NCBI GenBank assembly: GCA_002483145.1
Contig: DLHJ01000016.1
Location: forward strand, 248,001 to 312,000
Source of the DNA: Cellvibrio sp. UBA7671
Lineage (GTDB): Bacteria > Pseudomonadota > Gammaproteobacteria > Pseudomonadales > Cellvibrionaceae
Direction: 5' to 3'
DNA: 64,000 nucleotides
The translations under genes and the position numbers were made by a program. The stretch's first letter is position 1. Each line of letters opens with the position of its first letter. Positions 1 through 64,000 of this stretch are shown here, in pieces. A model generated the notes under the pieces. The model did no database searches. It was not told the origin of the DNA and saw nothing but the letters and a program-made list of their open reading frames with translations.

Positions 1-1615
1 GCGTGAGCCATTCCGGGTTGGGGCGTTTTAAATCCTGTAGCCATTCCGAGAGCGCTTCATAGCGGCTGTTGGGGTAAATGCTCAGGGCTTTTTCCAGCGC
101 TTTGTCGAGCCAGTAGGGCACCAGTGGATTGTATTTCATGGCGGAGATGTATTGCAGCCGTTGGAAACTTTTTAAATCCATGGCTTTGCTGTAGTTACTG
201 CCAAACGGCAGTTTGCCGGTAAGCATTTCATAGAGCAGCACCGCGAGCGAGAACTGGTCGGAGGCGGCGCTGACTTTGCCGTTGTAACGGTATTCCGGGG
301 CGGAATAATCGAGTGTTCCGAGCACCCGGTCGCGTACAAAGGGTGCACCAATTTCCTGCACGCCTGCGACCCAGCAGGAACCGAAATCGACAATCATCGG
401 GCCTTTGGCGCTGATCACAATATTGTCCGGTTTTAAATCCTGGTGCAGGGTTTCCTTGCGATGGAACGCGCGTATGCCACGGATCAATCCTTCGGTTAAT
501 TCCACTGCATCTAGAATCGACAAAATGCCGCGCTCTTTTAATAATTGGGTGAGCGTGGGGCCGGGAATATATTCGGTGAGGTAATACAAACAGGAGCGCG
601 ATTCAGCGGCGGGAATCACGCGCACAACACCGGCGCTTTGGATGCGCGCGCCTATCCAGGATTCCATTACAAAGCGTTCGATGTAGGCTTTATCGTCTTG
701 ATAAAGTTCCGACGGGGTTTTCATCACCAGCAAATTATTTTTTTCGTCTTCGACTAAATACACCTGGCTGCGGGTTGATTCGTGCAGTATTTTTTTGATG
801 CGCAAACCATCCAGGCTTTGGCCGGGTGATAACACGGGAGGAAAAGGCAGGCGCGATAAGACTTGCACCGCATCGTCCTGCGCAGCAGTGCCGAGGCTTT
901 CAATACGTAACGCTTGAATGCTGAGGTTGTCTTCACTGTGATATTGCAGCGCGACTGGTAAAGCTTGGTTGACAATTTCTTCGAGGTTGTCGCGGTGCTG
1001 AAGAATAAAGGCTTTAAATTCCTGCGCTGGGATGTGCTCGTGAATCCCATCGCTGGATAAAATAAAAATATCGCCGCGCTGCAATTCCAGGCTGTGCATA
1101 TCCACTTCCAGATAGGGATCTGCGCCCATAGCGCGGCTTAAATGGGTGGTGTGTTTATCAATGCGCTGGGTGTGGTCGCGGGTGAGCAATTCGAGATTAT
1201 TATCGCGCAGGCGATAGACGCGGGTGTCACCCACATGAAAAATAAATCCGGTGTCGCCTTTTAAAATCAGCGCAGAAAAAGTGGTGAGATAACCTTCACC
1301 GTAAATAGAATTTTGGCTGCGCCCCCACAAGCTGGAATTCAAACTCTGGATCACACGCATGGCCGATTGCTGCGTGCGCCAGGTGTCGGGTGTTGCGAAA
1401 TAATCGCTGAGGAAACCGGCAATTGCCGTTTGGCTCGCTTCACGAGCGGCTTTACTGCTGCTGACACCATCGGCAATCGCAATCGCTATTCCTTTCGTGG
1501 TGAGCAAATTGCCTTCGGGAATGCGTGCGCCAACCGTATCCTGATTTTCCGGTTTGCGCCCCGCTTCACTTTTTTGCGCGAAGCTAATGTGCAGTGTTGA
1601 TTGCAGGTGTTCCAT
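1..1615 (-). CDS. PP2C phosphatase-Ser/Thr kinase fusion, truncated by the window edge
   Basis: The frame is open from ATG at 1615 to the window edge, giving 538 codons without a stop. The N-terminal ~235 residues are a PP2C-type phosphatase (ADGVS, HVGDTRVYRL, SSDGIHEH and SEDN metal-site motifs). The rest is a Hanks-type kinase with HQDLKPDNIVI catalytic loop, IVDFGSC (DFG) and YSAPEY. It is a clear paralogue of the 575-residue protein at 5223-6950, so about 35 residues, including the C-terminal membrane helix, should lie outside the window. Pseudomonas aeruginosa has a similar kinase (PA1782) between its nitrate transporter and assimilatory nitrite reductase genes, so a role in controlling nitrate assimilation is likely. 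The glycine-rich nucleotide loop is atypical (HESTRSQVYLV) and HRD is HQD. It is transcribed with or just after the nitrate transporter upstream. Confidence 0.93.
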   Translation of the reverse strand, partial: MEHLQSTLHISFAQKSEAGRKPENQDTVGARIPEGNLLTTKGIAIAIADGVSSSKAAREASQTAIAGFLSDYFATPDTWRTQQSAMRVIQSLNSSLWGRSQNSIYGEGYLTTFSALILKGDTGFIFHVGDTRVYRLRDNNLELLTRDHTQRIDKHTTHLSRAMGADPYLEVDMHSLELQRGDIFILSSDGIHEHIPAQEFKAFILQHRDNLEEIVNQALPVALQYHSEDNLSIQALRIESLGTAAQDDAVQVLSRLPFPPVLSPGQSLDGLRIKKILHESTRSQVYLVEDEKNNLLVMKTPSELYQDDKAYIERFVMESWIGARIQSAGVVRVIPAAESRSCLYYLTEYIPGPTLTQLLKERGILSILDAVELTEGLIRGIRAFHRKETLHQDLKPDNIVISAKGPMIVDFGSCWVAGVQEIGAPFVRDRVLGTLDYSAPEYRYNGKVSAASDQFSLAVLLYEMLTGKLPFGSNYSKAMDLKSFQRLQYISAMKYNPLVPYWLDKALEKALSIYPNSRYEALSEWLQDLKRPNPEWLT

Positions 1616-1640
1616 AGGATTTTCTGTTGTTATAAAAAGA

Positions 1641-1669
1641 AATTGCCGACAGCATAACTGTCGGCAATT
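1641..1669 (-). terminator. Hairpin between transporter and kinase genes
   Basis: A perfect 12 bp inverted repeat (AATTGCCGACAG / CTGTCGGCAATT) with a 5 nt loop lies downstream of the minus-strand transporter. On the minus strand it is followed by a broken T-run (TTTCTTTTTAT). This fits a partial terminator or processing hairpin that would lower kinase expression relative to the transporter. Confidence 0.6.
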
Positions 1670-1676
1670 GATTTGT

Positions 1677-1704
1677 CGTCATACCTGCGCGCGCAGGTAT
1701 CCAG
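1677..1704. repeat. REP-like palindrome (copy 1)
   Basis: The 20 bp perfect palindrome ATACCTGCGCGCGCAGGTAT is preceded by CGTC and followed by CCAG. The sequence matches the style of the CGTCATnCCTGCG...GCAGGnATCCA repeats at 51.65 and 53.31 kb, so it is taken as a member of the same REP-like family. Confidence 0.65.
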
Positions 1705-1711
1705 CTCCGTT

Positions 1712-3190
1712 TTAACTCACTTCAATCTTATGCAATGAACCGTCTTCATTCACTTCAACTACATGGCCTTTAGGTTCTTTTAGGAACTGCACAAATACCA
1801 GGCCGATTGCGGCAGCGGCAGCGAGCATCCAGAAGAACATTTGAATATCGATAAAGGTATTCATGGTCAGGAAGAACAGCGCGCCCACATTGCCATAGGC
1901 ACCGGCAAGGCCGGCGATTTGGCCAGTCATACGGCGTTTAATTAACGGCACTACCGCAAACACTGCACCGCAACCGGCTTGCACAAACAGCGAACAAATA
2001 AATACCGCGCTGAAGGCAAGGTATAGCGGCCAGCTGGCGTTAATTTGCGATAACAGCATATAACCGCAGGCAACACCGGCGAGAATAATACTCATGCTAA
2101 AACGGCGACCAAATTTATCACTCACCCAGCCACCGCCAGGGCGCGCCACCAAATTCATAAACGCAAATGAACCGCCTAGCATCGCGGCTTGGGTCACGCT
2201 TAATCCGGTGAAGGTCGTCATAAAGAAGGCGGGCAATACGGACACCACCGCAATTTCAGAACCAAAGGTGGCGAGATAGGCCCAGCTTAAAATTGCCACT
2301 TGTTTAAATTCGTATTTATCGTGCTCGGCCACACTGCCTTTTTGCAGCATGTCTTTATTCACGCGATAAATTTGTGAAAATTGAAACGCGAACAGAACCA
2401 GCAACACAACGTAGAGAGCATAGGTCGTGGTTGCACTTAATAACCCCAGATTGGATGGCGACATTTTCCAGGCGAGTACTGCGAGGATCAAATACATGGG
2501 CACATTCATCATCACGTAGAAGATAAAATCTTTTCTGTTGCTCACTTCCAAACCGCCGGATTTTTTCGGTTTGAAATAGGTAGAACCCTTTGGTGTGTTG
2601 CGCACGGTGAGATAGAAAGCCACACCATAAACCATCGCGATAATTGCGGCGGTGCCCATCGCATAGCGCCAGCCGTCATCGCCGCCGAATACATGGATCG
2701 CTAAGAAGGGCAGGGTAAAACCTGCTGCCGCTGCACCAAAGTTACCCCAGCCACCGTAAATACCTTCTGCCAAACCGACTTGACGCGCAGGGAACCATTC
2801 ACTGACCAAACGAATGCCGATCACAAAACCGGCGCCCACAAAACCGAGCAAGAAGCGGAAGAGTGCAAGCTGCTCAAACGTTTGTGCACAGGCAAATGCA
2901 ATCAGTATGGCGCCGGAAAAAATTAACAAGCTGGAGTAAATGGCGCGCGGGCCAAATTTATCTACCAGGCTGCCGACCACAATGCGGGCAGGAATGGTCA
3001 GTGCTACGTTGAGGGTTAAGAGTGCGGCCCACTGCTGGGGCGTCATCACAATCGAGGCGGTGATCAGCGGTTTGAGCGAGGGCAAACTAAACCACATGAC
3101 AAAGGTGAGAAAAAATGCGAACCAGGTGAAGTGCAGGGTAGCAACGGATTTATTGGAAAAGTCCAACAGGTTTAAACGATGAGTGCTCAT
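1712..3190 (-). CDS. nasA: Nitrate/nitrite transporter, MFS NNP family (left copy)
   Basis: This is a 492-residue, ~12-helix major facilitator with both nitrate-signature motifs of the NNP family: [12 protein letters not shown] in the first half and [11 protein letters not shown] in the second. It also has the MFS loop LVDKFGPR and a second-half DKFGRR. It should import nitrate (or exchange nitrite) across the inner membrane. The ATG at 3190 (MSTHRLNLL) is chosen because it aligns with the start of the right-hand paralogue. The frame extends to an ATG at 3268 but the extra 26 residues look like leader sequence. It is followed by the kinase/phosphatase gene, as in the Pseudomonas nas cluster, which favours an assimilatory role. 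nasA is used by context; narK is the alternative name. Confidence 0.9.
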
Positions 3191-3756
3191 GGCGGTTATC
3201 CGGTAAAAATTATTTGAATCAATATGGTGAATATCAAATAGGGTTTTGCAATGGCTATGCCAAACCATAAATGGTGCGCTTAAAAAGCGAAATTGGGTGG
3301 TGTGGATGCATTTGGGTGCATATTTAGGTATTTGATGTGCTCCAAATAAACGCCAAAAATTCTCTTATTGAATCTGATTGGTGCATTTGGTAATAAAAAT
3401 AGGTGTGTGCGCTTTTTTGGGTGTTGCTGGTGGGCGGTAAGAAAGTGAATAGAGAAAAAGTGCAAGCTGATGGCGCAGCCACCAATCCATAGCACCCCGT
3501 TTTACCCTATAAATACAGGGGTTTAGCGGCTGGCAGTCGATTTAATGGTCTAAAAGTGTGCATAAAAATTTCTGTGTTTTGCGCCAAAATGGGATAAATA
3601 GCGAGTGCACAGTGCTCGCTAATTGTGCTTTTTAGTGTGTTTTAGTGGGCTGTTTTAGTCTGGTGCAGATTTTTCCTGCCGATTTAGCGCGATGATTTAT
3701 AAAATGGCGTAATTATTGCTGAAAGCGCCTCATAGATTATCCTTGAGGTGTTGGTG
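3191..3756. promoter_or_regulatory. Divergent control region between two nitrate transporter genes
   Basis: This 566 bp gap separates two divergent transporter genes and must hold both promoters. I see a 7 bp inverted repeat with a 9 nt loop at 3599-3621 (TAGCGAG / CTCGCTA). It overlaps an alternative GCACA/TGTGC pairing that ends in TTTTT at 3629-3633, so an attenuator is conceivable. TGCATTTGG occurs at 3307-3315 and 3382-3390. No clean FNR (TTGATnnnnATCAA) or NtrC site was recognised. No convincing ORF is present. Confidence 0.4.
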
Positions 3757-5223
3757 ATGAGTAAAAATAGTGCACAACTGGATTTGTTGTCGTTTACCGG
3801 TAAGACAAAGATCCTGCACATGACCTGGATGGCCTTTTTTATTACTTTCCTTGTGTGGTTCAACCATGCGCCTTTGTTGCTCGCGATCCAGGCCAGTTTT
3901 GGTTTGAGTGAGCAGCAGATTAAAACCCTGTTGATCCTTAATGTGGCCCTGACGATTCCCGCGCGGATTGTAGTCGGCATGCTGGTGGATTCATTTGGGC
4001 CGCGCAATGTCTATTCCGTCTTATTAGTTATCACCGGCTTCCTCTGTTTGTTTTTTTCGCTCGCCACCAGTTTTGAGATGCTCGCGCTTGCGCGCTTCCT
4101 GCTCGGCTTTGTCGGCGCCGGTTTTGTGATTGGTATCCGCATGATCAGTGAATGGTTTCCCGCGCGCCAAATGGGATTGGCTGAAGGTGTGTATAAAGGA
4201 CTGGGCAATATCGGCTCAGCAGCTGCGGCAATAAGTTTGCCTACGCTGGCTTTAGTAGTGGGTGGCGATGATGGTTGGCGCTACGCGACCGGGCTGACCG
4301 GTGCAATCGCATTTGTGTATGCCTTTATTTACTATTTTTCAGTAACTGATACACCTGCTGGTTCAACGTATTTCAAACCGAATAAATCCGGCGGTCTGGA
4401 AGTGACCAGCAAAAAAGACGTTGTGTTGTATCTATTGGTCAATATTCCCATGTATGGCGCACTGGCGCTGCTGGCCTGGAAAGTCAGTTCGCTCGGGCTC
4501 ATTTCTATTACCACGCTCTACATTATTGATGCGGTGCTGGTGGCTATTTTTGTATTGCAGTGCCGCAAAATTTATAGCCTCAATGTGCAAATATTTTCCA
4601 AGCCGGTCGATAAGCTCCAGCAATATAAATTTAAACAAGTGGCGATCTTGAGTATCGCCTACGCGGTCACCTTTGGTTCCGAATTGGCAGTGGTTTCCAT
4701 GTTGCCGATGTTTTTCCAAAATACCTTTGCAGTCCCTGTTGCCTTGGCCGGTGTGTTCGGTGCCTGTTTTGCGGCGGTGGACATCGGCTCGTGCCCATCC
4801 GGCGGTTGGATCAGCGATAAATTTGGCCGCAAAAAATCCCTGGTGATTTTATTGATCGGCGCGGCAATAGGATTTTTTGTGTTATCAACCATTACCAGCG
4901 ATTGGCCTATTGCGCTCGCCGTAGCGGCGATGATGTGTAGCTCGTTCTTTTTAGGTTCTGCTGCCGGTTGTGTGTTTGCCGTAGTGCCCTTAATCCGCCG
5001 CAGTCTCACCGGACAAATCGCCGGTATTGTCGGTGCTTACGGCAATATAGGTGCAGTGGTGTTGCTCACCGTATTTTCGTTTGTCAGCACGCCGGTATTT
5101 TTCCTCACCATCGCCGGTTGTATCGCGCTAGCGGCTATGGCAGCCATGTGGTTGGAAGAACCTAAAAGCAGTATGTTTGAAGTGCTGCCCGATGGCAGTG
5201 TGCAAATGGTAGAAATGCACTGA
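3757..5223 (+). CDS. nasA: Nitrate/nitrite transporter, MFS NNP family (right copy)
   Basis: A 488-residue NNP-family transporter, paralogous to the gene at 1712-3190. It has the first nitrate signature in variant form (KGLGNIGSAAAA) and the second as GAYGNIGAVVLL, plus LVDSFGPR and DKFGRKKS. The first signature has lost the usual GGW, so its substrate preference or kinetics may differ from the left copy. ATG at 3757 is preceded by GAGG with 8 nt spacing; the in-frame GTG at 3748 is less likely. The stop TGA shares one base with the ATG of the kinase/phosphatase gene at 5223, indicating translational coupling and one operon. Confidence 0.9.
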   Translation: MSKNSAQLDLLSFTGKTKILHMTWMAFFITFLVWFNHAPLLLAIQASFGLSEQQIKTLLILNVALTIPARIVVGMLVDSFGPRNVYSVLLVITGFLCLFFSLATSFEMLALARFLLGFVGAGFVIGIRMISEWFPARQMGLAEGVYKGLGNIGSAAAAISLPTLALVVGGDDGWRYATGLTGAIAFVYAFIYYFSVTDTPAGSTYFKPNKSGGLEVTSKKDVVLYLLVNIPMYGALALLAWKVSSLGLISITTLYIIDAVLVAIFVLQCRKIYSLNVQIFSKPVDKLQQYKFKQVAILSIAYAVTFGSELAVVSMLPMFFQNTFAVPVALAGVFGACFAAVDIGSCPSGGWISDKFGRKKSLVILLIGAAIGFFVLSTITSDWPIALAVAAMMCSSFFLGSAAGCVFAVVPLIRRSLTGQIAGIVGAYGNIGAVVLLTVFSFVSTPVFFLTIAGCIALAAMAAMWLEEPKSSMFEVLPDGSVQMVEMH

Positions 5224-6950
5224 TGAACGCATGGCATCTCAACAGTAACCTTGCTTTCACCGTCGGCCAATTTTCATCGGCGGGAATTAAAGCGCAAAAC
5301 GAAGATGCATTAGGCATCCGTATTCCGGAAGGTATGTTGCTGGATACCAAAGGCGCTGCCGCCATTATTTCCGATGGTGTGAGTGCGGCCGAGGCAGGTA
5401 AAGAAGCGAGTGAAACCTGCGTGCGCAATTTCCTCGCTGACTATTTTTCCACGCCCGATACCTGGACGGTAAAAAAATCCACTACGCAAGTATTGATTGC
5501 GCTCAACCGCTGGTTGTATTCGCGCGGGCAGCATTTGCGCGAGGCGCAAAAAGGTTTTGTCAGTACGCTGAGTTGTATTATTTTTAAATCCCACAGCGCG
5601 CATATTTTTCATGTGGGCGATTCACGTATTTATCGCCTGCGTGCGGGAAAACTGGAGCAGCTCACGCGCGACCATCGCACGATTATCAGTGCCGAGCAAT
5701 CCTATCTGGTACGGGCGATGGGGTTGGATGTATCGCTCGATGTGGATTACAAAACTATCGATCTTGAAGAAAACGATATTTTTTTGCTCAGCACTGATGG
5801 CTTGCATGATTTTATAAGCGATGAACAACTCTGCGCGCATTTGCAATCCGGTGGTGACAATTACGAATTGCTCAGCCAGCAATTGGTGGAGCTCGCGCTG
5901 GCGAGTAAGAGTGATGACAATATCAGTTGCCAGATTTTGCGCGTTGATGCACTGCCTGCGCAAAGTGTGGATGATGCTTGCCAAAAACTCAGCGCCTTAC
6001 CTTTTCCTCCACATTTGAATGCCGGAATGGTAATTGACTGCTACCGCATCGAAAAAGAATTGCATGCAAGTAGCCGCAGTCAGGTGTATTTAGTGACTGA
6101 CACTAACAGCGGCCAAACCCTGTGCATGAAAACACCCTCAATTAATTTTGCCGATGATCCGGCTTATATTGAGCGTTTTATTCTAGAGAGCTGGGTGGGC
6201 AGCCGTATCCATAGCGCCCATGTGGTGAAAGTCATTGCGCCCAATAAAGCGAAAAGTTGCCTGTATTATTTGATGGAATATATCGATGGCCAGACCTTGT
6301 CGCAATGGATCAAGCAACATCCTGTTCCACCGGTGCAGGATGTTATTTATATGGTGGAACAAATTTGCAAAGGCTTGCGTGCGTTCCATCGCCGCGAAAC
6401 CCTGCATCAGGATTTGCGCCCCGCCAATATCATGGTGGATCGCCACGGCGAAATAAAAATTATCGATTTTGGCTCCTGCCTGGTTAAAGGTATTGCTGAA
6501 ATCAGTTCGCCTATTGCGCGCGAACGCATTTTAGGTACGGCAGAATACTCCGCGCCGGAAACCATTTTGCATGGCAAGAGCCATGAAAAATCCGATTTGT
6601 TTTCGCTTGCGATTATCGTATTCGAAATGCTCACTGGCGCTGCGCCCTTTGACGGCAAACTCGGTAACTGCCGCACTGAGCGCGCCTATCTCAACACCCG
6701 TTACACCTCCAGTTATGAATTAAATCCCCTGGTACCTTTCTGGATTGACGGCGCTATCCGCAAAGGGCTGCGCTATGACCCGGAGCGTCGCCACGGCGAC
6801 ATTTCGGAGTTTTTGCATGAACTCCAGCATCCCAATCCAAAATATAAACAGCAGTACCGTGCACTTTTGTTAGAAAAAAATCCGGTGCGCTTCTGGCAAT
6901 ATTTGTCGGGTAGTTTGTTTGTGGCGTTTTGTGTGGCGCTGTATTTTTAA
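5223..6950 (+). CDS. PP2C phosphatase-Ser/Thr kinase fusion, membrane-anchored
   Basis: A 575-residue protein. Residues ~10-240 form a PP2C domain (ISDGVSAAEAG, HVGDSRIYRL, STDGLHDF, SDDNISCQ). Residues ~265-540 form a protein kinase domain with catalytic loop HQDLRPANIMV, IIDFGSC and YSAPETIL. The last ~20 residues are a membrane helix, so the enzyme faces the cytoplasm from the inner membrane. The glycine loop is replaced by HASSRSQVYLV, but the ATP-binding lysine in LCMKTPS and the DFG aspartate are kept. It overlaps the preceding nitrate transporter gene by one base. By analogy with PA1782 it probably controls nitrate uptake or assimilation by reversible phosphorylation. The target is unknown. 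Confidence 0.93.
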   Translation: MNAWHLNSNLAFTVGQFSSAGIKAQNEDALGIRIPEGMLLDTKGAAAIISDGVSAAEAGKEASETCVRNFLADYFSTPDTWTVKKSTTQVLIALNRWLYSRGQHLREAQKGFVSTLSCIIFKSHSAHIFHVGDSRIYRLRAGKLEQLTRDHRTIISAEQSYLVRAMGLDVSLDVDYKTIDLEENDIFLLSTDGLHDFISDEQLCAHLQSGGDNYELLSQQLVELALASKSDDNISCQILRVDALPAQSVDDACQKLSALPFPPHLNAGMVIDCYRIEKELHASSRSQVYLVTDTNSGQTLCMKTPSINFADDPAYIERFILESWVGSRIHSAHVVKVIAPNKAKSCLYYLMEYIDGQTLSQWIKQHPVPPVQDVIYMVEQICKGLRAFHRRETLHQDLRPANIMVDRHGEIKIIDFGSCLVKGIAEISSPIARERILGTAEYSAPETILHGKSHEKSDLFSLAIIVFEMLTGAAPFDGKLGNCRTERAYLNTRYTSSYELNPLVPFWIDGAIRKGLRYDPERRHGDISEFLHELQHPNPKYKQQYRALLLEKNPVRFWQYLSGSLFVAFCVALYF

Positions 6951-7048
6951 TCCGGTTGCGAATACTTCCCCCCGCAATTCTATTTGCGCTCGCGGTTATT
7001 CTTAGTTATAAGGTTGCTTCCCCCTGAGCCTTTCCAAGGAGATGCGCT

Positions 7049-7552
7049 ATGAAGCGCCTGGCCACTATTATTTTACCGCTCACGCTAATGCTGCTGTTGT
7101 CAGCCTGCGTTGCCCGCCTTGCTCCCAACTACGATAAAGCCATCGCCGATGGTCTGGTAACCGCCAGCCAACAAATCATGACTCACTTTGCTTCTACTTC
7201 ATCGGGTACCGCTGCCAGCAGTTTTGCGCAGCGCGATGCCACCTACAGCAGTATTATCGGCACCCTCGATGCGCTCGCCTTGCAAGCCAAATCGCGCCCG
7301 ACACCAAAAAGCAGTGTCGGCGATAAAGTAAATGAATATCTCGCCAAGCGCGGCATCACAATCACGGATACCGGTGAAGTACCGAGCGCAGCGGCGTTGG
7401 AACAAATTTCCATTACGCTCACTAAAATGCGCGATGTGGATAAAAAACAGGGCGTCACCGCATTTGAGGTGGCGGCCTTTAAAGGGCAAGTGGTGATTTA
7501 TCTGGACCAGGCTCTGACCTATGAAAATTTTTTAGAACGCGAGGGACTTTAA
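7049..7552 (+). CDS. Small lipoprotein, unknown function
   Basis: A 167-residue protein with a lipoprotein signal (hydrophobic stretch then LLSAC, lipidated Cys near residue 20) and a predicted mostly helical mature part. ATG at 7049 follows AAGGAG with good spacing. I do not recognise a family. It ends 3 bp before the next gene, so the two are an operon. They lie ~100 bp after the kinase/phosphatase gene and might belong to the same process, but nothing in the sequence shows that. Confidence 0.8.
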   Translation: MKRLATIILPLTLMLLLSACVARLAPNYDKAIADGLVTASQQIMTHFASTSSGTAASSFAQRDATYSSIIGTLDALALQAKSRPTPKSSVGDKVNEYLAKRGITITDTGEVPSAAALEQISITLTKMRDVDKKQGVTAFEVAAFKGQVVIYLDQALTYENFLEREGL

Positions 7553-7555
7553 ATC

Positions 7556-7900
7556 ATGGCTACACCGATTGATATTTCGAGTTTGATGGAGCAAATGAAA
7601 TCAGCGGCTTCGGATGTGGCCAAAAAAGACATCTCTGTCTTGAAAGGTTTTTCTGATCGCCAGATAAAAGCCATAGCTCAACAGGCCGCGTTGGTCGCAG
7701 CGGGTATTGCGAGTGGGCAAATAACCACGGAGACGCAGGAGTTTTTTTTAGACAGTTTAAAAACCATGGCGCAAAGTTTTGCTAACACCTTGCAAGGCTT
7801 GGCCAAGGTGACGATTGAAAAAGTTTGGAATGCGATGGTGGGTGTGCTCTGGGGAGCCATAGGTACGGCTACCGGCATAGATATACCTGCAATTGCATGA
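7556..7900 (+). CDS. Small helical protein with hydrophobic C-terminus, unknown
   Basis: A 114-residue protein without a signal peptide. The first ~60 residues are amphipathic and helical, and the last ~30 (from about VTIEKVW) are hydrophobic and glycine-rich (MVGVLWGAIGTATG), suggesting membrane association. It starts 3 bp after the lipoprotein gene stop, so it is probably translated from the same message and may be a partner of that lipoprotein. No family recognised. Confidence 0.7.
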   Translation: MATPIDISSLMEQMKSAASDVAKKDISVLKGFSDRQIKAIAQQAALVAAGIASGQITTETQEFFLDSLKTMAQSFANTLQGLAKVTIEKVWNAMVGVLWGAIGTATGIDIPAIA

Positions 7901-8057
7901 TGACCAGCAATTAAAAAATCCCGCGATATTTATTGCTGTCATTAATAAAAACGTCATTTTTTTCACACAAAAGTTTAAGAAAACCGCAGTCTGCCAGTCA
8001 TATTTGGCATCTAGAGTTGCCTTCCAATAAATCACACACACTGATTGGGGAAGGCTT

Positions 8058-10295
8058 ATGAACAAGACTCTACTGGCTCTGTTAATCGCCGCGGCATCGG
8101 GCGCGGTCAACTCGCAAACCACTGCGATAAATACATCGGTGGCTGGCGCCGCCGCTCAAGTTGAAGAAACCATGGTGTTCGGGCGCGGTGAAACCCGCCA
8201 GGTGCATGTGTTGGGTGCGGCTGAATTAGCCGAATATCCCGCAGGAACCAGCCCGCTCAAAGCCGTTGAAAAGTTGCCTGGTGTGAACTTCCAATCCGCC
8301 GACCCTTTCGGTGCTTACGAATGGTCCACCCGCATAGTCGTGCGCGGTTTTGGCCAAAACCAATTGGGCTTTACGCTCGACGATGTGCCGCTGGGCGATA
8401 TGTCTTACGGCAATCACAACGGCCTGCACATTAGCCGCGCGATCATCTCTGAAAACATCGGCGCTGTAGCGCTGTCGCAAGGGGCGGGTTCTTTGGCCGC
8501 CGCATCAACCAGTAATCTGGGCGGCACCCTGGAATTTACCTCGCTCGATCCAGCCAGCGAATTTGCTGCCCATGTTGATGGTAGTGTGGGTAGCGATTCT
8601 GCCCAACGCGCCTTTGTGCGTATCGATTCGGGTGAATTTGGCGGTGCAGGCACTCGTCTTTTCCTGAGCTACGTTGACCAGACCACCGACAAATGGAAAG
8701 GCGATGGCGAGCAGCAACAAGAAGCTCTCAATTTCAAAATCGTGCAGCCAATCGGTGAAGCGAAGCTGACCGGCTTCTACAGCTATTCAGATCGCGTCGA
8801 GAACGATTATCAGGATATGTCGCTGGAGATGATCGACCGTCTCGGGCGCGACTGGGACAACTACGGTTCTGACTATGCCCGCGCTATCGCCGCTGCTCAG
8901 GGTAAGTTCACCGGCAAGGTGAACAGTTTGGATGACGCCTACTGGGATGCCGCCGGTCTGCGTGAAGACAACCTGGGTTACATCGCCCTGGACCTGCCAC
9001 TCGGCAGCGCTACCGACTGGAAAACTACCATTTACCAACACACCAACGAAGGCCAGGGTCTGTGGGGTACTCCTTACGTTCCGACACCTAACGGCGCGCC
9101 TTTGTCGATCCGCACCACCGAGTACGATATCGACCGCACCGGCGTAGTATCGGGGCTTACCTTTGATTTGGGTGACCATAGTCTTAATGCAGGCCTATGG
9201 ATCGAAACCAATGATTTTAATCAGGCGCGCCGTTTCTACGGTGAAACCAGTCTGGTCACCCCGACCCGTTCATTCACCGAGTTCCAGCGCAATCCGCTGC
9301 TGACCCAATGGGAATACGAATTCACGACTGACACTCTGCAACTGCACATTCAGGACTCCTGGCAAGCGACCGATGCCTTGCGTATCGAGCTGGGTGTGAA
9401 ATCCATGGAGGTGGAAGTGGATGCGGGCACAGTGGTGGGCGATAACAAAACCGGCAGTATCGAGACCAGCGAAAACTTCCTGCCGCAACTGGGCTTTGTG
9501 TATGACCTGACTGACAAGCAGGAGATCTACAGCACCCTGGGGAAGAACGCCCGCGCGCTGATCGGCTCTGCCACCGGCACCTCGCCTTTCTCGGCTACCC
9601 AAGCAGGCTTTGAGGAAATCCGCGACAGCATTCAACCCGAAACCGCTACCTCGCTCGAATTGGGCTGGCGTTTCCGTGGCGACAGTTTTGAAGGCGTGAT
9701 GACCGCCTATTACGTGGAATTTGATGATCGCCTGCTCGCCATCCAACAGGGTTCGGCGATTATCGGCAGCTTCAATGCGTTGGCCAACGTGGGGGCGGTT
9801 GAGGCGATTGGTCTTGAAGCCGGCCTTAACTGGCAGATCAACGACAACTGGTACTGGTACAACTCAGCCAGCCTGAATGACTCCACCTACTCCGACGACT
9901 ATTTCACCGAAGGCAATACCCGCGTGGCACTCTCCGGTAAAACCGTTGTGGATTCACCGGAGCTGATGTTCAACTCCGAGCTGGGTCTGGAAATGGGCGG
10001 CGCTTTCGCCAAGTTGCATTTCAAACACACCGGCGAACGCTATTACACCTACACCAATGACGGCTCGGTAGATGCTTACAATCTGCTGAACCTGAGCCTT
10101 GGCTATCGCTTTGAAGACTTGGGCGCACTCAAACAACTGACCGCGCAGTTGGATATCACCAACCTCACGGATGAAGATTACATCTCTACCGTTGGCAGCG
10201 GTGGCTTCTCCAATACCGATCCAAATGGCACTGCCCAGACCTTGTTGCCGGGCGCACCGCAGCAAGCATTTTTCTCGTTAAAAGCGATGTTCTGA
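8058..10295 (+). CDS. TonB-dependent outer-membrane receptor, phosphatase-linked
   Basis: A 745-residue TonB-dependent receptor. It has a signal peptide (~19 residues), a plug domain (~35-165, including KAVEKLPGVNFQ and VVRGFGQNQLGF) and a beta barrel ending in a C-terminal phenylalanine (SLKAMF). ATG at 8058 follows GGGGAAGG. A strong terminator follows, then two phosphatase genes, so the imported ligand may be a phosphorylated organic compound or a product of those enzymes. This is an inference from neighbourhood only. It belongs to a different subgroup from the three ~1030-1095-residue receptors later in the window, being shorter and lacking their ADIGxLPDxSVTEALQRVPGV-type plug. Confidence 0.9.
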   Translation: MNKTLLALLIAAASGAVNSQTTAINTSVAGAAAQVEETMVFGRGETRQVHVLGAAELAEYPAGTSPLKAVEKLPGVNFQSADPFGAYEWSTRIVVRGFGQNQLGFTLDDVPLGDMSYGNHNGLHISRAIISENIGAVALSQGAGSLAAASTSNLGGTLEFTSLDPASEFAAHVDGSVGSDSAQRAFVRIDSGEFGGAGTRLFLSYVDQTTDKWKGDGEQQQEALNFKIVQPIGEAKLTGFYSYSDRVENDYQDMSLEMIDRLGRDWDNYGSDYARAIAAAQGKFTGKVNSLDDAYWDAAGLREDNLGYIALDLPLGSATDWKTTIYQHTNEGQGLWGTPYVPTPNGAPLSIRTTEYDIDRTGVVSGLTFDLGDHSLNAGLWIETNDFNQARRFYGETSLVTPTRSFTEFQRNPLLTQWEYEFTTDTLQLHIQDSWQATDALRIELGVKSMEVEVDAGTVVGDNKTGSIETSENFLPQLGFVYDLTDKQEIYSTLGKNARALIGSATGTSPFSATQAGFEEIRDSIQPETATSLELGWRFRGDSFEGVMTAYYVEFDDRLLAIQQGSAIIGSFNALANVGAVEAIGLEAGLNWQINDNWYWYNSASLNDSTYSDDYFTEGNTRVALSGKTVVDSPELMFNSELGLEMGGAFAKLHFKHTGERYYTYTNDGSVDAYNLLNLSLGYRFEDLGALKQLTAQLDITNLTDEDYISTVGSGGFSNTDPNGTAQTLLPGAPQQAFFSLKAMF

Positions 10296-10337
10296 TCGAT
10301 CAATTTCTCGTGACCTTTAATCCGTCTTTTGGGATTG

Positions 10338-10364
10338 GGCGCTTCTTGCGAAGCGCCTTTTTTT
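10338..10364 (+). terminator. Rho-independent terminator after TonB receptor
   Basis: An 8 bp perfect stem GGCGCTTC / GAAGCGCC with TTGC loop is followed by seven T. It lies 42 bp after the receptor stop and 28 bp before the next start, so it separates or attenuates the receptor from the phosphatase pair. Confidence 0.9.
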
Positions 10365-10392
10365 CGTCGATACCTCTGTGGAGAAACGCAAC

Positions 10393-11562
10393 ATGACGAT
10401 ACTGACTCCTGTTCGTTGCATCGGGATTTGTATATTGAGCCTGCTGGCATCGGTAGCGCTCGCTGAACGCCCCGCACAACACCTGATTTTGGTGACGGTC
10501 GATGGCCTGCGTTGGCAGGAAGTCTTTCGCGGTATGGATGAGCGCTTGCTCAACGATAGCCGCTACACCGAACACCCCGACTCCCTGCGCACCGCATTCA
10601 GCGCCGCCGATCCGCAACAGGCGCGCGCGAAACTGCTGCCGTTTATCTGGAGTGAAATGGCGACCAAGGGTGTGTTGCTGGGCAACCGCGACCAATCCAG
10701 CCGTATGCAAGTAACCAACGACTGGCATTTTTCCTATCCGGGTTACAGCGAGATCCTCACCGGACGCGCCGATCCCGCCATTGATACCAATGATCCTGTG
10801 CCCAACCCGAATGTGACCTTTCCCGAGTGGATCAACCAGCAGCCGCAATGGCGCGGTAAGGTGCAGGCGTTTGGCTCATGGGATGTATTTCCCGCCATTC
10901 TCAATAGCAAACGCGCCGGGTTTCCGGTCAATGCCGGGTTTTCCCCGGCGCTGGGCAAGGTAAGCGCGCGCGAAGCGTTTATCAACGAGCTGCAGCGCCA
11001 AACCCCCAGCCCCTGGCAAAGTGTGCGTTTGGATGTGTTTACCCACCAGTATGCGCTGGCGGCATTGGCCGAAGACAAGCCGCGCCTGATCTACATCGCC
11101 TACGGCGAGACCGATGACTTCGCCCACGACGGCGAATTTGACCAGTACATTCAGGCCGCGCACCGCTTTGATGGCTTTGTGCGCGAGCTATGGAATCGTG
11201 TGCAGAGTGATCGCCGCTACCGCGATAAAACTTTGCTGTTGATCACCACCGACCACGGGCGCGGGGAGTTGCCGCTGGAAGGCTGGAAGCATCACGGCAG
11301 TAAAAAGGCGGTCGCGCGTAACGCCTCAGCACCGGAGATGGCGCCTTTCCAGGAGGGGATTCCAGGCGCCGATCAGGTGTGGTTTGCGGCCATGGGGCCG
11401 GGCGTTAAAGCAGCGGGCGAACTGCAGGGCGAGTGGTACTCCAACCAAATCGCAGCAACCGCATTGCAGCTGCTGGGGTTTGATCCGGCAGCCTATAGCG
11501 CTGCCGCCGGTAAGCCGATGGTTGAGATCCTTAATTTATCCAAGACAAAGGTATCGCCATGA
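10393..11562 (+). CDS. Alkaline-phosphatase-superfamily phosphohydrolase, exported
   Basis: A 389-residue protein with signal peptide (cleavage near ASVALA). It shows the metal and nucleophile pattern of the alkaline phosphatase/nucleotide pyrophosphatase superfamily: LVTVDGLRW (metal Asp), YPGYSEILTG (candidate nucleophile Ser), GETDDFAHDG (metal ligands), TTDHGRG and a later HHG. It should hydrolyse phosphomonoesters or diesters in the periplasm; a sulfatase activity cannot be excluded. Start ATG 10393 follows GGAG with 9 nt spacing; an in-frame GTG at 10378 lies within the ribosome site and is rejected. The stop overlaps the phoD start by 4 bp (ATGA), so the two are translationally coupled. 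Confidence 0.88.
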   Translation: MTILTPVRCIGICILSLLASVALAERPAQHLILVTVDGLRWQEVFRGMDERLLNDSRYTEHPDSLRTAFSAADPQQARAKLLPFIWSEMATKGVLLGNRDQSSRMQVTNDWHFSYPGYSEILTGRADPAIDTNDPVPNPNVTFPEWINQQPQWRGKVQAFGSWDVFPAILNSKRAGFPVNAGFSPALGKVSAREAFINELQRQTPSPWQSVRLDVFTHQYALAALAEDKPRLIYIAYGETDDFAHDGEFDQYIQAAHRFDGFVRELWNRVQSDRRYRDKTLLLITTDHGRGELPLEGWKHHGSKKAVARNASAPEMAPFQEGIPGADQVWFAAMGPGVKAAGELQGEWYSNQIAATALQLLGFDPAAYSAAAGKPMVEILNLSKTKVSP

Positions 11563-12662
11563 AATCCCGCTTAATTTCCCCGATCTTGCTTTGGCTCGCG
11601 GCGGTGTTTTTGCCTGCTCTCGCCATCGCCGATAGCGGCAAGCCCCTTCCCAATAAACCGGATCTGGACAAGGGCATTACGCGCATCGCCTTTGGTTCCT
11701 GTGTGCATCAGGATCACGAGCAGCCCATTTGGAAGGCGATCAATATCGAGCGCCCGGATTTGTTTGTGTTTTTGGGCGATAACATCTACGGCGACACCCA
11801 GGATATGGCCGAGCTAGCTCGCAAATACCAGACGCTGGGCGCAAACCCCGGTTTCCAAACCCTGCGCCAGCAAAGCCATGTGATAGCCACATGGGATGAT
11901 CACGACTATGGCGCCGATGATGTCGGTGCCGAATTCCCGCAGAAAGAAGCCTCGCGCCAGATCATGCTCGATTTTTGGGGCGAACCTGCGGATTCCGCCC
12001 GTCGCACCCGCACCGATGGCATCTATACCGCCCATACCTATGGCGAACCGGGGCAACGGGTGCAGCTGATTTTGCTCGACTTGCGCTGGAATCGCAGCCC
12101 ACTCAGGGGGGTATCCAAGGCCGAATACCTGCTCAAAAAGGCACCCAAAAAGATGGGTCCCTACGAGCCGCTAACCGACACTTCCGCGCAACTGTTAGGC
12201 GAGGCGCAATGGCAGTGGTTGGAGGCGCAACTGCGGCAACCAGCGGATTTGCGCATCATCGCCAGCAGTGTGCAATTACTGCCGGAGTTCACCGGCTGGG
12301 AAAGCTGGGCGAATTTTCCCCATGAGCGTACCCGTCTGTTTGGCTTGATCGACAAGCTCAAAGTGGATGGCCTATTCATTATTTCGGGTGATACCCACTG
12401 GTCGGAATTCAGCAGGGTCGATGGCGCTGTCGGCTATCCGCTATGGGAGGCAACATCGTCAGGTTTGACTGAAGAATGGAAAGCCATCAGCCCCAACCAG
12501 CATCGCTTGGGGGTGGCCGAGCACCGCAATAATTACGGGTTGATTGAAATCGACTGGACTGCTGACCAGCCCAGTATGACGGTATCGATCAAAGGGCAGA
12601 CCGGTCAGGTCTATATGCAAAATACCCTGCGCTTGCGTGATCTGCGTCACCCGCAACCCTAA
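11559..12662 (+). CDS. phoD: PhoD-type alkaline phosphatase
   Basis: A 367-residue exported metallophosphoesterase with signal peptide (…PALAIA). The motif order is that of PhoD-like phosphatases: FGSCVHQD, FLGDNIYGD, TWDDHDYG and SGDTHWSEF. The N-terminal Ig-like domain of long PhoD proteins is absent, so this is the short form. It is expected to release phosphate from organic phosphodiesters or monoesters outside the inner membrane, with Ca/Fe cofactors in characterised relatives. It is coupled to the upstream phosphohydrolase by a 4 bp overlap and sits downstream of a TonB receptor. No tandem 11-bp-period Pho box was found upstream, so Pho control is unproven. Confidence 0.9.
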   Translation: MKSRLISPILLWLAAVFLPALAIADSGKPLPNKPDLDKGITRIAFGSCVHQDHEQPIWKAINIERPDLFVFLGDNIYGDTQDMAELARKYQTLGANPGFQTLRQQSHVIATWDDHDYGADDVGAEFPQKEASRQIMLDFWGEPADSARRTRTDGIYTAHTYGEPGQRVQLILLDLRWNRSPLRGVSKAEYLLKKAPKKMGPYEPLTDTSAQLLGEAQWQWLEAQLRQPADLRIIASSVQLLPEFTGWESWANFPHERTRLFGLIDKLKVDGLFIISGDTHWSEFSRVDGAVGYPLWEATSSGLTEEWKAISPNQHRLGVAEHRNNYGLIEIDWTADQPSMTVSIKGQTGQVYMQNTLRLRDLRHPQP

Positions 12663-12765
12663 TCTTCAGCGACTATCAAACGTTTATTCCGCGACCTGTT
12701 TGTGTTATCAATGCCGGACCACTACGGCGGCTCAGCAGATTTTTAAAAAACACAAAGAGGTCGCT

Positions 12766-13662
12766 ATGAATAATATGAGATTGAATCCCCGCTACTTGAT
12801 CGCTGCTGCATTATTGGCGGCAGCGCCATGCACCATTGCGCAGACGACAGATTACGTTGCCGACAATGTATTCACCCAAGGCATTGAAGGGCCAGCAGTG
12901 GATGCGCAGGGGAATTTGTACGCGGTAAGTTTTGGTAAAGACGGCACCATCGGCATTATCGATAAAAAAGATAATGCGCAATTGTTTGTGACCTTGCCTG
13001 AAGGCAGCACTGGCAACGGCATTCGTTTTGATCGCTATGGATTTATGTATGTGGCGGATTATTCAGGCCACAATGTGTTGAAAATTGACCCTAAAACCAA
13101 AGCGATTTCTGTGCATGCCCACAGCAAAAAAATGAATCAGCCCAACGATATTGCCATCGCAAAATCCGGTGTAATTTACGCGAGTGATCCCAACTGGAAA
13201 GAGAGCACCGGCAATCTCTGGAAGGTCGCGACTGATGGCACAGTCACCTTGCTGGAAGCGAATATGGGCACGACTAATGGTGTAGAAGTCAGCACCGACG
13301 AAAAACATTTGTACGTCAACGAAAGCGTACAGCGCAATGTGTGGAAATACGATATCGATAAAACCACCGGCGCTGTAAAAAATAAACGCTTGTTAATTCA
13401 GTTTCCGGACCACGGGTTGGATGGTATGCGTTGCGATGTCGATGGCAATTTATATATCGCGCGCTACGCCGCTGGTGAAGTCACGGTGGTATCGCCGCAC
13501 GGCACAGTGATCGAACGCATTAAATTAAAAGGCCAAAAGCCAACCAATGTCGCCTTTGGCGGTGTTGATGGCAAAACCGTCTACGTCACTCTGCAAGAGC
13601 GCGGCGCGATTGAAACTTTCCGCAGCGAGCGTGCCGGGCGCGAGTGGCTGTTGCACCAATAG
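12766..13662 (+). CDS. Exported SMP-30/gluconolactonase-like beta-propeller
   Basis: A 298-residue protein with signal peptide ending near APCTIAQ. Repeated strand motifs such as GNLYAV, GFMYVAD, GVIYASD and GNLYIARY mark a six-bladed beta-propeller of the SMP-30/gluconolactonase/LRE class. Members hydrolyse lactones or bind ligands, and no specific substrate is evident. The ATG at 12766 (preceded by AGAGG and followed by a signal peptide) is preferred over the upstream in-frame start at 12637. It may continue the phosphatase operon (103 bp gap) and ends at a bidirectional terminator. Confidence 0.85.
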   Translation: MNNMRLNPRYLIAAALLAAAPCTIAQTTDYVADNVFTQGIEGPAVDAQGNLYAVSFGKDGTIGIIDKKDNAQLFVTLPEGSTGNGIRFDRYGFMYVADYSGHNVLKIDPKTKAISVHAHSKKMNQPNDIAIAKSGVIYASDPNWKESTGNLWKVATDGTVTLLEANMGTTNGVEVSTDEKHLYVNESVQRNVWKYDIDKTTGAVKNKRLLIQFPDHGLDGMRCDVDGNLYIARYAAGEVTVVSPHGTVIERIKLKGQKPTNVAFGGVDGKTVYVTLQERGAIETFRSERAGREWLLHQ

Positions 13663-13694
13663 TTGCAGCAATAAAAATTGCGCTGATAAAAAAA

Positions 13695-13727
13695 GGCCGT
13701 TTATCACTTGATAAACGGCCTTTTTTT
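13695..13727. terminator. Bidirectional terminator between convergent genes
   Basis: A 12 bp stem (GGCCGTTTATCA / TGATAAACGGCC) carries a T-run on the right and an A-run on the left, so it can end transcription from both sides. It lies between the SMP-30 gene (+) and the PA2169-family gene (-). Confidence 0.92.
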
Positions 13728-13765
13728 ATAGCTAAATTTTGTTAATTAAACATTTGTGATTGCAA

Positions 13766-14206
13766 TTAAGCTGCAGAGCGTTTAAGGCTGCGCATACGGT
13801 CATGGCATTGACGTAGCGATTTGTGGGTGTAATTTAAAGCTGTTTTTATATCAATTGAAACCGCTTCATATTGCGCCTTTTGAATATACTCCAGCGTCCG
13901 GTCTTCAAGCTCTTCCAGTTGTGCAATATACACTTGTGATTTATTGCTTTTAATGGCGGCGAGTATATCGGTGTAAGTTTTGTGTAGGCTGCCGCTGATT
14001 GTTGTCCCCGGTTCGGTCTCACCTTCGCGCAGGAAAATGAGCGGTTGTAAGCGTGCCAAGGCTTGCTGGCGCGCATCAATCATCTCCTGCAGCGCAGATT
14101 CATAACCGCTACCTTTCAGTTCAATTTTTGCATCGGTGTAAAACGTTACCCCATCATGCAATACTTTGACGAGATCTTTAACAGTTGAGATTTCGTTGCT
14201 AGACAT
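13766..14206 (-). CDS. PA2169-family four-helix-bundle protein (DUF2383)
   Basis: A 146-residue soluble, helical protein matching the PA2169/DUF2383 pattern: an N-terminal VKDLVKVLHDGVTFY helix, then ESALQEM, and a C-terminal helix with TALNYTHKSLRQCHDRMRSL. These ferritin-like-fold proteins are stress-associated and of unknown biochemical role. ATG at 14206 follows AGGAG. It is downstream of the ECF sigma operon on the same strand but separated by 258 bp of AT-rich DNA, so it probably has its own promoter. Confidence 0.82.
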   Translation of the reverse strand: MSSNEISTVKDLVKVLHDGVTFYTDAKIELKGSGYESALQEMIDARQQALARLQPLIFLREGETEPGTTISGSLHKTYTDILAAIKSNKSQVYIAQLEELEDRTLEYIQKAQYEAVSIDIKTALNYTHKSLRQCHDRMRSLKRSAA

Positions 14207-14464
14207 AAATTACTCCTGAATATAATCATAATTAGGTGGTTTATGTTGCACATCAACAATGATAATGCTCGGGAGATGTGTTGCATCATCTATGCCAGCG
14301 TCGAATAACAGTGGGAAATTACGCGGATTGCGGGTAAGCACGCCATTTGGTGAGAGTTTTTTATGTATTTTTTACAAAAAAATTATTAAATATCATTATT
14401 TTTTCAGAAATGCATTTTCTTTTATGTTAAAAATTTATGCGTTAAACATAATGTTTAATGTGCA

Positions 14465-14950
14465 TTATTGTGCAGTCTTATCGCTGTGTGCGGTTTCCCA
14501 CATTTCGCGTGCATCATAACTTTCTTTTTCTGGCCGAACTCCGCGCCCCATACGAATTTCCAGTACGACAAGTGTTTCAGTATCCGGTATATCGATTGAT
14601 TGTGCGGGCAATTGTGTACGGGTGCGGCAACCTAACAAACCACAATTGCGTGTGATAACCGGGCGCGCAGTTGAATCGAATGGATCGGGTTCATTTAAGG
14701 TGCGAAGGGTACGCTTTTCGATAATAAACCAGTCATAACCCTGCGCGATTGTCAGTTCGCTAGCGCGCATTAATGCATATTTCTGCGCGCTAGCACGTGC
14801 ATGTCCGTTCATCTTAAATTGCACGCGGTAGTGGTTCTCCGCCAGCGCAATTTCTTTGTATCCTGAACTATCACCTTTGGCAGCTTTGTATGCGGATTGC
14901 GATGTACAACCGCTAATGATCATCATGAGGAGCACAAACATTATTTTCAT
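14465..14950 (-). CDS. CC0125/CC1285-family lipoprotein
   Basis: A 161-residue lipoprotein (MKIMFVLL… with lipobox IISGC). The mature part has YRVQFKMNGHA, YALMRASELTIAQGYDWFII and C-terminal VLEIRMG, resembling the CC0125/CC1285 lipoprotein family of unknown function. The start at 14950 is chosen because the signal peptide begins there; the frame stays open upstream but would overlap the anti-sigma gene. It lies 46 bp after that gene and is probably the last gene of the ECF sigma operon, so an envelope function under sigma control is likely. Confidence 0.8.
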   Translation of the reverse strand: MKIMFVLLMMIISGCTSQSAYKAAKGDSSGYKEIALAENHYRVQFKMNGHARASAQKYALMRASELTIAQGYDWFIIEKRTLRTLNEPDPFDSTARPVITRNCGLLGCRTRTQLPAQSIDIPDTETLVVLEIRMGRGVRPEKESYDAREMWETAHSDKTAQ

Positions 14951-14996
14951 TGCATGGATTGCCTGTTGGTAGCTGATAGTGTGGATTGTGAAAGTG

Positions 14997-15767
14997 TTAA
15001 TCATTTTTCCAGCCACGCTCGATAATGGCTGATTCTGCCTGCGCATCAAATGCATCGCCGTGCATGATAGTATCTAACGCCTGATCTAACACAGATGCGT
15101 CATTTGTCGCTGTCTGGTAATCGCCTTCAGGTGATATTCCTTGCGTGTATATGGTAACGCTCGGTTCCCAATTGTCGCCTATACGACAGGCAATCGTTTC
15201 ACTGCTGCTATGTAAATCACTGACGCGAAATTGGCGGCAATAAGCGCCCTGTTGATTGATAAACGTTAAGCGAGGTTTGATCCGTTTGTCATTCGCTAAT
15301 TTGTGTTCGGTTCCGCTCGCTGCTGTATCGAGGGCAGCTGCAATTGCATTCCAATCCCCCCGCGATGAATCCTGGGTGCCGGGTAATAATTGTGCGAGTC
15401 CAAAGCCCAATACCAATGCTGTGCAGGCCGCAACTGCTGCATGCTGTTGCAAGCCGCGCTGGACTTTTTTCCACAGTGGAAACGGAATAATTGTTGCGGA
15501 GGATATGGGCGTCACTACGTCGGGCGTCGCTACGTCGGGCGCCACATCGGTGGGCGCACTAGCCAATAGATTCGCGATAGCATCTGGCAGCGGGCGCGCA
15601 TCTATGGCGGAATAATGTTGAGCGATCTGTGCGTCTACCATGGCTAATTCCGCCAGGCGATTGGCCAGTGTTTCATCTTCGCTGATTTGCTCGCGAATAA
15701 ATTCCATTTCATTTTCCGGCAGCTCTGCATCGAGGAACGCTGATAATTTTTCGTCGGATACTGTCAT
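14997..15767 (-). CDS. Anti-sigma factor, single-pass membrane protein
   Basis: A 256-residue protein whose N-terminus (KLSAFLDAELPENE…) is typical of anti-sigma domains that bind ECF factors. No zinc-binding HxxxCxxC is visible. A membrane helix lies near residues 110-130 (HAAVAACTALVLGFGLAQLL), followed by a periplasmic part with two cysteines. It starts 9 bp after the sigma gene stop. A short in-frame repeat (APDVATPDVVTP) is encoded by a 15 bp tandem repeat. It should hold the sigma factor at the inner membrane until an envelope signal releases it. Confidence 0.87.
   Translation of the reverse strand: MTVSDEKLSAFLDAELPENEMEFIREQISEDETLANRLAELAMVDAQIAQHYSAIDARPLPDAIANLLASAPTDVAPDVATPDVVTPISSATIIPFPLWKKVQRGLQQHAAVAACTALVLGFGLAQLLPGTQDSSRGDWNAIAAALDTAASGTEHKLANDKRIKPRLTFINQQGAYCRQFRVSDLHSSSETIACRIGDNWEPSVTIYTQGISPEGDYQTATNDASVLDQALDTIMHGDAFDAQAESAIIERGWKND
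15507..15551. repeat. 15 bp tandem repeat inside the anti-sigma gene
   Basis: Three consecutive 15 bp units (GGGCGTCACTACGTC, GGGCGTCGCTACGTC, then a diverged copy) encode a short repeating linker between the cytoplasmic sigma-binding domain and the membrane helix. It is in frame and could vary in length by slippage. Confidence 0.8.
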
Positions 15768-15776
15768 GTCATTTCC

Positions 15777-16280
15777 TCATGCGCCAGGTTTTACGGAGGA
15801 TGTCATCGATGTGGGGTTTAAAAAATTGGCGAGTGCGATGCGCGCCCGTGCCAGTCGGCTCATCACCGTTCCGGCAGGAATCCCCAAGGTTTCAGCCACT
15901 TCTTTGTACGACATACCCTGGAGTGCAACCAACGCCATAATGGAGCGCTGGTCGTCAGGTAATTTATCCATCGCTGCATCCACTTCGCCCAGGGTGATTT
16001 GATCGTAGATAGCCTGTTCGCCGTCAACCGAAGGTTCTTCGGTCTCCTCCAATGAATAGGCATTGCGCTGGCGGATTTTGCGCGCGCGGTACTCATCGAT
16101 CCAGATATTGCGGCATACGCGGAATGCCCATTTAGCCAGTTCCACATCTGCCGGGATGTCCCGGCTTAGGAGGCGCTCCAGCGTGTTTTGCAGCAGATCG
16201 TCGGCGTCGTGTGCAGAGCCAGTGAGCGAGTAGGCAAAGCGCCGCAGCATAGGCGCTAAATGGATTAACTCTTCTTTCAT
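15777..16280 (-). CDS. ECF RNA polymerase sigma factor
   Basis: A 167-residue sigma-70-family factor with only regions 2 and 4. Region 2 has DADDLLQNTLERLL and WAFRVCRNIWIDEYRARK; region 4 has LPDDQRSIMALVALQGMSYKEVAE and IPAGTVMSRLARAR (helix-turn-helix). It heads an operon with its anti-sigma factor and a lipoprotein. A GGAAT-N16-CGTT element lies 88 bp upstream of its ATG, and the same element faces the divergent subtilase gene and another secreted protein, so autoregulation and a small local regulon are inferred. Confidence 0.95.
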   Translation of the reverse strand: MKEELIHLAPMLRRFAYSLTGSAHDADDLLQNTLERLLSRDIPADVELAKWAFRVCRNIWIDEYRARKIRQRNAYSLEETEEPSVDGEQAIYDQITLGEVDAAMDKLPDDQRSIMALVALQGMSYKEVAETLGIPAGTVMSRLARARIALANFLNPTSMTSSVKPGA

Positions 16281-16367
16281 GGTAAGGGCTTGGTCCCAGG
16301 TGTTTCAGCGCGCAGCGCGCTGGATCAAATTATCGATTTCAGCGGAAATCGCGGTTTCTATCAGGTA

Positions 16368-16392
16368 AACGTTTGAGTTTGAATTTTATTCC
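16368..16392 (-). promoter_or_regulatory. Candidate ECF promoter of the sigma operon
   Basis: On the minus strand this reads GGAAT (-35 position, within GTGGGAATAAAA), a 16 nt spacer, then CGTT (-10 position). The two elements have the shape of ECF promoters (GGAA… and CGT…). The same pair occurs on the plus strand 10 bp away and again at 19.7 kb. Confidence 0.6.
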
Positions 16393-16401
16393 CACCTAAC
16401 C

Positions 16402-16426
16402 GGAATTTTTATACGGCTGAAACGTT
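16402..16426 (+). promoter_or_regulatory. Candidate ECF promoter of the subtilase gene
   Basis: GGAAT, a 16 nt spacer and CGTT, facing the subtilase gene whose ATG lies 60 bp downstream. The spacer length is identical to the divergent sigma-operon element. Confidence 0.58.
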
Positions 16427-16485
16427 TTCACTGAAGTCCAGTCGGTTTTTATGATAAATCTACCGTATTGCATCAGGGGGAACCC

Positions 16486-17853
16486 ATGAAACCTGTTTAT
16501 CTTAGCTGTGCCCTTTTTGTCTGCCTCTGTCCGTCCGTTTATGCACAGTTGTTGGATACCCAATTACTCAATAGTGATGTGCTGGATCAGACCGTCCGCG
16601 ACATTGATGATATTGCCGGGCAGGTTAGTGAGCAGCTGGAACCTGTGGTTAATCCTGTGACCGACGCTGTGGTCGATCCACTGGCCGATCCTTTGGCGAA
16701 GCCGGTTACCGAGTTGCTTGATGCGGTGCCGCTGGATGCGTTAACCGATGTGTTGCCCATCTTAACCCGAACGGGTGAGATCGCGTTTGTAGATGTCGCG
16801 GTGGAAAACGGTTGGCGCGCAGTCGAGCGTGAATGGTTAATTATGCTGGATAAAACAGAGTTGTCTGTATTGCAACCTTTATCCGCGGAAATTATTGAGC
16901 AAACCGATTTTGCCGGATTGGATTTGGTGCTGGTGCGTTTTCGGGTACCTGCGGAGTGGGATTCGCTTGCCGCATTAAGTCAGCGGTTGCCGATGCATTT
17001 AAAAGATCAGCTGGATCGCAACCATATCTATGGTGCGCAAGCCGGTAATGTCTCTTCGCCAGCAGATGTTGTTCCCTCGATTGCCCCTGTCTGTAATGCG
17101 CCGGTAAAAATCGGCATGATCGATACTGCGATTAATACGGAGCATCCGGCATTTGCAAATAATCAAATCGTTGTGCGCGATTTTTTAGGCGAAAAATTTG
17201 ATGCACCGCGCGCGCACGGCACTGCCGTTGCCGGGTTGTTGGTAGGGCGAGGTGATACTGTGCAGCCTTTATTGCCCGGCGCGCAGCTGTATGCGGCTTC
17301 GGTTTTTTATCCGCGCAATCAGTATGCGCAAGGAGCCACCATGATGGATTTGGTGCGCGCATTAAATTGGTTGGCGAGTGAAAAAGTCAGTGCAATTAAT
17401 ATGAGCCTTGCTGGCCCTGACAACAAAATTTTACGCAGTGTGATTGGGCGTGTGGTGCAACAGGAAATTGCCGTGATTGCAGCGGCAGGAAACGAAGGTC
17501 CGGCGGCACCGCCGATGTATCCAGCAGCCTATGAGGATGTTATTGCGGTCACAGCAGTAGATCGCGAGCAGCGAATTTATCGCTGGGCGAATCGCGGGGA
17601 TTATATTGATTTTGCAGCTTTGGGGGTTTCGGTCAATACCGCGCGCAGCAATGGCGGTTTCGGGCGCGAGTCAGGCACATCAATTGCGGCACCGATTGTG
17701 TCAGCGTTTGTAGTGTGTGAATTGGCGCAGCAGCATAAAAATTCGTCCAGCATGATCGAGGCTTTGGCTGCAAAAATCATTGACCTTGGTGAGCCTGGCC
17801 GAGATCCGGTTTTTGGTTTCGGCCTGCTGGATGTCATTCGCACTGCGGAATGA
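16486..17853 (+). CDS. Secreted S8-family serine protease (subtilase)
   Basis: A 455-residue exported protein. Signal peptide is residues 1-20. Residues ~30-90 are a valine/aspartate/proline-rich repeat-like segment (…NPVTDAVVDPLADPLAKP…). The subtilisin domain starts near residue 205 with catalytic Asp213 (MIDTAIN), His244 (HGTAVAG) and Ser399 (SGTSIAAP), and the oxyanion asparagine in AAAGNEG. The region between ~100 and 200 may be an inhibitory propeptide. ATG 16486 follows AGGGGG; the earlier in-frame TTG is not needed. It is divergent from the ECF sigma operon and has a matching ECF-type promoter, so it is a likely target. A substrate could be the low-complexity secreted protein at 18.9 kb (inference). 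Confidence 0.92.
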   Translation: MKPVYLSCALFVCLCPSVYAQLLDTQLLNSDVLDQTVRDIDDIAGQVSEQLEPVVNPVTDAVVDPLADPLAKPVTELLDAVPLDALTDVLPILTRTGEIAFVDVAVENGWRAVEREWLIMLDKTELSVLQPLSAEIIEQTDFAGLDLVLVRFRVPAEWDSLAALSQRLPMHLKDQLDRNHIYGAQAGNVSSPADVVPSIAPVCNAPVKIGMIDTAINTEHPAFANNQIVVRDFLGEKFDAPRAHGTAVAGLLVGRGDTVQPLLPGAQLYAASVFYPRNQYAQGATMMDLVRALNWLASEKVSAINMSLAGPDNKILRSVIGRVVQQEIAVIAAAGNEGPAAPPMYPAAYEDVIAVTAVDREQRIYRWANRGDYIDFAALGVSVNTARSNGGFGRESGTSIAAPIVSAFVVCELAQQHKNSSSMIEALAAKIIDLGEPGRDPVFGFGLLDVIRTAE

Positions 17854-17859
17854 AAACCA

Positions 17860-18780
17860 CTAAAACGTCACACCGAAGGTAACTGATGCGAGTGTTTCCG
17901 AATAGTTAGCGGCGGCCAAATTAGATTCATAGTTTCCCCGTTCAATTTTGCTGGTGGCTATAATCTTTGGTGTTAAATTAATTTCCCATTCAATACTGGT
18001 GACGCGGTGATTGTCGCTGCGGAAGAGGTCGGTTTGGTTGTCGTCCGTTGAACGCATAGCAGCGGAATAATCCCGGTCGTGATAACGCACACCTAATTGT
18101 AATTTGCTTGGCTTTCCCCAGGCTTGGAATTTATGGTTGATGCTGGCGCGCAAGCTGAGTGCATCGTAATTAAATTGATTCTGTACCGCTTCCTCTTCTT
18201 CTCTGGTAAATCCCGCTGCTAAAAAAGTATTGCCCTGTTGAAAGAAAATAAATACATCGCCAGCAACACCGGTATTCTGTGCATTGCGTCCGGCATTGCC
18301 CGGGAAATCTTTATCCTGATAATTCGCCGCTGCGCGTAAAAAAATGCGATTGTTGAATAAACGCGATGCGTACAGGCTGGTTTGCTGCAACTGTAGAAAA
18401 TCCCGGTCAGCGAGTTCTGCATCAGCATTATGATAGCTGGCGCCAAGGGTGACTACATCGAAATTGTAGCTGGCATCTGCAAATAGCTGCTGAAGATCCA
18501 AATCAAAATTGTCATTGTCCTGATAAGTCTTGGTTAAATAATAATATCCCGCTTTTACATCCAATTTTTCATTGGCTTTCCAGCGCCCATTTAAGCGTGC
18601 ATTCAACAGCGCTGCCCAATCACTTTGGGTTGAATACTGGTCAAGTTCGACCACACCTAAATTGGAATCATATTCGGTTCCTGCTTCCAATCGAATACTG
18701 CCTTCAGGTGTTGCCGCATAGAGTGAATTTGCCACACTAATTGCACTAACAGCCAAGGGAAAATAAACGGACTTTTTCAC
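17860..18780 (-). CDS. Outer-membrane beta-barrel protein, unknown function
   Basis: A 306-residue protein with a signal peptide (ending near SLYA) and alternating hydrophobic/polar strands throughout (for example RLNGRWKANEKLDVKAGYYY). The C-terminal residue is Phe (VTFGVTF), typical of outer-membrane barrels. Motifs such as LEAGTEYDSNLGV and LGVRYHDRDYS recall the C-terminal barrel of surface-lipoprotein-assembly-modifier (Slam/DUF560) proteins, but the family is not certain. It is convergent with the subtilase (6 bp gap) and lies behind a terminator that ends the low-complexity gene upstream, so it has its own promoter or depends on read-through. Confidence 0.82.
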   Translation of the reverse strand: MKKSVYFPLAVSAISVANSLYAATPEGSIRLEAGTEYDSNLGVVELDQYSTQSDWAALLNARLNGRWKANEKLDVKAGYYYLTKTYQDNDNFDLDLQQLFADASYNFDVVTLGASYHNADAELADRDFLQLQQTSLYASRLFNNRIFLRAAANYQDKDFPGNAGRNAQNTGVAGDVFIFFQQGNTFLAAGFTREEEEAVQNQFNYDALSLRASINHKFQAWGKPSKLQLGVRYHDRDYSAAMRSTDDNQTDLFRSDNHRVTSIEWEINLTPKIIATSKIERGNYESNLAAANYSETLASVTFGVTF

Positions 18781-18839
18781 GATAAGTTACTCCACCGAAA
18801 ATGATATTGAATGAGAAGGGGAAAATAAAAACCGGAGAG

Positions 18840-18862
18840 AAAAAAGGCGCCGAAGCGCCTTT
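18840..18862 (-). terminator. Terminator after low-complexity secreted protein gene
   Basis: On the minus strand: GGCGC-TTCG-GCGCC stem loop with flanking A/T pairs, followed by six T. It lies 5 bp after the stop of the 18867-19667 gene and 60 bp before the barrel gene. Confidence 0.88.
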
Positions 18863-18866
18863 CACG

Positions 18867-19667
18867 TTAGTTGCCCAACCCCAAACTATTATTGAGCGCA
18901 GCGGTTACTGTGCTTTCTACAGTGGATTCAACCGTATCTTCAATCGTTGCCTGGATGGTGTTGTTAATGGTGCTATCGATGGAGCCAGTGATTGCGCTAT
19001 TAAGTGCCCCGTCAATAGTGCTATTCACTGTGCCTTGCACATTTTGCTGCACGCTTTGTTGCAGGTTGGTAGCGACCAATGAATCCACTTGATTGCCAAC
19101 AGCACCATTGACAGTGGAATTGACGTTGGTCAAATTGCCTTGCAATTGTGTGCTGATATTGTTGGTCACATCGGCTGATGCACCCAGTGTACTTTTAATT
19201 CGGCCGTCCACTGCAGTGGTTACTTCGTTGGCGTTGTTGGTTAATTCAGTTGTTTTGCCGGTAACAACATCCAGCGTTTTTTGTGTTTCCACTTTTGTGT
19301 TGCCGGTGAGTGATACAGCGTTGGTCAAACTGTTGCTTGCTGTGGTGCTGGTATCTGCTGCTGAGTCATCTGTAGCGACGGGTGATTCGGTTGGTGAATC
19401 TTCAGCAGCGGGCGTCTCGCTATTGTCGGTTGCTTCGGCGTTAATACTGCCTTGGTTATTTATTGACTGTTGCTGTTGGAGCGAACCGGTGAGAGAAATT
19501 GAGCCGCTTTGAGTGTCGGCCTGCGTGCTGAATGAGCTTTGCGAATCGGCCTTGGCATCGACACTATAATCGACTCCCGAAGAGACCTCGTTCGCCAAGC
19601 AGATTGATGACGCTAATGTGCAAGCAGAGATAAATAAAATTTTGCTGTTTAACATTGGGTTTTTCAT
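18867..19667 (-). CDS. Secreted low-complexity Thr/Ser/Asn-rich protein
   Basis: A 266-residue exported protein (signal peptide MKNPMLNSKILFISACTLAS…). The mature part is rich in T, S, N, Q, V and D and nearly free of aromatic residues. It has loosely repeated heptad-like segments such as STVNGAVGNQVDSLV, GTVNSTIDGALNSAI and GSIDSTINNTIQATI, suggesting a long amphipathic beta or coiled fibre. I do not recognise a family; adhesin, matrix or amyloid-like roles are possible. ATG 19667 is preceded by AGAGG and followed by the signal peptide; the frame's earlier ATG at 19733 precedes the promoter. A candidate ECF promoter ends 38 bp upstream. Confidence 0.82.
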   Translation of the reverse strand: MKNPMLNSKILFISACTLASSICLANEVSSGVDYSVDAKADSQSSFSTQADTQSGSISLTGSLQQQQSINNQGSINAEATDNSETPAAEDSPTESPVATDDSAADTSTTASNSLTNAVSLTGNTKVETQKTLDVVTGKTTELTNNANEVTTAVDGRIKSTLGASADVTNNISTQLQGNLTNVNSTVNGAVGNQVDSLVATNLQQSVQQNVQGTVNSTIDGALNSAITGSIDSTINNTIQATIEDTVESTVESTVTAALNNSLGLGN

Positions 19668-19704
19668 GGGAAGTGCCTCTTGGTTAGTTGACTTACAACT
19701 TGTT

Positions 19705-19730
19705 AACGCTTGAGGTGATGGTTTTATTCC
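19705..19730 (-). promoter_or_regulatory. Candidate ECF promoter of the low-complexity protein gene
   Basis: Minus strand GTGGGAATAAAA, identical over 12 bases to the sigma-operon element, then CGTT with a 17 nt GGAAT-to-CGTT spacer (16 in the other two). The -10 lies 38 bp before the ATG. Confidence 0.62.
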
Positions 19731-19750
19731 CACGATTTAAAAATATTTTC

Positions 19751-19792
19751 AAAAAAATAAAAAAGCCGCATCAAATTGCTTGATGCGGCTTT
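19751..19792 (-). terminator. Terminator after GH19 chitinase
   Basis: On the minus strand a 12 bp stem (AAGCCGCATCAA / TTGATGCGGCTT) is followed by a long T-rich run. It ends the GH19 transcript about 50 bp after the stop. Confidence 0.9.
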
Positions 19793-19839
19793 GGTGTTGG
19801 CGGTTCTCTAGAAGCTTGTTATCTATTCATTCCCGGTTA

Positions 19840-21270
19840 TTAACAGCCCAAATTACCAGGGCCAGCACTGGTGCCCAAAATATTCAGGAAGCGGTTGTAC
19901 TCGTTTATACGGCTTTGCACTTGCGCGGGGTTGCCGCCATTGCATTCCAGTGAGCCATTAATCGTGCGGATGGTTTCGCCGAAACCGAAGCCGCCGACCA
20001 TAGAATCATGGGCAGGGCGGTAGCCAGCGCCTGATTGCGTCATCCAGAACCAGAGGGCGGTTTGCCAGGCAACGGTTGCATTTTGTGATACCAGATCAGG
20101 GTTAGCACGCAGATCTAGCCCCAAGGCTGCACCCGCTGCGCAGTAGTTGCCGTTCCAACTCAACTGGATCGGGCCGCGACCGAAGTAGCGTTTGCCCGGT
20201 GCACAAGGACAAGTGCTTGGGTTGTTATCCCAATCGCCGCAGTATTCGCCCTGGGCGATTTCAGTGACGTAAACCAATCCGCCGGTTTCGTGGGAGAAGT
20301 TCGCCAGTGCTGCTGCCGCTTCGCGCTTTTTCGCCGCCAGGTCGCCGGTACCTGCAAATGCGGGGTAGGTTTTTGATGCGGCAACCAGACCTGCGTAGGT
20401 ATAGAAACTATTGCGGCCGGGGAACATTTGGTTGAACTGGGATTCACTGACCACTGCTGCAAAACCGGTACCGGTGTTGGTTGCCGGGCGCACAATGATC
20501 GATGAAGTGCGATCGTTGAAATTGCTCAAGCAGGTGTTATCGCCTGATACCACTACCGATGCACCGCTGTAATCCCAGTTGTCGAACAATACCGCTTCAT
20601 AGCCAGCAGCAACTTTGACCGAGGAGATTGCATCGTTGCGCGCACCCATTGAGGTCATCACGTTGCCGTCAAATGAGCCGGTATTAAAGCCCCTGAACCA
20701 GCCACCGTAGTTGCAGTGTTCGTAGACGGTCAGTAAGCCAGTGGTGTTGCCGCCACCGCCATTGGATACCACTTCAATCCAGTTGAAATTCCACCCGGTG
20801 GTCTTGGCAAATACGCCAAGGTTGTAGGTGCCGGCATTGATATTTACTGTGCGTGTCACAGTCGTCCAGTTCTGCCAGCCGCCGGTGGCGGGGATGGCGA
20901 AGTCGCCCAATTGGATGCTGCCGCCGTTGAGATCGACCGATGCAGTGGCGCCCGATGGACTGGCAACGCGCATGCGTATGGTGTAACTGCCGGAGGTGGG
21001 GATGGAGAGTCCACCGTAAACCAGCCACTCATTTGGCTCAATCCAGCCCACATTGAAACCGCCACCGGAATCGGTAGTGGCTTCTATATCCACCGCGTCA
21101 TTGCGAAATGCTCCGCCAGTATTGCCAGCGGTAGTGTCAAAGAAATTGGTGTAACTCTCGGCCTGGTAAACCACTGCCTGGCTGGGGTTGGCCAGCGCGG
21201 CGAGCAGCAAGCAGCCGGGTAGTGCCAAGTGGCTTGCTTTGGCAAATCTGGTAAACAAGTTGATCATCAT
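19840..21270 (-). CDS. Chitinase: CBM6-beta/gamma-crystallin-GH19
   Basis: A ~476-residue secreted protein. After a signal peptide come a CBM6 domain (~32-168), a beta/gamma-crystallin domain (~176-262) and a GH19 catalytic domain (~268-476). The crystallin domain has Greek-key starts VYEHCNYGGW and LFDNWDYSG and two calcium motifs of the N/D-N/D-x-x-S/T-S type (NDAISS, NDRTSS). The GH19 domain has the catalytic glutamate in SHETGG and the YFGRGPIQLSWNGNY signature. It should cleave chitin with inversion. The ATG at 21270 is preferred because AGGAC lies just before it; ATG 21282 is the alternative. It is monocistronic. Confidence 0.93.
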   Translation of the reverse strand: MMINLFTRFAKASHLALPGCLLLAALANPSQAVVYQAESYTNFFDTTAGNTGGAFRNDAVDIEATTDSGGGFNVGWIEPNEWLVYGGLSIPTSGSYTIRMRVASPSGATASVDLNGGSIQLGDFAIPATGGWQNWTTVTRTVNINAGTYNLGVFAKTTGWNFNWIEVVSNGGGGNTTGLLTVYEHCNYGGWFRGFNTGSFDGNVMTSMGARNDAISSVKVAAGYEAVLFDNWDYSGASVVVSGDNTCLSNFNDRTSSIIVRPATNTGTGFAAVVSESQFNQMFPGRNSFYTYAGLVAASKTYPAFAGTGDLAAKKREAAAALANFSHETGGLVYVTEIAQGEYCGDWDNNPSTCPCAPGKRYFGRGPIQLSWNGNYCAAGAALGLDLRANPDLVSQNATVAWQTALWFWMTQSGAGYRPAHDSMVGGFGFGETIRTINGSLECNGGNPAQVQSRINEYNRFLNILGTSAGPGNLGC

Positions 21271-21806
21271 TATTGTCCTCATCGAATAGATGTTATTAAC
21301 CAGGTATTCCGTTCGCTGGGGGTAGATGGGCGATGAATCCTGGGTTTAAGGATGCGGATACGTTGGCCGGATGTTAGCGGCTGTTATTGTGTGCAGGAGA
21401 TGCGTATCCAGCTGGACAAAAATCCGCCTAGTGGGGGGCGCGGAAAGCTGTTCTTGCCAGCAGCGCGATCATTAAACAAGCGATGAGCGATTGAAAGTCC
21501 CAGTTTGGCTTTACCATTAACTGCCACTTGTGGCTGCAGGTGTGACTTTTTTTGATGTGCCCTGTCGAGGTCGTGTGGAAAAAAATCGAACTTTGACGAT
21601 TTTCTACAAAATGCTGGCCGCAGGTCCGGCTTTTGGATTGGTTGTGTCTGGAGTAACGCTTTATCGCCGCTGCCAAGGTGCGAAAAACTGTCACAATTAG
21701 GTGGAATAATCTGCCATTTATGTAAATTATTTTCTTTTCAGTGCCATTCTTTAATGTTAGCCTAGCAAAAATGATCGTTTTTTCTGCTTTTGCTGGGAAA
21801 AAAAGC
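21271..21806. promoter_or_regulatory. Divergent intergenic region, GH19 chitinase / D-amino-acid operon
   Basis: This 536 bp region holds no convincing gene and must carry both promoters. On the minus strand GTTCGATTTTT (21591-21581) resembles the tandem AraC-type word of the chitin locus. It is single and has no TGnTA element at the expected distance. GTGTGACTTTT occurs on the plus strand at 21540-21550. Confidence 0.35.
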
Positions 21807-23090
21807 ATGTACAAAGAAAATAATTTACAAAAAGTGCTGACGGATCGTCCGCTTAGTCCAGTAGGTAAGGGGCTTGGTGACTTAAGTTTACAGCCGTCTA
21901 TTGGTTCTACCAGCGAATTGGGGTGGAACCTATTGCGCGAGCAGGTAAGTCTTCCGGTAGCTGCGCTTAGCCAATCCCGCATCCAGCACAACCTTGATTG
22001 GATGAAATCCTTTATCAGCACTTATGGGCTGAAACTCGCACCTCATGGCAAAACCACCATGAGTCCGGCGCTGTTTCATCAGCAGCTTGCTCATGGCGCT
22101 TGGGGCATCACCCTGGCGACTGCGCCACAAGTCCAAGCTGCCTACCATTTTGGTGTGCGCCGCGTGATCATGGCCAATCAGTTGGTGGGGCGCGCCAACA
22201 TGGCGATCATCTCCCGCTTGCTGCAAAACCCGGAGTTCGACTTTTTTGTGATAGTCGATTCTCCTGTTAACGTTGAACAATTAGGGCAGTTTTTCGCCCG
22301 AGCCGGACAGCGGTTGAATCTGCTGCTGGAGTTGGGGGTGGAAGGCGGCCGCACCGGTGTGCGGGACGAACAAACCCGTAACGCAGTTCTCGATGCGATC
22401 GCCCGCTACCCGGAATCCCTCGTCTTGGCCGGTGTTGAGGTTTACGAAGGTGTCCTTAAGGATGAGCCTTCTATCCGTGAATTCCTTCGTCGCGCCGTGC
22501 GCGAATTGATGACTCTGGAAGCTCACAGCCTGTTGACGGCTGAGCGGATTATCCTCACCGGCGCTGGTTCAGCCTGGTTCGATTTGGTGGCCGAAGAGTG
22601 GACGGGGCTCGATATGGGGCGCCCGCTCGACATCATCCTGCGCCCCGGTTGCTACCTCACCCACGATGTGGGCATTTATAAAGCCGCTGAAGCGCGTATC
22701 CACGCCAGTAACCCCGTTGCCCGCTCCATGCATATCAGTCTGCTGCCAGCGCTGCAATTGTGGGCTTACGTGCTCTCTATCCCCGAGCCCGGCCTTGCCA
22801 TTCTCGGTTTGGGTAAGCGCGATGCCGCGTTTGATGCTGGCTTGCCTATCCCCGCAAAACACTACCGCCCCGGCAGCGAAGCTCCTGCCGTCGCACCTGC
22901 CGATTGGCAGCTCACGGCGATGATGGATCAACACGCATTTATGAAGGTTGCTGCGGATGCAGATCTGCAAGTGGGCGATATGCTCGCGTTGGATATTTCC
23001 CACCCCTGCCTGACGTTTGATAAGTGGCGGCAGTTGTTGGTGGTCGATGATAACTACACGGTGATTGATGCCGTGGAAACGTTTTTCTAA
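21807..23090 (+). CDS. PLP-dependent D-amino-acid deaminase (DSD1/D-threonine aldolase fold)
   Basis: A 427-residue fold-type III PLP enzyme (alanine-racemase-like N-domain). Lys82 in LAPHGKTTMSP is the expected Schiff-base lysine. The C-terminal HPC in DISHPCLTF fits the His-x-Cys zinc site of eukaryotic-type D-serine dehydratases. It should convert D-serine or a related D-amino acid to a 2-oxoacid and ammonia. ATG 21807 (MYKENNLQ) is chosen over the ORF start at 21741, which lies in upstream promoter-like sequence. It is the first gene of an operon with a permease, regulator, D-aminoacylase and RidA, the last being a protein that removes reactive enamines made by such dehydratases. Confidence 0.87.
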   Translation: MYKENNLQKVLTDRPLSPVGKGLGDLSLQPSIGSTSELGWNLLREQVSLPVAALSQSRIQHNLDWMKSFISTYGLKLAPHGKTTMSPALFHQQLAHGAWGITLATAPQVQAAYHFGVRRVIMANQLVGRANMAIISRLLQNPEFDFFVIVDSPVNVEQLGQFFARAGQRLNLLLELGVEGGRTGVRDEQTRNAVLDAIARYPESLVLAGVEVYEGVLKDEPSIREFLRRAVRELMTLEAHSLLTAERIILTGAGSAWFDLVAEEWTGLDMGRPLDIILRPGCYLTHDVGIYKAAEARIHASNPVARSMHISLLPALQLWAYVLSIPEPGLAILGLGKRDAAFDAGLPIPAKHYRPGSEAPAVAPADWQLTAMMDQHAFMKVAADADLQVGDMLALDISHPCLTFDKWRQLLVVDDNYTVIDAVETFF

Positions 23091-23099
23091 GGGGCTGTT

Positions 23100-24455
23100 A
23101 TGGAATTTGCATTGAGCCCTGGCCATTGGTTACTTGTGTACGCCGCCATCAGCATTATCGCGCTGGTGTTATTGATTGCCCGCTACCGCCTCAACCCGTT
23201 TATCACGCTGACGTTGGTGTCGCTTGGTTTGGGTTTGATGGCGGGCATTCCCGCCAAAGATGTGGTGTTTGTTTACGAAGCCGGTGTGGGTAAAACCCTC
23301 GGCCATATCGCACTGGTGGTTGCGCTCGGCACCATGCTCGGAAAAATGATGGCGGAGTCAGGCGGTGCCGAACAAATCGCGCGCACCATGATCCGTTGGT
23401 TCGGCGAAAAAAATGTGCATTGGGCAATGGTGTTTATCGCGTTCCTCGTTGGCTTTCCGATTTTTTTCGAAGTCGGTTTTGTTTTATTAATTCCGATCGC
23501 GTTTAACGTTGCACGCCGGACTGGTACTTCGATGTTATTGGTTGGTTTACCGATGGTGGCGGGCTTGTCCGTTGTGCACGGCCTGGTGCCACCGCATCCT
23601 GCAGCGATGATTGCGGTAGGTGAATATCAAGCAAATGTTGGACGCACAATTTCTTATGCGCTTTTGGTGGGAATTCCTACGGCGATTATTGCCGGGCCAA
23701 TTTTTGCAAAATGGATTGCACCGCGCATTCAATTGCCCGCGGTGAATCCGTTGGAAGAGCAATTTATCCACGCCGATGGCGAGCGCCAATTGCCGGGTTT
23801 TGGCATTACGCTTGCGACCATTTTATTGCCAGTATTTTTAATGCTGTTGGGTGGTTGGGCAAATTTGATTGCAACACCGGGTACAGCACTGAATGATTTT
23901 TTGTTATTTATCGGCAATTCCGTTGTTGCATTATTGATTGCAACCCTCGTGAGTTTTTACACGCTTGGCATTGCGCGTGGATTTAATCGCGATTCGATTT
24001 TGAAATTTAGTCACGACTGTCTTGCGCCGACAGCGGGTATCACTTTGCTAGTGGGCGCCGGTGGTGGATTAAATCGTATTTTAGTGGAAGCGGGTATCGC
24101 CAAAGAAATTGTGTCTATCTCCTCCGATATGGCTTTGACGCCCTTGATGATGGGTTGGTTAGTGGCGGCATTAATGCGTGTTGCGACGGGTTCTGCAACG
24201 GTGGCGATGAGTACCGCTGCGGGAATTGTTGCGCCGATCGCACTGGCGGCAGGTTATCCGCACCCGGAGTTATTGGTGATCGCGACCGGTGCTGGCTCGC
24301 TGATTTTGTCGCACGTCAATGACGGCGGCTTCTGGTTAATCAAAGAATATTTCAATATGACCGTGACCCAGACGTTAAAAACCTGGACCGTATTGGAAAC
24401 AATTATTTCCGTTGTTGCGCTCGGTTTTGTGTCATTGATCGCAGCATTTATCTAA
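23100..24455 (+). CDS. GntP-family permease (gluconate:H+ symporter type)
   Basis: A 451-residue inner-membrane protein with ~12 hydrophobic segments and GntP-family motifs (VALGTMLGKMMAESGG, GFPIFFEVGFVLLIPI, HPAAMIAVG, LSHVNDGGFWL). GntP members take up gluconate, D-serine or related hydroxy/amino acids. In this operon a D-amino acid or its N-acyl form is the likely substrate. ATG 23100 is preceded by AAGGGG and lies 9 bp after the deaminase stop. Confidence 0.92.
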   Translation: MEFALSPGHWLLVYAAISIIALVLLIARYRLNPFITLTLVSLGLGLMAGIPAKDVVFVYEAGVGKTLGHIALVVALGTMLGKMMAESGGAEQIARTMIRWFGEKNVHWAMVFIAFLVGFPIFFEVGFVLLIPIAFNVARRTGTSMLLVGLPMVAGLSVVHGLVPPHPAAMIAVGEYQANVGRTISYALLVGIPTAIIAGPIFAKWIAPRIQLPAVNPLEEQFIHADGERQLPGFGITLATILLPVFLMLLGGWANLIATPGTALNDFLLFIGNSVVALLIATLVSFYTLGIARGFNRDSILKFSHDCLAPTAGITLLVGAGGGLNRILVEAGIAKEIVSISSDMALTPLMMGWLVAALMRVATGSATVAMSTAAGIVAPIALAAGYPHPELLVIATGAGSLILSHVNDGGFWLIKEYFNMTVTQTLKTWTVLETIISVVALGFVSLIAAFI

Positions 24456-24474
24456 ATTGATTTTGGAAAACACT

Positions 24475-25347
24475 ATGACGGGTCTGTTCGATATTGTGTA
24501 CCACATGCGCGCCAGTCGGGATCGCCTTTCCGCGACTGAGCAAAAAATTGCTGATGCAATTTTAGAGGATATCGCTTTCGCCGCTTCAGCCAGTATTGAT
24601 CAGTTGGCAGTAAAAGCAGCTGTGAGTATCGCCACTATCTCACGCTTTGCTAAAGCTGTTGGCTGTGAAGATATTCGTGATCTGAAATTAAAACTGGCGC
24701 AAGCCAGCGCGGTGGGAACACGCTTTTTATCTGAGGTTCCCGCTGTCGAGGAAAGTGCGTTTTATACCCAGATTTGCAGTGATGTGGAATCAACCCTGCG
24801 TGCAAATCTCGCGCGTTTTGTTGAAGAAGATTTCCGCGCAGCTGCTGGATTATTAAATTCCGCGCGCCTGATTTATATCGGAGGTATGGGTGGCGGTTCA
24901 ACCATGCTGGCCGATGAGGTGCAGTTCCGTATTGCACGTTTGGGTAAAGCAGTAACGGCGTACCACGATCCTGTGTTGCTACGCATGCTTGCAGCAACGC
25001 TCACCGAACAAGATGTGTTGGTGCTTTTGTCGGTTACTGGTGTAACGCCGGAATTATTGGAAGTGGCTGATATCGCCCGCGAATATGGCGCGCAGATTAT
25101 TGTGTTTACTGCACCGCATTCACCCTTGGCAGTCAAAGCCAATATTTTGCTTCCGGTAATGACCGAAGAAACTGATTTTATTTACAAACCATCCGCATCG
25201 CGTTACGGCATGTTATTGGCGATCGATATTCTCGCCACTGAATTGGCGCTGGCGCGCAAAAATGAAAGCAAAGAATTATTGCGCCGTGTGAAATTTGCGC
25301 TGGATGAATACCGCGGTGGCGATAACCGATTACCGCTCGGTGATTAA
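24475..25347 (+). CDS. MurR/RpiR-family transcriptional regulator
   Basis: A 290-residue regulator with an N-terminal helix-turn-helix of the RpiR type (LSATEQKIADAILED; SIDQLAVKAAVSIATISRFAKAVG) and a C-terminal SIS domain (~125-260: IGGMGGGSTMLADE, LLSVTGVTPEL) that usually binds phosphosugars. ATG 24475 follows GGAAAA; the ORF's TTG at 24457 is not preferred. It lies 19 bp after the permease and is the likely local regulator of this operon. Confidence 0.9.
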   Translation: MTGLFDIVYHMRASRDRLSATEQKIADAILEDIAFAASASIDQLAVKAAVSIATISRFAKAVGCEDIRDLKLKLAQASAVGTRFLSEVPAVEESAFYTQICSDVESTLRANLARFVEEDFRAAAGLLNSARLIYIGGMGGGSTMLADEVQFRIARLGKAVTAYHDPVLLRMLAATLTEQDVLVLLSVTGVTPELLEVADIAREYGAQIIVFTAPHSPLAVKANILLPVMTEETDFIYKPSASRYGMLLAIDILATELALARKNESKELLRRVKFALDEYRGGDNRLPLGD

Positions 25348-25411
25348 TGGCTGCGTTTGAAACAGTGTTATTAAAAAACGTTTTTTAAAAAAACGTGATT
25401 GGGAGCAGTGG

Positions 25412-26869
25412 GTGAAGTTCGATCTGATTATTCGCAATGCACAGATTATTGATGGCACAGGTGAGCCTGTGTATAGCGCCGATCTTGCCATTTGTAATGG
25501 TGCAATTGCTGCAATAGGCGATTTGTCGGCGGCCGATGCCATGGCGGTGCGTGATGCACAAGGGTTGGTATTGGCTCCCGGTTTTATCGACGTGCATACC
25601 CACGACGATCTGCAGGTAATTCACGCACCGCAGATGTTGCCCAAAATTTCGCAGGGTATTACCACGGTAATTGTGGGCAATTGCGGAATCAGCGCAAGCC
25701 CGGTGACATTGACCGGTGATCTTCCTGATCCAATGAATTTGCTTGGTGCACCGGATGATTTTAGTTATGCCGATTTTGCCAGCTACAAAAATGCGGTTAA
25801 TCGTGCGCAGCCTGCGGTGAATGTTGCCGCATTAATTGGCCATACGGCGCTGCGCAATAATCATATGGATCGTTTGGATCGCGTGGCAACACCGGGTGAA
25901 ATTGAATTGATGCGCGGCCAATTGCGCGAATCGCTAAAAGAGGGGGCGTTGGGTTTATCGTCTGGATTGGCCTATGGTTCAGCCATCGCGAGTAGCACTG
26001 AAGAGGTGAAATTATTAGCGGAGGTACTCAATGAAACCGGTGCTGTTTATACCACGCATTTGCGTACCGAATTTGATGAAATTATTGCTGCGCTCGATGA
26101 GGCTTTTGAAATTGGTGAGCATGCCAAAGCTCCTATTATCGTGTCGCATTTAAAATGTGCGGGCGCAGGCAACTGGGGACGCAGTGGCGAAGTATTAAAA
26201 AAATTGGAAACTGTTGCAAAGACTCATCCAGTGGGTTGCGATTGTTATCCCTACAGTGCCAGTTCATCCACTCTGGATTTGCAACAAGTCACTAACGATT
26301 TCGATATCGTGATCACCTGGAGTGAGCCGCATCCGGAACAGGGTGGGAAAAAATTAGCGGAGATTGCAGCTGAATGGGATTTGAACTTGCTTGACACGGC
26401 AAAAAAATTGCAACCGGCAGGCGCTGTATATCACGGGATGAGCGAAGCGGATGTACAAAAAATTCTGGCGCATCCACTGACGATGGTGGGTTCCGATGGT
26501 TTACCTGTAGATCCGCTACCGCATCCACGTTTGTGGGGCGCATTTCCACGGGTGCTTGGCCATTACAGTCGCGATTTGAAGTTATTTAGTTTGCCCGAAG
26601 CGATCCGCAAAATGACACGTATGTCAGCGGATCGTTTTGGTTTGGATGATCGCGGCCGCATCGCAGTGGGTGCTGCCGCTGATTTGGTTTTGTTTGACCC
26701 GGTAAAAGTGAAAGACGCCGCCACATTTACCCAGCCGCAACAATTGGCGGAAGGCATTGAAGCCGTTTGGGTAAATGGTGTGTTGAGTTACGCACAAAAA
26801 ACAGTAACCGGGATACGCGCGGGAAAATTTTTAGCAAGACAACGAGATTTGCGGATTGGGTTTTATTGA
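25412..26869 (+). CDS. N-acyl-D-amino-acid deacylase (D-aminoacylase)
   Basis: A 485-residue amidohydrolase. Metal-site motif GFIDVHTHDD lies near residue 60, followed by GITTVIVGNCGIS, SSGLAYGS, VSHLKCAG and GSDGLP. These are characteristic of D-aminoacylases, which release D-amino acids from N-acetyl or N-formyl derivatives. Translation starts at GTG 25412, 6 nt after GGGAG. The product would be deaminated by the enzyme at 21807-23090. Confidence 0.92.
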   Translation: MKFDLIIRNAQIIDGTGEPVYSADLAICNGAIAAIGDLSAADAMAVRDAQGLVLAPGFIDVHTHDDLQVIHAPQMLPKISQGITTVIVGNCGISASPVTLTGDLPDPMNLLGAPDDFSYADFASYKNAVNRAQPAVNVAALIGHTALRNNHMDRLDRVATPGEIELMRGQLRESLKEGALGLSSGLAYGSAIASSTEEVKLLAEVLNETGAVYTTHLRTEFDEIIAALDEAFEIGEHAKAPIIVSHLKCAGAGNWGRSGEVLKKLETVAKTHPVGCDCYPYSASSSTLDLQQVTNDFDIVITWSEPHPEQGGKKLAEIAAEWDLNLLDTAKKLQPAGAVYHGMSEADVQKILAHPLTMVGSDGLPVDPLPHPRLWGAFPRVLGHYSRDLKLFSLPEAIRKMTRMSADRFGLDDRGRIAVGAAADLVLFDPVKVKDAATFTQPQQLAEGIEAVWVNGVLSYAQKTVTGIRAGKFLARQRDLRIGFY

Positions 26870-26906
26870 TAGTTTTTTATCAATTGAATCGTGCGATTTT
26901 CTAGCA

Positions 26907-27014
26907 GGATGAATTCCGGCATGTGTTCGGAGACCGTGCGCAGCATGGATGCTGTGCCCGAGCCTACATGGATGTATTTACGGCGCGTCTCCGAATGAAT
27001 GACGGAGTTCATCC
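26907..27014. repeat. 108 bp structured intergenic repeat with 28 bp terminal inverted arms
   Basis: Left arm 26907-26934 and right arm 26987-27014 are both 28 bp, and 23 of 28 positions match as an inverted repeat (shared blocks GGATGAA, TTCGGAGAC). Two small hairpins sit between them: CAGCAT-GG-ATGCTG (26941-26954) and TACAT-GG-ATGTA (26965-26976). It lies inside the D-aminoacylase-RidA gap and has no ORF. The shape is that of a non-autonomous intergenic repeat transcribed within an operon. No second full copy was seen in this window. Confidence 0.8.
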
Positions 27015-27044
27015 ATGGCACATACTAAATAGGTTAAGAAAAAA

Positions 27045-27434
27045 ATGTCAGAAATAAAGCGTTACGGCGTTGAAGGTGGAAAGGGTACTGGTGGACAGCA
27101 TTTGCCATTTGCGCGAGCAGCTGGTGCGGATGGTTGGTTGTTTGTGTCTGGCCAGGTGCCCATGGTTAGCGGTGAAATTATCGATGGCGGAATTGTTGCG
27201 CAATCGCATCAAACCATTAAAAACCTGCTCGCCATTTTAGCGGAAGCCGGATACGGCCCAGAAGATGTTGTGCGCTGCGGTGTGTGGCTCGATGACCCGC
27301 GCGATTTTATGTCGTTCAACCGTGTCTTTATGGAATATTTCGGCGCTAACCCACCAGCACGTGCTTGTGTTGTCTCCAGCATGGTGGTGGATTGCAAGGT
27401 AGAAGTAGATTGTGTGGCTTATAAAAAACCTTAA
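27045..27434 (+). CDS. ridA: RidA-family enamine/imine deaminase
   Basis: A 129-residue RidA/YjgF/UK114-family protein with LFVSGQVPM, GYGPEDVVRCGVWLDD and a conserved arginine in PPARACVVSSM. RidA proteins hydrolyse the reactive 2-aminoacrylate released by PLP serine/threonine dehydratases, which fits the D-amino-acid deaminase in the same operon. ATG 27045 has a weak ribosome site (AGG 14 nt upstream). It may be translated at a lower rate or from a message shaped by the repeat just before it. Confidence 0.92.
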   Translation: MSEIKRYGVEGGKGTGGQHLPFARAAGADGWLFVSGQVPMVSGEIIDGGIVAQSHQTIKNLLAILAEAGYGPEDVVRCGVWLDDPRDFMSFNRVFMEYFGANPPARACVVSSMVVDCKVEVDCVAYKKP

Positions 27435-27442
27435 AAAATTTT

Positions 27443-29866
27443 ATGACTAAATACCTATTGCTAGTAACCTGTTTGTTTTGTTCTGTTTGGGTAAATGCCC
27501 AAATGGAGCAATTGCTATTGATGCCCTATCCGCAAAAAGTAGAGCGTACGCAGGGGCAATTGGTATTAGGTGAAACAGTAGGTTTTGCAGTGGAAGGGAA
27601 AAAATCTGCTGCAACAACTGCGCTTGTGAAAATATTGGGAAAGCGAATTCAACAGCAAACCGGTCAATCTTTACGCTTGAAAAATACAAGTTACAGCAAC
27701 GCGCAACTATTAATTCGTGTAGAAGATGCACAACCTATTTCTAACTATATCGCTGACTGGGATGAATCCTATCAGCTCAATATCACCGCTGCGAAAATTG
27801 AACTAACCGCCAAACAATTGGTAGGTGCACAACGCGGACTGGAAACCCTGTTGCAATTAATCGGTACAGATCAAAAAATATCTTTACCTGTGGTCAGTAT
27901 AAGTGACCATCCCCGTTTTAAATGGCGGGGATTATTATTGGATACCTCCAGGCACTTCTTTTCTGTTGCCACTATTAAACGCCAGATAGATGCTATGGCC
28001 GCCGCAAAATACAACATCTTTCATTGGCATTTGACTGATGATCAAGGCTGGCGTCTTGAATCGAAAAAATATCCAAAACTGCATAAATTGGCATCCGATG
28101 GCGAATATTACACACGCAAACAAATTCGCGATGTAGTTGCCTATGCGCGGGCGCGCGGAATTCAGGTGCTACCGGAAATTGATATGCCTGGTCACGCCAG
28201 TGCAATTGCTGTGGCTTATCCGGAATTGATGTCGGCTCCCGGCCCTTATGCGATGGAGTATCGCTGGGGCGTACACAAGCCTACTTTAAATCCTGCCAAT
28301 GAAAAGGTGTATGAATTTGCCGATGCAATCATTGCTGAGGTAACAGAACTATTTCCGTTTGAGTATGTGCATATCGGTGGCGACGAAGTTGACCCTGAGC
28401 ATTGGAATACCAATCCAGATATTCAGTCGTTTATGAAAGCGCAAGGTCTAAAAGATCATCGCGCTCTGCAAGCCTATTTTAATCAGCGCTTGCAGAAAGT
28501 TTTGCAAAAATTTCAGCGAAAAATGATTGGTTGGGACGAAATCCAGCACAAAGATTTGCCTAAAGACATTGTTATTCACTCATGGCGCGGGCCAGACGGT
28601 GTAAGCGATGCGGTAAGCCATGGTTTTCAATCCATATTATCAACCGGTTATTACTTTGATCAGGCGCAAACAGGAGCTTATCACTATCGCAATGATCCTG
28701 TACCGCCCAAACCAGTAGTGATCGAAAACATTTCGAGTGACGATACAATTCATAGTTGGCGTTTTGAAATGCCACGCAAGCGTGGCAAACCCGTGACAGG
28801 TACATTTAGCTTTATCGGTGATGATAAAAATATCCGGCAAGCCTTTATTGATTTCACTGGAAAATCCCGTCGTGAAGTTTTGCTAAAACATTATGCGAAA
28901 GAAAATGCGGTATTTTCTTTGGATACCTGGATGGGTCCGGTTGAGTTCCGTGTGAATTTTAGTGCAAATAAAATTCACGGTAATGCGATTGTGGGAAACA
29001 CGCCTTACGCCATTAGTGGTGAAAAAATCAGCGCTAACTTTTCTTTACAGAATGAGAAAAAAACAACAGCTGTTTATGCACAAAAACAGTTACCCAAAAC
29101 TGAGTCAGTGGCACATTTAAGTGCAGAACAAGAGGCATTAATACTGGGTGGCGAGGCTGCACTTTGGACTGAGATTGCCGATGAACAGAGTATTGACCTG
29201 CGTTTATGGCCGCGTGCATTTATTGTTGCAGAAAGGCTCTGGTCGGCGCGGGATTTGCAAGATGAAAACAGTATGTATGTGCGCCTGAATTCGGTTGCAT
29301 CCTGGGCAGAGAAATCGATTGGGTTATTGCATCGTCAGCAACAACTTACTGCATTGAAAAAGTTGGCTGGTAAAAATGAAATAACACCAGTGAAATTATT
29401 TGCTGACATGTTGGAGCCTGCGCATTACTACCATCGTCAACATGAAAAATCGGCTTACGAAACCTATTCCAAAGCTGATCCGCTGAATCGATTAGTAGAC
29501 GCATTGCCTGCAGAGAATGAGTATCTGCGCCAGTTCAACCAACGTTTGGACAAGTGGTTGAAAAATCCGCAGGAAAATGCTGATTATTATGCGCTTCGTG
29601 CAGAGTTGGGGCAGTGGGCTGCTAATCGTGCGCAGCTGCAGCCGCTGTTGCAATTGCATCCTGAATGGACGTCTCTGGCGAACAAAGTTGATTTGGTGGC
29701 TCGCACTTGTCTGGACTTGCTTGATGCACGCGTAAAAACAACCGTGCTTATGCAAAGTGAGCGCAAAAAGGTGATGGAATTGATCCAGCAAGCACAAATG
29801 TTGGATCAGGAATTGGTGGTTGCAGTAGCCACTTCGTTGGAAAAAATCCTGAATTCGTTTACATAA
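27443..29866 (+). CDS. Beta-N-acetylhexosaminidase, GH20
   Basis: An 807-residue exported enzyme with signal peptide 1-19, a GH20 N-terminal domain (~25-155) and a catalytic barrel from ~156. Signatures are HWHLTDDQGWR, LPEIDMPGH and the catalytic Asp314-Glu315 pair in HIGGDEVD; the barrel resumes at ILGGEAALWTE. An insertion of ~120 residues (~430-560) splits the barrel between these motifs and looks like a beta-rich accessory domain. A helical C-terminal tail follows. It should release GlcNAc from chitooligosaccharides. It starts 8 bp after ridA, so it appears to be co-transcribed with D-amino-acid genes, which is unusual and may point to muropeptide or chitin-derived substrates. Confidence 0.92.
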   Translation: MTKYLLLVTCLFCSVWVNAQMEQLLLMPYPQKVERTQGQLVLGETVGFAVEGKKSAATTALVKILGKRIQQQTGQSLRLKNTSYSNAQLLIRVEDAQPISNYIADWDESYQLNITAAKIELTAKQLVGAQRGLETLLQLIGTDQKISLPVVSISDHPRFKWRGLLLDTSRHFFSVATIKRQIDAMAAAKYNIFHWHLTDDQGWRLESKKYPKLHKLASDGEYYTRKQIRDVVAYARARGIQVLPEIDMPGHASAIAVAYPELMSAPGPYAMEYRWGVHKPTLNPANEKVYEFADAIIAEVTELFPFEYVHIGGDEVDPEHWNTNPDIQSFMKAQGLKDHRALQAYFNQRLQKVLQKFQRKMIGWDEIQHKDLPKDIVIHSWRGPDGVSDAVSHGFQSILSTGYYFDQAQTGAYHYRNDPVPPKPVVIENISSDDTIHSWRFEMPRKRGKPVTGTFSFIGDDKNIRQAFIDFTGKSRREVLLKHYAKENAVFSLDTWMGPVEFRVNFSANKIHGNAIVGNTPYAISGEKISANFSLQNEKKTTAVYAQKQLPKTESVAHLSAEQEALILGGEAALWTEIADEQSIDLRLWPRAFIVAERLWSARDLQDENSMYVRLNSVASWAEKSIGLLHRQQQLTALKKLAGKNEITPVKLFADMLEPAHYYHRQHEKSAYETYSKADPLNRLVDALPAENEYLRQFNQRLDKWLKNPQENADYYALRAELGQWAANRAQLQPLLQLHPEWTSLANKVDLVARTCLDLLDARVKTTVLMQSERKKVMELIQQAQMLDQELVVAVATSLEKILNSFT

Positions 29867-29912
29867 TCCTGATCAATACATTGCGTTGGTCGGGAAAATT
29901 GTAAATGGGATT

Positions 29913-29924
29913 GACAACGTTGTC
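29913..29924. promoter_or_regulatory. 12 bp perfect palindrome, LacI-type operator shape
   Basis: GACAACGTTGTC, a perfect palindrome with central CG, 47 bp after the GH20 stop and 229 bp before the AraC gene. The shape fits LacI-family operators. No LacI gene is in the window, so the regulator is unknown. Confidence 0.4.
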
Positions 29925-29944
29925 CTGCTGGATGTAAGTTGGTG

Positions 29945-29970
29945 GAGCCAAAAGCTCGAACTTTTGGCTC
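29945..29970. promoter_or_regulatory. 10 bp inverted repeat upstream of the membrane AraC gene
   Basis: GAGCCAAAAG / CTTTTGGCTC with a CTCGAA loop. There is no T-run, so it is a poor terminator. The right half (CTCGAACTTTTGG) resembles the GTTCGACTTTTGG word at the 36.0 kb promoter, which may indicate an autoregulatory site. It could alternatively be a processing hairpin at the 3' end of the GH20 message. Confidence 0.4.
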
Positions 29971-30153
29971 AGGTGACGAACAATAAATTAAGGTGCGCAG
30001 ACGTAATAACTCCAGGATGTGGTGCTTAACGCGGGACTCATGAAAGCGATGACCAGGATGAGGGTTATCGGAGCAAGCGGCACGGGGATAGATTACAACT
30101 GCGTTAAATATAAATACGTTATCTATGATGACCTGCGCTATCGGTAGACTGAT

Positions 30154-31314
30154 ATGGTTGAAGTAGCACTGTTTAATATCAACGATATTTCGCTGTTATT
30201 CAGCGGGTTTCTTGCAATAGTTCTCGCGTGCCTGTTGTTTTTTACCCAACAGCAGGGGCGCATCAAACAAGTTTATTGGCAGTTATTGGCACTGTTTTTT
30301 TTCCTGGGCGCATTGCGTACTTTTGATACGCTGGTCTATTGGAATATTAATGTGCGCGATACCTTGTCATTGGTATCGGCTAATTTTTTCTTTCTGTTCG
30401 GATTTGCGTTTTTTCTGCAGGGACCTTTGTTGTTCTGGTTTACGCGCGCGGCAATTTTTCGCGATTTTGCATTAACCAAACGCGATGCTTTGCATTTGAT
30501 CCCAGCGGTTTGCTACCCGATCTATATTTATCAAATTTTTCACCAGCTACCAACCGAAAAAAAATTGCAGTATGTGCACGATTGGTCCCATGTAACTGGC
30601 GATCCCTACTTCGAAGGTTTGATCTGGGCGCAGCGCTTGGCCTTGTTTTTATACAGTTTGCTGTGCGCGTATCAACTGCATCAATACATTCACCATTTGC
30701 GTGCGCATCACTGCGTGCTGAACAAGGTGGATTTGCAATGGTTGAAATTATTAGTGATTGGCTTTTTCGCGATTAATTGCTGGACCTTGCTGACACTGGT
30801 TGATACTCGTTTCATCAATTTGTTAAGCGCAGAGTTTTTGGGAGAGTTTGAAAGTCACTTCTATCTCATTTATATGAGTGTGCTGGTGGTGTATTTGCTG
30901 AAAAACTCCAATGGTTTTTCTGATATCCAGATCGAGCACACCATCGCGCCTGAGCCGCTGCCGGAAGAACCGCAGCAACAGTTGGTGGAAAAACTGACGG
31001 ATTTTATGGAGCAGAATAAACCGTATCTAGAGCCGCACATTACGGTTGAGCGGTTGGCGATTAAATTAAATGTCTCGCCCAAGTTGCTGTCTTGCACCAT
31101 CAACAACCAAATGCACATGAATTTTTTTGAGTTGATTGGTACCTATCGCGTCGCGGAAGCCAAAAAGCGTTTGGCAGATTCTGAATTGCGCCAAAAGCCG
31201 ATCAGCGAAATTATGAAAAGTTGCGGTTTCAATAGTAAATCGGTCTTTAACCAGGCGTTTAAGAAAACCGTAGGTGTAACACCGAGCCATTACCGGCAGC
31301 AGCATTTGCATTAA
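30154..31314 (+). CDS. Membrane-embedded AraC-family regulator (7TM-HTH)
   Basis: A 386-residue protein. Residues ~1-250 contain about seven hydrophobic segments (first near 12-30, last near 230-250), and residues ~280-386 are an AraC-type double helix-turn-helix (ERLAIKLNVSPKLLSCTIN; PISEIMKSCGFNSKSVFNQAFKKTVGVTPSHYR). It should sense a signal in or across the inner membrane and activate transcription from there. It sits just upstream of a GH18-halogenase operon and inside the locus where five promoters carry 20-22 bp direct repeats, so it is the best candidate to bind them. The ribosome site is weak. Confidence 0.9.
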   Translation: MVEVALFNINDISLLFSGFLAIVLACLLFFTQQQGRIKQVYWQLLALFFFLGALRTFDTLVYWNINVRDTLSLVSANFFFLFGFAFFLQGPLLFWFTRAAIFRDFALTKRDALHLIPAVCYPIYIYQIFHQLPTEKKLQYVHDWSHVTGDPYFEGLIWAQRLALFLYSLLCAYQLHQYIHHLRAHHCVLNKVDLQWLKLLVIGFFAINCWTLLTLVDTRFINLLSAEFLGEFESHFYLIYMSVLVVYLLKNSNGFSDIQIEHTIAPEPLPEEPQQQLVEKLTDFMEQNKPYLEPHITVERLAIKLNVSPKLLSCTINNQMHMNFFELIGTYRVAEAKKRLADSELRQKPISEIMKSCGFNSKSVFNQAFKKTVGVTPSHYRQQHLH

Positions 31315-31451
31315 TGCAGCGGTGACAAGGTAATACTTTTGGTAGTTCAGGTTTTAGTTTGGGGTTGCCTGTAGCGCGGGTTTTGATGGGGCTGTTACTA
31401 ATTTCAGCTTCATTACAAATAGGTGTAATGAGTTAAGCGGTGGAGCTAACT

Positions 31452-32744
31452 GTGAAAGACATCATCAAACACTCAATTATTGTGATAGCGCGACGCATGG
31501 CGTTTGTGTCCAGCATTTTTATGTTCTGTATGTGCTCAATTAATTTGTGGGCCAGCAGTGTTGCAGCAGAAACCAAGGTGATTGGCTATATCGCCAGCTT
31601 TACCGATATGAAAGCGGCAATCGACAAAACCGATTTGAGCAAACTGACTCATATTAATTTGTCGTTCACCAACCCCAATGCGCAAGGCAAGTTGGTCGAT
31701 AACGGTGTTATGACCTGTATGCCTGGTAGGGCAGGCGGCAATGTCAGTGCTGCAGAAGTGCGCTATGTCATCAACAAAGCCCAAGCGGCGGGCGTGAAAG
31801 TGTTGGCATCGGTGGCCGGTGGTGTGATTCCCGCATGCTCAGGCAATTGGGAGACATTATTGCAACCCGCTAATCGCCAGGCATTGGTCGATAACCTGAT
31901 TGCCTTTATGGAAGAGTTTGGTTTGGATGGTATCGATGTGGATATCGAAGGTTGGCTACTCACCAATATCGATAACGCTGGTAATTACACGCCATTTATC
32001 CAAGCACTTTCTGCGCAATTGGTTGCACGGAATAAATTACTGACCTGTGCGACGGCATCCTATGTTGGCGGCATGATCCCTGTTTCATCCATTCCCTATT
32101 TTGATTTCGTCAACATCATGTCGTACGACGCGATCGGCCCAAGTTGGGGACCAGCGGGCGCACAACACTCCCCTTATTCGATGGCGGTTGATCATGTGAA
32201 TTTGTGGAAAAACCGCGGCCTCACCAAAGAGCAATTAGTCTTGGGCGTGCCTTTTTATGGTTACGGATTTGGTACTTATAAATCCGATTACACCTACGCC
32301 AGTATTCTCGCTGAATTTGGCGCAGACGCAGCGACTAAAGATTTAATTGGCAATGCCTGTGCCGGTTGCAATTACATCACCTACAACGGCGCGGCAACTA
32401 TTAAAGCCAAAACGCAACTCGGTCTGGAGCATGGCTCGGGCATTATGATTTGGGAATTGTCGCAAGATGCAGCGGGCGCTAATAGTTTATTAAAAGTGAT
32501 TGATGATGAAATCAATCAATCATCATCCAGCAGTTCATCATCTGTTACCGCAGTTGCAAGTTCAGTGGCCGTGTCTTCTGTTGCACCTATAGCTTCATCG
32601 GTTGTGGCTTCATCATCGCAGACAGCGAGTAACAACAAATCATCCGGTGGTGGTAGCACAGGTTTGTTGGAGATTGTGTTGCTGTCTTTGTTGGTGCTTT
32701 CCCTGCAAATATCTTCATTTGCGCACATTGGTAAGAAGGCCTAA
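31452..32744 (+). CDS. GH18 chitinase with Ser linker and GlyGly-CTERM-like anchor
   Basis: A 430-residue exported protein. The GTG at 31452, 6 nt after GGAG, is the preferred start; GTG 31440 overlaps the ribosome site. After the signal peptide (cleavage near SSVAA) comes a GH18 barrel (~41-345) with the DxxDxDxE motif as LDGIDVDIEG, catalytic Glu166. A serine-rich linker (~350-400) follows. The tail has SSGGGSTG, a hydrophobic helix and terminal basic residues (GKKA), the layout of GlyGly-CTERM rhombosortase signals. It lacks carbohydrate-binding modules, so it is probably a cell-surface chitooligosaccharide-releasing enzyme. Its stop overlaps the first halogenase gene start. Confidence 0.9.
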   Translation: MKDIIKHSIIVIARRMAFVSSIFMFCMCSINLWASSVAAETKVIGYIASFTDMKAAIDKTDLSKLTHINLSFTNPNAQGKLVDNGVMTCMPGRAGGNVSAAEVRYVINKAQAAGVKVLASVAGGVIPACSGNWETLLQPANRQALVDNLIAFMEEFGLDGIDVDIEGWLLTNIDNAGNYTPFIQALSAQLVARNKLLTCATASYVGGMIPVSSIPYFDFVNIMSYDAIGPSWGPAGAQHSPYSMAVDHVNLWKNRGLTKEQLVLGVPFYGYGFGTYKSDYTYASILAEFGADAATKDLIGNACAGCNYITYNGAATIKAKTQLGLEHGSGIMIWELSQDAAGANSLLKVIDDEINQSSSSSSSSVTAVASSVAVSSVAPIASSVVASSSQTASNNKSSGGGSTGLLEIVLLSLLVLSLQISSFAHIGKKA

Positions 32745-34300
32745 TGATGAACAGCTTGCGTAATCTGGTTATTGTGGGCGGCGGCACTTCCGGTTGGATG
32801 ACGGCGGCTGCGCTCGCAAAATTTTTGCATCCGCAACAATACCAGATCACGTTAGTAGAATCAGATGCGATAGGCACAGTGGGAGTTGGTGAGGCTACTG
32901 TGCCGCACATTCGTTATTTCAACGAAGTGCTAGGCATTGATGAAAATGAATTTATGAAAAAAACCAATGCCACTTACAAGTTGGGCATTGAGTTTTCCAA
33001 TTGGGGAAAGTTGGGCGATGCCTATATCCATCCCTTTGGTGTCTATGGGCAATCGCGCAATGACATCAGCTTTCATCATTACTGGTTAAAGTTGCAACAA
33101 CTGGGTGACGCGGGTTCGATCAGCGACTATTCCGTTGGTGTTGTCGCCGCAGCGGCAGAAAAATTTGCTTATCCAGCGTCTGATCCGCGTTCGCTGTTCT
33201 CCAAATACAGCTACGCCTTTCATATCGATGCATCACTCTATGCTGGCTTTTTGCGCGACTACAGTATTGCGCGCGGTGTTAAACGTATTGAGGGAAAAAT
33301 TGACCAGGTCAATCAACGCCCTGACAGTGAATCTATTCAATCGGTGCAGCTTGCCTCGGGTGAAATACTCGCAGGCGATTTGTTTATCGATTGCTCCGGT
33401 TTTCGCGGCCTGTTGATAAATGAAACCTTAAAAACCGGATTTGAAGATTGGAGCCACTGGCTCCCTTGCGATCGCGCCATCGCCGTGCCTTCCGCTAAAA
33501 CGCGCGAACCTCTGCCGTATACCAAAGCGATCGCGCGTGCAGCGGGTTGGCAGTGGCGGATTCCGCTGCAAAGCCGCACCGGTAATGGTCAGGTTTATTC
33601 GAGCAAATATATTAGCGACGACGAAGTTGCAAATAGTTTGTTAACTAATTTGGATGGTGAACCATTAGCCAACCTAAATTATTTGCGTTTTAAAACCGGC
33701 CGCCGCGTTAAATGCTGGAATAAAAATTGTGTTGCTATAGGCCTCTCCAGTGGCTTTTTAGAGCCTTTGGAATCCACCAGTATTTATTTAATCCAAGTGG
33801 CGATTATGAAATTGGTGGAATTTTTTCCTTATGCAGATATGGAGGCGGCTAATACTGATGAGTTCAACCGCGATATGGCTAACGAATATGAGCGCATCCG
33901 CGATTTTCTTATCCTCCATTATCATGCTACCGCGCGCGATGATTCGGCATTCTGGAATTATTGTCGCACGATGGAGATTCCGCAGAGCCTCGCTTACAAA
34001 ATGGATTTGTTTCGTGAACAGGGACATGTCGAGCGCTATAAACGCGGCATGTTTTTAGAGCCGAGTTGGGTGGCGGTTTATATGGGACAGGGAATTTTCC
34101 CTAAAACATATCATCCTCTCGTTAATGCTCAGGAGCCGGCACAATTGCAACAGCAATTGCATGCAATGCGCGACACCATTATTGCCGGTGTGCGCGCTAT
34201 GCCCGGTCATGCAGAGAGTATCAAACGCTATTGCCATGGCGACACTTCAGAAAAATCCTGGCCGCCTGCTGCCATGAGTTTGTATGGAGTATTTTCATAA
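32744..34300 (+). CDS. Tryptophan-halogenase-family flavoprotein 1
   Basis: A 518-residue FAD-dependent halogenase-like protein with dinucleotide fold VGGGTSGWM, flavin motif GVGEATVP, the lysine position of PrnA (Lys79 in ATYKLGIEF), the WxWxIP motif (WQWRIP) and GFLEPLEST. All catalytic landmarks of tryptophan halogenases are present, though the real substrate is unknown. In Xanthomonas and Caulobacter relatives these genes accompany TonB receptors for glycans. Its ATG overlaps the chitinase stop and its stop overlaps the next start (TAATG both times), so chitinase and both flavoproteins form one tightly coupled operon. The second Met codon (32747) is an equally possible start. Confidence 0.92.
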   Translation: MMNSLRNLVIVGGGTSGWMTAAALAKFLHPQQYQITLVESDAIGTVGVGEATVPHIRYFNEVLGIDENEFMKKTNATYKLGIEFSNWGKLGDAYIHPFGVYGQSRNDISFHHYWLKLQQLGDAGSISDYSVGVVAAAAEKFAYPASDPRSLFSKYSYAFHIDASLYAGFLRDYSIARGVKRIEGKIDQVNQRPDSESIQSVQLASGEILAGDLFIDCSGFRGLLINETLKTGFEDWSHWLPCDRAIAVPSAKTREPLPYTKAIARAAGWQWRIPLQSRTGNGQVYSSKYISDDEVANSLLTNLDGEPLANLNYLRFKTGRRVKCWNKNCVAIGLSSGFLEPLESTSIYLIQVAIMKLVEFFPYADMEAANTDEFNRDMANEYERIRDFLILHYHATARDDSAFWNYCRTMEIPQSLAYKMDLFREQGHVERYKRGMFLEPSWVAVYMGQGIFPKTYHPLVNAQEPAQLQQQLHAMRDTIIAGVRAMPGHAESIKRYCHGDTSEKSWPPAAMSLYGVFS

Positions 34301-35895
34301 TGATTAACTCCACTGATTTTCAACACACACCGATCAAACGCATCGCTATTTTAGGTGGTGGTATGACCGGCTGGACCGTGGCTGCTGCCTTGGCCAATGG
34401 CCTGCGTGGCATCGGCATTGACATTGTGTTGATCGATAACGCGCAGCAAACCGAAACAGATTTGCACTGCGAAGCGACAATGCCAGCCTGCGTCGCATTT
34501 CATCAATGGCTTGGTGTGACTGAGAAAGAGTTGGTCGCCCGCACGGGTGCCAGTTTTTTATTAGCCACGCAATTTAATGCATGGGCTGATCAGCAACAGC
34601 AATATTTTATGCCCTTTGGCGATCACGGTTTTATGCTTAACCGGATCGAGTTTCCCCAGTATGTAATCGGCCGCTATCTGCAGGGTAAGCCAGTTAATTA
34701 TGATGATTATTCATTGGCAGCTGTGGCCGCAAAAGCCGGGCGTTTTTGCCATCCCTCTGCACAAGATACATCACTTTTTTCCACGCTCAGTTATGGCTTA
34801 ACCTTAAATACTTTTGCTTACTTCAACTATTTGCGCGAGCGTGCAGTGCAATCTGGTGTTGCTCATGTGATTGCAGAGGCGAGCACATTGAAGCTCAATA
34901 GCGATGGCTATATTGAGTCAATTACGCTCAATCACATTCACGGTGCTCTTGCGAATACTCCAGTAGCGTCGCAATGGATTGGCAGTGACGGGCTGGTCGC
35001 CGCCGATTTTTATATTGATTGCACTGGAGCTCAGGGAAACGTCATTGGCAAAGCTTTACATGTGGAATGGCAATCACTCAGTGGCCAATTACCGGTAACC
35101 CATGTTATCAATCACGTGCAACCAATATCCCAAGCGCAATCAATTCCATCCAGGCGCGAATTGCTTACGGGAGCTGCGGGTTGGATACAAAATCTATCCA
35201 GCCAAACTCACACTGAGCAACAGTATTTTTATCACTCCAGCTTCACCAGTGCAGAACAGGCGCGCATTGCCATAGGTGCTGCTGAAAGCGCACAGGCCAA
35301 ACCAATCAGTATCGGTAGACGCGAAAAATTTTGGCACAAAAACTGTGTTGCGATTGGCGAGTCTGCAGGCAATCTTGATGTTCAAGGCGCAGGAAAATTA
35401 CATCTGGTGCAAAGCGCGATACTGCGTTTTATTAGTTTGTTCCCCGCGCGAATGGCAGCCGATTTTAATGCGGCAGAATATAACCGCCTCACCAACCTCG
35501 AATACGATCACATCGAAGATTTTCATAGCTTGCATTATCAACTTGCTGCGACGCAAGACACTGCATATTGGCAGCAGCTTGCACGTGTAACCTTGTCCGA
35601 CAGGTTGTTGCATAAACTGGATTTGTTTAAGAAGCGCGGTCTTGTGGCTTTTTATGAAGGTGAAACATTTTCTTCCGGTGTATGGACATCTTTATTGCTG
35701 GGCAATGGTTTTTGGCCACAGCGCTATGACCCGCTGATCCACTCTACGGATGCACAGTGGGTTGAACTGCAACTGGAAAAAATGGAAAAAATGATGCGCA
35801 GCGCAGCTGAGGCTATGCCTACACAATCTGCGTATTTGTACAAACAGAAATTTACTGCAGAAATCGATATCAGATCTGCGGCAAATAGTAATTAG
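34300..35895 (+). CDS. Degenerate tryptophan-halogenase-family flavoprotein 2
   Basis: A 531-residue paralogue that keeps the FAD fold (LGGGMTGWTVAAALA) but has lost the halogenase hallmarks. The catalytic lysine is Leu87 (GASFLLATQF), WxWxIP is replaced by WIQNLS, and GFLEPLEST is replaced by GNLDVQGAG. The flavin region is also altered (HCEATMPA). The frame is intact over full length, so it is a maintained, non-halogenating derivative rather than a decayed gene. It may be a partner subunit or a flavin oxidase/reductase. ATG 34300 shares one base with the upstream stop; the longer ORF from 34231 is rejected. Confidence 0.88.
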   Translation: MINSTDFQHTPIKRIAILGGGMTGWTVAAALANGLRGIGIDIVLIDNAQQTETDLHCEATMPACVAFHQWLGVTEKELVARTGASFLLATQFNAWADQQQQYFMPFGDHGFMLNRIEFPQYVIGRYLQGKPVNYDDYSLAAVAAKAGRFCHPSAQDTSLFSTLSYGLTLNTFAYFNYLRERAVQSGVAHVIAEASTLKLNSDGYIESITLNHIHGALANTPVASQWIGSDGLVAADFYIDCTGAQGNVIGKALHVEWQSLSGQLPVTHVINHVQPISQAQSIPSRRELLTGAAGWIQNLSSQTHTEQQYFYHSSFTSAEQARIAIGAAESAQAKPISIGRREKFWHKNCVAIGESAGNLDVQGAGKLHLVQSAILRFISLFPARMAADFNAAEYNRLTNLEYDHIEDFHSLHYQLAATQDTAYWQQLARVTLSDRLLHKLDLFKKRGLVAFYEGETFSSGVWTSLLLGNGFWPQRYDPLIHSTDAQWVELQLEKMEKMMRSAAEAMPTQSAYLYKQKFTAEIDIRSAANSN

Positions 35896-36017
35896 TCATG
35901 CTAACTATAACGCATGGTGTTAAGAACATTGGCTGGGTTGTTGCGAGAATGTATTGGATTATTCAAGTGTCAGCTTTTGTGAATGCATCCACATTTTTAA
36001 GTGGTTTTAAGTGAAAA

Positions 36018-36088
36018 GTTCGACTTTTGGTAATTAATAGTTCGATTTTTCATTGTGTATAGAATCACAAAAATGTGGGTGTTAAATT
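36018..36088 (+). promoter_or_regulatory. Promoter A: tandem AraC-type repeats and extended -10 (TonB receptor 1)
   Basis: Direct repeats GTTCGACTTTT (36018) and GTTCGATTTTT (36040) are 22 bp apart. The extended -10 TGTTAAATT starts at 36080, 40 bp after the second repeat. From the second repeat through ATTCGGA the region aligns without gaps with promoter B at 48.4 kb. The ATG lies 190 bp downstream, giving a long leader. Confidence 0.7.
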
Positions 36089-36277
36089 CGGACGCTACTC
36101 CGTTTTATGTTTTAAGTAGTAAACGCTTTTTTCGCTTTTTAGCTTTGGCAAAAAATGTAAAAAACGTATGTTTTGCAGTCAAGAAATAAATGGAGTGTTC
36201 AATTAGATGCGTATAGCAATCTCCACCTATACGTTTCCGTGGGTTTAATACGAGAGAAAACAACTAAGGGGTTGGAT

Positions 36278-39200
36278 ATGTTTACAAGTAAAAACAACAT
36301 GACAGAAATGTCGGGCAAACGATTCAAAAAATCGTTGCTTGCTGTATCAATCGTTGCGCTGAGTGTGCCAACGTTTGCGCAAGACAACAAACCTGCTGAT
36401 GAAAATCTGGAAGAGGTTGTTGTTACGGGTATGCGCAGCAGTCTTGATACTGCACAAGAATTAAAACGTAATGCGGATACTGTAAAAGATGTAATCACTG
36501 CATCCGATATCGGCGCATTGCCGGATAAATCAGTTACTGAAGCATTGCAACGTGTTCCTGGTGTAACCATCGAGCGTTTTGCTTCTTCTGATGACCCCAA
36601 GCACTATGCGGATGAAGGTACTGGTGTGTTGGTGCGTGGTCTGGATCGTGTACGTTCAGAAATTAACGGCCGCGATGCATTCAGTGCTAACCCATGGGGT
36701 GGTCTGAGCTATGAAGATTTCCCGGCAGAATTATTGGGTGCAGTAGAAGTTGTTAAGAACCAAACTGCGGACCTAATCTCTGGTGGTATCGCAGGTACCG
36801 TTAACCTGATTACCCGTAAACCATTTGATTCGGATGAGCGTTTGCTGTCTTTCAATGCAAAAGCTAACTACGGCGATTTCCGTGAAGAAGTGACTCCCTC
36901 TTTCTCTGCGCTGTTTGCCGATAGCTGGGAAACCAGTGCGGGTAAATTTGGTTTCTTGCTGGCGGGATCTCAGTCTGAGTATCAATCGCGTGGCGATGGC
37001 GTAGGCTTGGGTAATTTCCAGAGCCGTGGCCCTGTTGATACTTTCTCCTATGACGTATGGGGAACTCCTGCTCCCGGTGTTGTAAGTGGCGGTTATTCTC
37101 ACCCATGTATGCCTGAAGCGACTGACTGGCGTGCTTGTACTCCCGCGCAGCTGGCTGATGGAGCGAAAAAATATACTGAAGACGATGCAGCAGCTTATGT
37201 GCCGAAGTATGAAGGTACCGCCATTACTGGTCAGCCAGATGGTGTGACTTATTACACGCCGTCACAGATCCATATGAGCACCGCTGAAAACGACCGCGAG
37301 CGCACCGGTTTTACCACCTCGCTGCAGTGGGCGAACGCCGATGAAACCGTTACGGCAACCTTGGAGCACATCAACTCTAAAGCGTCTCTGGAATGGCAAG
37401 AGCGTCGAGTGGGTCATGCGGCTCAGGGCTTTAAAGGTTTTATGGCCGGATCTCACGATTGGCTGGATCAATCTGCTGAAGGTCGCCCGCGCACCTTTGA
37501 TGAAAGAGGGCATTTAACATCGGGTGTTGGTGTAGGTATTAGCGGTGATGTACCACTGTTATACATCACGCGTTGGAATTACAACGAAAATACGGTTGAA
37601 GATACATCGTTCAATTTGGCGTTGACACCAAATGATCGCTTGACCGTTGAGCTTGATTACCAACATATCGATTCTGAAAAGTTGGTACATAACTACAGCA
37701 TGTCTGGTCAAACTCGCGGTGGTTCTGCTGCTGTTGGTAAGTTATTGCCGTATTACCTGGATTTGCGTGGCGATGTCCCCAGTATTGAGTTCTTGAGTGA
37801 TACCGATTTTACTGGCTGGATTGATCAAGCCGCATTCCAACCCGAGGTATTTATCGGTTCAGGTATGCAGCAAGAAGAGCTCAACAACGCTAAAGCAGAT
37901 GCCGTTAAAATTGATGTGGAGTACGCGCTGGATGGCATCATGACAGCTGTTAAGAGTGGTGTTTATTACACGGATAAAACCCTCACTGTGCGTGACACCG
38001 AATATGCCGGTTGGTCTCCAATTTCTACCCCTTGGGTCAATGAGCAGCGCGTTGCATCTGCTGCTGTGAATCGCCCTGAGCTTTATGACCGTGTTGACTT
38101 TTCCGATTACTACAACGGCAAAGTTCTGAACGGTGGAGTGGAAAGCTTCCTGTTCCCAAGCCTCAACCTGGTGAAGAATTATCCTCAATCACTGCGCGAT
38201 GGCTGTGCAGATGGTTGGTCTACCGTAGGTGATTCTGCGGGTAACGCAGCCGATGGCAGTGGCGGTTGTGCAGTTCCTTATGAAGATATGGAAGGCCGCA
38301 ATAGTCATTTCGCGGATCACGATGTGAGTGAGTCTAACGAAAAACGCACAGAGTTCTATGTGCGTGGTGACTTTGAATTCGCAGATCTGTCAACACCGAT
38401 CAAAGGTAATCTCGGCCTGCGTTATGTCAATTATCAGTTGGAATCTACCGGCTTTACAGTGTTGCCAGCAACCACCAGCCGTGGTGGTAATCAAACAGCT
38501 GCGTTCCTGGAAGCTGAATACAAGGCCATTTATGATCTTGCCAGCGGTGAATCCCTCCAAACTACAGTTGAAGGTACTGATTACGACACAGTGTTGCCGA
38601 GCTTGAACCTGACCTTTGGCGTTGCTGAGGATGTGGTAGTTCGTTTTGGTGCATCGCAAGGGCTTTACTATCCTAGCTTGACTGATACCCGCAACCGTAT
38701 GATTGTCGGTCTGGAGGTTGATCCAACCCTTCAGGATGAGTCCAAGCCACAAAGTGAGACCACCAACCCGGTTATTGGTATCGACAGTGTTTCCCTGAAT
38801 GCCGAAGCCAGCAACCCTTTCCTGAAGCCTGAAGAGTCGGTCAATTTTGACTTGACTACAGAATGGTACTTTGCGAAAGCGGGTTCAGTGACTGTGGGTC
38901 TATTCCACAAAGAGCTGGACAATATTATCCGTAACAGAGGGTTTGACCTGGAGATCGAGCACGAAGGGACAATGCATACTCTCGCTGCCTACGGTCCTGC
39001 CAACACTGGCTCAGGTACCATCCGCGGTGCAGAATTCTCCTACTCACAGTTCTACGATATGTTGCCCGGTGCTTGGAGTGGTTTAGGTCTGCAATTGAAC
39101 TATACCTATATTGACCAGAATGGTTTGGAAGATCCAAATGGTGCAGTAGGGCCAAGTACTCGTTTCAACTCAGCCGGTCAGCCGATTGTGGATGAGCGCA

Positions 39201-39565
39201 ATACTTTCCGTGTATTCAGCGGTCTGCCACTGCAAGGTTACTCCGACGAAAACCTGAACGTTGTTGGTATGTATGAATACAACGATATCTCGTTCCGTCT
39301 GGCTTACACCTGGCGCTCTGAGTACTTGCTGACCTTGCGTGAATCTGAAGACTTTGCTCCAGTTTATGCAAAAGCGGCAGGCATGATGGATGCGAGCTTG
39401 TATTACACCATTAACGATAACTGGAAAGTGGGTGTCGAGGGCAGCAACTTGCTCAATACCGAAACCAAAACTGTTTATCAAATGAATCAGGAAGGCATGA
39501 AAACTGACGCGTTGAACTTTACTACCGACCGTCGCTATGCACTGAGTGTTCGCGCAACCTTCTAA
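36278..39565 (+). CDS. TonB-dependent receptor 1 (Xanthomonas/Caulobacter type)
   Basis: A 1095-residue receptor of the large TonB-Xanth-Caul subgroup: signal peptide ending at VPTFAQ, TonB-box-like EEVVVTG, then plug motifs DIGALPDKSVTEALQRVPGV and GGIAGTVNLITRKPF, a barrel, and the C-terminal RRYALSVRATF. ATG 36278 (MFTSKNN) follows AAGGG; upstream frame from 36173 is rejected. It is a close paralogue of the receptor at 48.5 kb, sharing promoter layout, plug and C-terminus. With chitinases, a NagX homologue and halogenase-like genes around it, chitooligosaccharide uptake is the likely role. It is monocistronic. Confidence 0.93.
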   Translation: MFTSKNNMTEMSGKRFKKSLLAVSIVALSVPTFAQDNKPADENLEEVVVTGMRSSLDTAQELKRNADTVKDVITASDIGALPDKSVTEALQRVPGVTIERFASSDDPKHYADEGTGVLVRGLDRVRSEINGRDAFSANPWGGLSYEDFPAELLGAVEVVKNQTADLISGGIAGTVNLITRKPFDSDERLLSFNAKANYGDFREEVTPSFSALFADSWETSAGKFGFLLAGSQSEYQSRGDGVGLGNFQSRGPVDTFSYDVWGTPAPGVVSGGYSHPCMPEATDWRACTPAQLADGAKKYTEDDAAAYVPKYEGTAITGQPDGVTYYTPSQIHMSTAENDRERTGFTTSLQWANADETVTATLEHINSKASLEWQERRVGHAAQGFKGFMAGSHDWLDQSAEGRPRTFDERGHLTSGVGVGISGDVPLLYITRWNYNENTVEDTSFNLALTPNDRLTVELDYQHIDSEKLVHNYSMSGQTRGGSAAVGKLLPYYLDLRGDVPSIEFLSDTDFTGWIDQAAFQPEVFIGSGMQQEELNNAKADAVKIDVEYALDGIMTAVKSGVYYTDKTLTVRDTEYAGWSPISTPWVNEQRVASAAVNRPELYDRVDFSDYYNGKVLNGGVESFLFPSLNLVKNYPQSLRDGCADGWSTVGDSAGNAADGSGGCAVPYEDMEGRNSHFADHDVSESNEKRTEFYVRGDFEFADLSTPIKGNLGLRYVNYQLESTGFTVLPATTSRGGNQTAAFLEAEYKAIYDLASGESLQTTVEGTDYDTVLPSLNLTFGVAEDVVVRFGASQGLYYPSLTDTRNRMIVGLEVDPTLQDESKPQSETTNPVIGIDSVSLNAEASNPFLKPEESVNFDLTTEWYFAKAGSVTVGLFHKELDNIIRNRGFDLEIEHEGTMHTLAAYGPANTGSGTIRGAEFSYSQFYDMLPGAWSGLGLQLNYTYIDQNGLEDPNGAVGPSTRFNSAGQPIVDERNTFRVFSGLPLQGYSDENLNVVGMYEYNDISFRLAYTWRSEYLLTLRESEDFAPVYAKAAGMMDASLYYTINDNWKVGVEGSNLLNTETKTVYQMNQEGMKTDALNFTTDRRYALSVRATF

Positions 39566-39610
39566 ACTGCTACTGTCTATTAGAAAGAGCTATTTAGATG
39601 TTGTATAGAA

Positions 39611-39643
39611 AAGCGCGCAGCAATTTTACTGCGCGCTTTTTTT
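39611..39643 (+). terminator. Terminator after TonB receptor 1
   Basis: A 10 bp stem (AAGCGCGCAG / CTGCGCGCTT) with an 8 nt loop is followed by five further T. It separates receptor 1 from the halogenase-JmjC genes. Confidence 0.92.
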
Positions 39644-39691
39644 ATGGTTGCTAATATGGTTATTTAAAACCTCATTGAAAAGATACTTGCG

Positions 39692-41203
39692 ATGCAAAAA
39701 AACAACCTTAATTCGATCTGTATTGTTGGCGGTGGTACTGCAGGTTGGATGGCAGCAAGTTTACTTTCCTCTGCACTGCAAGGTAGCCAAATAAAAATCA
39801 CGGTAATTGAATCGCCGGATATTGCTACCATTGGTGTGGGCGAATCAACAGTGCCCTCTATTATGGATTTTTTGCGAACATGCCAAATCAACCTTAAAGA
39901 GTTTGCTGAAGCAACTTCGGCAACATTCAAGTTAGGCATACGCTTTGATGACTGGCTAGAGCCAGGAGCGCAATTTTTTCATCCTTTTGGTCGTGTCGGA
40001 CAGGATGTTAATGGTTTTGAGTTTTATCAGCTGTGGTTAAAAAATGTCATTGACGGTAAAGCTACTCGTTGGCTTGACCATTCTCCTTGCGCAATCATGG
40101 CCGAGAATCAGCGCTTCATGCTTCGCCCGCCCCCGCAACAGAACTGGGTTTTGAACAGTTACAGCCATGCTTTGCATCTGGATGCAATATTAGCTGCGCG
40201 CTATTTGCGTGAGCTTTCCCAAAAGCGCGGGATAGAGAGAATAGAGGCTACCGTGGATAAAGTTGTGGTTGATGAGCGACAATTTATCCGCTCTCTTGAA
40301 TTGAACAGTGGCACAACTGTTACGAGTGATTTTTTTATTGATTGTACTGGCTTCAAGGGGCTGCTGATTGAAGGTGCCCTGAACATTGGGTATGAAGATT
40401 GGACGCATTATTTGCCTTGTAACCGCGCTGTTGCAGTGCAGACAGAAAATACTAGTGGCTTGCATCCTTTTACTGTTGCTACTGCGCGTGAGGCGGGGTG
40501 GACCTGGAAAATTCCATTGCAACATCGCACGGGTAATGGCTATGTGTTTTCAAGCCAATACTGCACTGACGAACAAGCGACTGATACCTTGCTTAAGGCG
40601 GTCAATGGAAAATTGCTCAATGAACCGCGAATCATTCCTTTTACGACCGGACGACGTAAAAAAATATGGCACAACAATTGTTTGGCCTTGGGGCTTGCGT
40701 CCGGGTTCCTTGAGCCATTGGAATCCACTGCGATTCATCTGGTGCATAAAACCCTGGTTCATTTTGTCCGTCACTTTCCTGATCAGGATTTTGAATCCCA
40801 TACAGAACAAGCATTTAATCAAAAAATAAATATTGATTATCAAGAAATTCGCGATTTTATTATTTTGCATTATTGCATCAGCGGCCGCGATGATACGGAG
40901 TTCTGGCGTTGGTGTAAGACTATGCCGGTGCCTGATTCCTTGCGTGAAAAAATCTGTTTATTTCGTGAACGTGGTCAGATAGAGCACATTCCCGGGCAGT
41001 TTTTCACCATTGATAGCTGGTGTTCGATTCTTGAAGGTATGAAAGTGCGCCCGAAAAAATACCACCCGTTAGTGGATGCATTTGATGAGCAGTATATGGT
41101 GACATTGATGCAAGAGAGTGCACATAATGTCCGGGATACCGTCATGAAAATGCCGTCCCACAGCGATTATATCCAACAGTATTGCGCTGTTAAAAAATCA
41201 TGA
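39692..41203 (+). CDS. Tryptophan-halogenase-family flavoprotein 3
   Basis: A 503-residue protein with complete halogenase landmarks: VGGGTAGWM, GVGESTVP, Lys80 in ATFKLGIRF, WTWKIP and GFLEPLEST. It starts 48 bp after a strong terminator and ends overlapping the JmjC-like gene by 4 bp (ATGA), so the two are coupled. The ribosome site is weak. Substrate unknown; the arrangement receptor-halogenase-JmjC-halogenase recurs in glycan-uptake loci of other Proteobacteria. Confidence 0.92.
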   Translation: MQKNNLNSICIVGGGTAGWMAASLLSSALQGSQIKITVIESPDIATIGVGESTVPSIMDFLRTCQINLKEFAEATSATFKLGIRFDDWLEPGAQFFHPFGRVGQDVNGFEFYQLWLKNVIDGKATRWLDHSPCAIMAENQRFMLRPPPQQNWVLNSYSHALHLDAILAARYLRELSQKRGIERIEATVDKVVVDERQFIRSLELNSGTTVTSDFFIDCTGFKGLLIEGALNIGYEDWTHYLPCNRAVAVQTENTSGLHPFTVATAREAGWTWKIPLQHRTGNGYVFSSQYCTDEQATDTLLKAVNGKLLNEPRIIPFTTGRRKKIWHNNCLALGLASGFLEPLESTAIHLVHKTLVHFVRHFPDQDFESHTEQAFNQKINIDYQEIRDFIILHYCISGRDDTEFWRWCKTMPVPDSLREKICLFRERGQIEHIPGQFFTIDSWCSILEGMKVRPKKYHPLVDAFDEQYMVTLMQESAHNVRDTVMKMPSHSDYIQQYCAVKKS

Positions 41204-42216
41204 ACACCTATAAGCCTATTGCGGAATACCACAATCTTTCTGCGCAGCAATTTTTTGACGAGATTGCGCCCGCGCAGCAACCCATCGTGATCCGCAATTT
41301 TTCGGGACACTGGCCGTTGGTGGCGGCTGCGAAAAAATCGCCGCAGGATTTTGCTTCATACCTATTGCGCTTTTATACCGGTCAAAAGGCCAGAATTTTT
41401 GTTGCCCCTCCCGCAGCCAATAAACGTTTTTTTTATAACGACGATCTGACCGATGTGAATTACATCAGCGGGGAGGAGCGGGTAGATTTATTTTTAGGTC
41501 GCTTGCTGGAGCTAATGGATAGAGAAATCTACCCGGCTATTTCCATGCAAAATTCTTCTCCAAGTGAAATATTGCCAGGTTTAAGTGATGAAAATAGTTC
41601 TGTTTTTTTTCCCGCTACAGAACAGCATCTATGGGTTGGTAATGAGGGCATTGTCAGTGCTCATTACGATGGTGCAGATAATATAGCCTGCGTTGTTGCC
41701 GGGAAGAGGCGTTTTACATTATTTCCCCCGGATCAAACCGGCAATTTATACCCCGGGCCACTCAATTTCACACCAGCGGGTGCACCCGTTAGTTTGGTCG
41801 ATTTATATGCGCCGGATTTTGAACGTTATCCATTATTCAAAACGGCATTGGCTAATGCCTACTCCGTAGAACTTGAACCGGGTGATGCGATTTTTATTCC
41901 TATGCTCTGGTGGCATCATGTTGAGTCTCTGGCAAAAGTGAATGCATTGATTAACTATTGGTGGAATGGATCTGCAGTCAAAGGTGCGACATCGCCTAGC
42001 CCTATCGACAGTTTAAATATTGCATTGCTGGCCATGCGCGATTTAACGCCGAATCAGCGCAATGCATGGCGTTATATGTTTGATCATTATTTATTTAAAC
42101 AGGGCATTGATCCTGCATCCTATATTCCTGAACATCAGCAGCATCTGTTAGGAAAGCTATCGTTAGATTATGTACGAGCCATCAAAGATTATTTTATTGA
42201 AAAGTTAAAAAAATAG
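41200..42216 (+). CDS. JmjC/cupin-like Fe(II)-2-oxoglutarate oxygenase candidate
   Basis: A 338-residue cytoplasmic protein of the cupin-8/JmjC type. The HxD of the iron site is visible as SAHYDGADN (His155, Asp157) and the distal histidine as WWHHVES (His239/240). PGDAIFIPMLWWHH is the typical second strand, and the N-terminal PIVIRNFSGHWPL is the usual family opening. Relatives hydroxylate proteins or small molecules. It overlaps flavoprotein 3 by 4 bp and precedes flavoprotein 4 by 49 bp, so an oxygenase-flavoenzyme pathway is suggested. The substrate is unknown. Confidence 0.88.
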   Translation: MNTYKPIAEYHNLSAQQFFDEIAPAQQPIVIRNFSGHWPLVAAAKKSPQDFASYLLRFYTGQKARIFVAPPAANKRFFYNDDLTDVNYISGEERVDLFLGRLLELMDREIYPAISMQNSSPSEILPGLSDENSSVFFPATEQHLWVGNEGIVSAHYDGADNIACVVAGKRRFTLFPPDQTGNLYPGPLNFTPAGAPVSLVDLYAPDFERYPLFKTALANAYSVELEPGDAIFIPMLWWHHVESLAKVNALINYWWNGSAVKGATSPSPIDSLNIALLAMRDLTPNQRNAWRYMFDHYLFKQGIDPASYIPEHQQHLLGKLSLDYVRAIKDYFIEKLKK

Positions 42217-42265
42217 TGATTGCAAAAAAATACCAACGCCAAGCATCCAAAGTGAATTTATCTAT

Positions 42266-43771
42266 ATGACAAGCGCAGCAAAAAAACCAAAAAAAGTTCT
42301 CATTGTTGGCGGTGGTACTGCTGGCTGGATGGCTGCCAATTTATTAGCAGTACACTGGCGTGATGTTGATATCAGCTTGCTTGAATCTAGTGATATTGGA
42401 ATCATCGGTGTGGGAGAAGGATCGACACCACATTTAAAATTCTTTTTTGATGAAGTGGGTATTGACGAATCAGACTGGATGCCGCGCTGCAACGCAACCT
42501 ATAAAAATGGAATTACCTTTACTAACTGGTCGTTGATCCCTGGTTTTGAATCCTATTTTCATCCCTTTCCTGCGCAGACGGATGATATTTTTACTGTCCC
42601 GGCATTTTTTAACAATATTAACGCTCGCATGCAGGGCTACAACACAAATGCACATCCAGACCCTTATTTTTTAGAAACCTATATTACCCAACAAAATCTT
42701 GGGCCTATACCCACGGAAAATTTTCCATTTGGCGTTGCCTACGGATACCACTTCGATTCAGGTTTATTGGGGCAATATCTGGCTGAAAAAGCGATTAGTA
42801 GAGGCGTTAATCGCATTTTTGGCACAGTGACAGAAGTGCTCATGCATCCAACTGGTGAGTTGGCTTCGGTGCGCTTGGATGATGATAGCCTTTTATCAGC
42901 AGATTTCTTTATTGATTGCTCGGGCTTCAAGTCTTTGCTACTACAGGGGGCTTTAAAGGCCACCTATATCAGTTTTAAAGAAAACTTGTTTAATAATGCG
43001 GCGGTAGTCATGCCGACGCCAATCTCTGAAATCATTCCGCCCGAAACCAAATCAACTGCTCTTTCAAATGGCTGGGCATGGAAAATTCCATTAACCAATC
43101 GCTATGGTAATGGTTACGTATATAGCGCGGATTATATTACGCCTGAACAAGCTGAAACAGAATTAAGGCAGCATTTAGGGTTGCTCGATAATGATGTTGC
43201 AGCCAGACATCTGCAGATGAAAGTGGGTCGTGTCGAAAAACACTGGGAAAAAAATTGCGTAGCGATAGGTTTATCACAGGGTTTTATTGAGCCATTAGAG
43301 GCGACTGCGCTTGCCTTATCTTTCAACACTATATCGGGGTTTATAAAGTCTTACGAACAAGGCGGATATACCAATCAATTCGAAGATGCATTTAATAAAG
43401 AAATTAATGCAAGATTTGATGGAGTCAGGGATTACATTGTGTGCCATTACAAGGTTAATCAACGAACAGATTCCGAATATTGGAAGGATAATGCTGCGAA
43501 TACACACTTGTCAGAAACACTAAACCAAATTCTTCACTTTTGGTACAGGGGCGGTGATTTTGCCAAAAACATGTATACGAATAATCTGGTGGGCAGTTAT
43601 CAGCCCAAATCATGGGCGTGTCTGTTGGCGGGTTATGGTGTTTTCCCTCCTTTAAGGTCTGATGAGAAAAGCACCCAATTTAAATCCGGGCAAGATATGA
43701 CGCAATTGGCTGACTTTATTCGCAGGTGTGGATTGAACTTTAAAAAGCATAACGAATTACTTATCCGATAG
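42266..43771 (+). CDS. Tryptophan-halogenase-family flavoprotein 4
   Basis: A 501-residue paralogue with VGGGTAGWM, GVGEGSTP, Lys80 in ATYKNGITF, WAWKIP and GFIEPLEAT. It differs from the others by a longer substrate-side insertion (…PAQTDDIFTVPAFFNNINARM…) and is the most divergent catalytically complete copy, so its substrate may be different. It follows the JmjC-like gene by 49 bp with a weak ribosome site. No terminator lies immediately after it; the next promoter-like element begins 20 bp downstream. Confidence 0.92.
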   Translation: MTSAAKKPKKVLIVGGGTAGWMAANLLAVHWRDVDISLLESSDIGIIGVGEGSTPHLKFFFDEVGIDESDWMPRCNATYKNGITFTNWSLIPGFESYFHPFPAQTDDIFTVPAFFNNINARMQGYNTNAHPDPYFLETYITQQNLGPIPTENFPFGVAYGYHFDSGLLGQYLAEKAISRGVNRIFGTVTEVLMHPTGELASVRLDDDSLLSADFFIDCSGFKSLLLQGALKATYISFKENLFNNAAVVMPTPISEIIPPETKSTALSNGWAWKIPLTNRYGNGYVYSADYITPEQAETELRQHLGLLDNDVAARHLQMKVGRVEKHWEKNCVAIGLSQGFIEPLEATALALSFNTISGFIKSYEQGGYTNQFEDAFNKEINARFDGVRDYIVCHYKVNQRTDSEYWKDNAANTHLSETLNQILHFWYRGGDFAKNMYTNNLVGSYQPKSWACLLAGYGVFPPLRSDEKSTQFKSGQDMTQLADFIRRCGLNFKKHNELLIR

Positions 43772-43791
43772 GGCTTCTTTGTTATAAAAAG

Positions 43792-43871
43792 GTTTGATAT
43801 TCAGCTTCCAGGTTCGACTTTTATCCCCGCCTAAACTATACATTGCCGCTGCTTCAGCCCGATGCTAACGT
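43792..43871 (+). promoter_or_regulatory. Promoter E: tandem AraC-type repeats and extended -10 (small ORF)
   Basis: A degenerate repeat GTTTGATATTC (43792), a perfect GTTCGACTTTT (43812) 20 bp later, then TGCTAACGT at 43863, 51 bp after the second repeat. The 51 bp distance is exactly that of promoter C. It faces a 46-codon ORF starting at 43914. Confidence 0.6.
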
Positions 43872-43913
43872 GACAATACAGTCTATGCACTCGGGTTTCT
43901 TGGTATAAATGTT

Positions 43914-44054
43914 ATGAGTGTCCATTTGAATTCTAACTGTGAATTGGTAAATCCAAAGCGCAATCAGTATCAAAAAGCTAGGTGGTTAAACTCATCTTAC
44001 TTTGTTAATTGTTGTTTGTTTTTGATGTTCCTTGGAATGCTATTAGTTAGCTGA
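43914..44054 (+). CDS. Candidate 46-residue small membrane protein
   Basis: ATG at 43914 to TGA at 44054. The first ~28 residues are polar (MSVHLNSNCELVNPK… with several Lys/Arg) and the last ~17 form one hydrophobic helix (YFVNCCLFLMFLGMLLVS), so a single-pass membrane microprotein is predicted. There is no strong ribosome site. Support comes from its position: a regulon-type promoter (-10 ending 43 bp upstream) and a strong terminator 46 bp after the stop make a self-contained unit of ~250 nt. The alternative is that the unit makes a non-coding small RNA. Confidence 0.45.
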   Translation: MSVHLNSNCELVNPKRNQYQKARWLNSSYFVNCCLFLMFLGMLLVS

Positions 44055-44100
44055 GCAAATCGTAATTACCCCTTTGATTTGCCCTTGTTTCCCGTGACTT

Positions 44101-44127
44101 GCCAGAACCCAGTTCTGGCTTTTTTTT
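44101..44127 (+). terminator. Terminator after the 43.9 kb small ORF
   Basis: An 8 bp perfect stem GCCAGAAC / GTTCTGGC with a 3 nt loop is followed by eight T. It lies 330 bp after flavoprotein 4 and 46 bp after the small ORF, so it defines the 3' end of the short transcript and perhaps of read-through from the halogenase operon. Confidence 0.93.
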
Positions 44128-44293
44128 GCGTGCATGTTTAACCGGAATTGCTTGTCATTACCTTGGTGATGCATGTCGCGCTATTTCATCCCACTCTTAT
44201 GTTGCCCAAAGTGGTTCGTTTGCTTAACGACAATCCGTTGTTTGCTCATTCGTTTCATTCATCATCACAATAAATCCCACTTTAGTGCGCAAA

Positions 44294-44374
44294 GTGTGAC
44301 TTTATGGCGTTTGGGTGTGAGTTTAGGCCTGTTGTTGTGAGTGTGTTGCGAGCGTTTTTGGTGAGTGTTAGTTT
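44294..44374 (+). promoter_or_regulatory. Promoter C: tandem AraC-type repeats and extended -10 (GH18-CBM5/12-CBM6)
   Basis: GTGTGACTTTA (44294) and GTGTGAGTTTA (44315) are 21 bp apart. TGTTAGTTT starts at 44366, 51 bp after the second. The block GTTGCGA…TTTTTGGTnAGTGyTAG is shared with promoter D. The ATG follows 77 bp later. Confidence 0.6.
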
Positions 44375-44450
44375 GCTTCCGTGATGATTTTATTTCTCAG
44401 AGGTTTTAATCGGTCGCTCACCACTAATAACGTAAAGAGGTTAATCGCAA

Positions 44451-46100
44451 ATGCGCGCACTTCATCAAACCAATCATGGATCGGGATTCATCCCAACAGC
44501 CATTCGGCAATGGATTTGTGCTGGCCTTGGGTTAGTTGCCCTCACTGGTTTTTCTTCGATTGCCCAAGCGCAAACGAAAGTTGTTGGTTACATTCCGTCG
44601 TACAAAAATATGCCAGCGGTAATTGATCGCACTGATTTGAGCAAACTTACCCATCTCAACTTATCATTTTTAAATCCCAATGCCAGCGGCGCGGTCACCA
44701 GTGGTGGCAATCCGGTGTGTATGGAAGGGGCGAGCGCGAGCGATATTAATTATGTAGTCAATAAAGCCCACCAAGCCGGCGTGAAAGTATTGGTGTCGGT
44801 GGCGGGCGGTGTACTGCCGCCTTGCTCAGGCAATTGGCAAACACTATTGCAGCCGGCGAACCGCGCCACTATCGTCAATAACCTGCTGCAATTCGTGAGC
44901 ACTTTTAATCTCGATGGTTTGGATATCGATATTGAAGGCGTAGTACTTACCAACATTGATAACGCCGGAAATTACACACCATTTATTCAAGCTCTGCGTA
45001 ATGGCTTACCTGCCGGAAAGCTATTAACCTCGGCGACTGCCTCTTATGTCGGTGGAATGGTGCCCACATCATCGCTGCCCTATTTTGATTTTGTAAACAT
45101 TATGTCGTACGACGCGATTGGCCCGGGTTGGGGGCCAGCCGGTGTTGAGCACTCACCTTATTCGATGGCGGTATCCGATATTAATATCTGGAAAGCACGC
45201 GGCCTCACCAAGCAAAAAATGGTGTTAGGTGTTCCATTTTACGGTTACGGATTTAATGGTTACGCGGCCGCTTACGATTTCAATTCCATCGTCAGTCAAT
45301 TTGGTGCGGGTGCTGCGCAAGCAGATGTGATCGGCACTCGCTGCGCCGGTTGCAGTTACATTACCTACAACGGCATTCCCACCATCCGCAGCAAAACCCA
45401 ACTGGCTCTGCAAGAAGGTTCGGGTGTAATGATCTGGGAATTGTCGCAAGATGTTGCCGGTGCAAATAGTTTGCTTGCTGCGATTCACAGTCAAATTGGC
45501 AATGGTGGTGGTTCGAGCTCATCAACGCCAACCAGTTGCCCTGCATGGGTAAGCGGACAAAATTATGCGGTGGGCGATAAAGTGACTTATCAAGGCGGTT
45601 ACTACATCGCTGAATACGCGAACCCGGGTTACATCCCCAATGTGAGCACTTATTTCTGGGAGCCGATTGCCGCATCGGCATGTGGCGGAACATCGTCTTC
45701 AAGTTCATCAACTGCTGCATTCACTCGCTTGATTCAAGCAGAGGCCTATACCGCGATGAGTGGTGTGCAACTTGAGGCTACGACTGACACCGGCGGCGGA
45801 CAAAATGTAGGTTGGATTGATGCAAATGACTGGATGGCACATGCCAATATTAATTTCCCCAGTAGCGGCACTTACAAAGTGGAATACCGTGTAGCGAGTG
45901 TAAGCGGTTCACGTGTATCACTCGATTTAAATGCCGGTGCGATTCAATTGGGGCAAGTGAATATTCCTGCAACTGGAGGCTGGCAAACCTGGGCTACTGT
46001 TTCACATAACGTGTCGATTAATGCGGGCACTTATAGTGTAGGAATTTTTGCACCACAGGGTGGTTGGAATCTTAACTGGATCAGATTTACCAAATTGTAA
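44451..46100 (+). CDS. Secreted chitinase GH18-CBM5/12-CBM6
   Basis: A 549-residue secreted enzyme: signal peptide (~1-40, ending SSIAQA), GH18 barrel (~41-350) with LDGLDIDIEG and catalytic Glu162, CBM5/12 chitin-binding module (~363-411: PAWVSGQNYAVGDKVTYQGG), serine linker, and CBM6 (~424-549). The catalytic domain is a close paralogue of the anchored GH18 at 31.5 kb. This one has binding modules and no anchor, so it is likely to act on insoluble chitin outside the cell. ATG 44451 follows GAGG. It is monocistronic, between promoter C and a strong terminator. Confidence 0.94.
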   Translation: MRALHQTNHGSGFIPTAIRQWICAGLGLVALTGFSSIAQAQTKVVGYIPSYKNMPAVIDRTDLSKLTHLNLSFLNPNASGAVTSGGNPVCMEGASASDINYVVNKAHQAGVKVLVSVAGGVLPPCSGNWQTLLQPANRATIVNNLLQFVSTFNLDGLDIDIEGVVLTNIDNAGNYTPFIQALRNGLPAGKLLTSATASYVGGMVPTSSLPYFDFVNIMSYDAIGPGWGPAGVEHSPYSMAVSDINIWKARGLTKQKMVLGVPFYGYGFNGYAAAYDFNSIVSQFGAGAAQADVIGTRCAGCSYITYNGIPTIRSKTQLALQEGSGVMIWELSQDVAGANSLLAAIHSQIGNGGGSSSSTPTSCPAWVSGQNYAVGDKVTYQGGYYIAEYANPGYIPNVSTYFWEPIAASACGGTSSSSSSTAAFTRLIQAEAYTAMSGVQLEATTDTGGGQNVGWIDANDWMAHANINFPSSGTYKVEYRVASVSGSRVSLDLNAGAIQLGQVNIPATGGWQTWATVSHNVSINAGTYSVGIFAPQGGWNLNWIRFTKL

Positions 46101-46146
46101 TTGCATTACGTCATTACGTTATTTTTTGTTTTTCTCCCCGGACTTT

Positions 46147-46175
46147 GCGGATCTTTTTAGATCCGCTTTTTTTTT
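46147..46175 (+). terminator. Terminator after GH18-CBM5/12-CBM6
   Basis: GCGGATCT / AGATCCGC stem with nine T. The sequence CGGACTTTGCGGA at its left edge also precedes the terminator of the GH16 gene at 56.4 kb, so the two genes share 3' flanks as well as CBM6 domains. Confidence 0.93.
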
Positions 46176-46204
46176 GCAGTAATGGTGGGACAAAAACCGA
46201 TACC

Positions 46205-46239
46205 GGAAAATAAAACAGGGCTGCAATTGCAGCCCTGTT
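46205..46239 (-). terminator. Terminator after BON-domain lipoprotein
   Basis: A perfect 24 bp palindrome (ACAGGGCTGCAA / TTGCAGCCCTGT) followed on the minus strand by TTTTATTTT, 23 bp after the BON gene stop. Confidence 0.85.
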
Positions 46240-46261
46240 GTTCTGGTTGCTATCAGGGCTT

Positions 46262-46573
46262 TCACTTCACCCGAATATCATTCTTAACCGATTGCACACC
46301 TTTTACTTCCCGGGCAACTCTACTGGCTTTGCTAACGTGCGATGCGTTGGCGACAAAGCCGCTGAGTTGTACTACACCTTTGAAGGTTTCAACCTGGATT
46401 TCAGTTGCTTTCAAATCATCGTCTTCAACGAATGCTGCTTTTACTTTGGTGGTAATCACGGCATCGTCGATGTATTCACCGGTACTTTTTTCTTTTGATG
46501 TTGAAGAACAACCAGCCAGCAAAACAAAAAAGGACAGGAGTACTGCGGTAAAATAATGGGTATAAGTTTTCAT
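46262..46573 (-). CDS. BON-domain lipoprotein
   Basis: A 103-residue lipoprotein: signal with lipobox LLAGC, then one BON domain (YIDDAVITTKVKAAF, VETFKGVVQLSGFV, VKGVQSVKNDI). BON lipoproteins such as OsmY and DolP relatives support envelope integrity under osmotic or other stress and probably bind phospholipids. ATG 46573 follows AAGGAA. It is the last gene of a minus-strand envelope cluster. Confidence 0.92.
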   Translation of the reverse strand: MKTYTHYFTAVLLSFFVLLAGCSSTSKEKSTGEYIDDAVITTKVKAAFVEDDDLKATEIQVETFKGVVQLSGFVANASHVSKASRVAREVKGVQSVKNDIRVK

Positions 46574-46664
46574 AATTAAGTTCCTTTGCGTGAATAAAAT
46601 GTAAAACGGGTTTTCAAAATTTAAATTAATAATTACGGGTATTTAATAAACTCAAGACAGTTTG

Positions 46665-46823
46665 TTATATGTGGCCCAGTAGTATCAGGATGATTAAAAT
46701 CACTACCACTACACCCAAACCGCCACTGGGGCCGTAACCCCAGCTGCGGCTATGAGGCCACGCGGGAATAGCACCGATGAGAATCAGGATCAGGACGATT
46801 AATAAAATTGTGCCAAGGCTCAT
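46665..46823 (-). CDS. DUF3309-family small membrane protein
   Basis: A 52-residue protein (ATG 46823, stop at 46665) with two hydrophobic helices flanking a loop WPHSRSWGYGPSGG. This is the typical DUF3309 layout, found near stress and envelope genes. A good ribosome site (AAGGAG) lies 7 nt upstream. Function unknown. It is short enough to be missed by length-filtered gene finding. Confidence 0.85.
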   Translation of the reverse strand: MSLGTILLIVLILILIGAIPAWPHSRSWGYGPSGGLGVVVVILIILILLGHI

Positions 46824-46929
46824 AGGTTTCTCCTTACGCTATTCAAACGATTTTCCCTGACTATCCTCTCAGTGCTATCCATTGCGGAGGGGTGAAGCTG
46901 GCAATTACCAGCTTCTGTTTATGCCACAT

Positions 46930-47718
46930 TTATTGGCCGGCACTTGCTTGGCCAGGAGTGGCAATGATGACTTCAACGCGGCGATTCATTTGTCGGCCGG
47001 AAGAAGAATCGTTACTGGCGACAGGCGAGCTTTCGCCTTTGCCAAAAGCAGTTATGCGATTCGATGCAACGCCTTGGTTAAGCAAAAAAGTTTTCACTGA
47101 ATCAGCGCGATTTTGCGAGAGCACCTGGTTATAACTTTCACTGCCGACACTGTCGGTGTGGCCTTCAATAACCAGTGAGCGATCGGGATGTTGCGAGAGG
47201 AATGTAGTCAACTTCGCAAGGTTCGCTGTTGCTGTCCCTTTTAAATCGGCTTTACCAGTTTCAAACAATACGTCACCCAAGGTAATTACCAATCCACGTT
47301 CGGTTTGTTTTGCATTGAGTTCCGCCAGTTGGCGGCGCAAGGTATCGGCTTCTTGAGTGCGTGATGCAAGTTGCGCCTCGGTTGCCTGATCACTGATTTC
47401 TTTGCGCTGATCTTCCAAAAAGCGCGCCGTTGCCAGTGCTACAGCGGTATCGACTTTGCGATCTGCGAGGTACACCAGATGTTGTGAATATTTGGTGTCT
47501 TTACGTGGTTGTTCAGCAAGGTTTACGGCTGCTTCGGCTTCTTTAATCGCAACCGGTGCGAGAGTTGCCAATTGTGAATCCGATTGCAGTTGGGTCAGTT
47601 TTGCACGTACTTCTGCTGAACCATCTGGCGCTTTAGGTGTAGTGCTACAGGCCAATAACAGCCCACTGCTAATCACTGCTAACAAGATTGGCGCGATAGG
47701 TTTCGTGAATTGGTTCAT
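46930..47718 (-). CDS. OmpA-family lipoprotein with DUF4398 N-terminus
   Basis: A 262-residue outer-membrane lipoprotein: lipobox LLLAC, a helical DUF4398-like region (~30-140, alanine/glutamine-rich coiled coil) and a C-terminal OmpA peptidoglycan-binding domain (VLFETGKADL, IEGHTDSVGS, NRADSVKTFL, NRRVEV). It should tie the outer membrane to peptidoglycan. Its start overlaps the preceding DUF4398 gene stop by 4 bp. Confidence 0.92.
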   Translation of the reverse strand: MNQFTKPIAPILLAVISSGLLLACSTTPKAPDGSAEVRAKLTQLQSDSQLATLAPVAIKEAEAAVNLAEQPRKDTKYSQHLVYLADRKVDTAVALATARFLEDQRKEISDQATEAQLASRTQEADTLRRQLAELNAKQTERGLVITLGDVLFETGKADLKGTATANLAKLTTFLSQHPDRSLVIEGHTDSVGSESYNQVLSQNRADSVKTFLLNQGVASNRITAFGKGESSPVASNDSSSGRQMNRRVEVIIATPGQASAGQ

Positions 47719-48122
47719 TGGACACCTCCTGAGTTACGTTGCAATTCCTGTTCAAGGGTATTGACGCTTTTTCCCAGTTCATCATTGATCGCTTGGGCTT
47801 TGGCTGCCTCTGCCTTGGCCGTTGCTAATTCGGCGTCGGCTCGCGCTTGTTCTGCCAAGCGCGCCGCAGTCGTCATTTCTTCTTTAGCGACTGCAGTGCG
47901 CGCAGCGGTGAGTTTGTCGCGGGCTTCACCCAACTCAGGAGATGCATAGTCGGCGACGCGCGCTTGTTCAGCCGTTGCGATGGCCAGTTCCGCAGCTTGT
48001 AATGCCTGGTCGGGTGCTTTGGGGGGCGAACTACAACCTGCTAACAGCAGGCCGCTCACCGACAAGGTTGCTAAATAGAACGCGAAATTGCCGCGCTTTT
48101 CATGGTTGATTAATTTGATCAT
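47715..48122 (-). CDS. DUF4398-domain lipoprotein
   Basis: A 135-residue lipoprotein: lipobox LLLAGC, then an alanine-rich helical DUF4398 region (ALQAAELAIATAEQARVADY…) predicted to form a coiled coil. It is paired with the OmpA/DUF4398 gene by a 4 bp overlap, and the two similar helical parts could form a complex in the periplasm. Confidence 0.9.
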   Translation of the reverse strand: MIKLINHEKRGNFAFYLATLSVSGLLLAGCSSPPKAPDQALQAAELAIATAEQARVADYASPELGEARDKLTAARTAVAKEEMTTAARLAEQARADAELATAKAEAAKAQAINDELGKSVNTLEQELQRNSGGVQ

Positions 48123-48383
48123 AGTGGTGCCCTCGGTAAGAAAGACAGTTCACTTAATCGGGTTATAAAAGCAAAAATGACAGATTTTATAGCCTGAGAT
48201 TATCGCTTCAAGCGACTCCGATTCAGCGTGACAAATCCAGCTTAGGGAAGATTAATTGCTGTATCAGTGCGTTATCCCGCATAGAAAACGGTGATATCAG
48301 AAATACCAAGCCAGTCACAAAAACGATAAAAACAACCTATTTAAACTCCCCCCGAAAAATCTTTTTCTTGTACCGATAAACAG

Positions 48384-48478
48384 GTTCGACTTTTCTATTG
48401 ACCCCCAAGTGCGACTTTTAGTAGTTCTGGTTCGAGTTTTTCTACGCCGTAGAACCCCAAAAATGCGAGTGCTAGATT
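48384..48478 (+). promoter_or_regulatory. Promoter B: three AraC-type repeats and extended -10 (TonB receptor 2)
   Basis: GTTCGACTTTT (48384), GTGCGACTTTT (48409) and GTTCGAGTTTT (48430) are spaced 25 and 21 bp. TGCTAGATT starts at 48470, 40 bp after the last repeat, as in promoter A, and the flanks CCAAAAATG and ATTCGGA are shared with A. ATG of receptor 2 lies 57 bp downstream. Confidence 0.72.
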
Positions 48479-48534
48479 CGGAGATGGCTTGATTTGCCGG
48501 CTTTTTAATCACTCGACAAAAATAGGGGTTAGTT

Positions 48535-51500
48535 ATGTTCAACCGTGGCGATACAAACACAAAAAACACGCGCAGGATGTTTAAAAAATCCCTGCTCGCT
48601 GTTTCGATTATGGCGTTCGGCGCTCCAACAATCGCGCAAACAGGAAATGCAGCAACTGAACAAGAACTGGAAGAAGTTGTGGTGCAGGGGATTCGCACCA
48701 GTCTTGAAGATGCGCAAGCGTTAAAGCGCGATGGTGATACGGTAAAAGATGTTATTACTTCATCGGATATTGGTGCGCTGCCGGATAAAAGTGTGACTGA
48801 AGCTTTGCAGCGTGTTCCGGGTGTAACCGTTGGCCGTTTTGCGGCGCCGACTGACCCTAACCATTTTGCAGCTGAAGGGCGTGGTGTTTTGGTGCGCGGG
48901 TTGGATCGTGTGCATAGCCAATTTAATGGGCGCGAATCTTTCAGCGCGGGCAACTGGACATCGGGTTTAAGTTATGAAGATATTCCGCCTGAATTGGTGG
49001 GCACAGTGGAAGTGGTTAAAAACCAAACCGCGGATATTATTTCTGGCGGTATTGCCGGTACGGTGAATTTAATTACGCGCAAACCTTTGGATATGGATGG
49101 GCGCAAAATTTTTCTCTCGGCCAAAACCAGCTACGGTGATTTGGTCGATGATTGGTCGCCGTCCTATTCAGGATTATTCAGCGACCGCTGGGATACCGAT
49201 ATAGGTGAATTTGGATTTTTGATCAGTGCATCAACTTCGGAGTTTACCGCGCGCGGTGATGGTATCAACCTAACCAACTTTTATGAACGCAGTGCAACCC
49301 AGACCGAGTTTCCAACCTTGGGGTCGACCGAGTTGCCCGGTTATGCCGGAAAAAAACTCTACATGCCCACCGGGCCCTGGATGCAAACCGCTGATTCCAA
49401 TCGCGACCGCAATGGATTTGATGCTGCATTGCAATGGCAAAATAGCGACGAAACTATTAAAGCCACCGCTGAATTTATCCGCTCGGATTCCGAAGAAAGT
49501 TGGCGCGAGCGCGTACTCTTTCCAACCACCAGTTCGCAAGGTTTTGATGCGGATCTTACCAATGCGGTATTGGTCGGTACCGACGCAACCTTTGATGACA
49601 AGGGATACTTTACTAGCGGAACTATAAGTTATCCGTGGAATGTTGCTTACCTGGCGTCAACACGTGGTGACCGTACTGAAAGTATTGTTGAAGATGCCAG
49701 TTTTAACGTGTTATTGACACCCGATGACAAATGGAAAATCGAACTGGATTATCAAACGCTTGATACCAGTTACGAGCGCGAAAATAACACCATCAACAAT
49801 CGCTTCGCGATGTCCGATGTGTTCCTCGATTTACGCACCAAAATTCCGACCGTGAAATTTTTAGGCACCAATGCAACAGGGGGTGTACCGGATTGGTGCC
49901 CTGCTGGAACAAATCCCGGCACAACCGATTTGTCTGATCCCGCGGGTGCTTGTGATTATTATCAAGTATCAATTATGGATACCAATGTCGATGCTGAAGG
50001 AACTATGGATTCTTTCACCGCTGATGTTGAATACCAAATTGAAAGTGGTTGGTTGAAATCCATTGCGGGTGGTGCGTATTTTTCTGATATCGACCGCACT
50101 ACGCAAGACGACGAATATATTAACTGGGGCGCAGTCTCCCATACTTGGGGTACAGCGCCGACTGCGGGTATGGCAGGCAATCCAGAATTGTATGAAGGCG
50201 TCACTTTCGGCAATGATTTTATGGATGGTAAAGGTCTTGCGGGCGATAACCGCACTTTCTTATTTCCACGCATGAGCAATACCCAAGAGAAAAATTTATT
50301 AGCTTACGATCAATTTCTTATGGATAAAGGCTTGAACAATGGTGGTTGGCGCAATCGCGGTGCGCGCGTCAGTATTGATGGCAAGCCAACCAATGCCCAA
50401 GGATATTTACCACACGAAACAGTCACCACCGCAATTGATCGCGAAGAAGCTTATGTGCGGTTTGATTTTGTAAATGATGAATTGGCAATGCCGGTTAAAG
50501 CCAATGTGGGTCTGCGCTATGTAAGTTATGGTGTAGAAGCGACAGGAACATCGCGTTTTAATAAGCCGGGTTTAGGTGATGTTGCAGAAGCTTACTATAA
50601 ACAAAACTTTCCTACTTATGCGGCATTTTTTAATGGCGGTGGCTCAACCGTAAATACCGCAGAGCCAGATACTTACACCACGACTTTGCCGAGTCTTAAT
50701 GTGAGTGTTGCTGTGACCGATGACTTTATTACGCGCTTTGCATTATCCAAAGCGATATTTTTTCCATCGCTTTACGATATGCGCAATACCACCAATTACA
50801 ATGCAGCGGTTACATCTACCACCGATCCTGCTAACCCCGCCAACATTATTGATATGAAAGTATCGGCGAACGGTACGGGCGGCAACCCTAATTTGCAGCC
50901 GGAAGAATCCAATCAAATTGATTTAACGGCTGAATGGTATTTCAGCGAGGTGGGTTCTTTAACGTTGAGTTTGTTCCAGAAAGATATCGATAACTTGTTC
51001 CGCGAACGCAATTATCAAACTACCGTAATTAATCCGGATAACGGTACTTCGATGGATATGTTGGTGCGCCGTCAAGTCAATGAGGGTGAGGGCAGCATTA
51101 AAGGTTTCGAAGTTGCCTATCAACAATTTTATGATTTCTTGCCCGGATTCTGGAGCGGATTTGGTACGCAATTTAACTACACCTATGTATCGCAAGATGA
51201 TCTTGAAGATGCGGAAATGGGTACCAGTGTCTCGGTGGGAGGCGACCGCAATGCGTTCCGCAATTTCAACAATTTGCCATTGCCGGGCCTGTCGGAAGAC
51301 ACCTATAACTTCGCATTGATGTATCAATACGAAGGAATCGAAGCGCGCTTTGCGTACAACTGGCGCTCCGAGTATTTGATTACCCGCCGCGATGCCAATT
51401 CATTTGCGCCTATCTTCAGTGAAGATCAGGGGTATCTGGATGCGTCTATCTGGTACACGATCAACGACAATTTCCGCATCGGTATTGAAGGCGGCAACTT

Positions 51501-51615
51501 GTTGGACGAAATGACGCTCACGCGCACCCAGTTCAACCAGGAAGGCGTCACCACTCCGAAAAACTTCTCTTTAACTGATCGACGTTATGCGTTATCGGTG
51601 CGGGCGACGTTTTGA
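48535..51615 (+). CDS. TonB-dependent receptor 2 (Xanthomonas/Caulobacter type)
   Basis: A 1026-residue receptor paralogous to receptor 1: signal peptide ending PTIAQ, EEVVVQG, plug with DIGALPDKSVTEALQRVPGV, and C-terminal RRYALSVRATF. ATG 48535 follows GGGG. It is followed by a REP-like repeat and then a halogenase, a NagX homologue and a GH16 protein, giving a second copy of the receptor-halogenase arrangement. The shared promoter suggests induction with receptor 1; differences in length and extracellular loops suggest different oligosaccharide ranges. Confidence 0.93.
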   Translation: MFNRGDTNTKNTRRMFKKSLLAVSIMAFGAPTIAQTGNAATEQELEEVVVQGIRTSLEDAQALKRDGDTVKDVITSSDIGALPDKSVTEALQRVPGVTVGRFAAPTDPNHFAAEGRGVLVRGLDRVHSQFNGRESFSAGNWTSGLSYEDIPPELVGTVEVVKNQTADIISGGIAGTVNLITRKPLDMDGRKIFLSAKTSYGDLVDDWSPSYSGLFSDRWDTDIGEFGFLISASTSEFTARGDGINLTNFYERSATQTEFPTLGSTELPGYAGKKLYMPTGPWMQTADSNRDRNGFDAALQWQNSDETIKATAEFIRSDSEESWRERVLFPTTSSQGFDADLTNAVLVGTDATFDDKGYFTSGTISYPWNVAYLASTRGDRTESIVEDASFNVLLTPDDKWKIELDYQTLDTSYERENNTINNRFAMSDVFLDLRTKIPTVKFLGTNATGGVPDWCPAGTNPGTTDLSDPAGACDYYQVSIMDTNVDAEGTMDSFTADVEYQIESGWLKSIAGGAYFSDIDRTTQDDEYINWGAVSHTWGTAPTAGMAGNPELYEGVTFGNDFMDGKGLAGDNRTFLFPRMSNTQEKNLLAYDQFLMDKGLNNGGWRNRGARVSIDGKPTNAQGYLPHETVTTAIDREEAYVRFDFVNDELAMPVKANVGLRYVSYGVEATGTSRFNKPGLGDVAEAYYKQNFPTYAAFFNGGGSTVNTAEPDTYTTTLPSLNVSVAVTDDFITRFALSKAIFFPSLYDMRNTTNYNAAVTSTTDPANPANIIDMKVSANGTGGNPNLQPEESNQIDLTAEWYFSEVGSLTLSLFQKDIDNLFRERNYQTTVINPDNGTSMDMLVRRQVNEGEGSIKGFEVAYQQFYDFLPGFWSGFGTQFNYTYVSQDDLEDAEMGTSVSVGGDRNAFRNFNNLPLPGLSEDTYNFALMYQYEGIEARFAYNWRSEYLITRRDANSFAPIFSEDQGYLDASIWYTINDNFRIGIEGGNLLDEMTLTRTQFNQEGVTTPKNFSLTDRRYALSVRATF

Positions 51616-51650
51616 TTTTTGTAAATTAATGTAACTGATTTTTTTCGTTT

Positions 51651-51726
51651 CTCGTCACTCCTGCGAAAGCAGGAGTCCACTGTTCTAATTTTTATGGATA
51701 CCCGCGTTCGCGGGTATGACGAAACG
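51651..51726. repeat. REP-like palindrome pair (copy 2)
   Basis: Two inverted units, CACTCCTGCGAAAGCAGGAGTCC and the palindrome around ATACCCGCGTTCGCGGGTAT, lie between receptor 2 and flavoprotein 5. The CGTCA…TGACG ends face outward, as in bacterial interspersed palindromes. Confidence 0.85.
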
Positions 51727-51787
51727 ATTTTTAGCCTACAAATACTGAATTTTAAATTTACAAAAAATAAAGTGTCCGGAGTGAAAA

Positions 51788-53284
51788 ATGATTAACGATA
51801 TTTTAATTGTCGGCGGTGGCACTGCTGGATGGATGGCCGCCGCAGCGCTATCACACGTCTATAAAGATAAGTGTCGCATTCGTTTGGTAGAGTCCGACCA
51901 GATTGGAACTGTGGGTGTAGGCGAAGCCACTATTCCGGTAATCCAAAAATTTAATCAGATGCTCGGCATCGATGAACATGATTTTATTAAACACACCCAG
52001 GGTACTTTTAAGTTGGGAATCCAGTTTGTGGATTGGGGCAGCCTTGGCAATAGCTATGTCCATCCTTTTGGCGCTTACGGCATGAACATGGGTTATTTAA
52101 GTTTTTATAATTATTGGCTACGCCATGCGGCCAACCAACAGGCGCGTGACCCAGGCGAATTTTCCATTGCAATCCAGGCCGCTTTGCGCGGGCGTTTTAT
52201 GCCGCCCGCAAAGATTCCCAATTCACCCCTCTCGCAAATTTCTTACGCGTACCATTTTGATGCGGGACTCTATGCACAATATTTGCGCCGCTTTGCCGAG
52301 GCGCGCGGTGTTGAACGCATAGAAGGTGAAATTACCAAAGTGGCATTGCATGCCGATGATGGATTTGTCGATAAAGTCATTTTAAAAACCGGTGAAAGTT
52401 TAGGCGCGCAATTATTTGTTGATTGTACTGGTTTTCGCGGTTTGTTGATCGAACAGGCGATGAACACCGGCTATGACGATTGGTCGCATTGGCTGCCCTG
52501 CGATACTGCCGTAGCGGTGCCAACGCAGAACGTTTCCGATCCATTACCCTATACGCGCTCGACTGCACATACTGCTGGCTGGCAGTGGCGTATTCCACTG
52601 CAACACCGAACCGGAAATGGCCATGTATTTTGCAGTAAATATATGAGTGATGACCAAGCTAAGAAAATACTCCTGGAAAGTGTTGAAGGCAATGTGTTGG
52701 CTGAGCCGCGTTTTATCCGTTTCAAAACCGGTATGCGCCGTAAATTCTGGAATAAAAATTGTGTGTCTATGGGCTTGGCGAGTGGTTTCCTTGAACCATT
52801 GGAGTCAACCAGTATTCATTTAATTCAATCTAGCATTTCCAAATTAGTTGCGTTATTGCCTGCGGCAGATTTTAACCAAACCATTATCGATAAATACAAT
52901 GAATTGCTGACCGCAGAATTCACCTATGTGCGTGATTTTATAATTTTGCATTACAAGGCAAGCCAGCGCACAGATTCTGAATTTTGGAATTACTGCCGCC
53001 AGATGCAAGTGCCGGAGACATTGCAGAAAAAACTGGATCTGTATGAATCCAGCGGGCGCTTGTTTCGCGACAACAACGAACTTTTCGATGAGGTAAGTTG
53101 GTTTGCAGTGATGCAAGGGCAGGGATTAATTCCAAAAAATTACCATCCGCTTGCAGATCAAATTGAAGAACAGGAATTCCAGCGTTTAATGCATGAAATC
53201 AAATCGGTTATTGATCGCGCTGCTGACGCTATGCCAACGCATATGGACTATATAAAAAAACATTGTGCGGCCAATTCGCGCTAA
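51788..53284 (+). CDS. Tryptophan-halogenase-family flavoprotein 5
   Basis: A 498-residue paralogue with all landmarks (VGGGTAGWM, GVGEATIP, Lys75 in GTFKLGIQF, WQWRIP, GFLEPLEST). It is closest to flavoprotein 1 in its motifs. A good ribosome site (GGAG) precedes ATG 51788. It follows TonB receptor 2 across a REP-like pair. Confidence 0.93.
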   Translation: MINDILIVGGGTAGWMAAAALSHVYKDKCRIRLVESDQIGTVGVGEATIPVIQKFNQMLGIDEHDFIKHTQGTFKLGIQFVDWGSLGNSYVHPFGAYGMNMGYLSFYNYWLRHAANQQARDPGEFSIAIQAALRGRFMPPAKIPNSPLSQISYAYHFDAGLYAQYLRRFAEARGVERIEGEITKVALHADDGFVDKVILKTGESLGAQLFVDCTGFRGLLIEQAMNTGYDDWSHWLPCDTAVAVPTQNVSDPLPYTRSTAHTAGWQWRIPLQHRTGNGHVFCSKYMSDDQAKKILLESVEGNVLAEPRFIRFKTGMRRKFWNKNCVSMGLASGFLEPLESTSIHLIQSSISKLVALLPAADFNQTIIDKYNELLTAEFTYVRDFIILHYKASQRTDSEFWNYCRQMQVPETLQKKLDLYESSGRLFRDNNELFDEVSWFAVMQGQGLIPKNYHPLADQIEEQEFQRLMHEIKSVIDRAADAMPTHMDYIKKHCAANSR

Positions 53285-53308
53285 AAAACTCTGAACAATA
53301 CACATGTT

Positions 53309-53366
53309 GTCATGCTCGCGAATGCGGGTATCCAGCATATGGATTCCTGCGTTCGCAGGAATGACG
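53309..53366. repeat. REP-like palindrome pair (copy 3)
   Basis: GTCATGCTCGCGAATGCGGGTATCC and GGATTCCTGCGTTCGCAGGAATGACG in opposite orientation, between flavoprotein 5 and the NagX-like gene. The element is open in the reading frame upstream of that gene and creates a spurious 29-residue N-terminal extension. Confidence 0.85.
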
Positions 53367-53398
53367 AAAAATTAATATTCTCAATACAGTGGACTGCT

Positions 53399-54496
53399 AT
53401 GCCTGAGATGACTACCCCTGCGCGCTTTTTGGCGTTGGACGCCCTGCGCGGATTAACGATTGCAATGATGATTTTAGTCAATACCCCCGGCTCATGGGAA
53501 TTTGTGTATCCCCCTTTTATGCATGCCGATTGGCATGGGTGTTCACCTACCGATTTGGTCTTTCCATTTTTTCTATTCGTAGTGGGTTCGGCGATGTATT
53601 TCTCACTACAAAAAGTATCCATGCAATTATCGCCCGCGATTGCGCTCATGGTTGTGCGGCGCTCAGCGATCATTTTTGTTCTCGGCCTGATTTTCAATGG
53701 GGTACTGGGTGGTTGGGAACATTTGCGGATCATGGGCGTATTGCAGCGCATCGCGCTCGCTTATGCGATTGCGGCATTTATTGTGCTCAGCCTAAAGCGC
53801 CACCACGTCTATATTATCGGCGCTTTTTTATTGGTGGGTTATTGGTTGTTGCTGGTTATTGGTGGCAGCGATAATCCCTTTAATTTAACCCAAAATATTG
53901 TCGTCAAATTAGATGTGGCGCTGCTCGGTGCGGAGCACATGTATAACGGAAAAGGTGTGCCTTTTGACCCTGAGGGTTTGCTCAGCACTTTACCTGCGGT
54001 AGTCAATGTGTTGATTGGTTTTGAGTTGACGCGTTTTTTAGTGGCACAACAAGATCGTGTGAAAAGTTTGTTTATATTGCTGATTTTAGGCTTGGCAGGG
54101 ATAACCTTGGGATTGCTCTGGAGCATTGGGCTGCCAATTAATAAATCACTCTGGACCAGTTCATTTGTGATTTATAGCGCCGGCTATTTTTGTATTGCAC
54201 TGGCTCTGTTTGTGTGGCTGGTGGATATCAAACAATTCAAGCGGTTGGCGCAACCATTTATTATTTACGGTTCCAATTCCATTTTTATTTATATGTTGTC
54301 GCCTTTTTGGGTGCACGCTTACTTATTTATCCCTATGCAGGGCGAGAGCGGAAATTTCTATAGCGCATTATTTACCTGGCTTGCGCAGGTGTTTCCGCCC
54401 GCCATGGCGTCGCTTGTATTTGCATTGCTGCATGTGCTGCTGTTCTGGTTTATTAGTTTGCTGTTGTATCGCAACAAAATATTTATCAAGGTGTAA
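53399..54496 (+). CDS. nagX: NagX-like HGSNAT-family membrane acyltransferase
   Basis: A 365-residue inner-membrane protein with ~10 hydrophobic segments. N-terminal RFLALDALRGLTIAMMILVNTPGSW and WHGCSPTDLVFPFFLFVVG are characteristic of the heparan-alpha-glucosaminide N-acetyltransferase-like (DUF1624/DUF5009) family, called NagX in GlcNAc-utilisation clusters of Xanthomonas. It probably acts on GlcNAc or glucosamine at the inner membrane. ATG 53399 is used because the earlier frame translates a REP-like repeat; ATG 53408 is an alternative. Confidence 0.87.
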   Translation: MPEMTTPARFLALDALRGLTIAMMILVNTPGSWEFVYPPFMHADWHGCSPTDLVFPFFLFVVGSAMYFSLQKVSMQLSPAIALMVVRRSAIIFVLGLIFNGVLGGWEHLRIMGVLQRIALAYAIAAFIVLSLKRHHVYIIGAFLLVGYWLLLVIGGSDNPFNLTQNIVVKLDVALLGAEHMYNGKGVPFDPEGLLSTLPAVVNVLIGFELTRFLVAQQDRVKSLFILLILGLAGITLGLLWSIGLPINKSLWTSSFVIYSAGYFCIALALFVWLVDIKQFKRLAQPFIIYGSNSIFIYMLSPFWVHAYLFIPMQGESGNFYSALFTWLAQVFPPAMASLVFALLHVLLFWFISLLLYRNKIFIKV

Positions 54497-54579
54497 TTGT
54501 TAATCCCTAACGAACCGTTATTGATGTTTTATGTGGTGTGACAAGGTTGGCGGAATAGTGCTTCACTTTTTTTTGTGAA

Positions 54580-54650
54580 GTTCGACTTTAGTTAGAGCAG
54601 GTGCGACTTTCACGGTGTGCATTGTTGCGATTTTTGGTCAGTGCTAGCGT
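54580..54650 (+). promoter_or_regulatory. Promoter D: tandem AraC-type repeats and extended -10 (GH16 gene)
   Basis: GTTCGACTTTA (54580) and GTGCGACTTTC (54601) are 21 bp apart, with a third possible site GTTGCGATTTT at 54624. TGCTAGCGT starts at 54642, 41 bp after the second repeat. ATG of the GH16 gene is 78 bp downstream. Confidence 0.68.
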
Positions 54651-54727
54651 GCTCAATGAGCCTTGGATCTGGTTGGCAGTCATTATCCGGGCGGGCACTT
54701 CAATGAATTTTTTGAGAGCGAACAATA

Positions 54728-56374
54728 ATGAACTTTATCAACTTTAAGGCATGGCAAAGCCGCTGCATGGGTGCGGCCAGTGTGCTGGCATTGTGTTTAG
54801 GTGCACAACCCGGTGTTGCCCAAACGGAACAAATTTTATTTGATGATTTTAGTTACACAACCACAACACAGTTAACCAATAACGGTTGGCGTGTGCGTAC
54901 CTGGGAAGGCGGCCCAGGTTTGGCGAATGGAACCTGGAGCACTAACAATATTTCATTTGTGACCGACCCAGCAGCGCCAGCCAATAAATTTATGCGCCTG
55001 AAAGCGAGCACCAATATTAACGGCAGTACGATTGTCAATAATCGTTCCACTACCGGTAGTGTGTCGCAAGCGGAAGTGGCACGTGTCGAACAAATTTATA
55101 AAAATGGCACCTGGGCAGCGCGCATGTATTTTAATGATGCCCCCAGTACTGGTCCCGATGGTGATACCGCGATCGAAACTTTTTTTGGTTTGACGGATTA
55201 CATTGAAGGCGCAGAGCCTTACAGCGAAATCGATTTTGAATATTTACCCAACGGCGGTTGGTGGACGGGTTCGGCAACACCGAGTATGTGGTCGGGCACT
55301 TATCGTATTGTCGATTGGTCGGATGAAAGTAATCACGGTGTTACGCGCACCCAGGGTAGTTTGCAAGGTTGGCATACACTGGTGATGCAAGTGCAAGATG
55401 GGTTGATTTCGTTTTATATCGACGGCGCTTATCAAACATCATTTAGCGGTGCAGTGGCACCGGATTATCCGATGTATTTAATGTTCCAATTGTGGTTTAG
55501 CAATGATTGTTTTGATGCGGCATGCAATACCCGGGGTTACATCAACAACAGCAATTATCGCGAATATTTTGAAGATGTAGACTGGGTGTATTTTGAAAAA
55601 AATAACCAAGTTCCCGCAACGGAAATCCCGCAAAAAATTGCTAACTTGCGCGCGGCGGGTACCAGCTACGTGCAAAATATTAATGGCAATAACACCAGTT
55701 CAACTCCGGCTGCATCTTCGCGCCCGAACAGTTCCAGTCGCTCCAGTGTGGCGGTCAGTTCCAGCAGTTCAACTGCCGCTGGGCAGCAATGCAATTGGTG
55801 GGGAACGATTTACGCCATCTGCACCAACATCAGTTCCGGTTGGGGTTGGCAAAATAATGCGGACTGTGTAGGTATCCAAACCTGCCAAACCTTATCGCCC
55901 CCTTACGGCGTTGTCGGTGCAACGGCTTCCAGTAGTTCGCGCTCCAGTACACCGCTGAGTTCCAGCCGCGCATCATCCAGCGCGCTTGCCGCATTTTCCC
56001 GTTTGATTCAAGCTGAATCCTATTCAGTCATGAGTGGTGTGCAGCTCGACGCCACCAGCGATGGTGGCGCAGGGCAATATGTTGGTTGGATTGATACGGG
56101 TGATTGGATGTCTTACGCCAATATCAATTTCCCGAGCAGTGGTACCTATAAAGTGGAATACCGTGTGGCCAGTCCAAGCGGTTCTGTTTTATCGCTGGAT
56201 TTAAATGCCGGTGCAATCCAGTTAGGGCAAGTGGCTATTCCGGCAACCGGCGGTTGGCAAAACTGGACGACTGTTACGCACAACGTGAATGTCACGGCGG
56301 GCACTTACAGTCTCGGCATTTACGCTCCGCAAGCAGGTTGGAATATCAATTGGATACGCATTACTAAAATTTAA
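54728..56374 (+). CDS. Secreted GH16-CBM10-CBM6 protein
   Basis: A 548-residue secreted protein: signal peptide (~1-31), a GH16-type concanavalin-like domain (~35-290) with the ExDxE catalytic motif as SEIDFEY (Glu167, Asp169, Glu171), serine-rich linker, CBM10 (~355-388: CNWWGTIYAICTN…GWGWQNNADC), second serine linker, and CBM6 (~423-548). GH16 enzymes cut beta-1,3- or beta-1,4-glucans and galactans; the true substrate is not deducible. Because it shares a promoter type with chitinase genes, a chitin-associated glucan (fungal wall) is plausible. Confidence 0.9.
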   Translation: MNFINFKAWQSRCMGAASVLALCLGAQPGVAQTEQILFDDFSYTTTTQLTNNGWRVRTWEGGPGLANGTWSTNNISFVTDPAAPANKFMRLKASTNINGSTIVNNRSTTGSVSQAEVARVEQIYKNGTWAARMYFNDAPSTGPDGDTAIETFFGLTDYIEGAEPYSEIDFEYLPNGGWWTGSATPSMWSGTYRIVDWSDESNHGVTRTQGSLQGWHTLVMQVQDGLISFYIDGAYQTSFSGAVAPDYPMYLMFQLWFSNDCFDAACNTRGYINNSNYREYFEDVDWVYFEKNNQVPATEIPQKIANLRAAGTSYVQNINGNNTSSTPAASSRPNSSSRSSVAVSSSSSTAAGQQCNWWGTIYAICTNISSGWGWQNNADCVGIQTCQTLSPPYGVVGATASSSSRSSTPLSSSRASSSALAAFSRLIQAESYSVMSGVQLDATSDGGAGQYVGWIDTGDWMSYANINFPSSGTYKVEYRVASPSGSVLSLDLNAGAIQLGQVAIPATGGWQNWTTVTHNVNVTAGTYSLGIYAPQAGWNINWIRITKI

Positions 56375-56416
56375 CGCTGTTGTTTCACTTTCGTTTTATC
56401 TCCTCCCCCGGACTTT

Positions 56417-56444
56417 GCGGACCTGTTTACAGGTCCGCTTTTTT
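56417..56444 (+). terminator. Terminator after GH16-CBM10-CBM6
   Basis: GCGGACCTG / CAGGTCCGC stem with TTTA loop and six T, preceded by CCCGGACTTTGCGG as at the GH18 terminator. Confidence 0.93.
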
Positions 56445-56587
56445 GTTTTTCTATTTTAATTGTTTGTTATCGGCGCGCCGTCACACTCGTAAGGATTGGT
56501 TAAGCGGCCGCGCTTACTCTTTTCTCGCATCCAAAAAAGCATACACTGCGTAAGTTATTCACCTACTTGTCTAGTGAGGAATCTGCC

Positions 56588-57136
56588 GTGAAATCATTTA
56601 TTAACCCTATGGTTACCTTCTTTGGAGTTGCTATGGTCAGCTTGGTTAGCGCTGCCGCATCCGCCTGCCCGGATTATATGAAAGGCGAATATCGTAAATT
56701 ACATTCAAAAGATTCTGTCGATATTTGTGCACTGATGGAAAACAAAACGGTGTTGGTGGTGAACACCGCCAGCCACTGTGGTTTTACCTCCCAGTTTAAA
56801 GAGCTGGAAGCACTGCATAAAAAATACAAAGACAAGGGTTTGGTAGTGGTTGGTTTTGCGAGCGATGACTTCAAGCAGGAAGATGCCGATGAGGAAAAAG
56901 CCGCTGAAATTTGTTATCTCAATTATGGTGTGACTTTCACCATGCTCTCACCCACCCATGTGACCGGTGAGAAGGCGAATACCCTGTTTAAAGCGCTTAA
57001 TGCGCAAAGTGAAGAGCCAAAATGGAATTTCAATAAATATCTGGTCGGTAAAGACGGTAAGGTAGTTGAGCATTTCGGCAGTATGACCAAGCCGGATTCA
57101 CCCAAGCTAGCGGCCGCGATCGAGCAGTTGCTGTGA
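56588..57136 (+). CDS. Exported glutathione-peroxidase-family protein
   Basis: A 182-residue protein with an N-terminal signal peptide (cleavage near SAAASA) and a thiol peroxidase domain: peroxidatic Cys in NTASHCGFTSQ, then VVVGFASDDF and the conserved WNFNKYLV. It is probably a thioredoxin-type peroxidase acting in the periplasm, where most family members are cytoplasmic. GTG 56588, 7 nt after GAGGAA, is preferred; the earlier TTG is not. It is a single gene ending in a terminator. Confidence 0.88.
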   Translation: MKSFINPMVTFFGVAMVSLVSAAASACPDYMKGEYRKLHSKDSVDICALMENKTVLVVNTASHCGFTSQFKELEALHKKYKDKGLVVVGFASDDFKQEDADEEKAAEICYLNYGVTFTMLSPTHVTGEKANTLFKALNAQSEEPKWNFNKYLVGKDGKVVEHFGSMTKPDSPKLAAAIEQLL

Positions 57137-57176
57137 GTGCCCTTATCTCCTGACTTCCGTAGCTAGATCCCACCCC

Positions 57177-57200
57177 AAACCCGGCATTGCCGGGTTTTTT
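57177..57200 (+). terminator. Terminator after glutathione peroxidase
   Basis: AAACCCGGC / GCCGGGTTT stem with ATT loop and a continuing T-run, 41 bp after the stop. Confidence 0.92.
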
Positions 57201-57448
57201 ATGCCCGACTTTTGATCATACATCTGCAAAAATAAATGAAACCGTATTCTTTTTTAGATTTCTTTAGTTGTCGTCAAATAACGCTTATTACTTCTTTCTA
57301 GCATTTTTGCTTGGAAATTCTGCTTCTTTATTCTTTTTTTGAGATTTTTAGGTGCATATAACCCTAATTCGAATCATTTTTAGACTAAAAAATAGAATTA
57401 AGTACGTTTTAATCAATTAAGCCTCAGTAATGGCGAGGTTTAATTTGG

Positions 57449-57485
57449 TGTAACCGGTCACAAATTCAGCTTGAAACCGATTACA
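57449..57485 (+). promoter_or_regulatory. Two tandem LacI-type operators upstream of TonB receptor 3
   Basis: TGTAACCGGTCACA (57449-57462) and TGAAACCGATTACA (57472-57485) both fit the LacI-family palindrome TGTAACCGGTTACA with one or two mismatches, 23 bp apart. They lie in an otherwise AT-rich 530 bp region without a gene, 245 bp before receptor 3. The regulator gene is not in the window. Confidence 0.55.
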
Positions 57486-57729
57486 TTTTAATACATCATC
57501 TCTGTCATAAATTCACACCAATAAATGTCATTAATAGTATTTATTTTCAATATTGCAGAACTAAACACAATAAATTTAAGCAATTAGAGAACATTCGCGC
57601 TGTAAACAACCAGGGTATTTCCCCGTTCCGCCTTCCTTCATGGATGTGCGGTGAGAGCTGCATCCAATGCGCTTTCGCACAGCGTTGCCCCCGATTTTTA
57701 TAAAAGATAACAACACGAGGAAGCTCAAG

Positions 57730-60700
57730 ATGATCAAACCTAGCGGTATCACCACCAGAAAAAAAGCTCTGGTTCTGGCGATAGGCTGTGCACTTTACGG
57801 TGTACAGGCATACGCACAGGAACCGGCAGCCGCAGCAACCAGCGATGAGCAGGTTGAAGAAGTGATCGTAAAAGGCGTGCGCGCATCGCAGGCCAAGGCG
57901 ATTGATATCAAACGTAATTCGGCCGTAGTCGTTGATTCGATTGTGGCAGAAGATATTGGCAAGTTGCCGGATACCACCATCACCGACTCGCTACAGCGTG
58001 TGACTGGTGTGCAAATTACCCGTGAGGCCAATGAAGGTACTAGCTTGAACGTGCGTGGTATGCCGCAAGTGTTGACCACGCTCAATGGTGAGCAGTTCCT
58101 GAGCCCATGGACAATCACCGGCGTGGGCGCTAACTACTCGGATGTACCGGCCGGTTTAATTTCTGGTGCTGATGTTTACAAGTCCCAATCTGCCAATTCG
58201 TTGGCCGGAGGCATTTCCGGCTTGGTGGATTTGAAAACCCTCAGCCCATTAACGCTAAAAGATTGGATGGTGCGCGCTCGAATTGAAGGCTCCATGGGTG
58301 ATATGTCGGATAAGGAAACCAACAAAGACGGTTCAACCAGCACACGCGATCCAGACCATAATGTCAGCATTTTTGTGGGCAATAACTTTGATGATGTCTT
58401 TGCGTTTACGCTCTCGGGTTTTAACTCAACAACATACAATGCCAATTACTCAATGTGGGAAAATGCGCGCTTGGCATTTCTTGATCAGCGAGGAGGGACT
58501 CCGCGTGACCCGCTCGACTTTGATGGGGATGGAGACAAAGTCGGTGACTGGTATTTAACGCCTGAATCTTTCAGCGCAAAAAGCAATTACATGGATCGCG
58601 AGCGTGAAGGCGGTGCATTTACGTTTGAATCCAATATTGCAGAAGGTTTTACATTGCGCGGCGATGTGTTCTATACCAGCATGGCGCAATATGATCGCGG
58701 TGTGAGTGTCGGTTTTAATGCGGCCACGAATCCTAATTATTACGAGGTCAACGGTGTTCGTGCTCCGCGCGAGGGTACCAACGATCTTTTGATTGGTTAC
58801 GATGAACAGTTGTACAACGTACTGCTGCCCGGTAGTGAGTTTGGCGATAGCATCGATTTCAGTTACGTTGACAAAAATGGTGTAACTCAAAACCGTTCTC
58901 TGCACGCATTAAACGTTGCGCGTATCGATGCGGCTGACTTTCAAACCAGTTCCACCAACGAAAGCAATCGCACAGGTGCGCTTAATACAAACCTGCAGTT
59001 GAAATACACCAATGGTGACAATTTTGATGCGAGCGTGCGTTACATTTATGCAGAAGCTGAAAAACATTATCGCAAAGCCACCTTCCAACAGGGTACTCCT
59101 GCGTGGTTGTGGGTAGACGAAGATGGTATTTCTGGTAAAGATCCGCTCAATATTTATAGCGTCACGGTAGATTATTCACGCGATGTTCCTTCGTTTGTAT
59201 TTGATGATGATCTTTCCAACGCAAATTTATTAAAGCAGTACCAAGGTTTTGCTGACGGCAGCGATACCAATGCCACTCTTAATGTCGCTCGCGTTGATGC
59301 AAAGTTTTCATTTAATGATAATTTTTGGGAATCTGTGGAAGGCGGATTGCGTTGGGGCGAACGCCAAGCGGATTACACTAAGTTTTATTACGTGACACCA
59401 ACAGCTCGTTACTCCAACTGGGATGATCCTCGTGTTCCCGTTGATAAGCGCTACAAGTTGAGAACCGGCAATCAGATTTGGCAAAAGTATCCTGAGTGGC
59501 GCAAATTTGAATTCGCGGAAGAACCAACAGGCTTGTTGGATAATGGGCTGGTAGATAATGGTTTCTCTGCGGCTAATACCACAGTGTTCACTGACTTTGG
59601 GCCCATTAAAGGATTTGAAGGTGGCGTTTCATCTCTGGATCCGTCCGAATGGGATAACCCTCTGGCATTCCTCAATAAGTTATATCCTGGCACTAAAACA
59701 GCGAACGACCCAGGTTATACCTACGACGTAACCGAAGAGACAGCGACTGCATTCGCGCAATTCAATTTCAATAGTGAAGAAGGACTTGCCGGAATTCCTT
59801 TTAAAGGTAATTTTGGTGCGCAATTTATTCGCACTGATCGCACTGTAATTCGCGCAGTGGTTCCAGATGTATTAGATAAATATAACTCCATAGGTTACGA
59901 CGATTGGCAAAAAATTGCGTTTGTTGCTGAAACCGCCACCACTGAGCATTCATTTAATGATGTATTGCCATCATTCAATCTGAACTTTTTCCCGCAAGAT
60001 GACGTTGTCGTTCGCATGGGTGCATCAAAAACTACATCGCGCAATGATTTAAACAACGTGGGCTCTGGTCTGGTGCTTTGGTATCAGCAGTGCGACAAGT
60101 TGGATGAAAACGGTAAGCCTATCCAGATCCCAGTTGGCGGCGGTCAAACGCGCAATGAATCGGTGAGCTGTGTGGGCGGCGGCAATGATGACGGTAATCC
60201 CTACATCAAACCCTGGTACGCAAATGTCTATAACACATCAACTGAATGGTACTTTGATGAAAACGCCATGCTGGCTGCGGGTTTATTCCTGATTGAAGTG
60301 GAAACATCCACCGAGCAGACGCAAGAGATGCGCCCATTTACAGATGGAGATGGTATTGATCGTGGCCGTACAGCCAATATTTATACCACTAGCAATGTGG
60401 GGGCCTCTGATCTTTACGGCTTTGAAATGGGATACAAGCAACCGTTTACCTTTTTGCCGGGTGAAATTCTCAGTTCCACCGGGCTGGAGTTCAACTACAC
60501 CTACTCGAGAAGTAAATCTAATAACATCGATATCGAAGGTAATGCGCTACCGCTGCCGTCAAACTCCGAACATCAATCCAACTTAATTCTTTGGTATGAC
60601 CGCGATGGCTTGAACCTGCGTCTGGCCTACAACTGGCGCAGTGAGGAGTATCTCGGGCGTGTCGGTTTGAATACCAATGCTGCAGAGCTCAATTTGGGCA

Positions 60701-60891
60701 ACTGGTTGGAGGCAACCGGTTATTTGGATTTCTCCGCAAACTATTGGGTTAACGATCATCTTGAATTCAGTTTCAACGGTGCCAACCTGACCGGTCAAAA
60801 CCGCAGAAGTTACGCGCAAATGGCGGATCAGTTCCAGTCTCTTTGGGTGCAAGAGCGCCGTTATACCTTGGGTATGACTGTAAAACTTTAA
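57730..60891 (+). CDS. TonB-dependent receptor 3
   Basis: A 1053-residue receptor of the same large subgroup as receptors 1 and 2 but more distant: signal peptide ending YAQEPA, EEVIVKG, plug with DIGKLPDTTITDSLQRVTGV and LNVRGMPQVLTTLNGEQF, barrel, C-terminal RRYTLGMTVKL rather than a terminal Phe. ATG 57730 (MIKPSGI) follows GAGGAAG; the upstream frame from 57667 is rejected. It is followed after 75 bp by a lipoprotein with a mannanase-like fold, so the two probably form a glycan capture-and-import pair under LacI-type control. Confidence 0.92.
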   Translation: MIKPSGITTRKKALVLAIGCALYGVQAYAQEPAAAATSDEQVEEVIVKGVRASQAKAIDIKRNSAVVVDSIVAEDIGKLPDTTITDSLQRVTGVQITREANEGTSLNVRGMPQVLTTLNGEQFLSPWTITGVGANYSDVPAGLISGADVYKSQSANSLAGGISGLVDLKTLSPLTLKDWMVRARIEGSMGDMSDKETNKDGSTSTRDPDHNVSIFVGNNFDDVFAFTLSGFNSTTYNANYSMWENARLAFLDQRGGTPRDPLDFDGDGDKVGDWYLTPESFSAKSNYMDREREGGAFTFESNIAEGFTLRGDVFYTSMAQYDRGVSVGFNAATNPNYYEVNGVRAPREGTNDLLIGYDEQLYNVLLPGSEFGDSIDFSYVDKNGVTQNRSLHALNVARIDAADFQTSSTNESNRTGALNTNLQLKYTNGDNFDASVRYIYAEAEKHYRKATFQQGTPAWLWVDEDGISGKDPLNIYSVTVDYSRDVPSFVFDDDLSNANLLKQYQGFADGSDTNATLNVARVDAKFSFNDNFWESVEGGLRWGERQADYTKFYYVTPTARYSNWDDPRVPVDKRYKLRTGNQIWQKYPEWRKFEFAEEPTGLLDNGLVDNGFSAANTTVFTDFGPIKGFEGGVSSLDPSEWDNPLAFLNKLYPGTKTANDPGYTYDVTEETATAFAQFNFNSEEGLAGIPFKGNFGAQFIRTDRTVIRAVVPDVLDKYNSIGYDDWQKIAFVAETATTEHSFNDVLPSFNLNFFPQDDVVVRMGASKTTSRNDLNNVGSGLVLWYQQCDKLDENGKPIQIPVGGGQTRNESVSCVGGGNDDGNPYIKPWYANVYNTSTEWYFDENAMLAAGLFLIEVETSTEQTQEMRPFTDGDGIDRGRTANIYTTSNVGASDLYGFEMGYKQPFTFLPGEILSSTGLEFNYTYSRSKSNNIDIEGNALPLPSNSEHQSNLILWYDRDGLNLRLAYNWRSEEYLGRVGLNTNAAELNLGNWLEATGYLDFSANYWVNDHLEFSFNGANLTGQNRRSYAQMADQFQSLWVQERRYTLGMTVKL

Positions 60892-60966
60892 TGAGTGCCG
60901 TCGCAAAAAATAAATCAAATGCGCAATTAAATACGGCAACCTTTTAAAACAGTTTGGAGTTTTATT

Positions 60967-63570
60967 ATGAAATTTAAAATTAGTTACATGGCGCTCTTTA
61001 TGAGTAGCTTGCTGCTGCAGGCTTGCGGTGGCGGCGGTTTAGCGGGTGACGAAAAGGACAGTACTGATCCATTAATTCCCGAGCCAGTAGTCGATGATGG
61101 TTCTGATCGTCCTCGCCCCTCTGAATCCACTCCGTTTATGAAAGCGGATGGTTGGATGCTGAAGGATGTTTCCGGGCAGCCTGTTTTTCTACGTGGAGCC
61201 AATATCCTGTTTGGTGACAATCCGTTGGAGCGGATTAAGAATATTACACCAGCGGCAGAAATTGGCTCTAACGTTGTGCGTTTACAAGTAAAGAAAACCA
61301 CGCGCAAAGAAGAGCTGGAAGGCGCACTGGTGGACATCATCGGTAAAAATATGGTGGCACTGATTACTTTGGTCGATGATTCATTGACCTGTAAAGATGA
61401 TGCCGATGAGCTGGATAAAGTCGTCAGCGATTTGTGGTTGGGGACTTGGTTGGAAGTAATTGCACAAGACCGCTTTCAGCCACATCTCATGATTAATGTT
61501 GCTAATCAGTGGGGCCCCAAAAGTGTGTTCACTGAAAACACTGTCGGCTACGGCGATTATATAGAAGCGCACAAATTGGCAATCCGGGAATTCCGTAAGG
61601 CCGGCTTGAAAGTGCCTTTAGTGATCGACGCGGCGGGTTGCGGTCAGGATTATTATTCCTTTACAGCTGGGCGGGCGCGCGAGCTAAAAGCTGCAGACAC
61701 CCAAGGTAATCTGGTGTTATCAGTGCACGGATTTGGCGAAACCTGGAATAGCGATGACAAGGTGCGCACCGCGATGACCAGCTTGGCGAAAACCAATATG
61801 CCGATTGTGATGAGTGGTTTCGGTGGCTCTGCTGTTGCGCCCCAAAATGAGGTTGATCACCTGGGTATTATGAGAAAGGGCTATGGCGATGGCGGTATGG
61901 GCTTTTCTATCCCTTGGCAATCTGCGGAGGATAAAGCGGCTTACGCTATGACACTGGACACACCATTGTTTTTGCGCGGTGCAAGCATCCGTACCGATGT
62001 GTTTATTCCAAAAACCTATGTCGACAACGGCAAACTCGGCATTGTCATGTACTTAAAAGATGCCAATGGACGCTACGCCAATACCGGGTGGAATCAGGCA
62101 AGCAGCATGAATTTTGATGCATGGAATAAATTGAATTTTAAATTGACCAGCGTCGATTATCTAAAAGGCATAGGTGCTTACGTCGAAGATGGTTTTGATT
62201 TGACGGCGGTACAAAAAATCGGATTTGAAATTGTTGCAAATGGCAAGCCAGTAGATGTAAGCGGCAATTTGATATTCGATAATCTCACTGTATTCCCAGG
62301 CATCCCTCCTGTATATATCGCTAATTTTGATGCGAGTAATGAAGAGTGGGAGGCTCATTGGGGTCCATTCACCACGGCTGCTGCTGATGGAAAGTTAACA
62401 ATCCTACCAACCGGCGGTGGCGATGGTGCGATAGATCTGCAGGGCTGGAAAGCACCAAGCCTTTATTCAATTCCGCTAGACACGGCATTAGAGGTAGTTT
62501 TGCGCGTTTACGTCCCTGCATCTTATTCAGCTGAAAGTAATGCTTGGTTGAAAATATTTGGTCAATTCGGTGCGAATTGGGAAATTTGGAAGGATATCCC
62601 TGCGCAAAGCTTTGCGAGCCTTACTGTTGGTGCTTGGAATACTGTGAAGTTCAATGTGGATTTCAGTGATGCTAGCCCAGCGCAAGCATTTGGTATTCAG
62701 TTGGGCGGCTTTAGTGGCGCTATGGCAGAGCCTTTGCTGGTAGATTTTATTGAGATTAATGATCCCAATAAGAAGAACACAAAGATTATCAATGCCCAGC
62801 AGTTAGCGAGTGCATTCGATGGTGACGCAGAAGCCTATTCCGTCATTTGGGATAAAATGGCGTCATTGGCAGTGGTTGATGGTGTGCTGGAGGTTCGCAA
62901 TACCAATACCGGTGGTGATGCAGATGTTGCAGTTGGTAAAGGCGATATCAATAGTAAGAAATTGAATTTGGCTGGCCCAGTGACCATTAGGGCTAAAGTC
63001 TTTGTGCCTGCTAATCTTGCGGGTAACACGGATTTCTTTTTTAACTTCTTTATGCAAGATGCAGGTTGGAATCATTTCTCCTTCCCAACCATGACCATCG
63101 ACCAATTTACTCCCGGCGAATGGACTGAAATAGAAATTGTTGAAGATACTTTTAATCCCAATTTCAACCGATTGGGCAATCTGCAACACTTCGGCTTCCA
63201 ATTTGGTGGTCCCGGTGTAAATGCCACTATAAAAGTGGATGATGTGCAAATTTGGGGTAACGTTGAAGTTGAGGATGCCCAGCCTATCCTAACGATAGGT
63301 TTTGAATCCCAGGCAGAGGTTGATGGATTCAAGTTCGATTATGCTGGCGGTGCTTTGAGCGAGGGAGTATTGGCTGGGGCAAATACAAAAGCTTGGACTA
63401 ATAGTACTTTGCCATTCGGGTGGATTGCTAACAGCTGGATCGGTAATGGCGGTTACGACATGTCATTATCGGAAAGCGCATTAGATTTAACAGCGAGAGG
63501 AGAAGACATTGTCAACGGAGAATACGGTATTGAAGCGACTAGTATTCCCGTCAATTTTGTAAAACCCTAA
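60967..63570 (+). CDS. GH5_8-mannanase-like surface lipoprotein, catalytic residues lost
   Basis: An 867-residue lipoprotein: lipobox LLLQAC (Cys20), glycine/acidic linker to ~55, a GH5_8 beta-mannanase-like barrel (~58-315; GSNVVRLQV, LMINVAN, VIDAAGCGQDY, LSVHGFGE), then about three beta-sandwich carbohydrate-binding-like domains to the C-terminus (~320-450, ~450-600, ~610-760, tail). The acid/base position, NEW in mannanases, is NQW (Gln181, codon 61507-61509), and the nucleophile position, GEFG, is SGFG (Gly284, codon 61816-61818). Both catalytic glutamates are absent while fold motifs remain, so a glycan-binding role is likely, perhaps as a partner of receptor 3. Confidence 0.82.
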   Translation: MKFKISYMALFMSSLLLQACGGGGLAGDEKDSTDPLIPEPVVDDGSDRPRPSESTPFMKADGWMLKDVSGQPVFLRGANILFGDNPLERIKNITPAAEIGSNVVRLQVKKTTRKEELEGALVDIIGKNMVALITLVDDSLTCKDDADELDKVVSDLWLGTWLEVIAQDRFQPHLMINVANQWGPKSVFTENTVGYGDYIEAHKLAIREFRKAGLKVPLVIDAAGCGQDYYSFTAGRARELKAADTQGNLVLSVHGFGETWNSDDKVRTAMTSLAKTNMPIVMSGFGGSAVAPQNEVDHLGIMRKGYGDGGMGFSIPWQSAEDKAAYAMTLDTPLFLRGASIRTDVFIPKTYVDNGKLGIVMYLKDANGRYANTGWNQASSMNFDAWNKLNFKLTSVDYLKGIGAYVEDGFDLTAVQKIGFEIVANGKPVDVSGNLIFDNLTVFPGIPPVYIANFDASNEEWEAHWGPFTTAAADGKLTILPTGGGDGAIDLQGWKAPSLYSIPLDTALEVVLRVYVPASYSAESNAWLKIFGQFGANWEIWKDIPAQSFASLTVGAWNTVKFNVDFSDASPAQAFGIQLGGFSGAMAEPLLVDFIEINDPNKKNTKIINAQQLASAFDGDAEAYSVIWDKMASLAVVDGVLEVRNTNTGGDADVAVGKGDINSKKLNLAGPVTIRAKVFVPANLAGNTDFFFNFFMQDAGWNHFSFPTMTIDQFTPGEWTEIEIVEDTFNPNFNRLGNLQHFGFQFGGPGVNATIKVDDVQIWGNVEVEDAQPILTIGFESQAEVDGFKFDYAGGALSEGVLAGANTKAWTNSTLPFGWIANSWIGNGGYDMSLSESALDLTARGEDIVNGEYGIEATSIPVNFVKP

Positions 63571-63585
63571 GTTTGTCATCTTATA

Positions 63586-63614
63586 AAAATTGGCCCCATA
63601 GCGGGGCCAATTTT
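63586..63614 (+). terminator. Terminator after GH5_8-like lipoprotein
   Basis: A 12 bp stem AAAATTGGCCCC / GGGGCCAATTTT with a 5 nt loop, 16 bp after the stop codon; it ends the receptor 3-lipoprotein unit. Confidence 0.93.
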
Positions 63615-64000
63615 ATTTAAGCTATAAGTGCTTCCCACCTACGCCATAATCAATCACGGCCAGATCAGTATTAGTTTTCGGTGCAATTTGTTTTTGCCAA
63701 CAATACTATCGCCCCCGGCATTTGAATTTATTTGTCAGTTTTACTTCCTCGTACTAAAGCGTTTTGATGTTTGCTCGGAGTGGCCTGCCGATGGTGCGAG
63801 TCTTGCCTGCATCGCTACATAGTATTTCATGCCACATATTCACTGATACTGGCCTCTCTTCGCCTGACCTTTGAATACATCCTTTTAACGCATCACTTAC
63901 CGGTTGACTTTTATGCAATTGAGTTGAGGCTGGTCTTGTTAGCGGAAAGCTATCTGTGCTGATGCTTTTCGGAAGTGATCTAGCGCAGGAAAACGCAGTG
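63615..64000. other. Non-coding end of window
   Basis: I see no convincing gene, repeat or regulatory element in these 386 bases. Short frames exist on the plus strand but lack ribosome sites, signal peptides or recognisable motifs. Confidence 0.5.

Follow-up and report, generated by a model that had tools for sequence, protein, structure and literature searches.

The stretch of Cellvibrio sp. UBA7671 DNA analysed here (64,000 nucleotides, positions 248,001 to 312,000 of contig DLHJ01000016.1; hereafter the window) carries what is, judging from its predicted proteins, an "ong"-like gene set for LPMO-oxidised chitin. This set lies on the plus strand and consists of a PLP deaminase (21741-23090; match to the D-serine deaminase 3gwq), a GntP permease (23100-24455), a MurR/RpiR regulator (24457-25347), an OngB-like deacetylase (25412-26869; match to PpOngB 9kb1, 542.5 bits), RidA (27045-27434), and GH20 (27443-29866); OngA, OngB, OngC, OngD, and MurR/RpiR counterparts thus occur together at 21741..29866. 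The accessible part of the report on the Pseudoalteromonas ong pathway and its regulator OngR (PMC9537276) describes the same combination of PLP deaminase, MurR/RpiR regulator, OngB-type deacetylase, RidA, and GH20, as well as TonB receptors and an LPMO. By contrast with that pathway, the window has the GntP permease in the place of an SSS-type transporter (OngIT), shows no adjacent sugar kinase (KdgK; none in a Pfam scan that covered 36 of the window's 42 ORFs), and adds an AraC-type regulator and a set of recurrent DNA words.

The genes that follow, also on the plus strand, begin with this AraC-family regulator (30154..31314; 386 aa), a GH18 gene (31440..32744), and two tryptophan-halogenase-like genes (32744-35895). 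TonB receptor 1, which starts at 36173 or later, is followed by halogenase-like, cupin, and halogenase-like genes (36173..43771) and by a 46-aa ORF with one hydrophobic stretch (43914..44054); ORFs of similar make-up are found at the equivalent place in relatives. Behind this small ORF is a terminator block, CCCGTGACTTGCCAGA...CTGGCTTTTTT (44091..44125), which was found in eight relatives' loci. The GH18-CBM6 chitinase (44451..46100), TonB receptor 2 with a halogenase-like and a NagX-like gene (48535..54496), and a CBM6 protein (54728..56374) come next. The preliminary description had presented this last gene product as a GH16-CBM protein; the GH16 label is weak, as the protein has no Pfam GH16 match, its best PDB profile match has an E-value of 0.012, and the predicted structure of its N-terminal, weakly GH16-like domain (pLDDT 47.7) is too poor a model for use.

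Five promoters in the cluster, all on the plus strand, carry tandem words followed by a -10-like element, and their coordinates bear out both the spacings and the elements that had been claimed for them. Upstream of TonB receptor 1, words at 36018 and 36040 (36018..36050) are 22 bp apart, with TGTTAAATT at 36080-36088; upstream of the conserved small membrane-protein ORF, words at 43792 and 43812 (43792..43822) are 20 bp apart, with a -35-like TTGCCG and TGCTAACGT at 43863-43871. In this second pair the claimed spacing stands, but the distal word is weak (GTTTGATATTC, 9.0 of 18.2 bits). The GH18-CBM6 chitinase promoter has words at 44294 and 44315 (44294..44325; 21 bp), TTGCGA as its -35-like element, and TGTTAGTTT at 44366-44374; that of TonB receptor 2 has three words, at 48384, 48409, and 48430 (48384..48440; 25 and 21 bp), and TGCTAGATT at 48470-48478; and that of the CBM6 protein has words at 54580 and 54601 (54580..54611; 21 bp), a -35-like TTGTTG, and TGCTAGCGT at 54642-54650. 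Counted from where the proximal word begins, the five -10-like elements are offset by 40, 51, 51, 40, and 41 bp, respectively. A sixth pair, which is absent from the earlier list of five, lies before the GH18 gene at 31440 (31330..31361, plus strand; GTAATACTTTT/GTTTTAGTTTG, 21 bp apart, with TGTTACTAA at 31393-31401, offset 42 bp, and no clear -35). An equivalent site also precedes the GH18a relatives in five genomes (G006, G008, G010, G011, and G015).

Single words are not rare, and counting them is weak evidence; the window has 52 matches with at most two mismatches, compared to 39.5 ± 6.3 in shuffled sequences, and 2 of 100 shuffles reached as high a number. Word pairs scoring at least 16 numbered six (at five promoters) versus none in each of 10 Markov shuffles, a count that is partly circular because the matrix was derived from the same words. 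Independent support comes from relatives and from unlinked genes. A genome-wide matrix scan, as proposed in the preliminary description, was run in comparable form, with a profile and with exact patterns, on the genome itself and on 20 genomes of the same genus. Exact patterns alone gave no overall excess over reversed controls (40 vs. 35 at 21 bp, 9 vs. 17 at 22 bp, and 22 vs. 19 at 20 bp), but the profile bore out the expectation: 41 of its 42 matches at E≤0.01 across the 21 genomes precede chitinase, LPMO10, TonB receptor, or cluster genes, as do 14 of the 15 matches outside the set from which the profile was built; LPMO10-CBM5/12 genes that are not linked to the cluster are among them. In several species, the sites hence precede genes of coherent function, as would be found for one regulon. 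Of 99 genomes from other genera, 6 had a profile match at E≤0.05, with approximately 5 expected.

In Cellvibrio relatives, word pairs precede the same genes as in the window, and a homologue of the CBM6 protein in G008 is unlinked and has retained its tandem words. TGnTAnnnT was found in all 29 pairs examined from the window and relatives (29 of 32 rows; where a promoter has three words, the second pair overlaps the first, and the three rows of this kind were left out), at 40-42 bp from the proximal word in 19 pairs and at 51-52 bp in 10, i.e., in two registers one helical turn apart. Word spacings peak at 20-22, 31, and 39-42 bp, with convergent words at 40-42 bp. It is quite improbable that these promoters are merely copies of one ancestral promoter, duplicated along with the receptors and enzymes, in which the words were inherited and not selected as sites; while the likeness between the TonB receptor 1 and 2 promoters extends past the words, and the GH18-CBM6 gene and the CBM6 protein gene have a terminator block in common, the words are kept 20-22 bp apart although spacers differ, the register shifts by a whole turn, and LPMO and GH19 promoters have the words in other orientations. 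Even less credible is a role of the words as upstream promoter elements or a structural repeat with no dedicated regulator. The words are indeed T-rich and located just upstream of the -35, but the positions that do not vary across 30 pairs include G and A in addition to T, the 41 of 42 profile matches lie before one functional class of genes, and four genus members that lack the regulator yielded no profile match below an E-value of 0.18.

Among LPMO10 loci (30 of 50 matches examined, namely those given as loci), two reversed words were found at 21 of the 24 chitin-type loci, 17 with a spacing of 19-21 bp and 4 with a spacing of 31 bp, and a reversed pair at none of the 6 others. G008 has the regulator, yet both of its chitin-type LPMO loci are without words; G003 has no regulator, and its chitin-type LPMO is without words as well. 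Some unlinked sites, with no same-strand gene for several kb, had been considered as sites before rRNA operons, a reading that was rejected as no rRNA motif was found in 40 loci and no tRNA in 6; the genes at these sites are LPMO10 genes on the opposite strand. A convergent pair (21540..21591), formed by GTTCGATTTTT (21591-21581, minus strand) and GTGTGACTTTT (21540-21550, plus strand) 41 bp apart, lies in the divergent region between a GH19-CBM6 chitinase gene (19840-21282, minus strand) and the ong-like genes (from 21741, plus strand), and could serve the former, the latter, or both. Such a pair was present at 7 of the 8 cluster-type GH19 genes examined (19 of 26 GH19 matches were examined, partial or weak ones being dropped). 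Within the ong-like set itself, the sole words scoring at least 13 (22041 and 22235) fall inside a gene; the membership of these genes in the regulon is putative. GH18 genes examined outside the cluster had no word pair (4 in the same genome, 4 in G001, 6 in G006, and 3 in G007), and in one of those from G001 a lone word lies 744 bp ahead of the domain. The "chitin regulon" that had been suggested therefore fits as far as promoters of chitin and cluster genes are concerned, but not in breadth; the regulon is centred on LPMO, TonB, and ong genes and does not take in the whole chitinase set.

AraC/XylS activators (e.g., AraC at araI1-I2, and MarA/SoxS/Rob) use a domain with two HTH motifs to bind direct-repeat half-sites approximately 21 bp apart, upstream of or at the -35, and their sites can be used in either orientation, depending on distance. 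The AraC-type binding suggested initially fits the 20-22 bp direct repeats, the other spacings near whole turns, and the presence in the window of a single AraC-type gene, 30154-31314, which is kept in 17 of 21 genus genomes; the C. japonicus orthologue is located at G001:C1:437915-439066. The product of the window gene is predicted to share the DNA-binding domain of these activators (C-terminal HTH_18; PF12833, E 1.6e-18; PF00165, E 8.2e-8). Its predicted structure has a pLDDT of 84.8, and the PDB entries that match it best are domains of the AraC type, although no match reaches E≤0.001. Unlike the cytoplasmic cupin-type effector and dimerisation domain of classical AraC, its N-terminal half, which has no Pfam match, is multi-helix and largely hydrophobic (about seven long helices, several hydrophobic) and is mostly lost in some relatives. 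A reading of this half as a 7-TM receptor was dropped, the Foldseek matches (TM about 0.35) being too weak. The DNA-binding domain, which spans about residues 270-386, is better conserved than the sensor (e.g., 97 and 75, 94 and 71, or 81 and 47% identity to the window regulator, respectively), and shortened forms still have 81-89% identity in this domain.

This membrane AraC-type regulator is most likely the reader of the words, as far as sequence comparison can tell. A real regulon with a different reader, i.e., an AraC-type paralogue, a hybrid two-component AraC-type regulator, or an OngR/NagR-type repressor, seems unlikely though worth weighing, as the genome has 12 further matches to the regulator (13 in all at E≤1e-20). 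Furthermore, AraC/XylS-type hybrid two-component regulators govern C. japonicus xylanase genes according to the accessible part of one report (PMC10766802), and OngR governs part of the Pseudoalteromonas ong genes according to that of another (PMC9537276). The hybrid regulators resemble the protein encoded at 30154-31314 in genus, AraC-type DNA-binding end, and link to polysaccharide genes, but the latter consists of a single membrane protein in which Pfam detected neither a kinase nor a receiver domain. Against another reader, 30154-31314 is the sole match to the regulator in the window, and its relatives adjoin cluster genes in the genomes examined (except for one G018 copy, on a short contig) and show 63-98% identity in the DNA-binding domain, versus 42-50% in the ten paralogues compared. 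MurR/RpiR and LacI proteins, moreover, usually target palindromes, which does not suit 21-bp direct repeats. The regulator is absent from G003, G012, G013, and G020, a co-absence that is informative in one case (G003) because targets are mostly absent from these genomes too. The profile scan gave no clear site in G019, which has the regulator; no pair was found at the promoter after the regulator gene in G014, and in G017 and G019 this promoter is missing from the DNA read.

Upstream of the regulator gene is a palindrome, TGACAACGTTGTCC (29912..29925, plus strand), which within the window alone is not above chance. Among 18 loci of the regulator in relatives, 14 have a NagR-like box upstream of the gene, and similar palindromes precede 8 of the 11 remaining GH19 genes examined (GACAnCGnTGTC) and occur in seven LPMO promoters (TACAACGTTGTCA). 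A related system is the N-acetylglucosamine regulon of the LacI-type regulator NagR (PMC5343134). The likeness lies in these palindromes, with GACAACGTTGTC upstream of the regulator gene, the palindrome alone being scanned here; the Cellvibrio words differ in being non-palindromic. The regulator gene is probably under a NagR-type repressor, which would make for a two-step switch. In the 18 loci from relatives, the region upstream of the regulator gene has no word scoring at least 11; autoregulation is therefore not indicated.

We thus propose, with a probability of roughly 0.7, that each word is a half-site for an activator of the AraC family, most likely the product of 30154-31314, and that the words jointly define a regulon for LPMO-assisted (oxidative) chitin use. 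A pair of words about two turns apart would be occupied by two copies of the activator on the same side of the helix, from where RNA polymerase would be recruited to sigma-70-type promoters with a weak -35 and an extended -10 immediately downstream. The TG lies either 40-42 or 51-52 bp from the proximal word, the two registers differing by one turn. Reversed words would serve LPMO10-CBM5/12 promoters elsewhere in the genome. A more tentative extension, which we consider possible but doubtful as a whole, is that a one-component transmembrane AraC receptor senses an LPMO-cut chitin product in the envelope and directly activates, from the membrane, LPMO10 genes and genes for import and burning of oxidised sugars, that word orientation (forward, reversed, or convergent) encodes the promoter class, and that some lineages have cut most of the sensor and kept the DNA-binding domain and the sites.

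Literature searches, with most subscription papers outside reach, retrieved no paper on the word motif and none that deals with a chitin regulator of the AraC type in Cellvibrio. Little is known about how bacteria jointly switch on chitin-active LPMOs and the oxidised-chitin pathway; in the worked-out case, that of Pseudoalteromonas, the known repressor did not control lpmo or ongOT-2, according to the accessible part of that study (PMC9537276). In Cellvibrio, one DNA word ties chitin-type LPMO10 genes, TonB receptors, and the ong-like neighbourhood together across the genus, including the model species C. japonicus, and the word regulon singles out one candidate regulator, for which the genus offers a natural comparison between membrane regulators that retain the sensor and others that have lost most of it, with similar sites in both.

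The preliminary description reported five promoters that share tandem words (repeated promoter half-sites) at set spacings followed by an extended -10 element, and inspection of the window sequence bore this out: the words and their spacings are present in all five, at 36018 and 48384 (TonB receptors 1 and 2), 43792 (small ORF), 44294 (GH18-CBM6) and 54580 (CBM6 protein). A sixth pair, GTAATACTTTT/GTTTTAGTTTG, lies at 31330 ahead of a GH18 gene, and pairs of this type also precede relatives of that gene in five other genomes. When scored with a matrix derived from these same words, the window (G000:C18:248001-312000, from a genome of 5.04 Mb) yielded six rows of word pairs, representing five promoters, versus none in 10 shuffles. 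The half-site is GTnnkAnTTT; across 30 pairs, neither word departs from its G, T, A and last two T. In 1.34 Mb of DNA around matches, overlaps counted in, strong words peak at separations of 20-22, 31 and 39-42 bp in the same orientation and 40-42 bp in convergent orientation, with few others. The extended -10 also held up: across 29 pairs from the window and its relatives, picked without regard to the -10 and many of them orthologous rather than independent, TGnTAnnnT (background density 0.0006 per base) is found 40-42 bp (19 pairs) or 51-52 bp (10 pairs) from where the proximal word begins. All but one of the six promoters in the window also have a weak -35 (TTGCnn, TTGTTG or TAGAAn) 17 bp ahead of the hexamer TAnnnT.

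A scan of the genome and its relatives with a position profile had been proposed as a check. The profile was built from 30 pairs on sequence only and run over 21 Cellvibrio genomes with 150 candidates scored per genome, so that weak sites may have escaped; it returned 42 matches at E<=0.01, of which 41 lie ahead of TonB receptor, GH18, CBM6 protein, small ORF or LPMO10 genes and one ahead of a Na+/H+ exchanger gene (G014). Fifteen of the 42 are absent from the profile itself, and 14 of these fall in the expected gene class. Within the window's own genome, just six matches fall below E 0.1, and they coincide with the promoters described above; five weaker matches (E 0.14-2.9) include two LPMO promoters (contigs C5 and C3) and two sites inside genes. 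Outside the genus, matches at E<=0.05 occurred in 6 of 99 genomes, approximately the chance expectation. Exact relaxed patterns gave no overall excess over reversed controls; their matches precede cluster, chitinase, receptor or LPMO genes in at least 35/40 (21 bp), 8/9 (22 bp) and 8/22 (20 bp) cases. Word promoters were also seen on further contigs, where they precede TonB receptor and GH18 chitinase genes (stretches L090, L091, L100 (G018) and L103 (G015)).

Upstream of LPMO10 genes, which are unlinked to the cluster, there is a conserved site in reversed orientation relative to them. Of 50 LPMO10 matches, we examined the 30 given as loci and classed them, presumptively, by score, scanned CBMs and general background as chitin-type (24; 167-188 bits) or cellulose-type (6; 119-131 bits); CBM5/12 was present in 7/7 of the genes scanned. 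Among the chitin-type genes, 17/24 carry a reversed pair scoring >=16, four more have two reversed words 31 bp apart, and three have no reversed words (two in G008 and one in G003, a genome without the AraC-type regulator described below); such a set of two reversed words was found at 0/6 cellulose-type genes. In LPMO10 promoters the proximal reversed word adjoins TCGCCA or a similar hexamer; measured from where that word starts, a -10 resembling TAGACT comes after about 33 bp. Three of the lower-scoring genes, of the cellulose type (L145, L146 and L148, in G001, G005 and G003), have the palindrome GACAGCGCTGTC in their upstream regions, a putative operator different from the words.

The comparison covered eight GH19-CBM6 genes of the cluster type, of which one is on a G017 contig of its own and the others lie some 10 kb away from the regulator; a convergent word pair, 40-41 bp apart, is present at seven of the eight, the G014 gene deviating. 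Among 11 other GH19 genes examined, the convergent pair was found at none and a GACAnCGnTGTC palindrome at eight. The window pair is located between GH19 and a divergent PLP deaminase gene, which is also the GH19 neighbour in G014, G006, G007 and G010 and lies nearby in G016 and G009; given this shared neighbourhood, the pair may serve the ong-like genes. These fill the stretch from GH19 to the AraC-type regulator and comprise PLP deaminase, GntP permease, MurR/RpiR regulator, OngB-like deacetylase, RidA and GH20, a set that resembles the ong set described for LPMO-oxidised chitin (PMC9537276). OngB-like genes occur in 17/21 genomes, namely 16 having the regulator plus G003; the G003 and G010 copies each have one internal stop. 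G018 has the regulator and no OngB, G012, G013 and G020 have neither, and OngB does not adjoin the regulator in G008, G011 and G015.

The AraC-type regulator (30154-31314, + strand) matches only itself within the window and has relatives with a conserved DNA-binding domain in 17/21 Cellvibrio genomes; a structure model places approximately seven long helices ahead of that domain. The open frames in G016, G009, G014 and G002 are just 180-182 aa long and retain nothing but the DNA-binding domain and a single membrane helix, with somewhat more kept in G004 and the second G007 copy (246-269 aa); such copies, with much or most of the membrane sensor gone (L020, L030-L032, L056 and L057), keep the DNA-binding domain and the same cluster position. 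Upstream of the regulator gene in 14/18 loci stands GACAACGTTGTC, presumably a NagR box. NagR (LacI) is reported to control GlcNAc genes in gammaproteobacteria (PMC5343134). No word promoter was found between the regulator and the next gene in G019 (L043 8795-8879), G017 (L044 5336-5344) and G014 (L055 10287-10426), so that this gene may be expressed there by readthrough from the regulator gene.

Several further elements were observed in the window. The ORF at 43914-44054, downstream of its own word promoter, encodes a short single-helix peptide, and the terminator block behind it (44091-44125) is strongly conserved in eight relatives' loci (L041, L035, L053-L057 and L037). Near-identical terminator blocks (CCCCGGACTTTGCGGA...) at 46136 and 56406, behind the GH18-CBM6 and CBM6 protein genes, suggest duplicated gene ends. 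REP-like repeats (CTCCTGCGAAAGCAGGAG, ACCCGCGTTCGCGGGT) lie between genes of the receptor-2 group (~51640-51725 and 53304-53330). Strong words are absent ahead of TonB receptor 3 (~57440-57500); GTAACCGGTCAC and GAAACCGATTACA, found there, are perhaps another operator.

In C. japonicus, chi18D, chi19A, csn46F and LPMO10A are reported to be upregulated on fungal necromass (PMC11497827), which is compatible with the regulon and is no test of it; the word pair was absent from the GH18 genes examined in G001. A word regulon in Cellvibrio is well supported by sequence, and the AraC-type protein as the reader of the words is a good inference. The regulon is a newly found addition to AraC-controlled catabolic regulons, notable in that it ties LPMO10 genes to oxidised-chitin use and in that its regulator is predicted to be membrane-borne.
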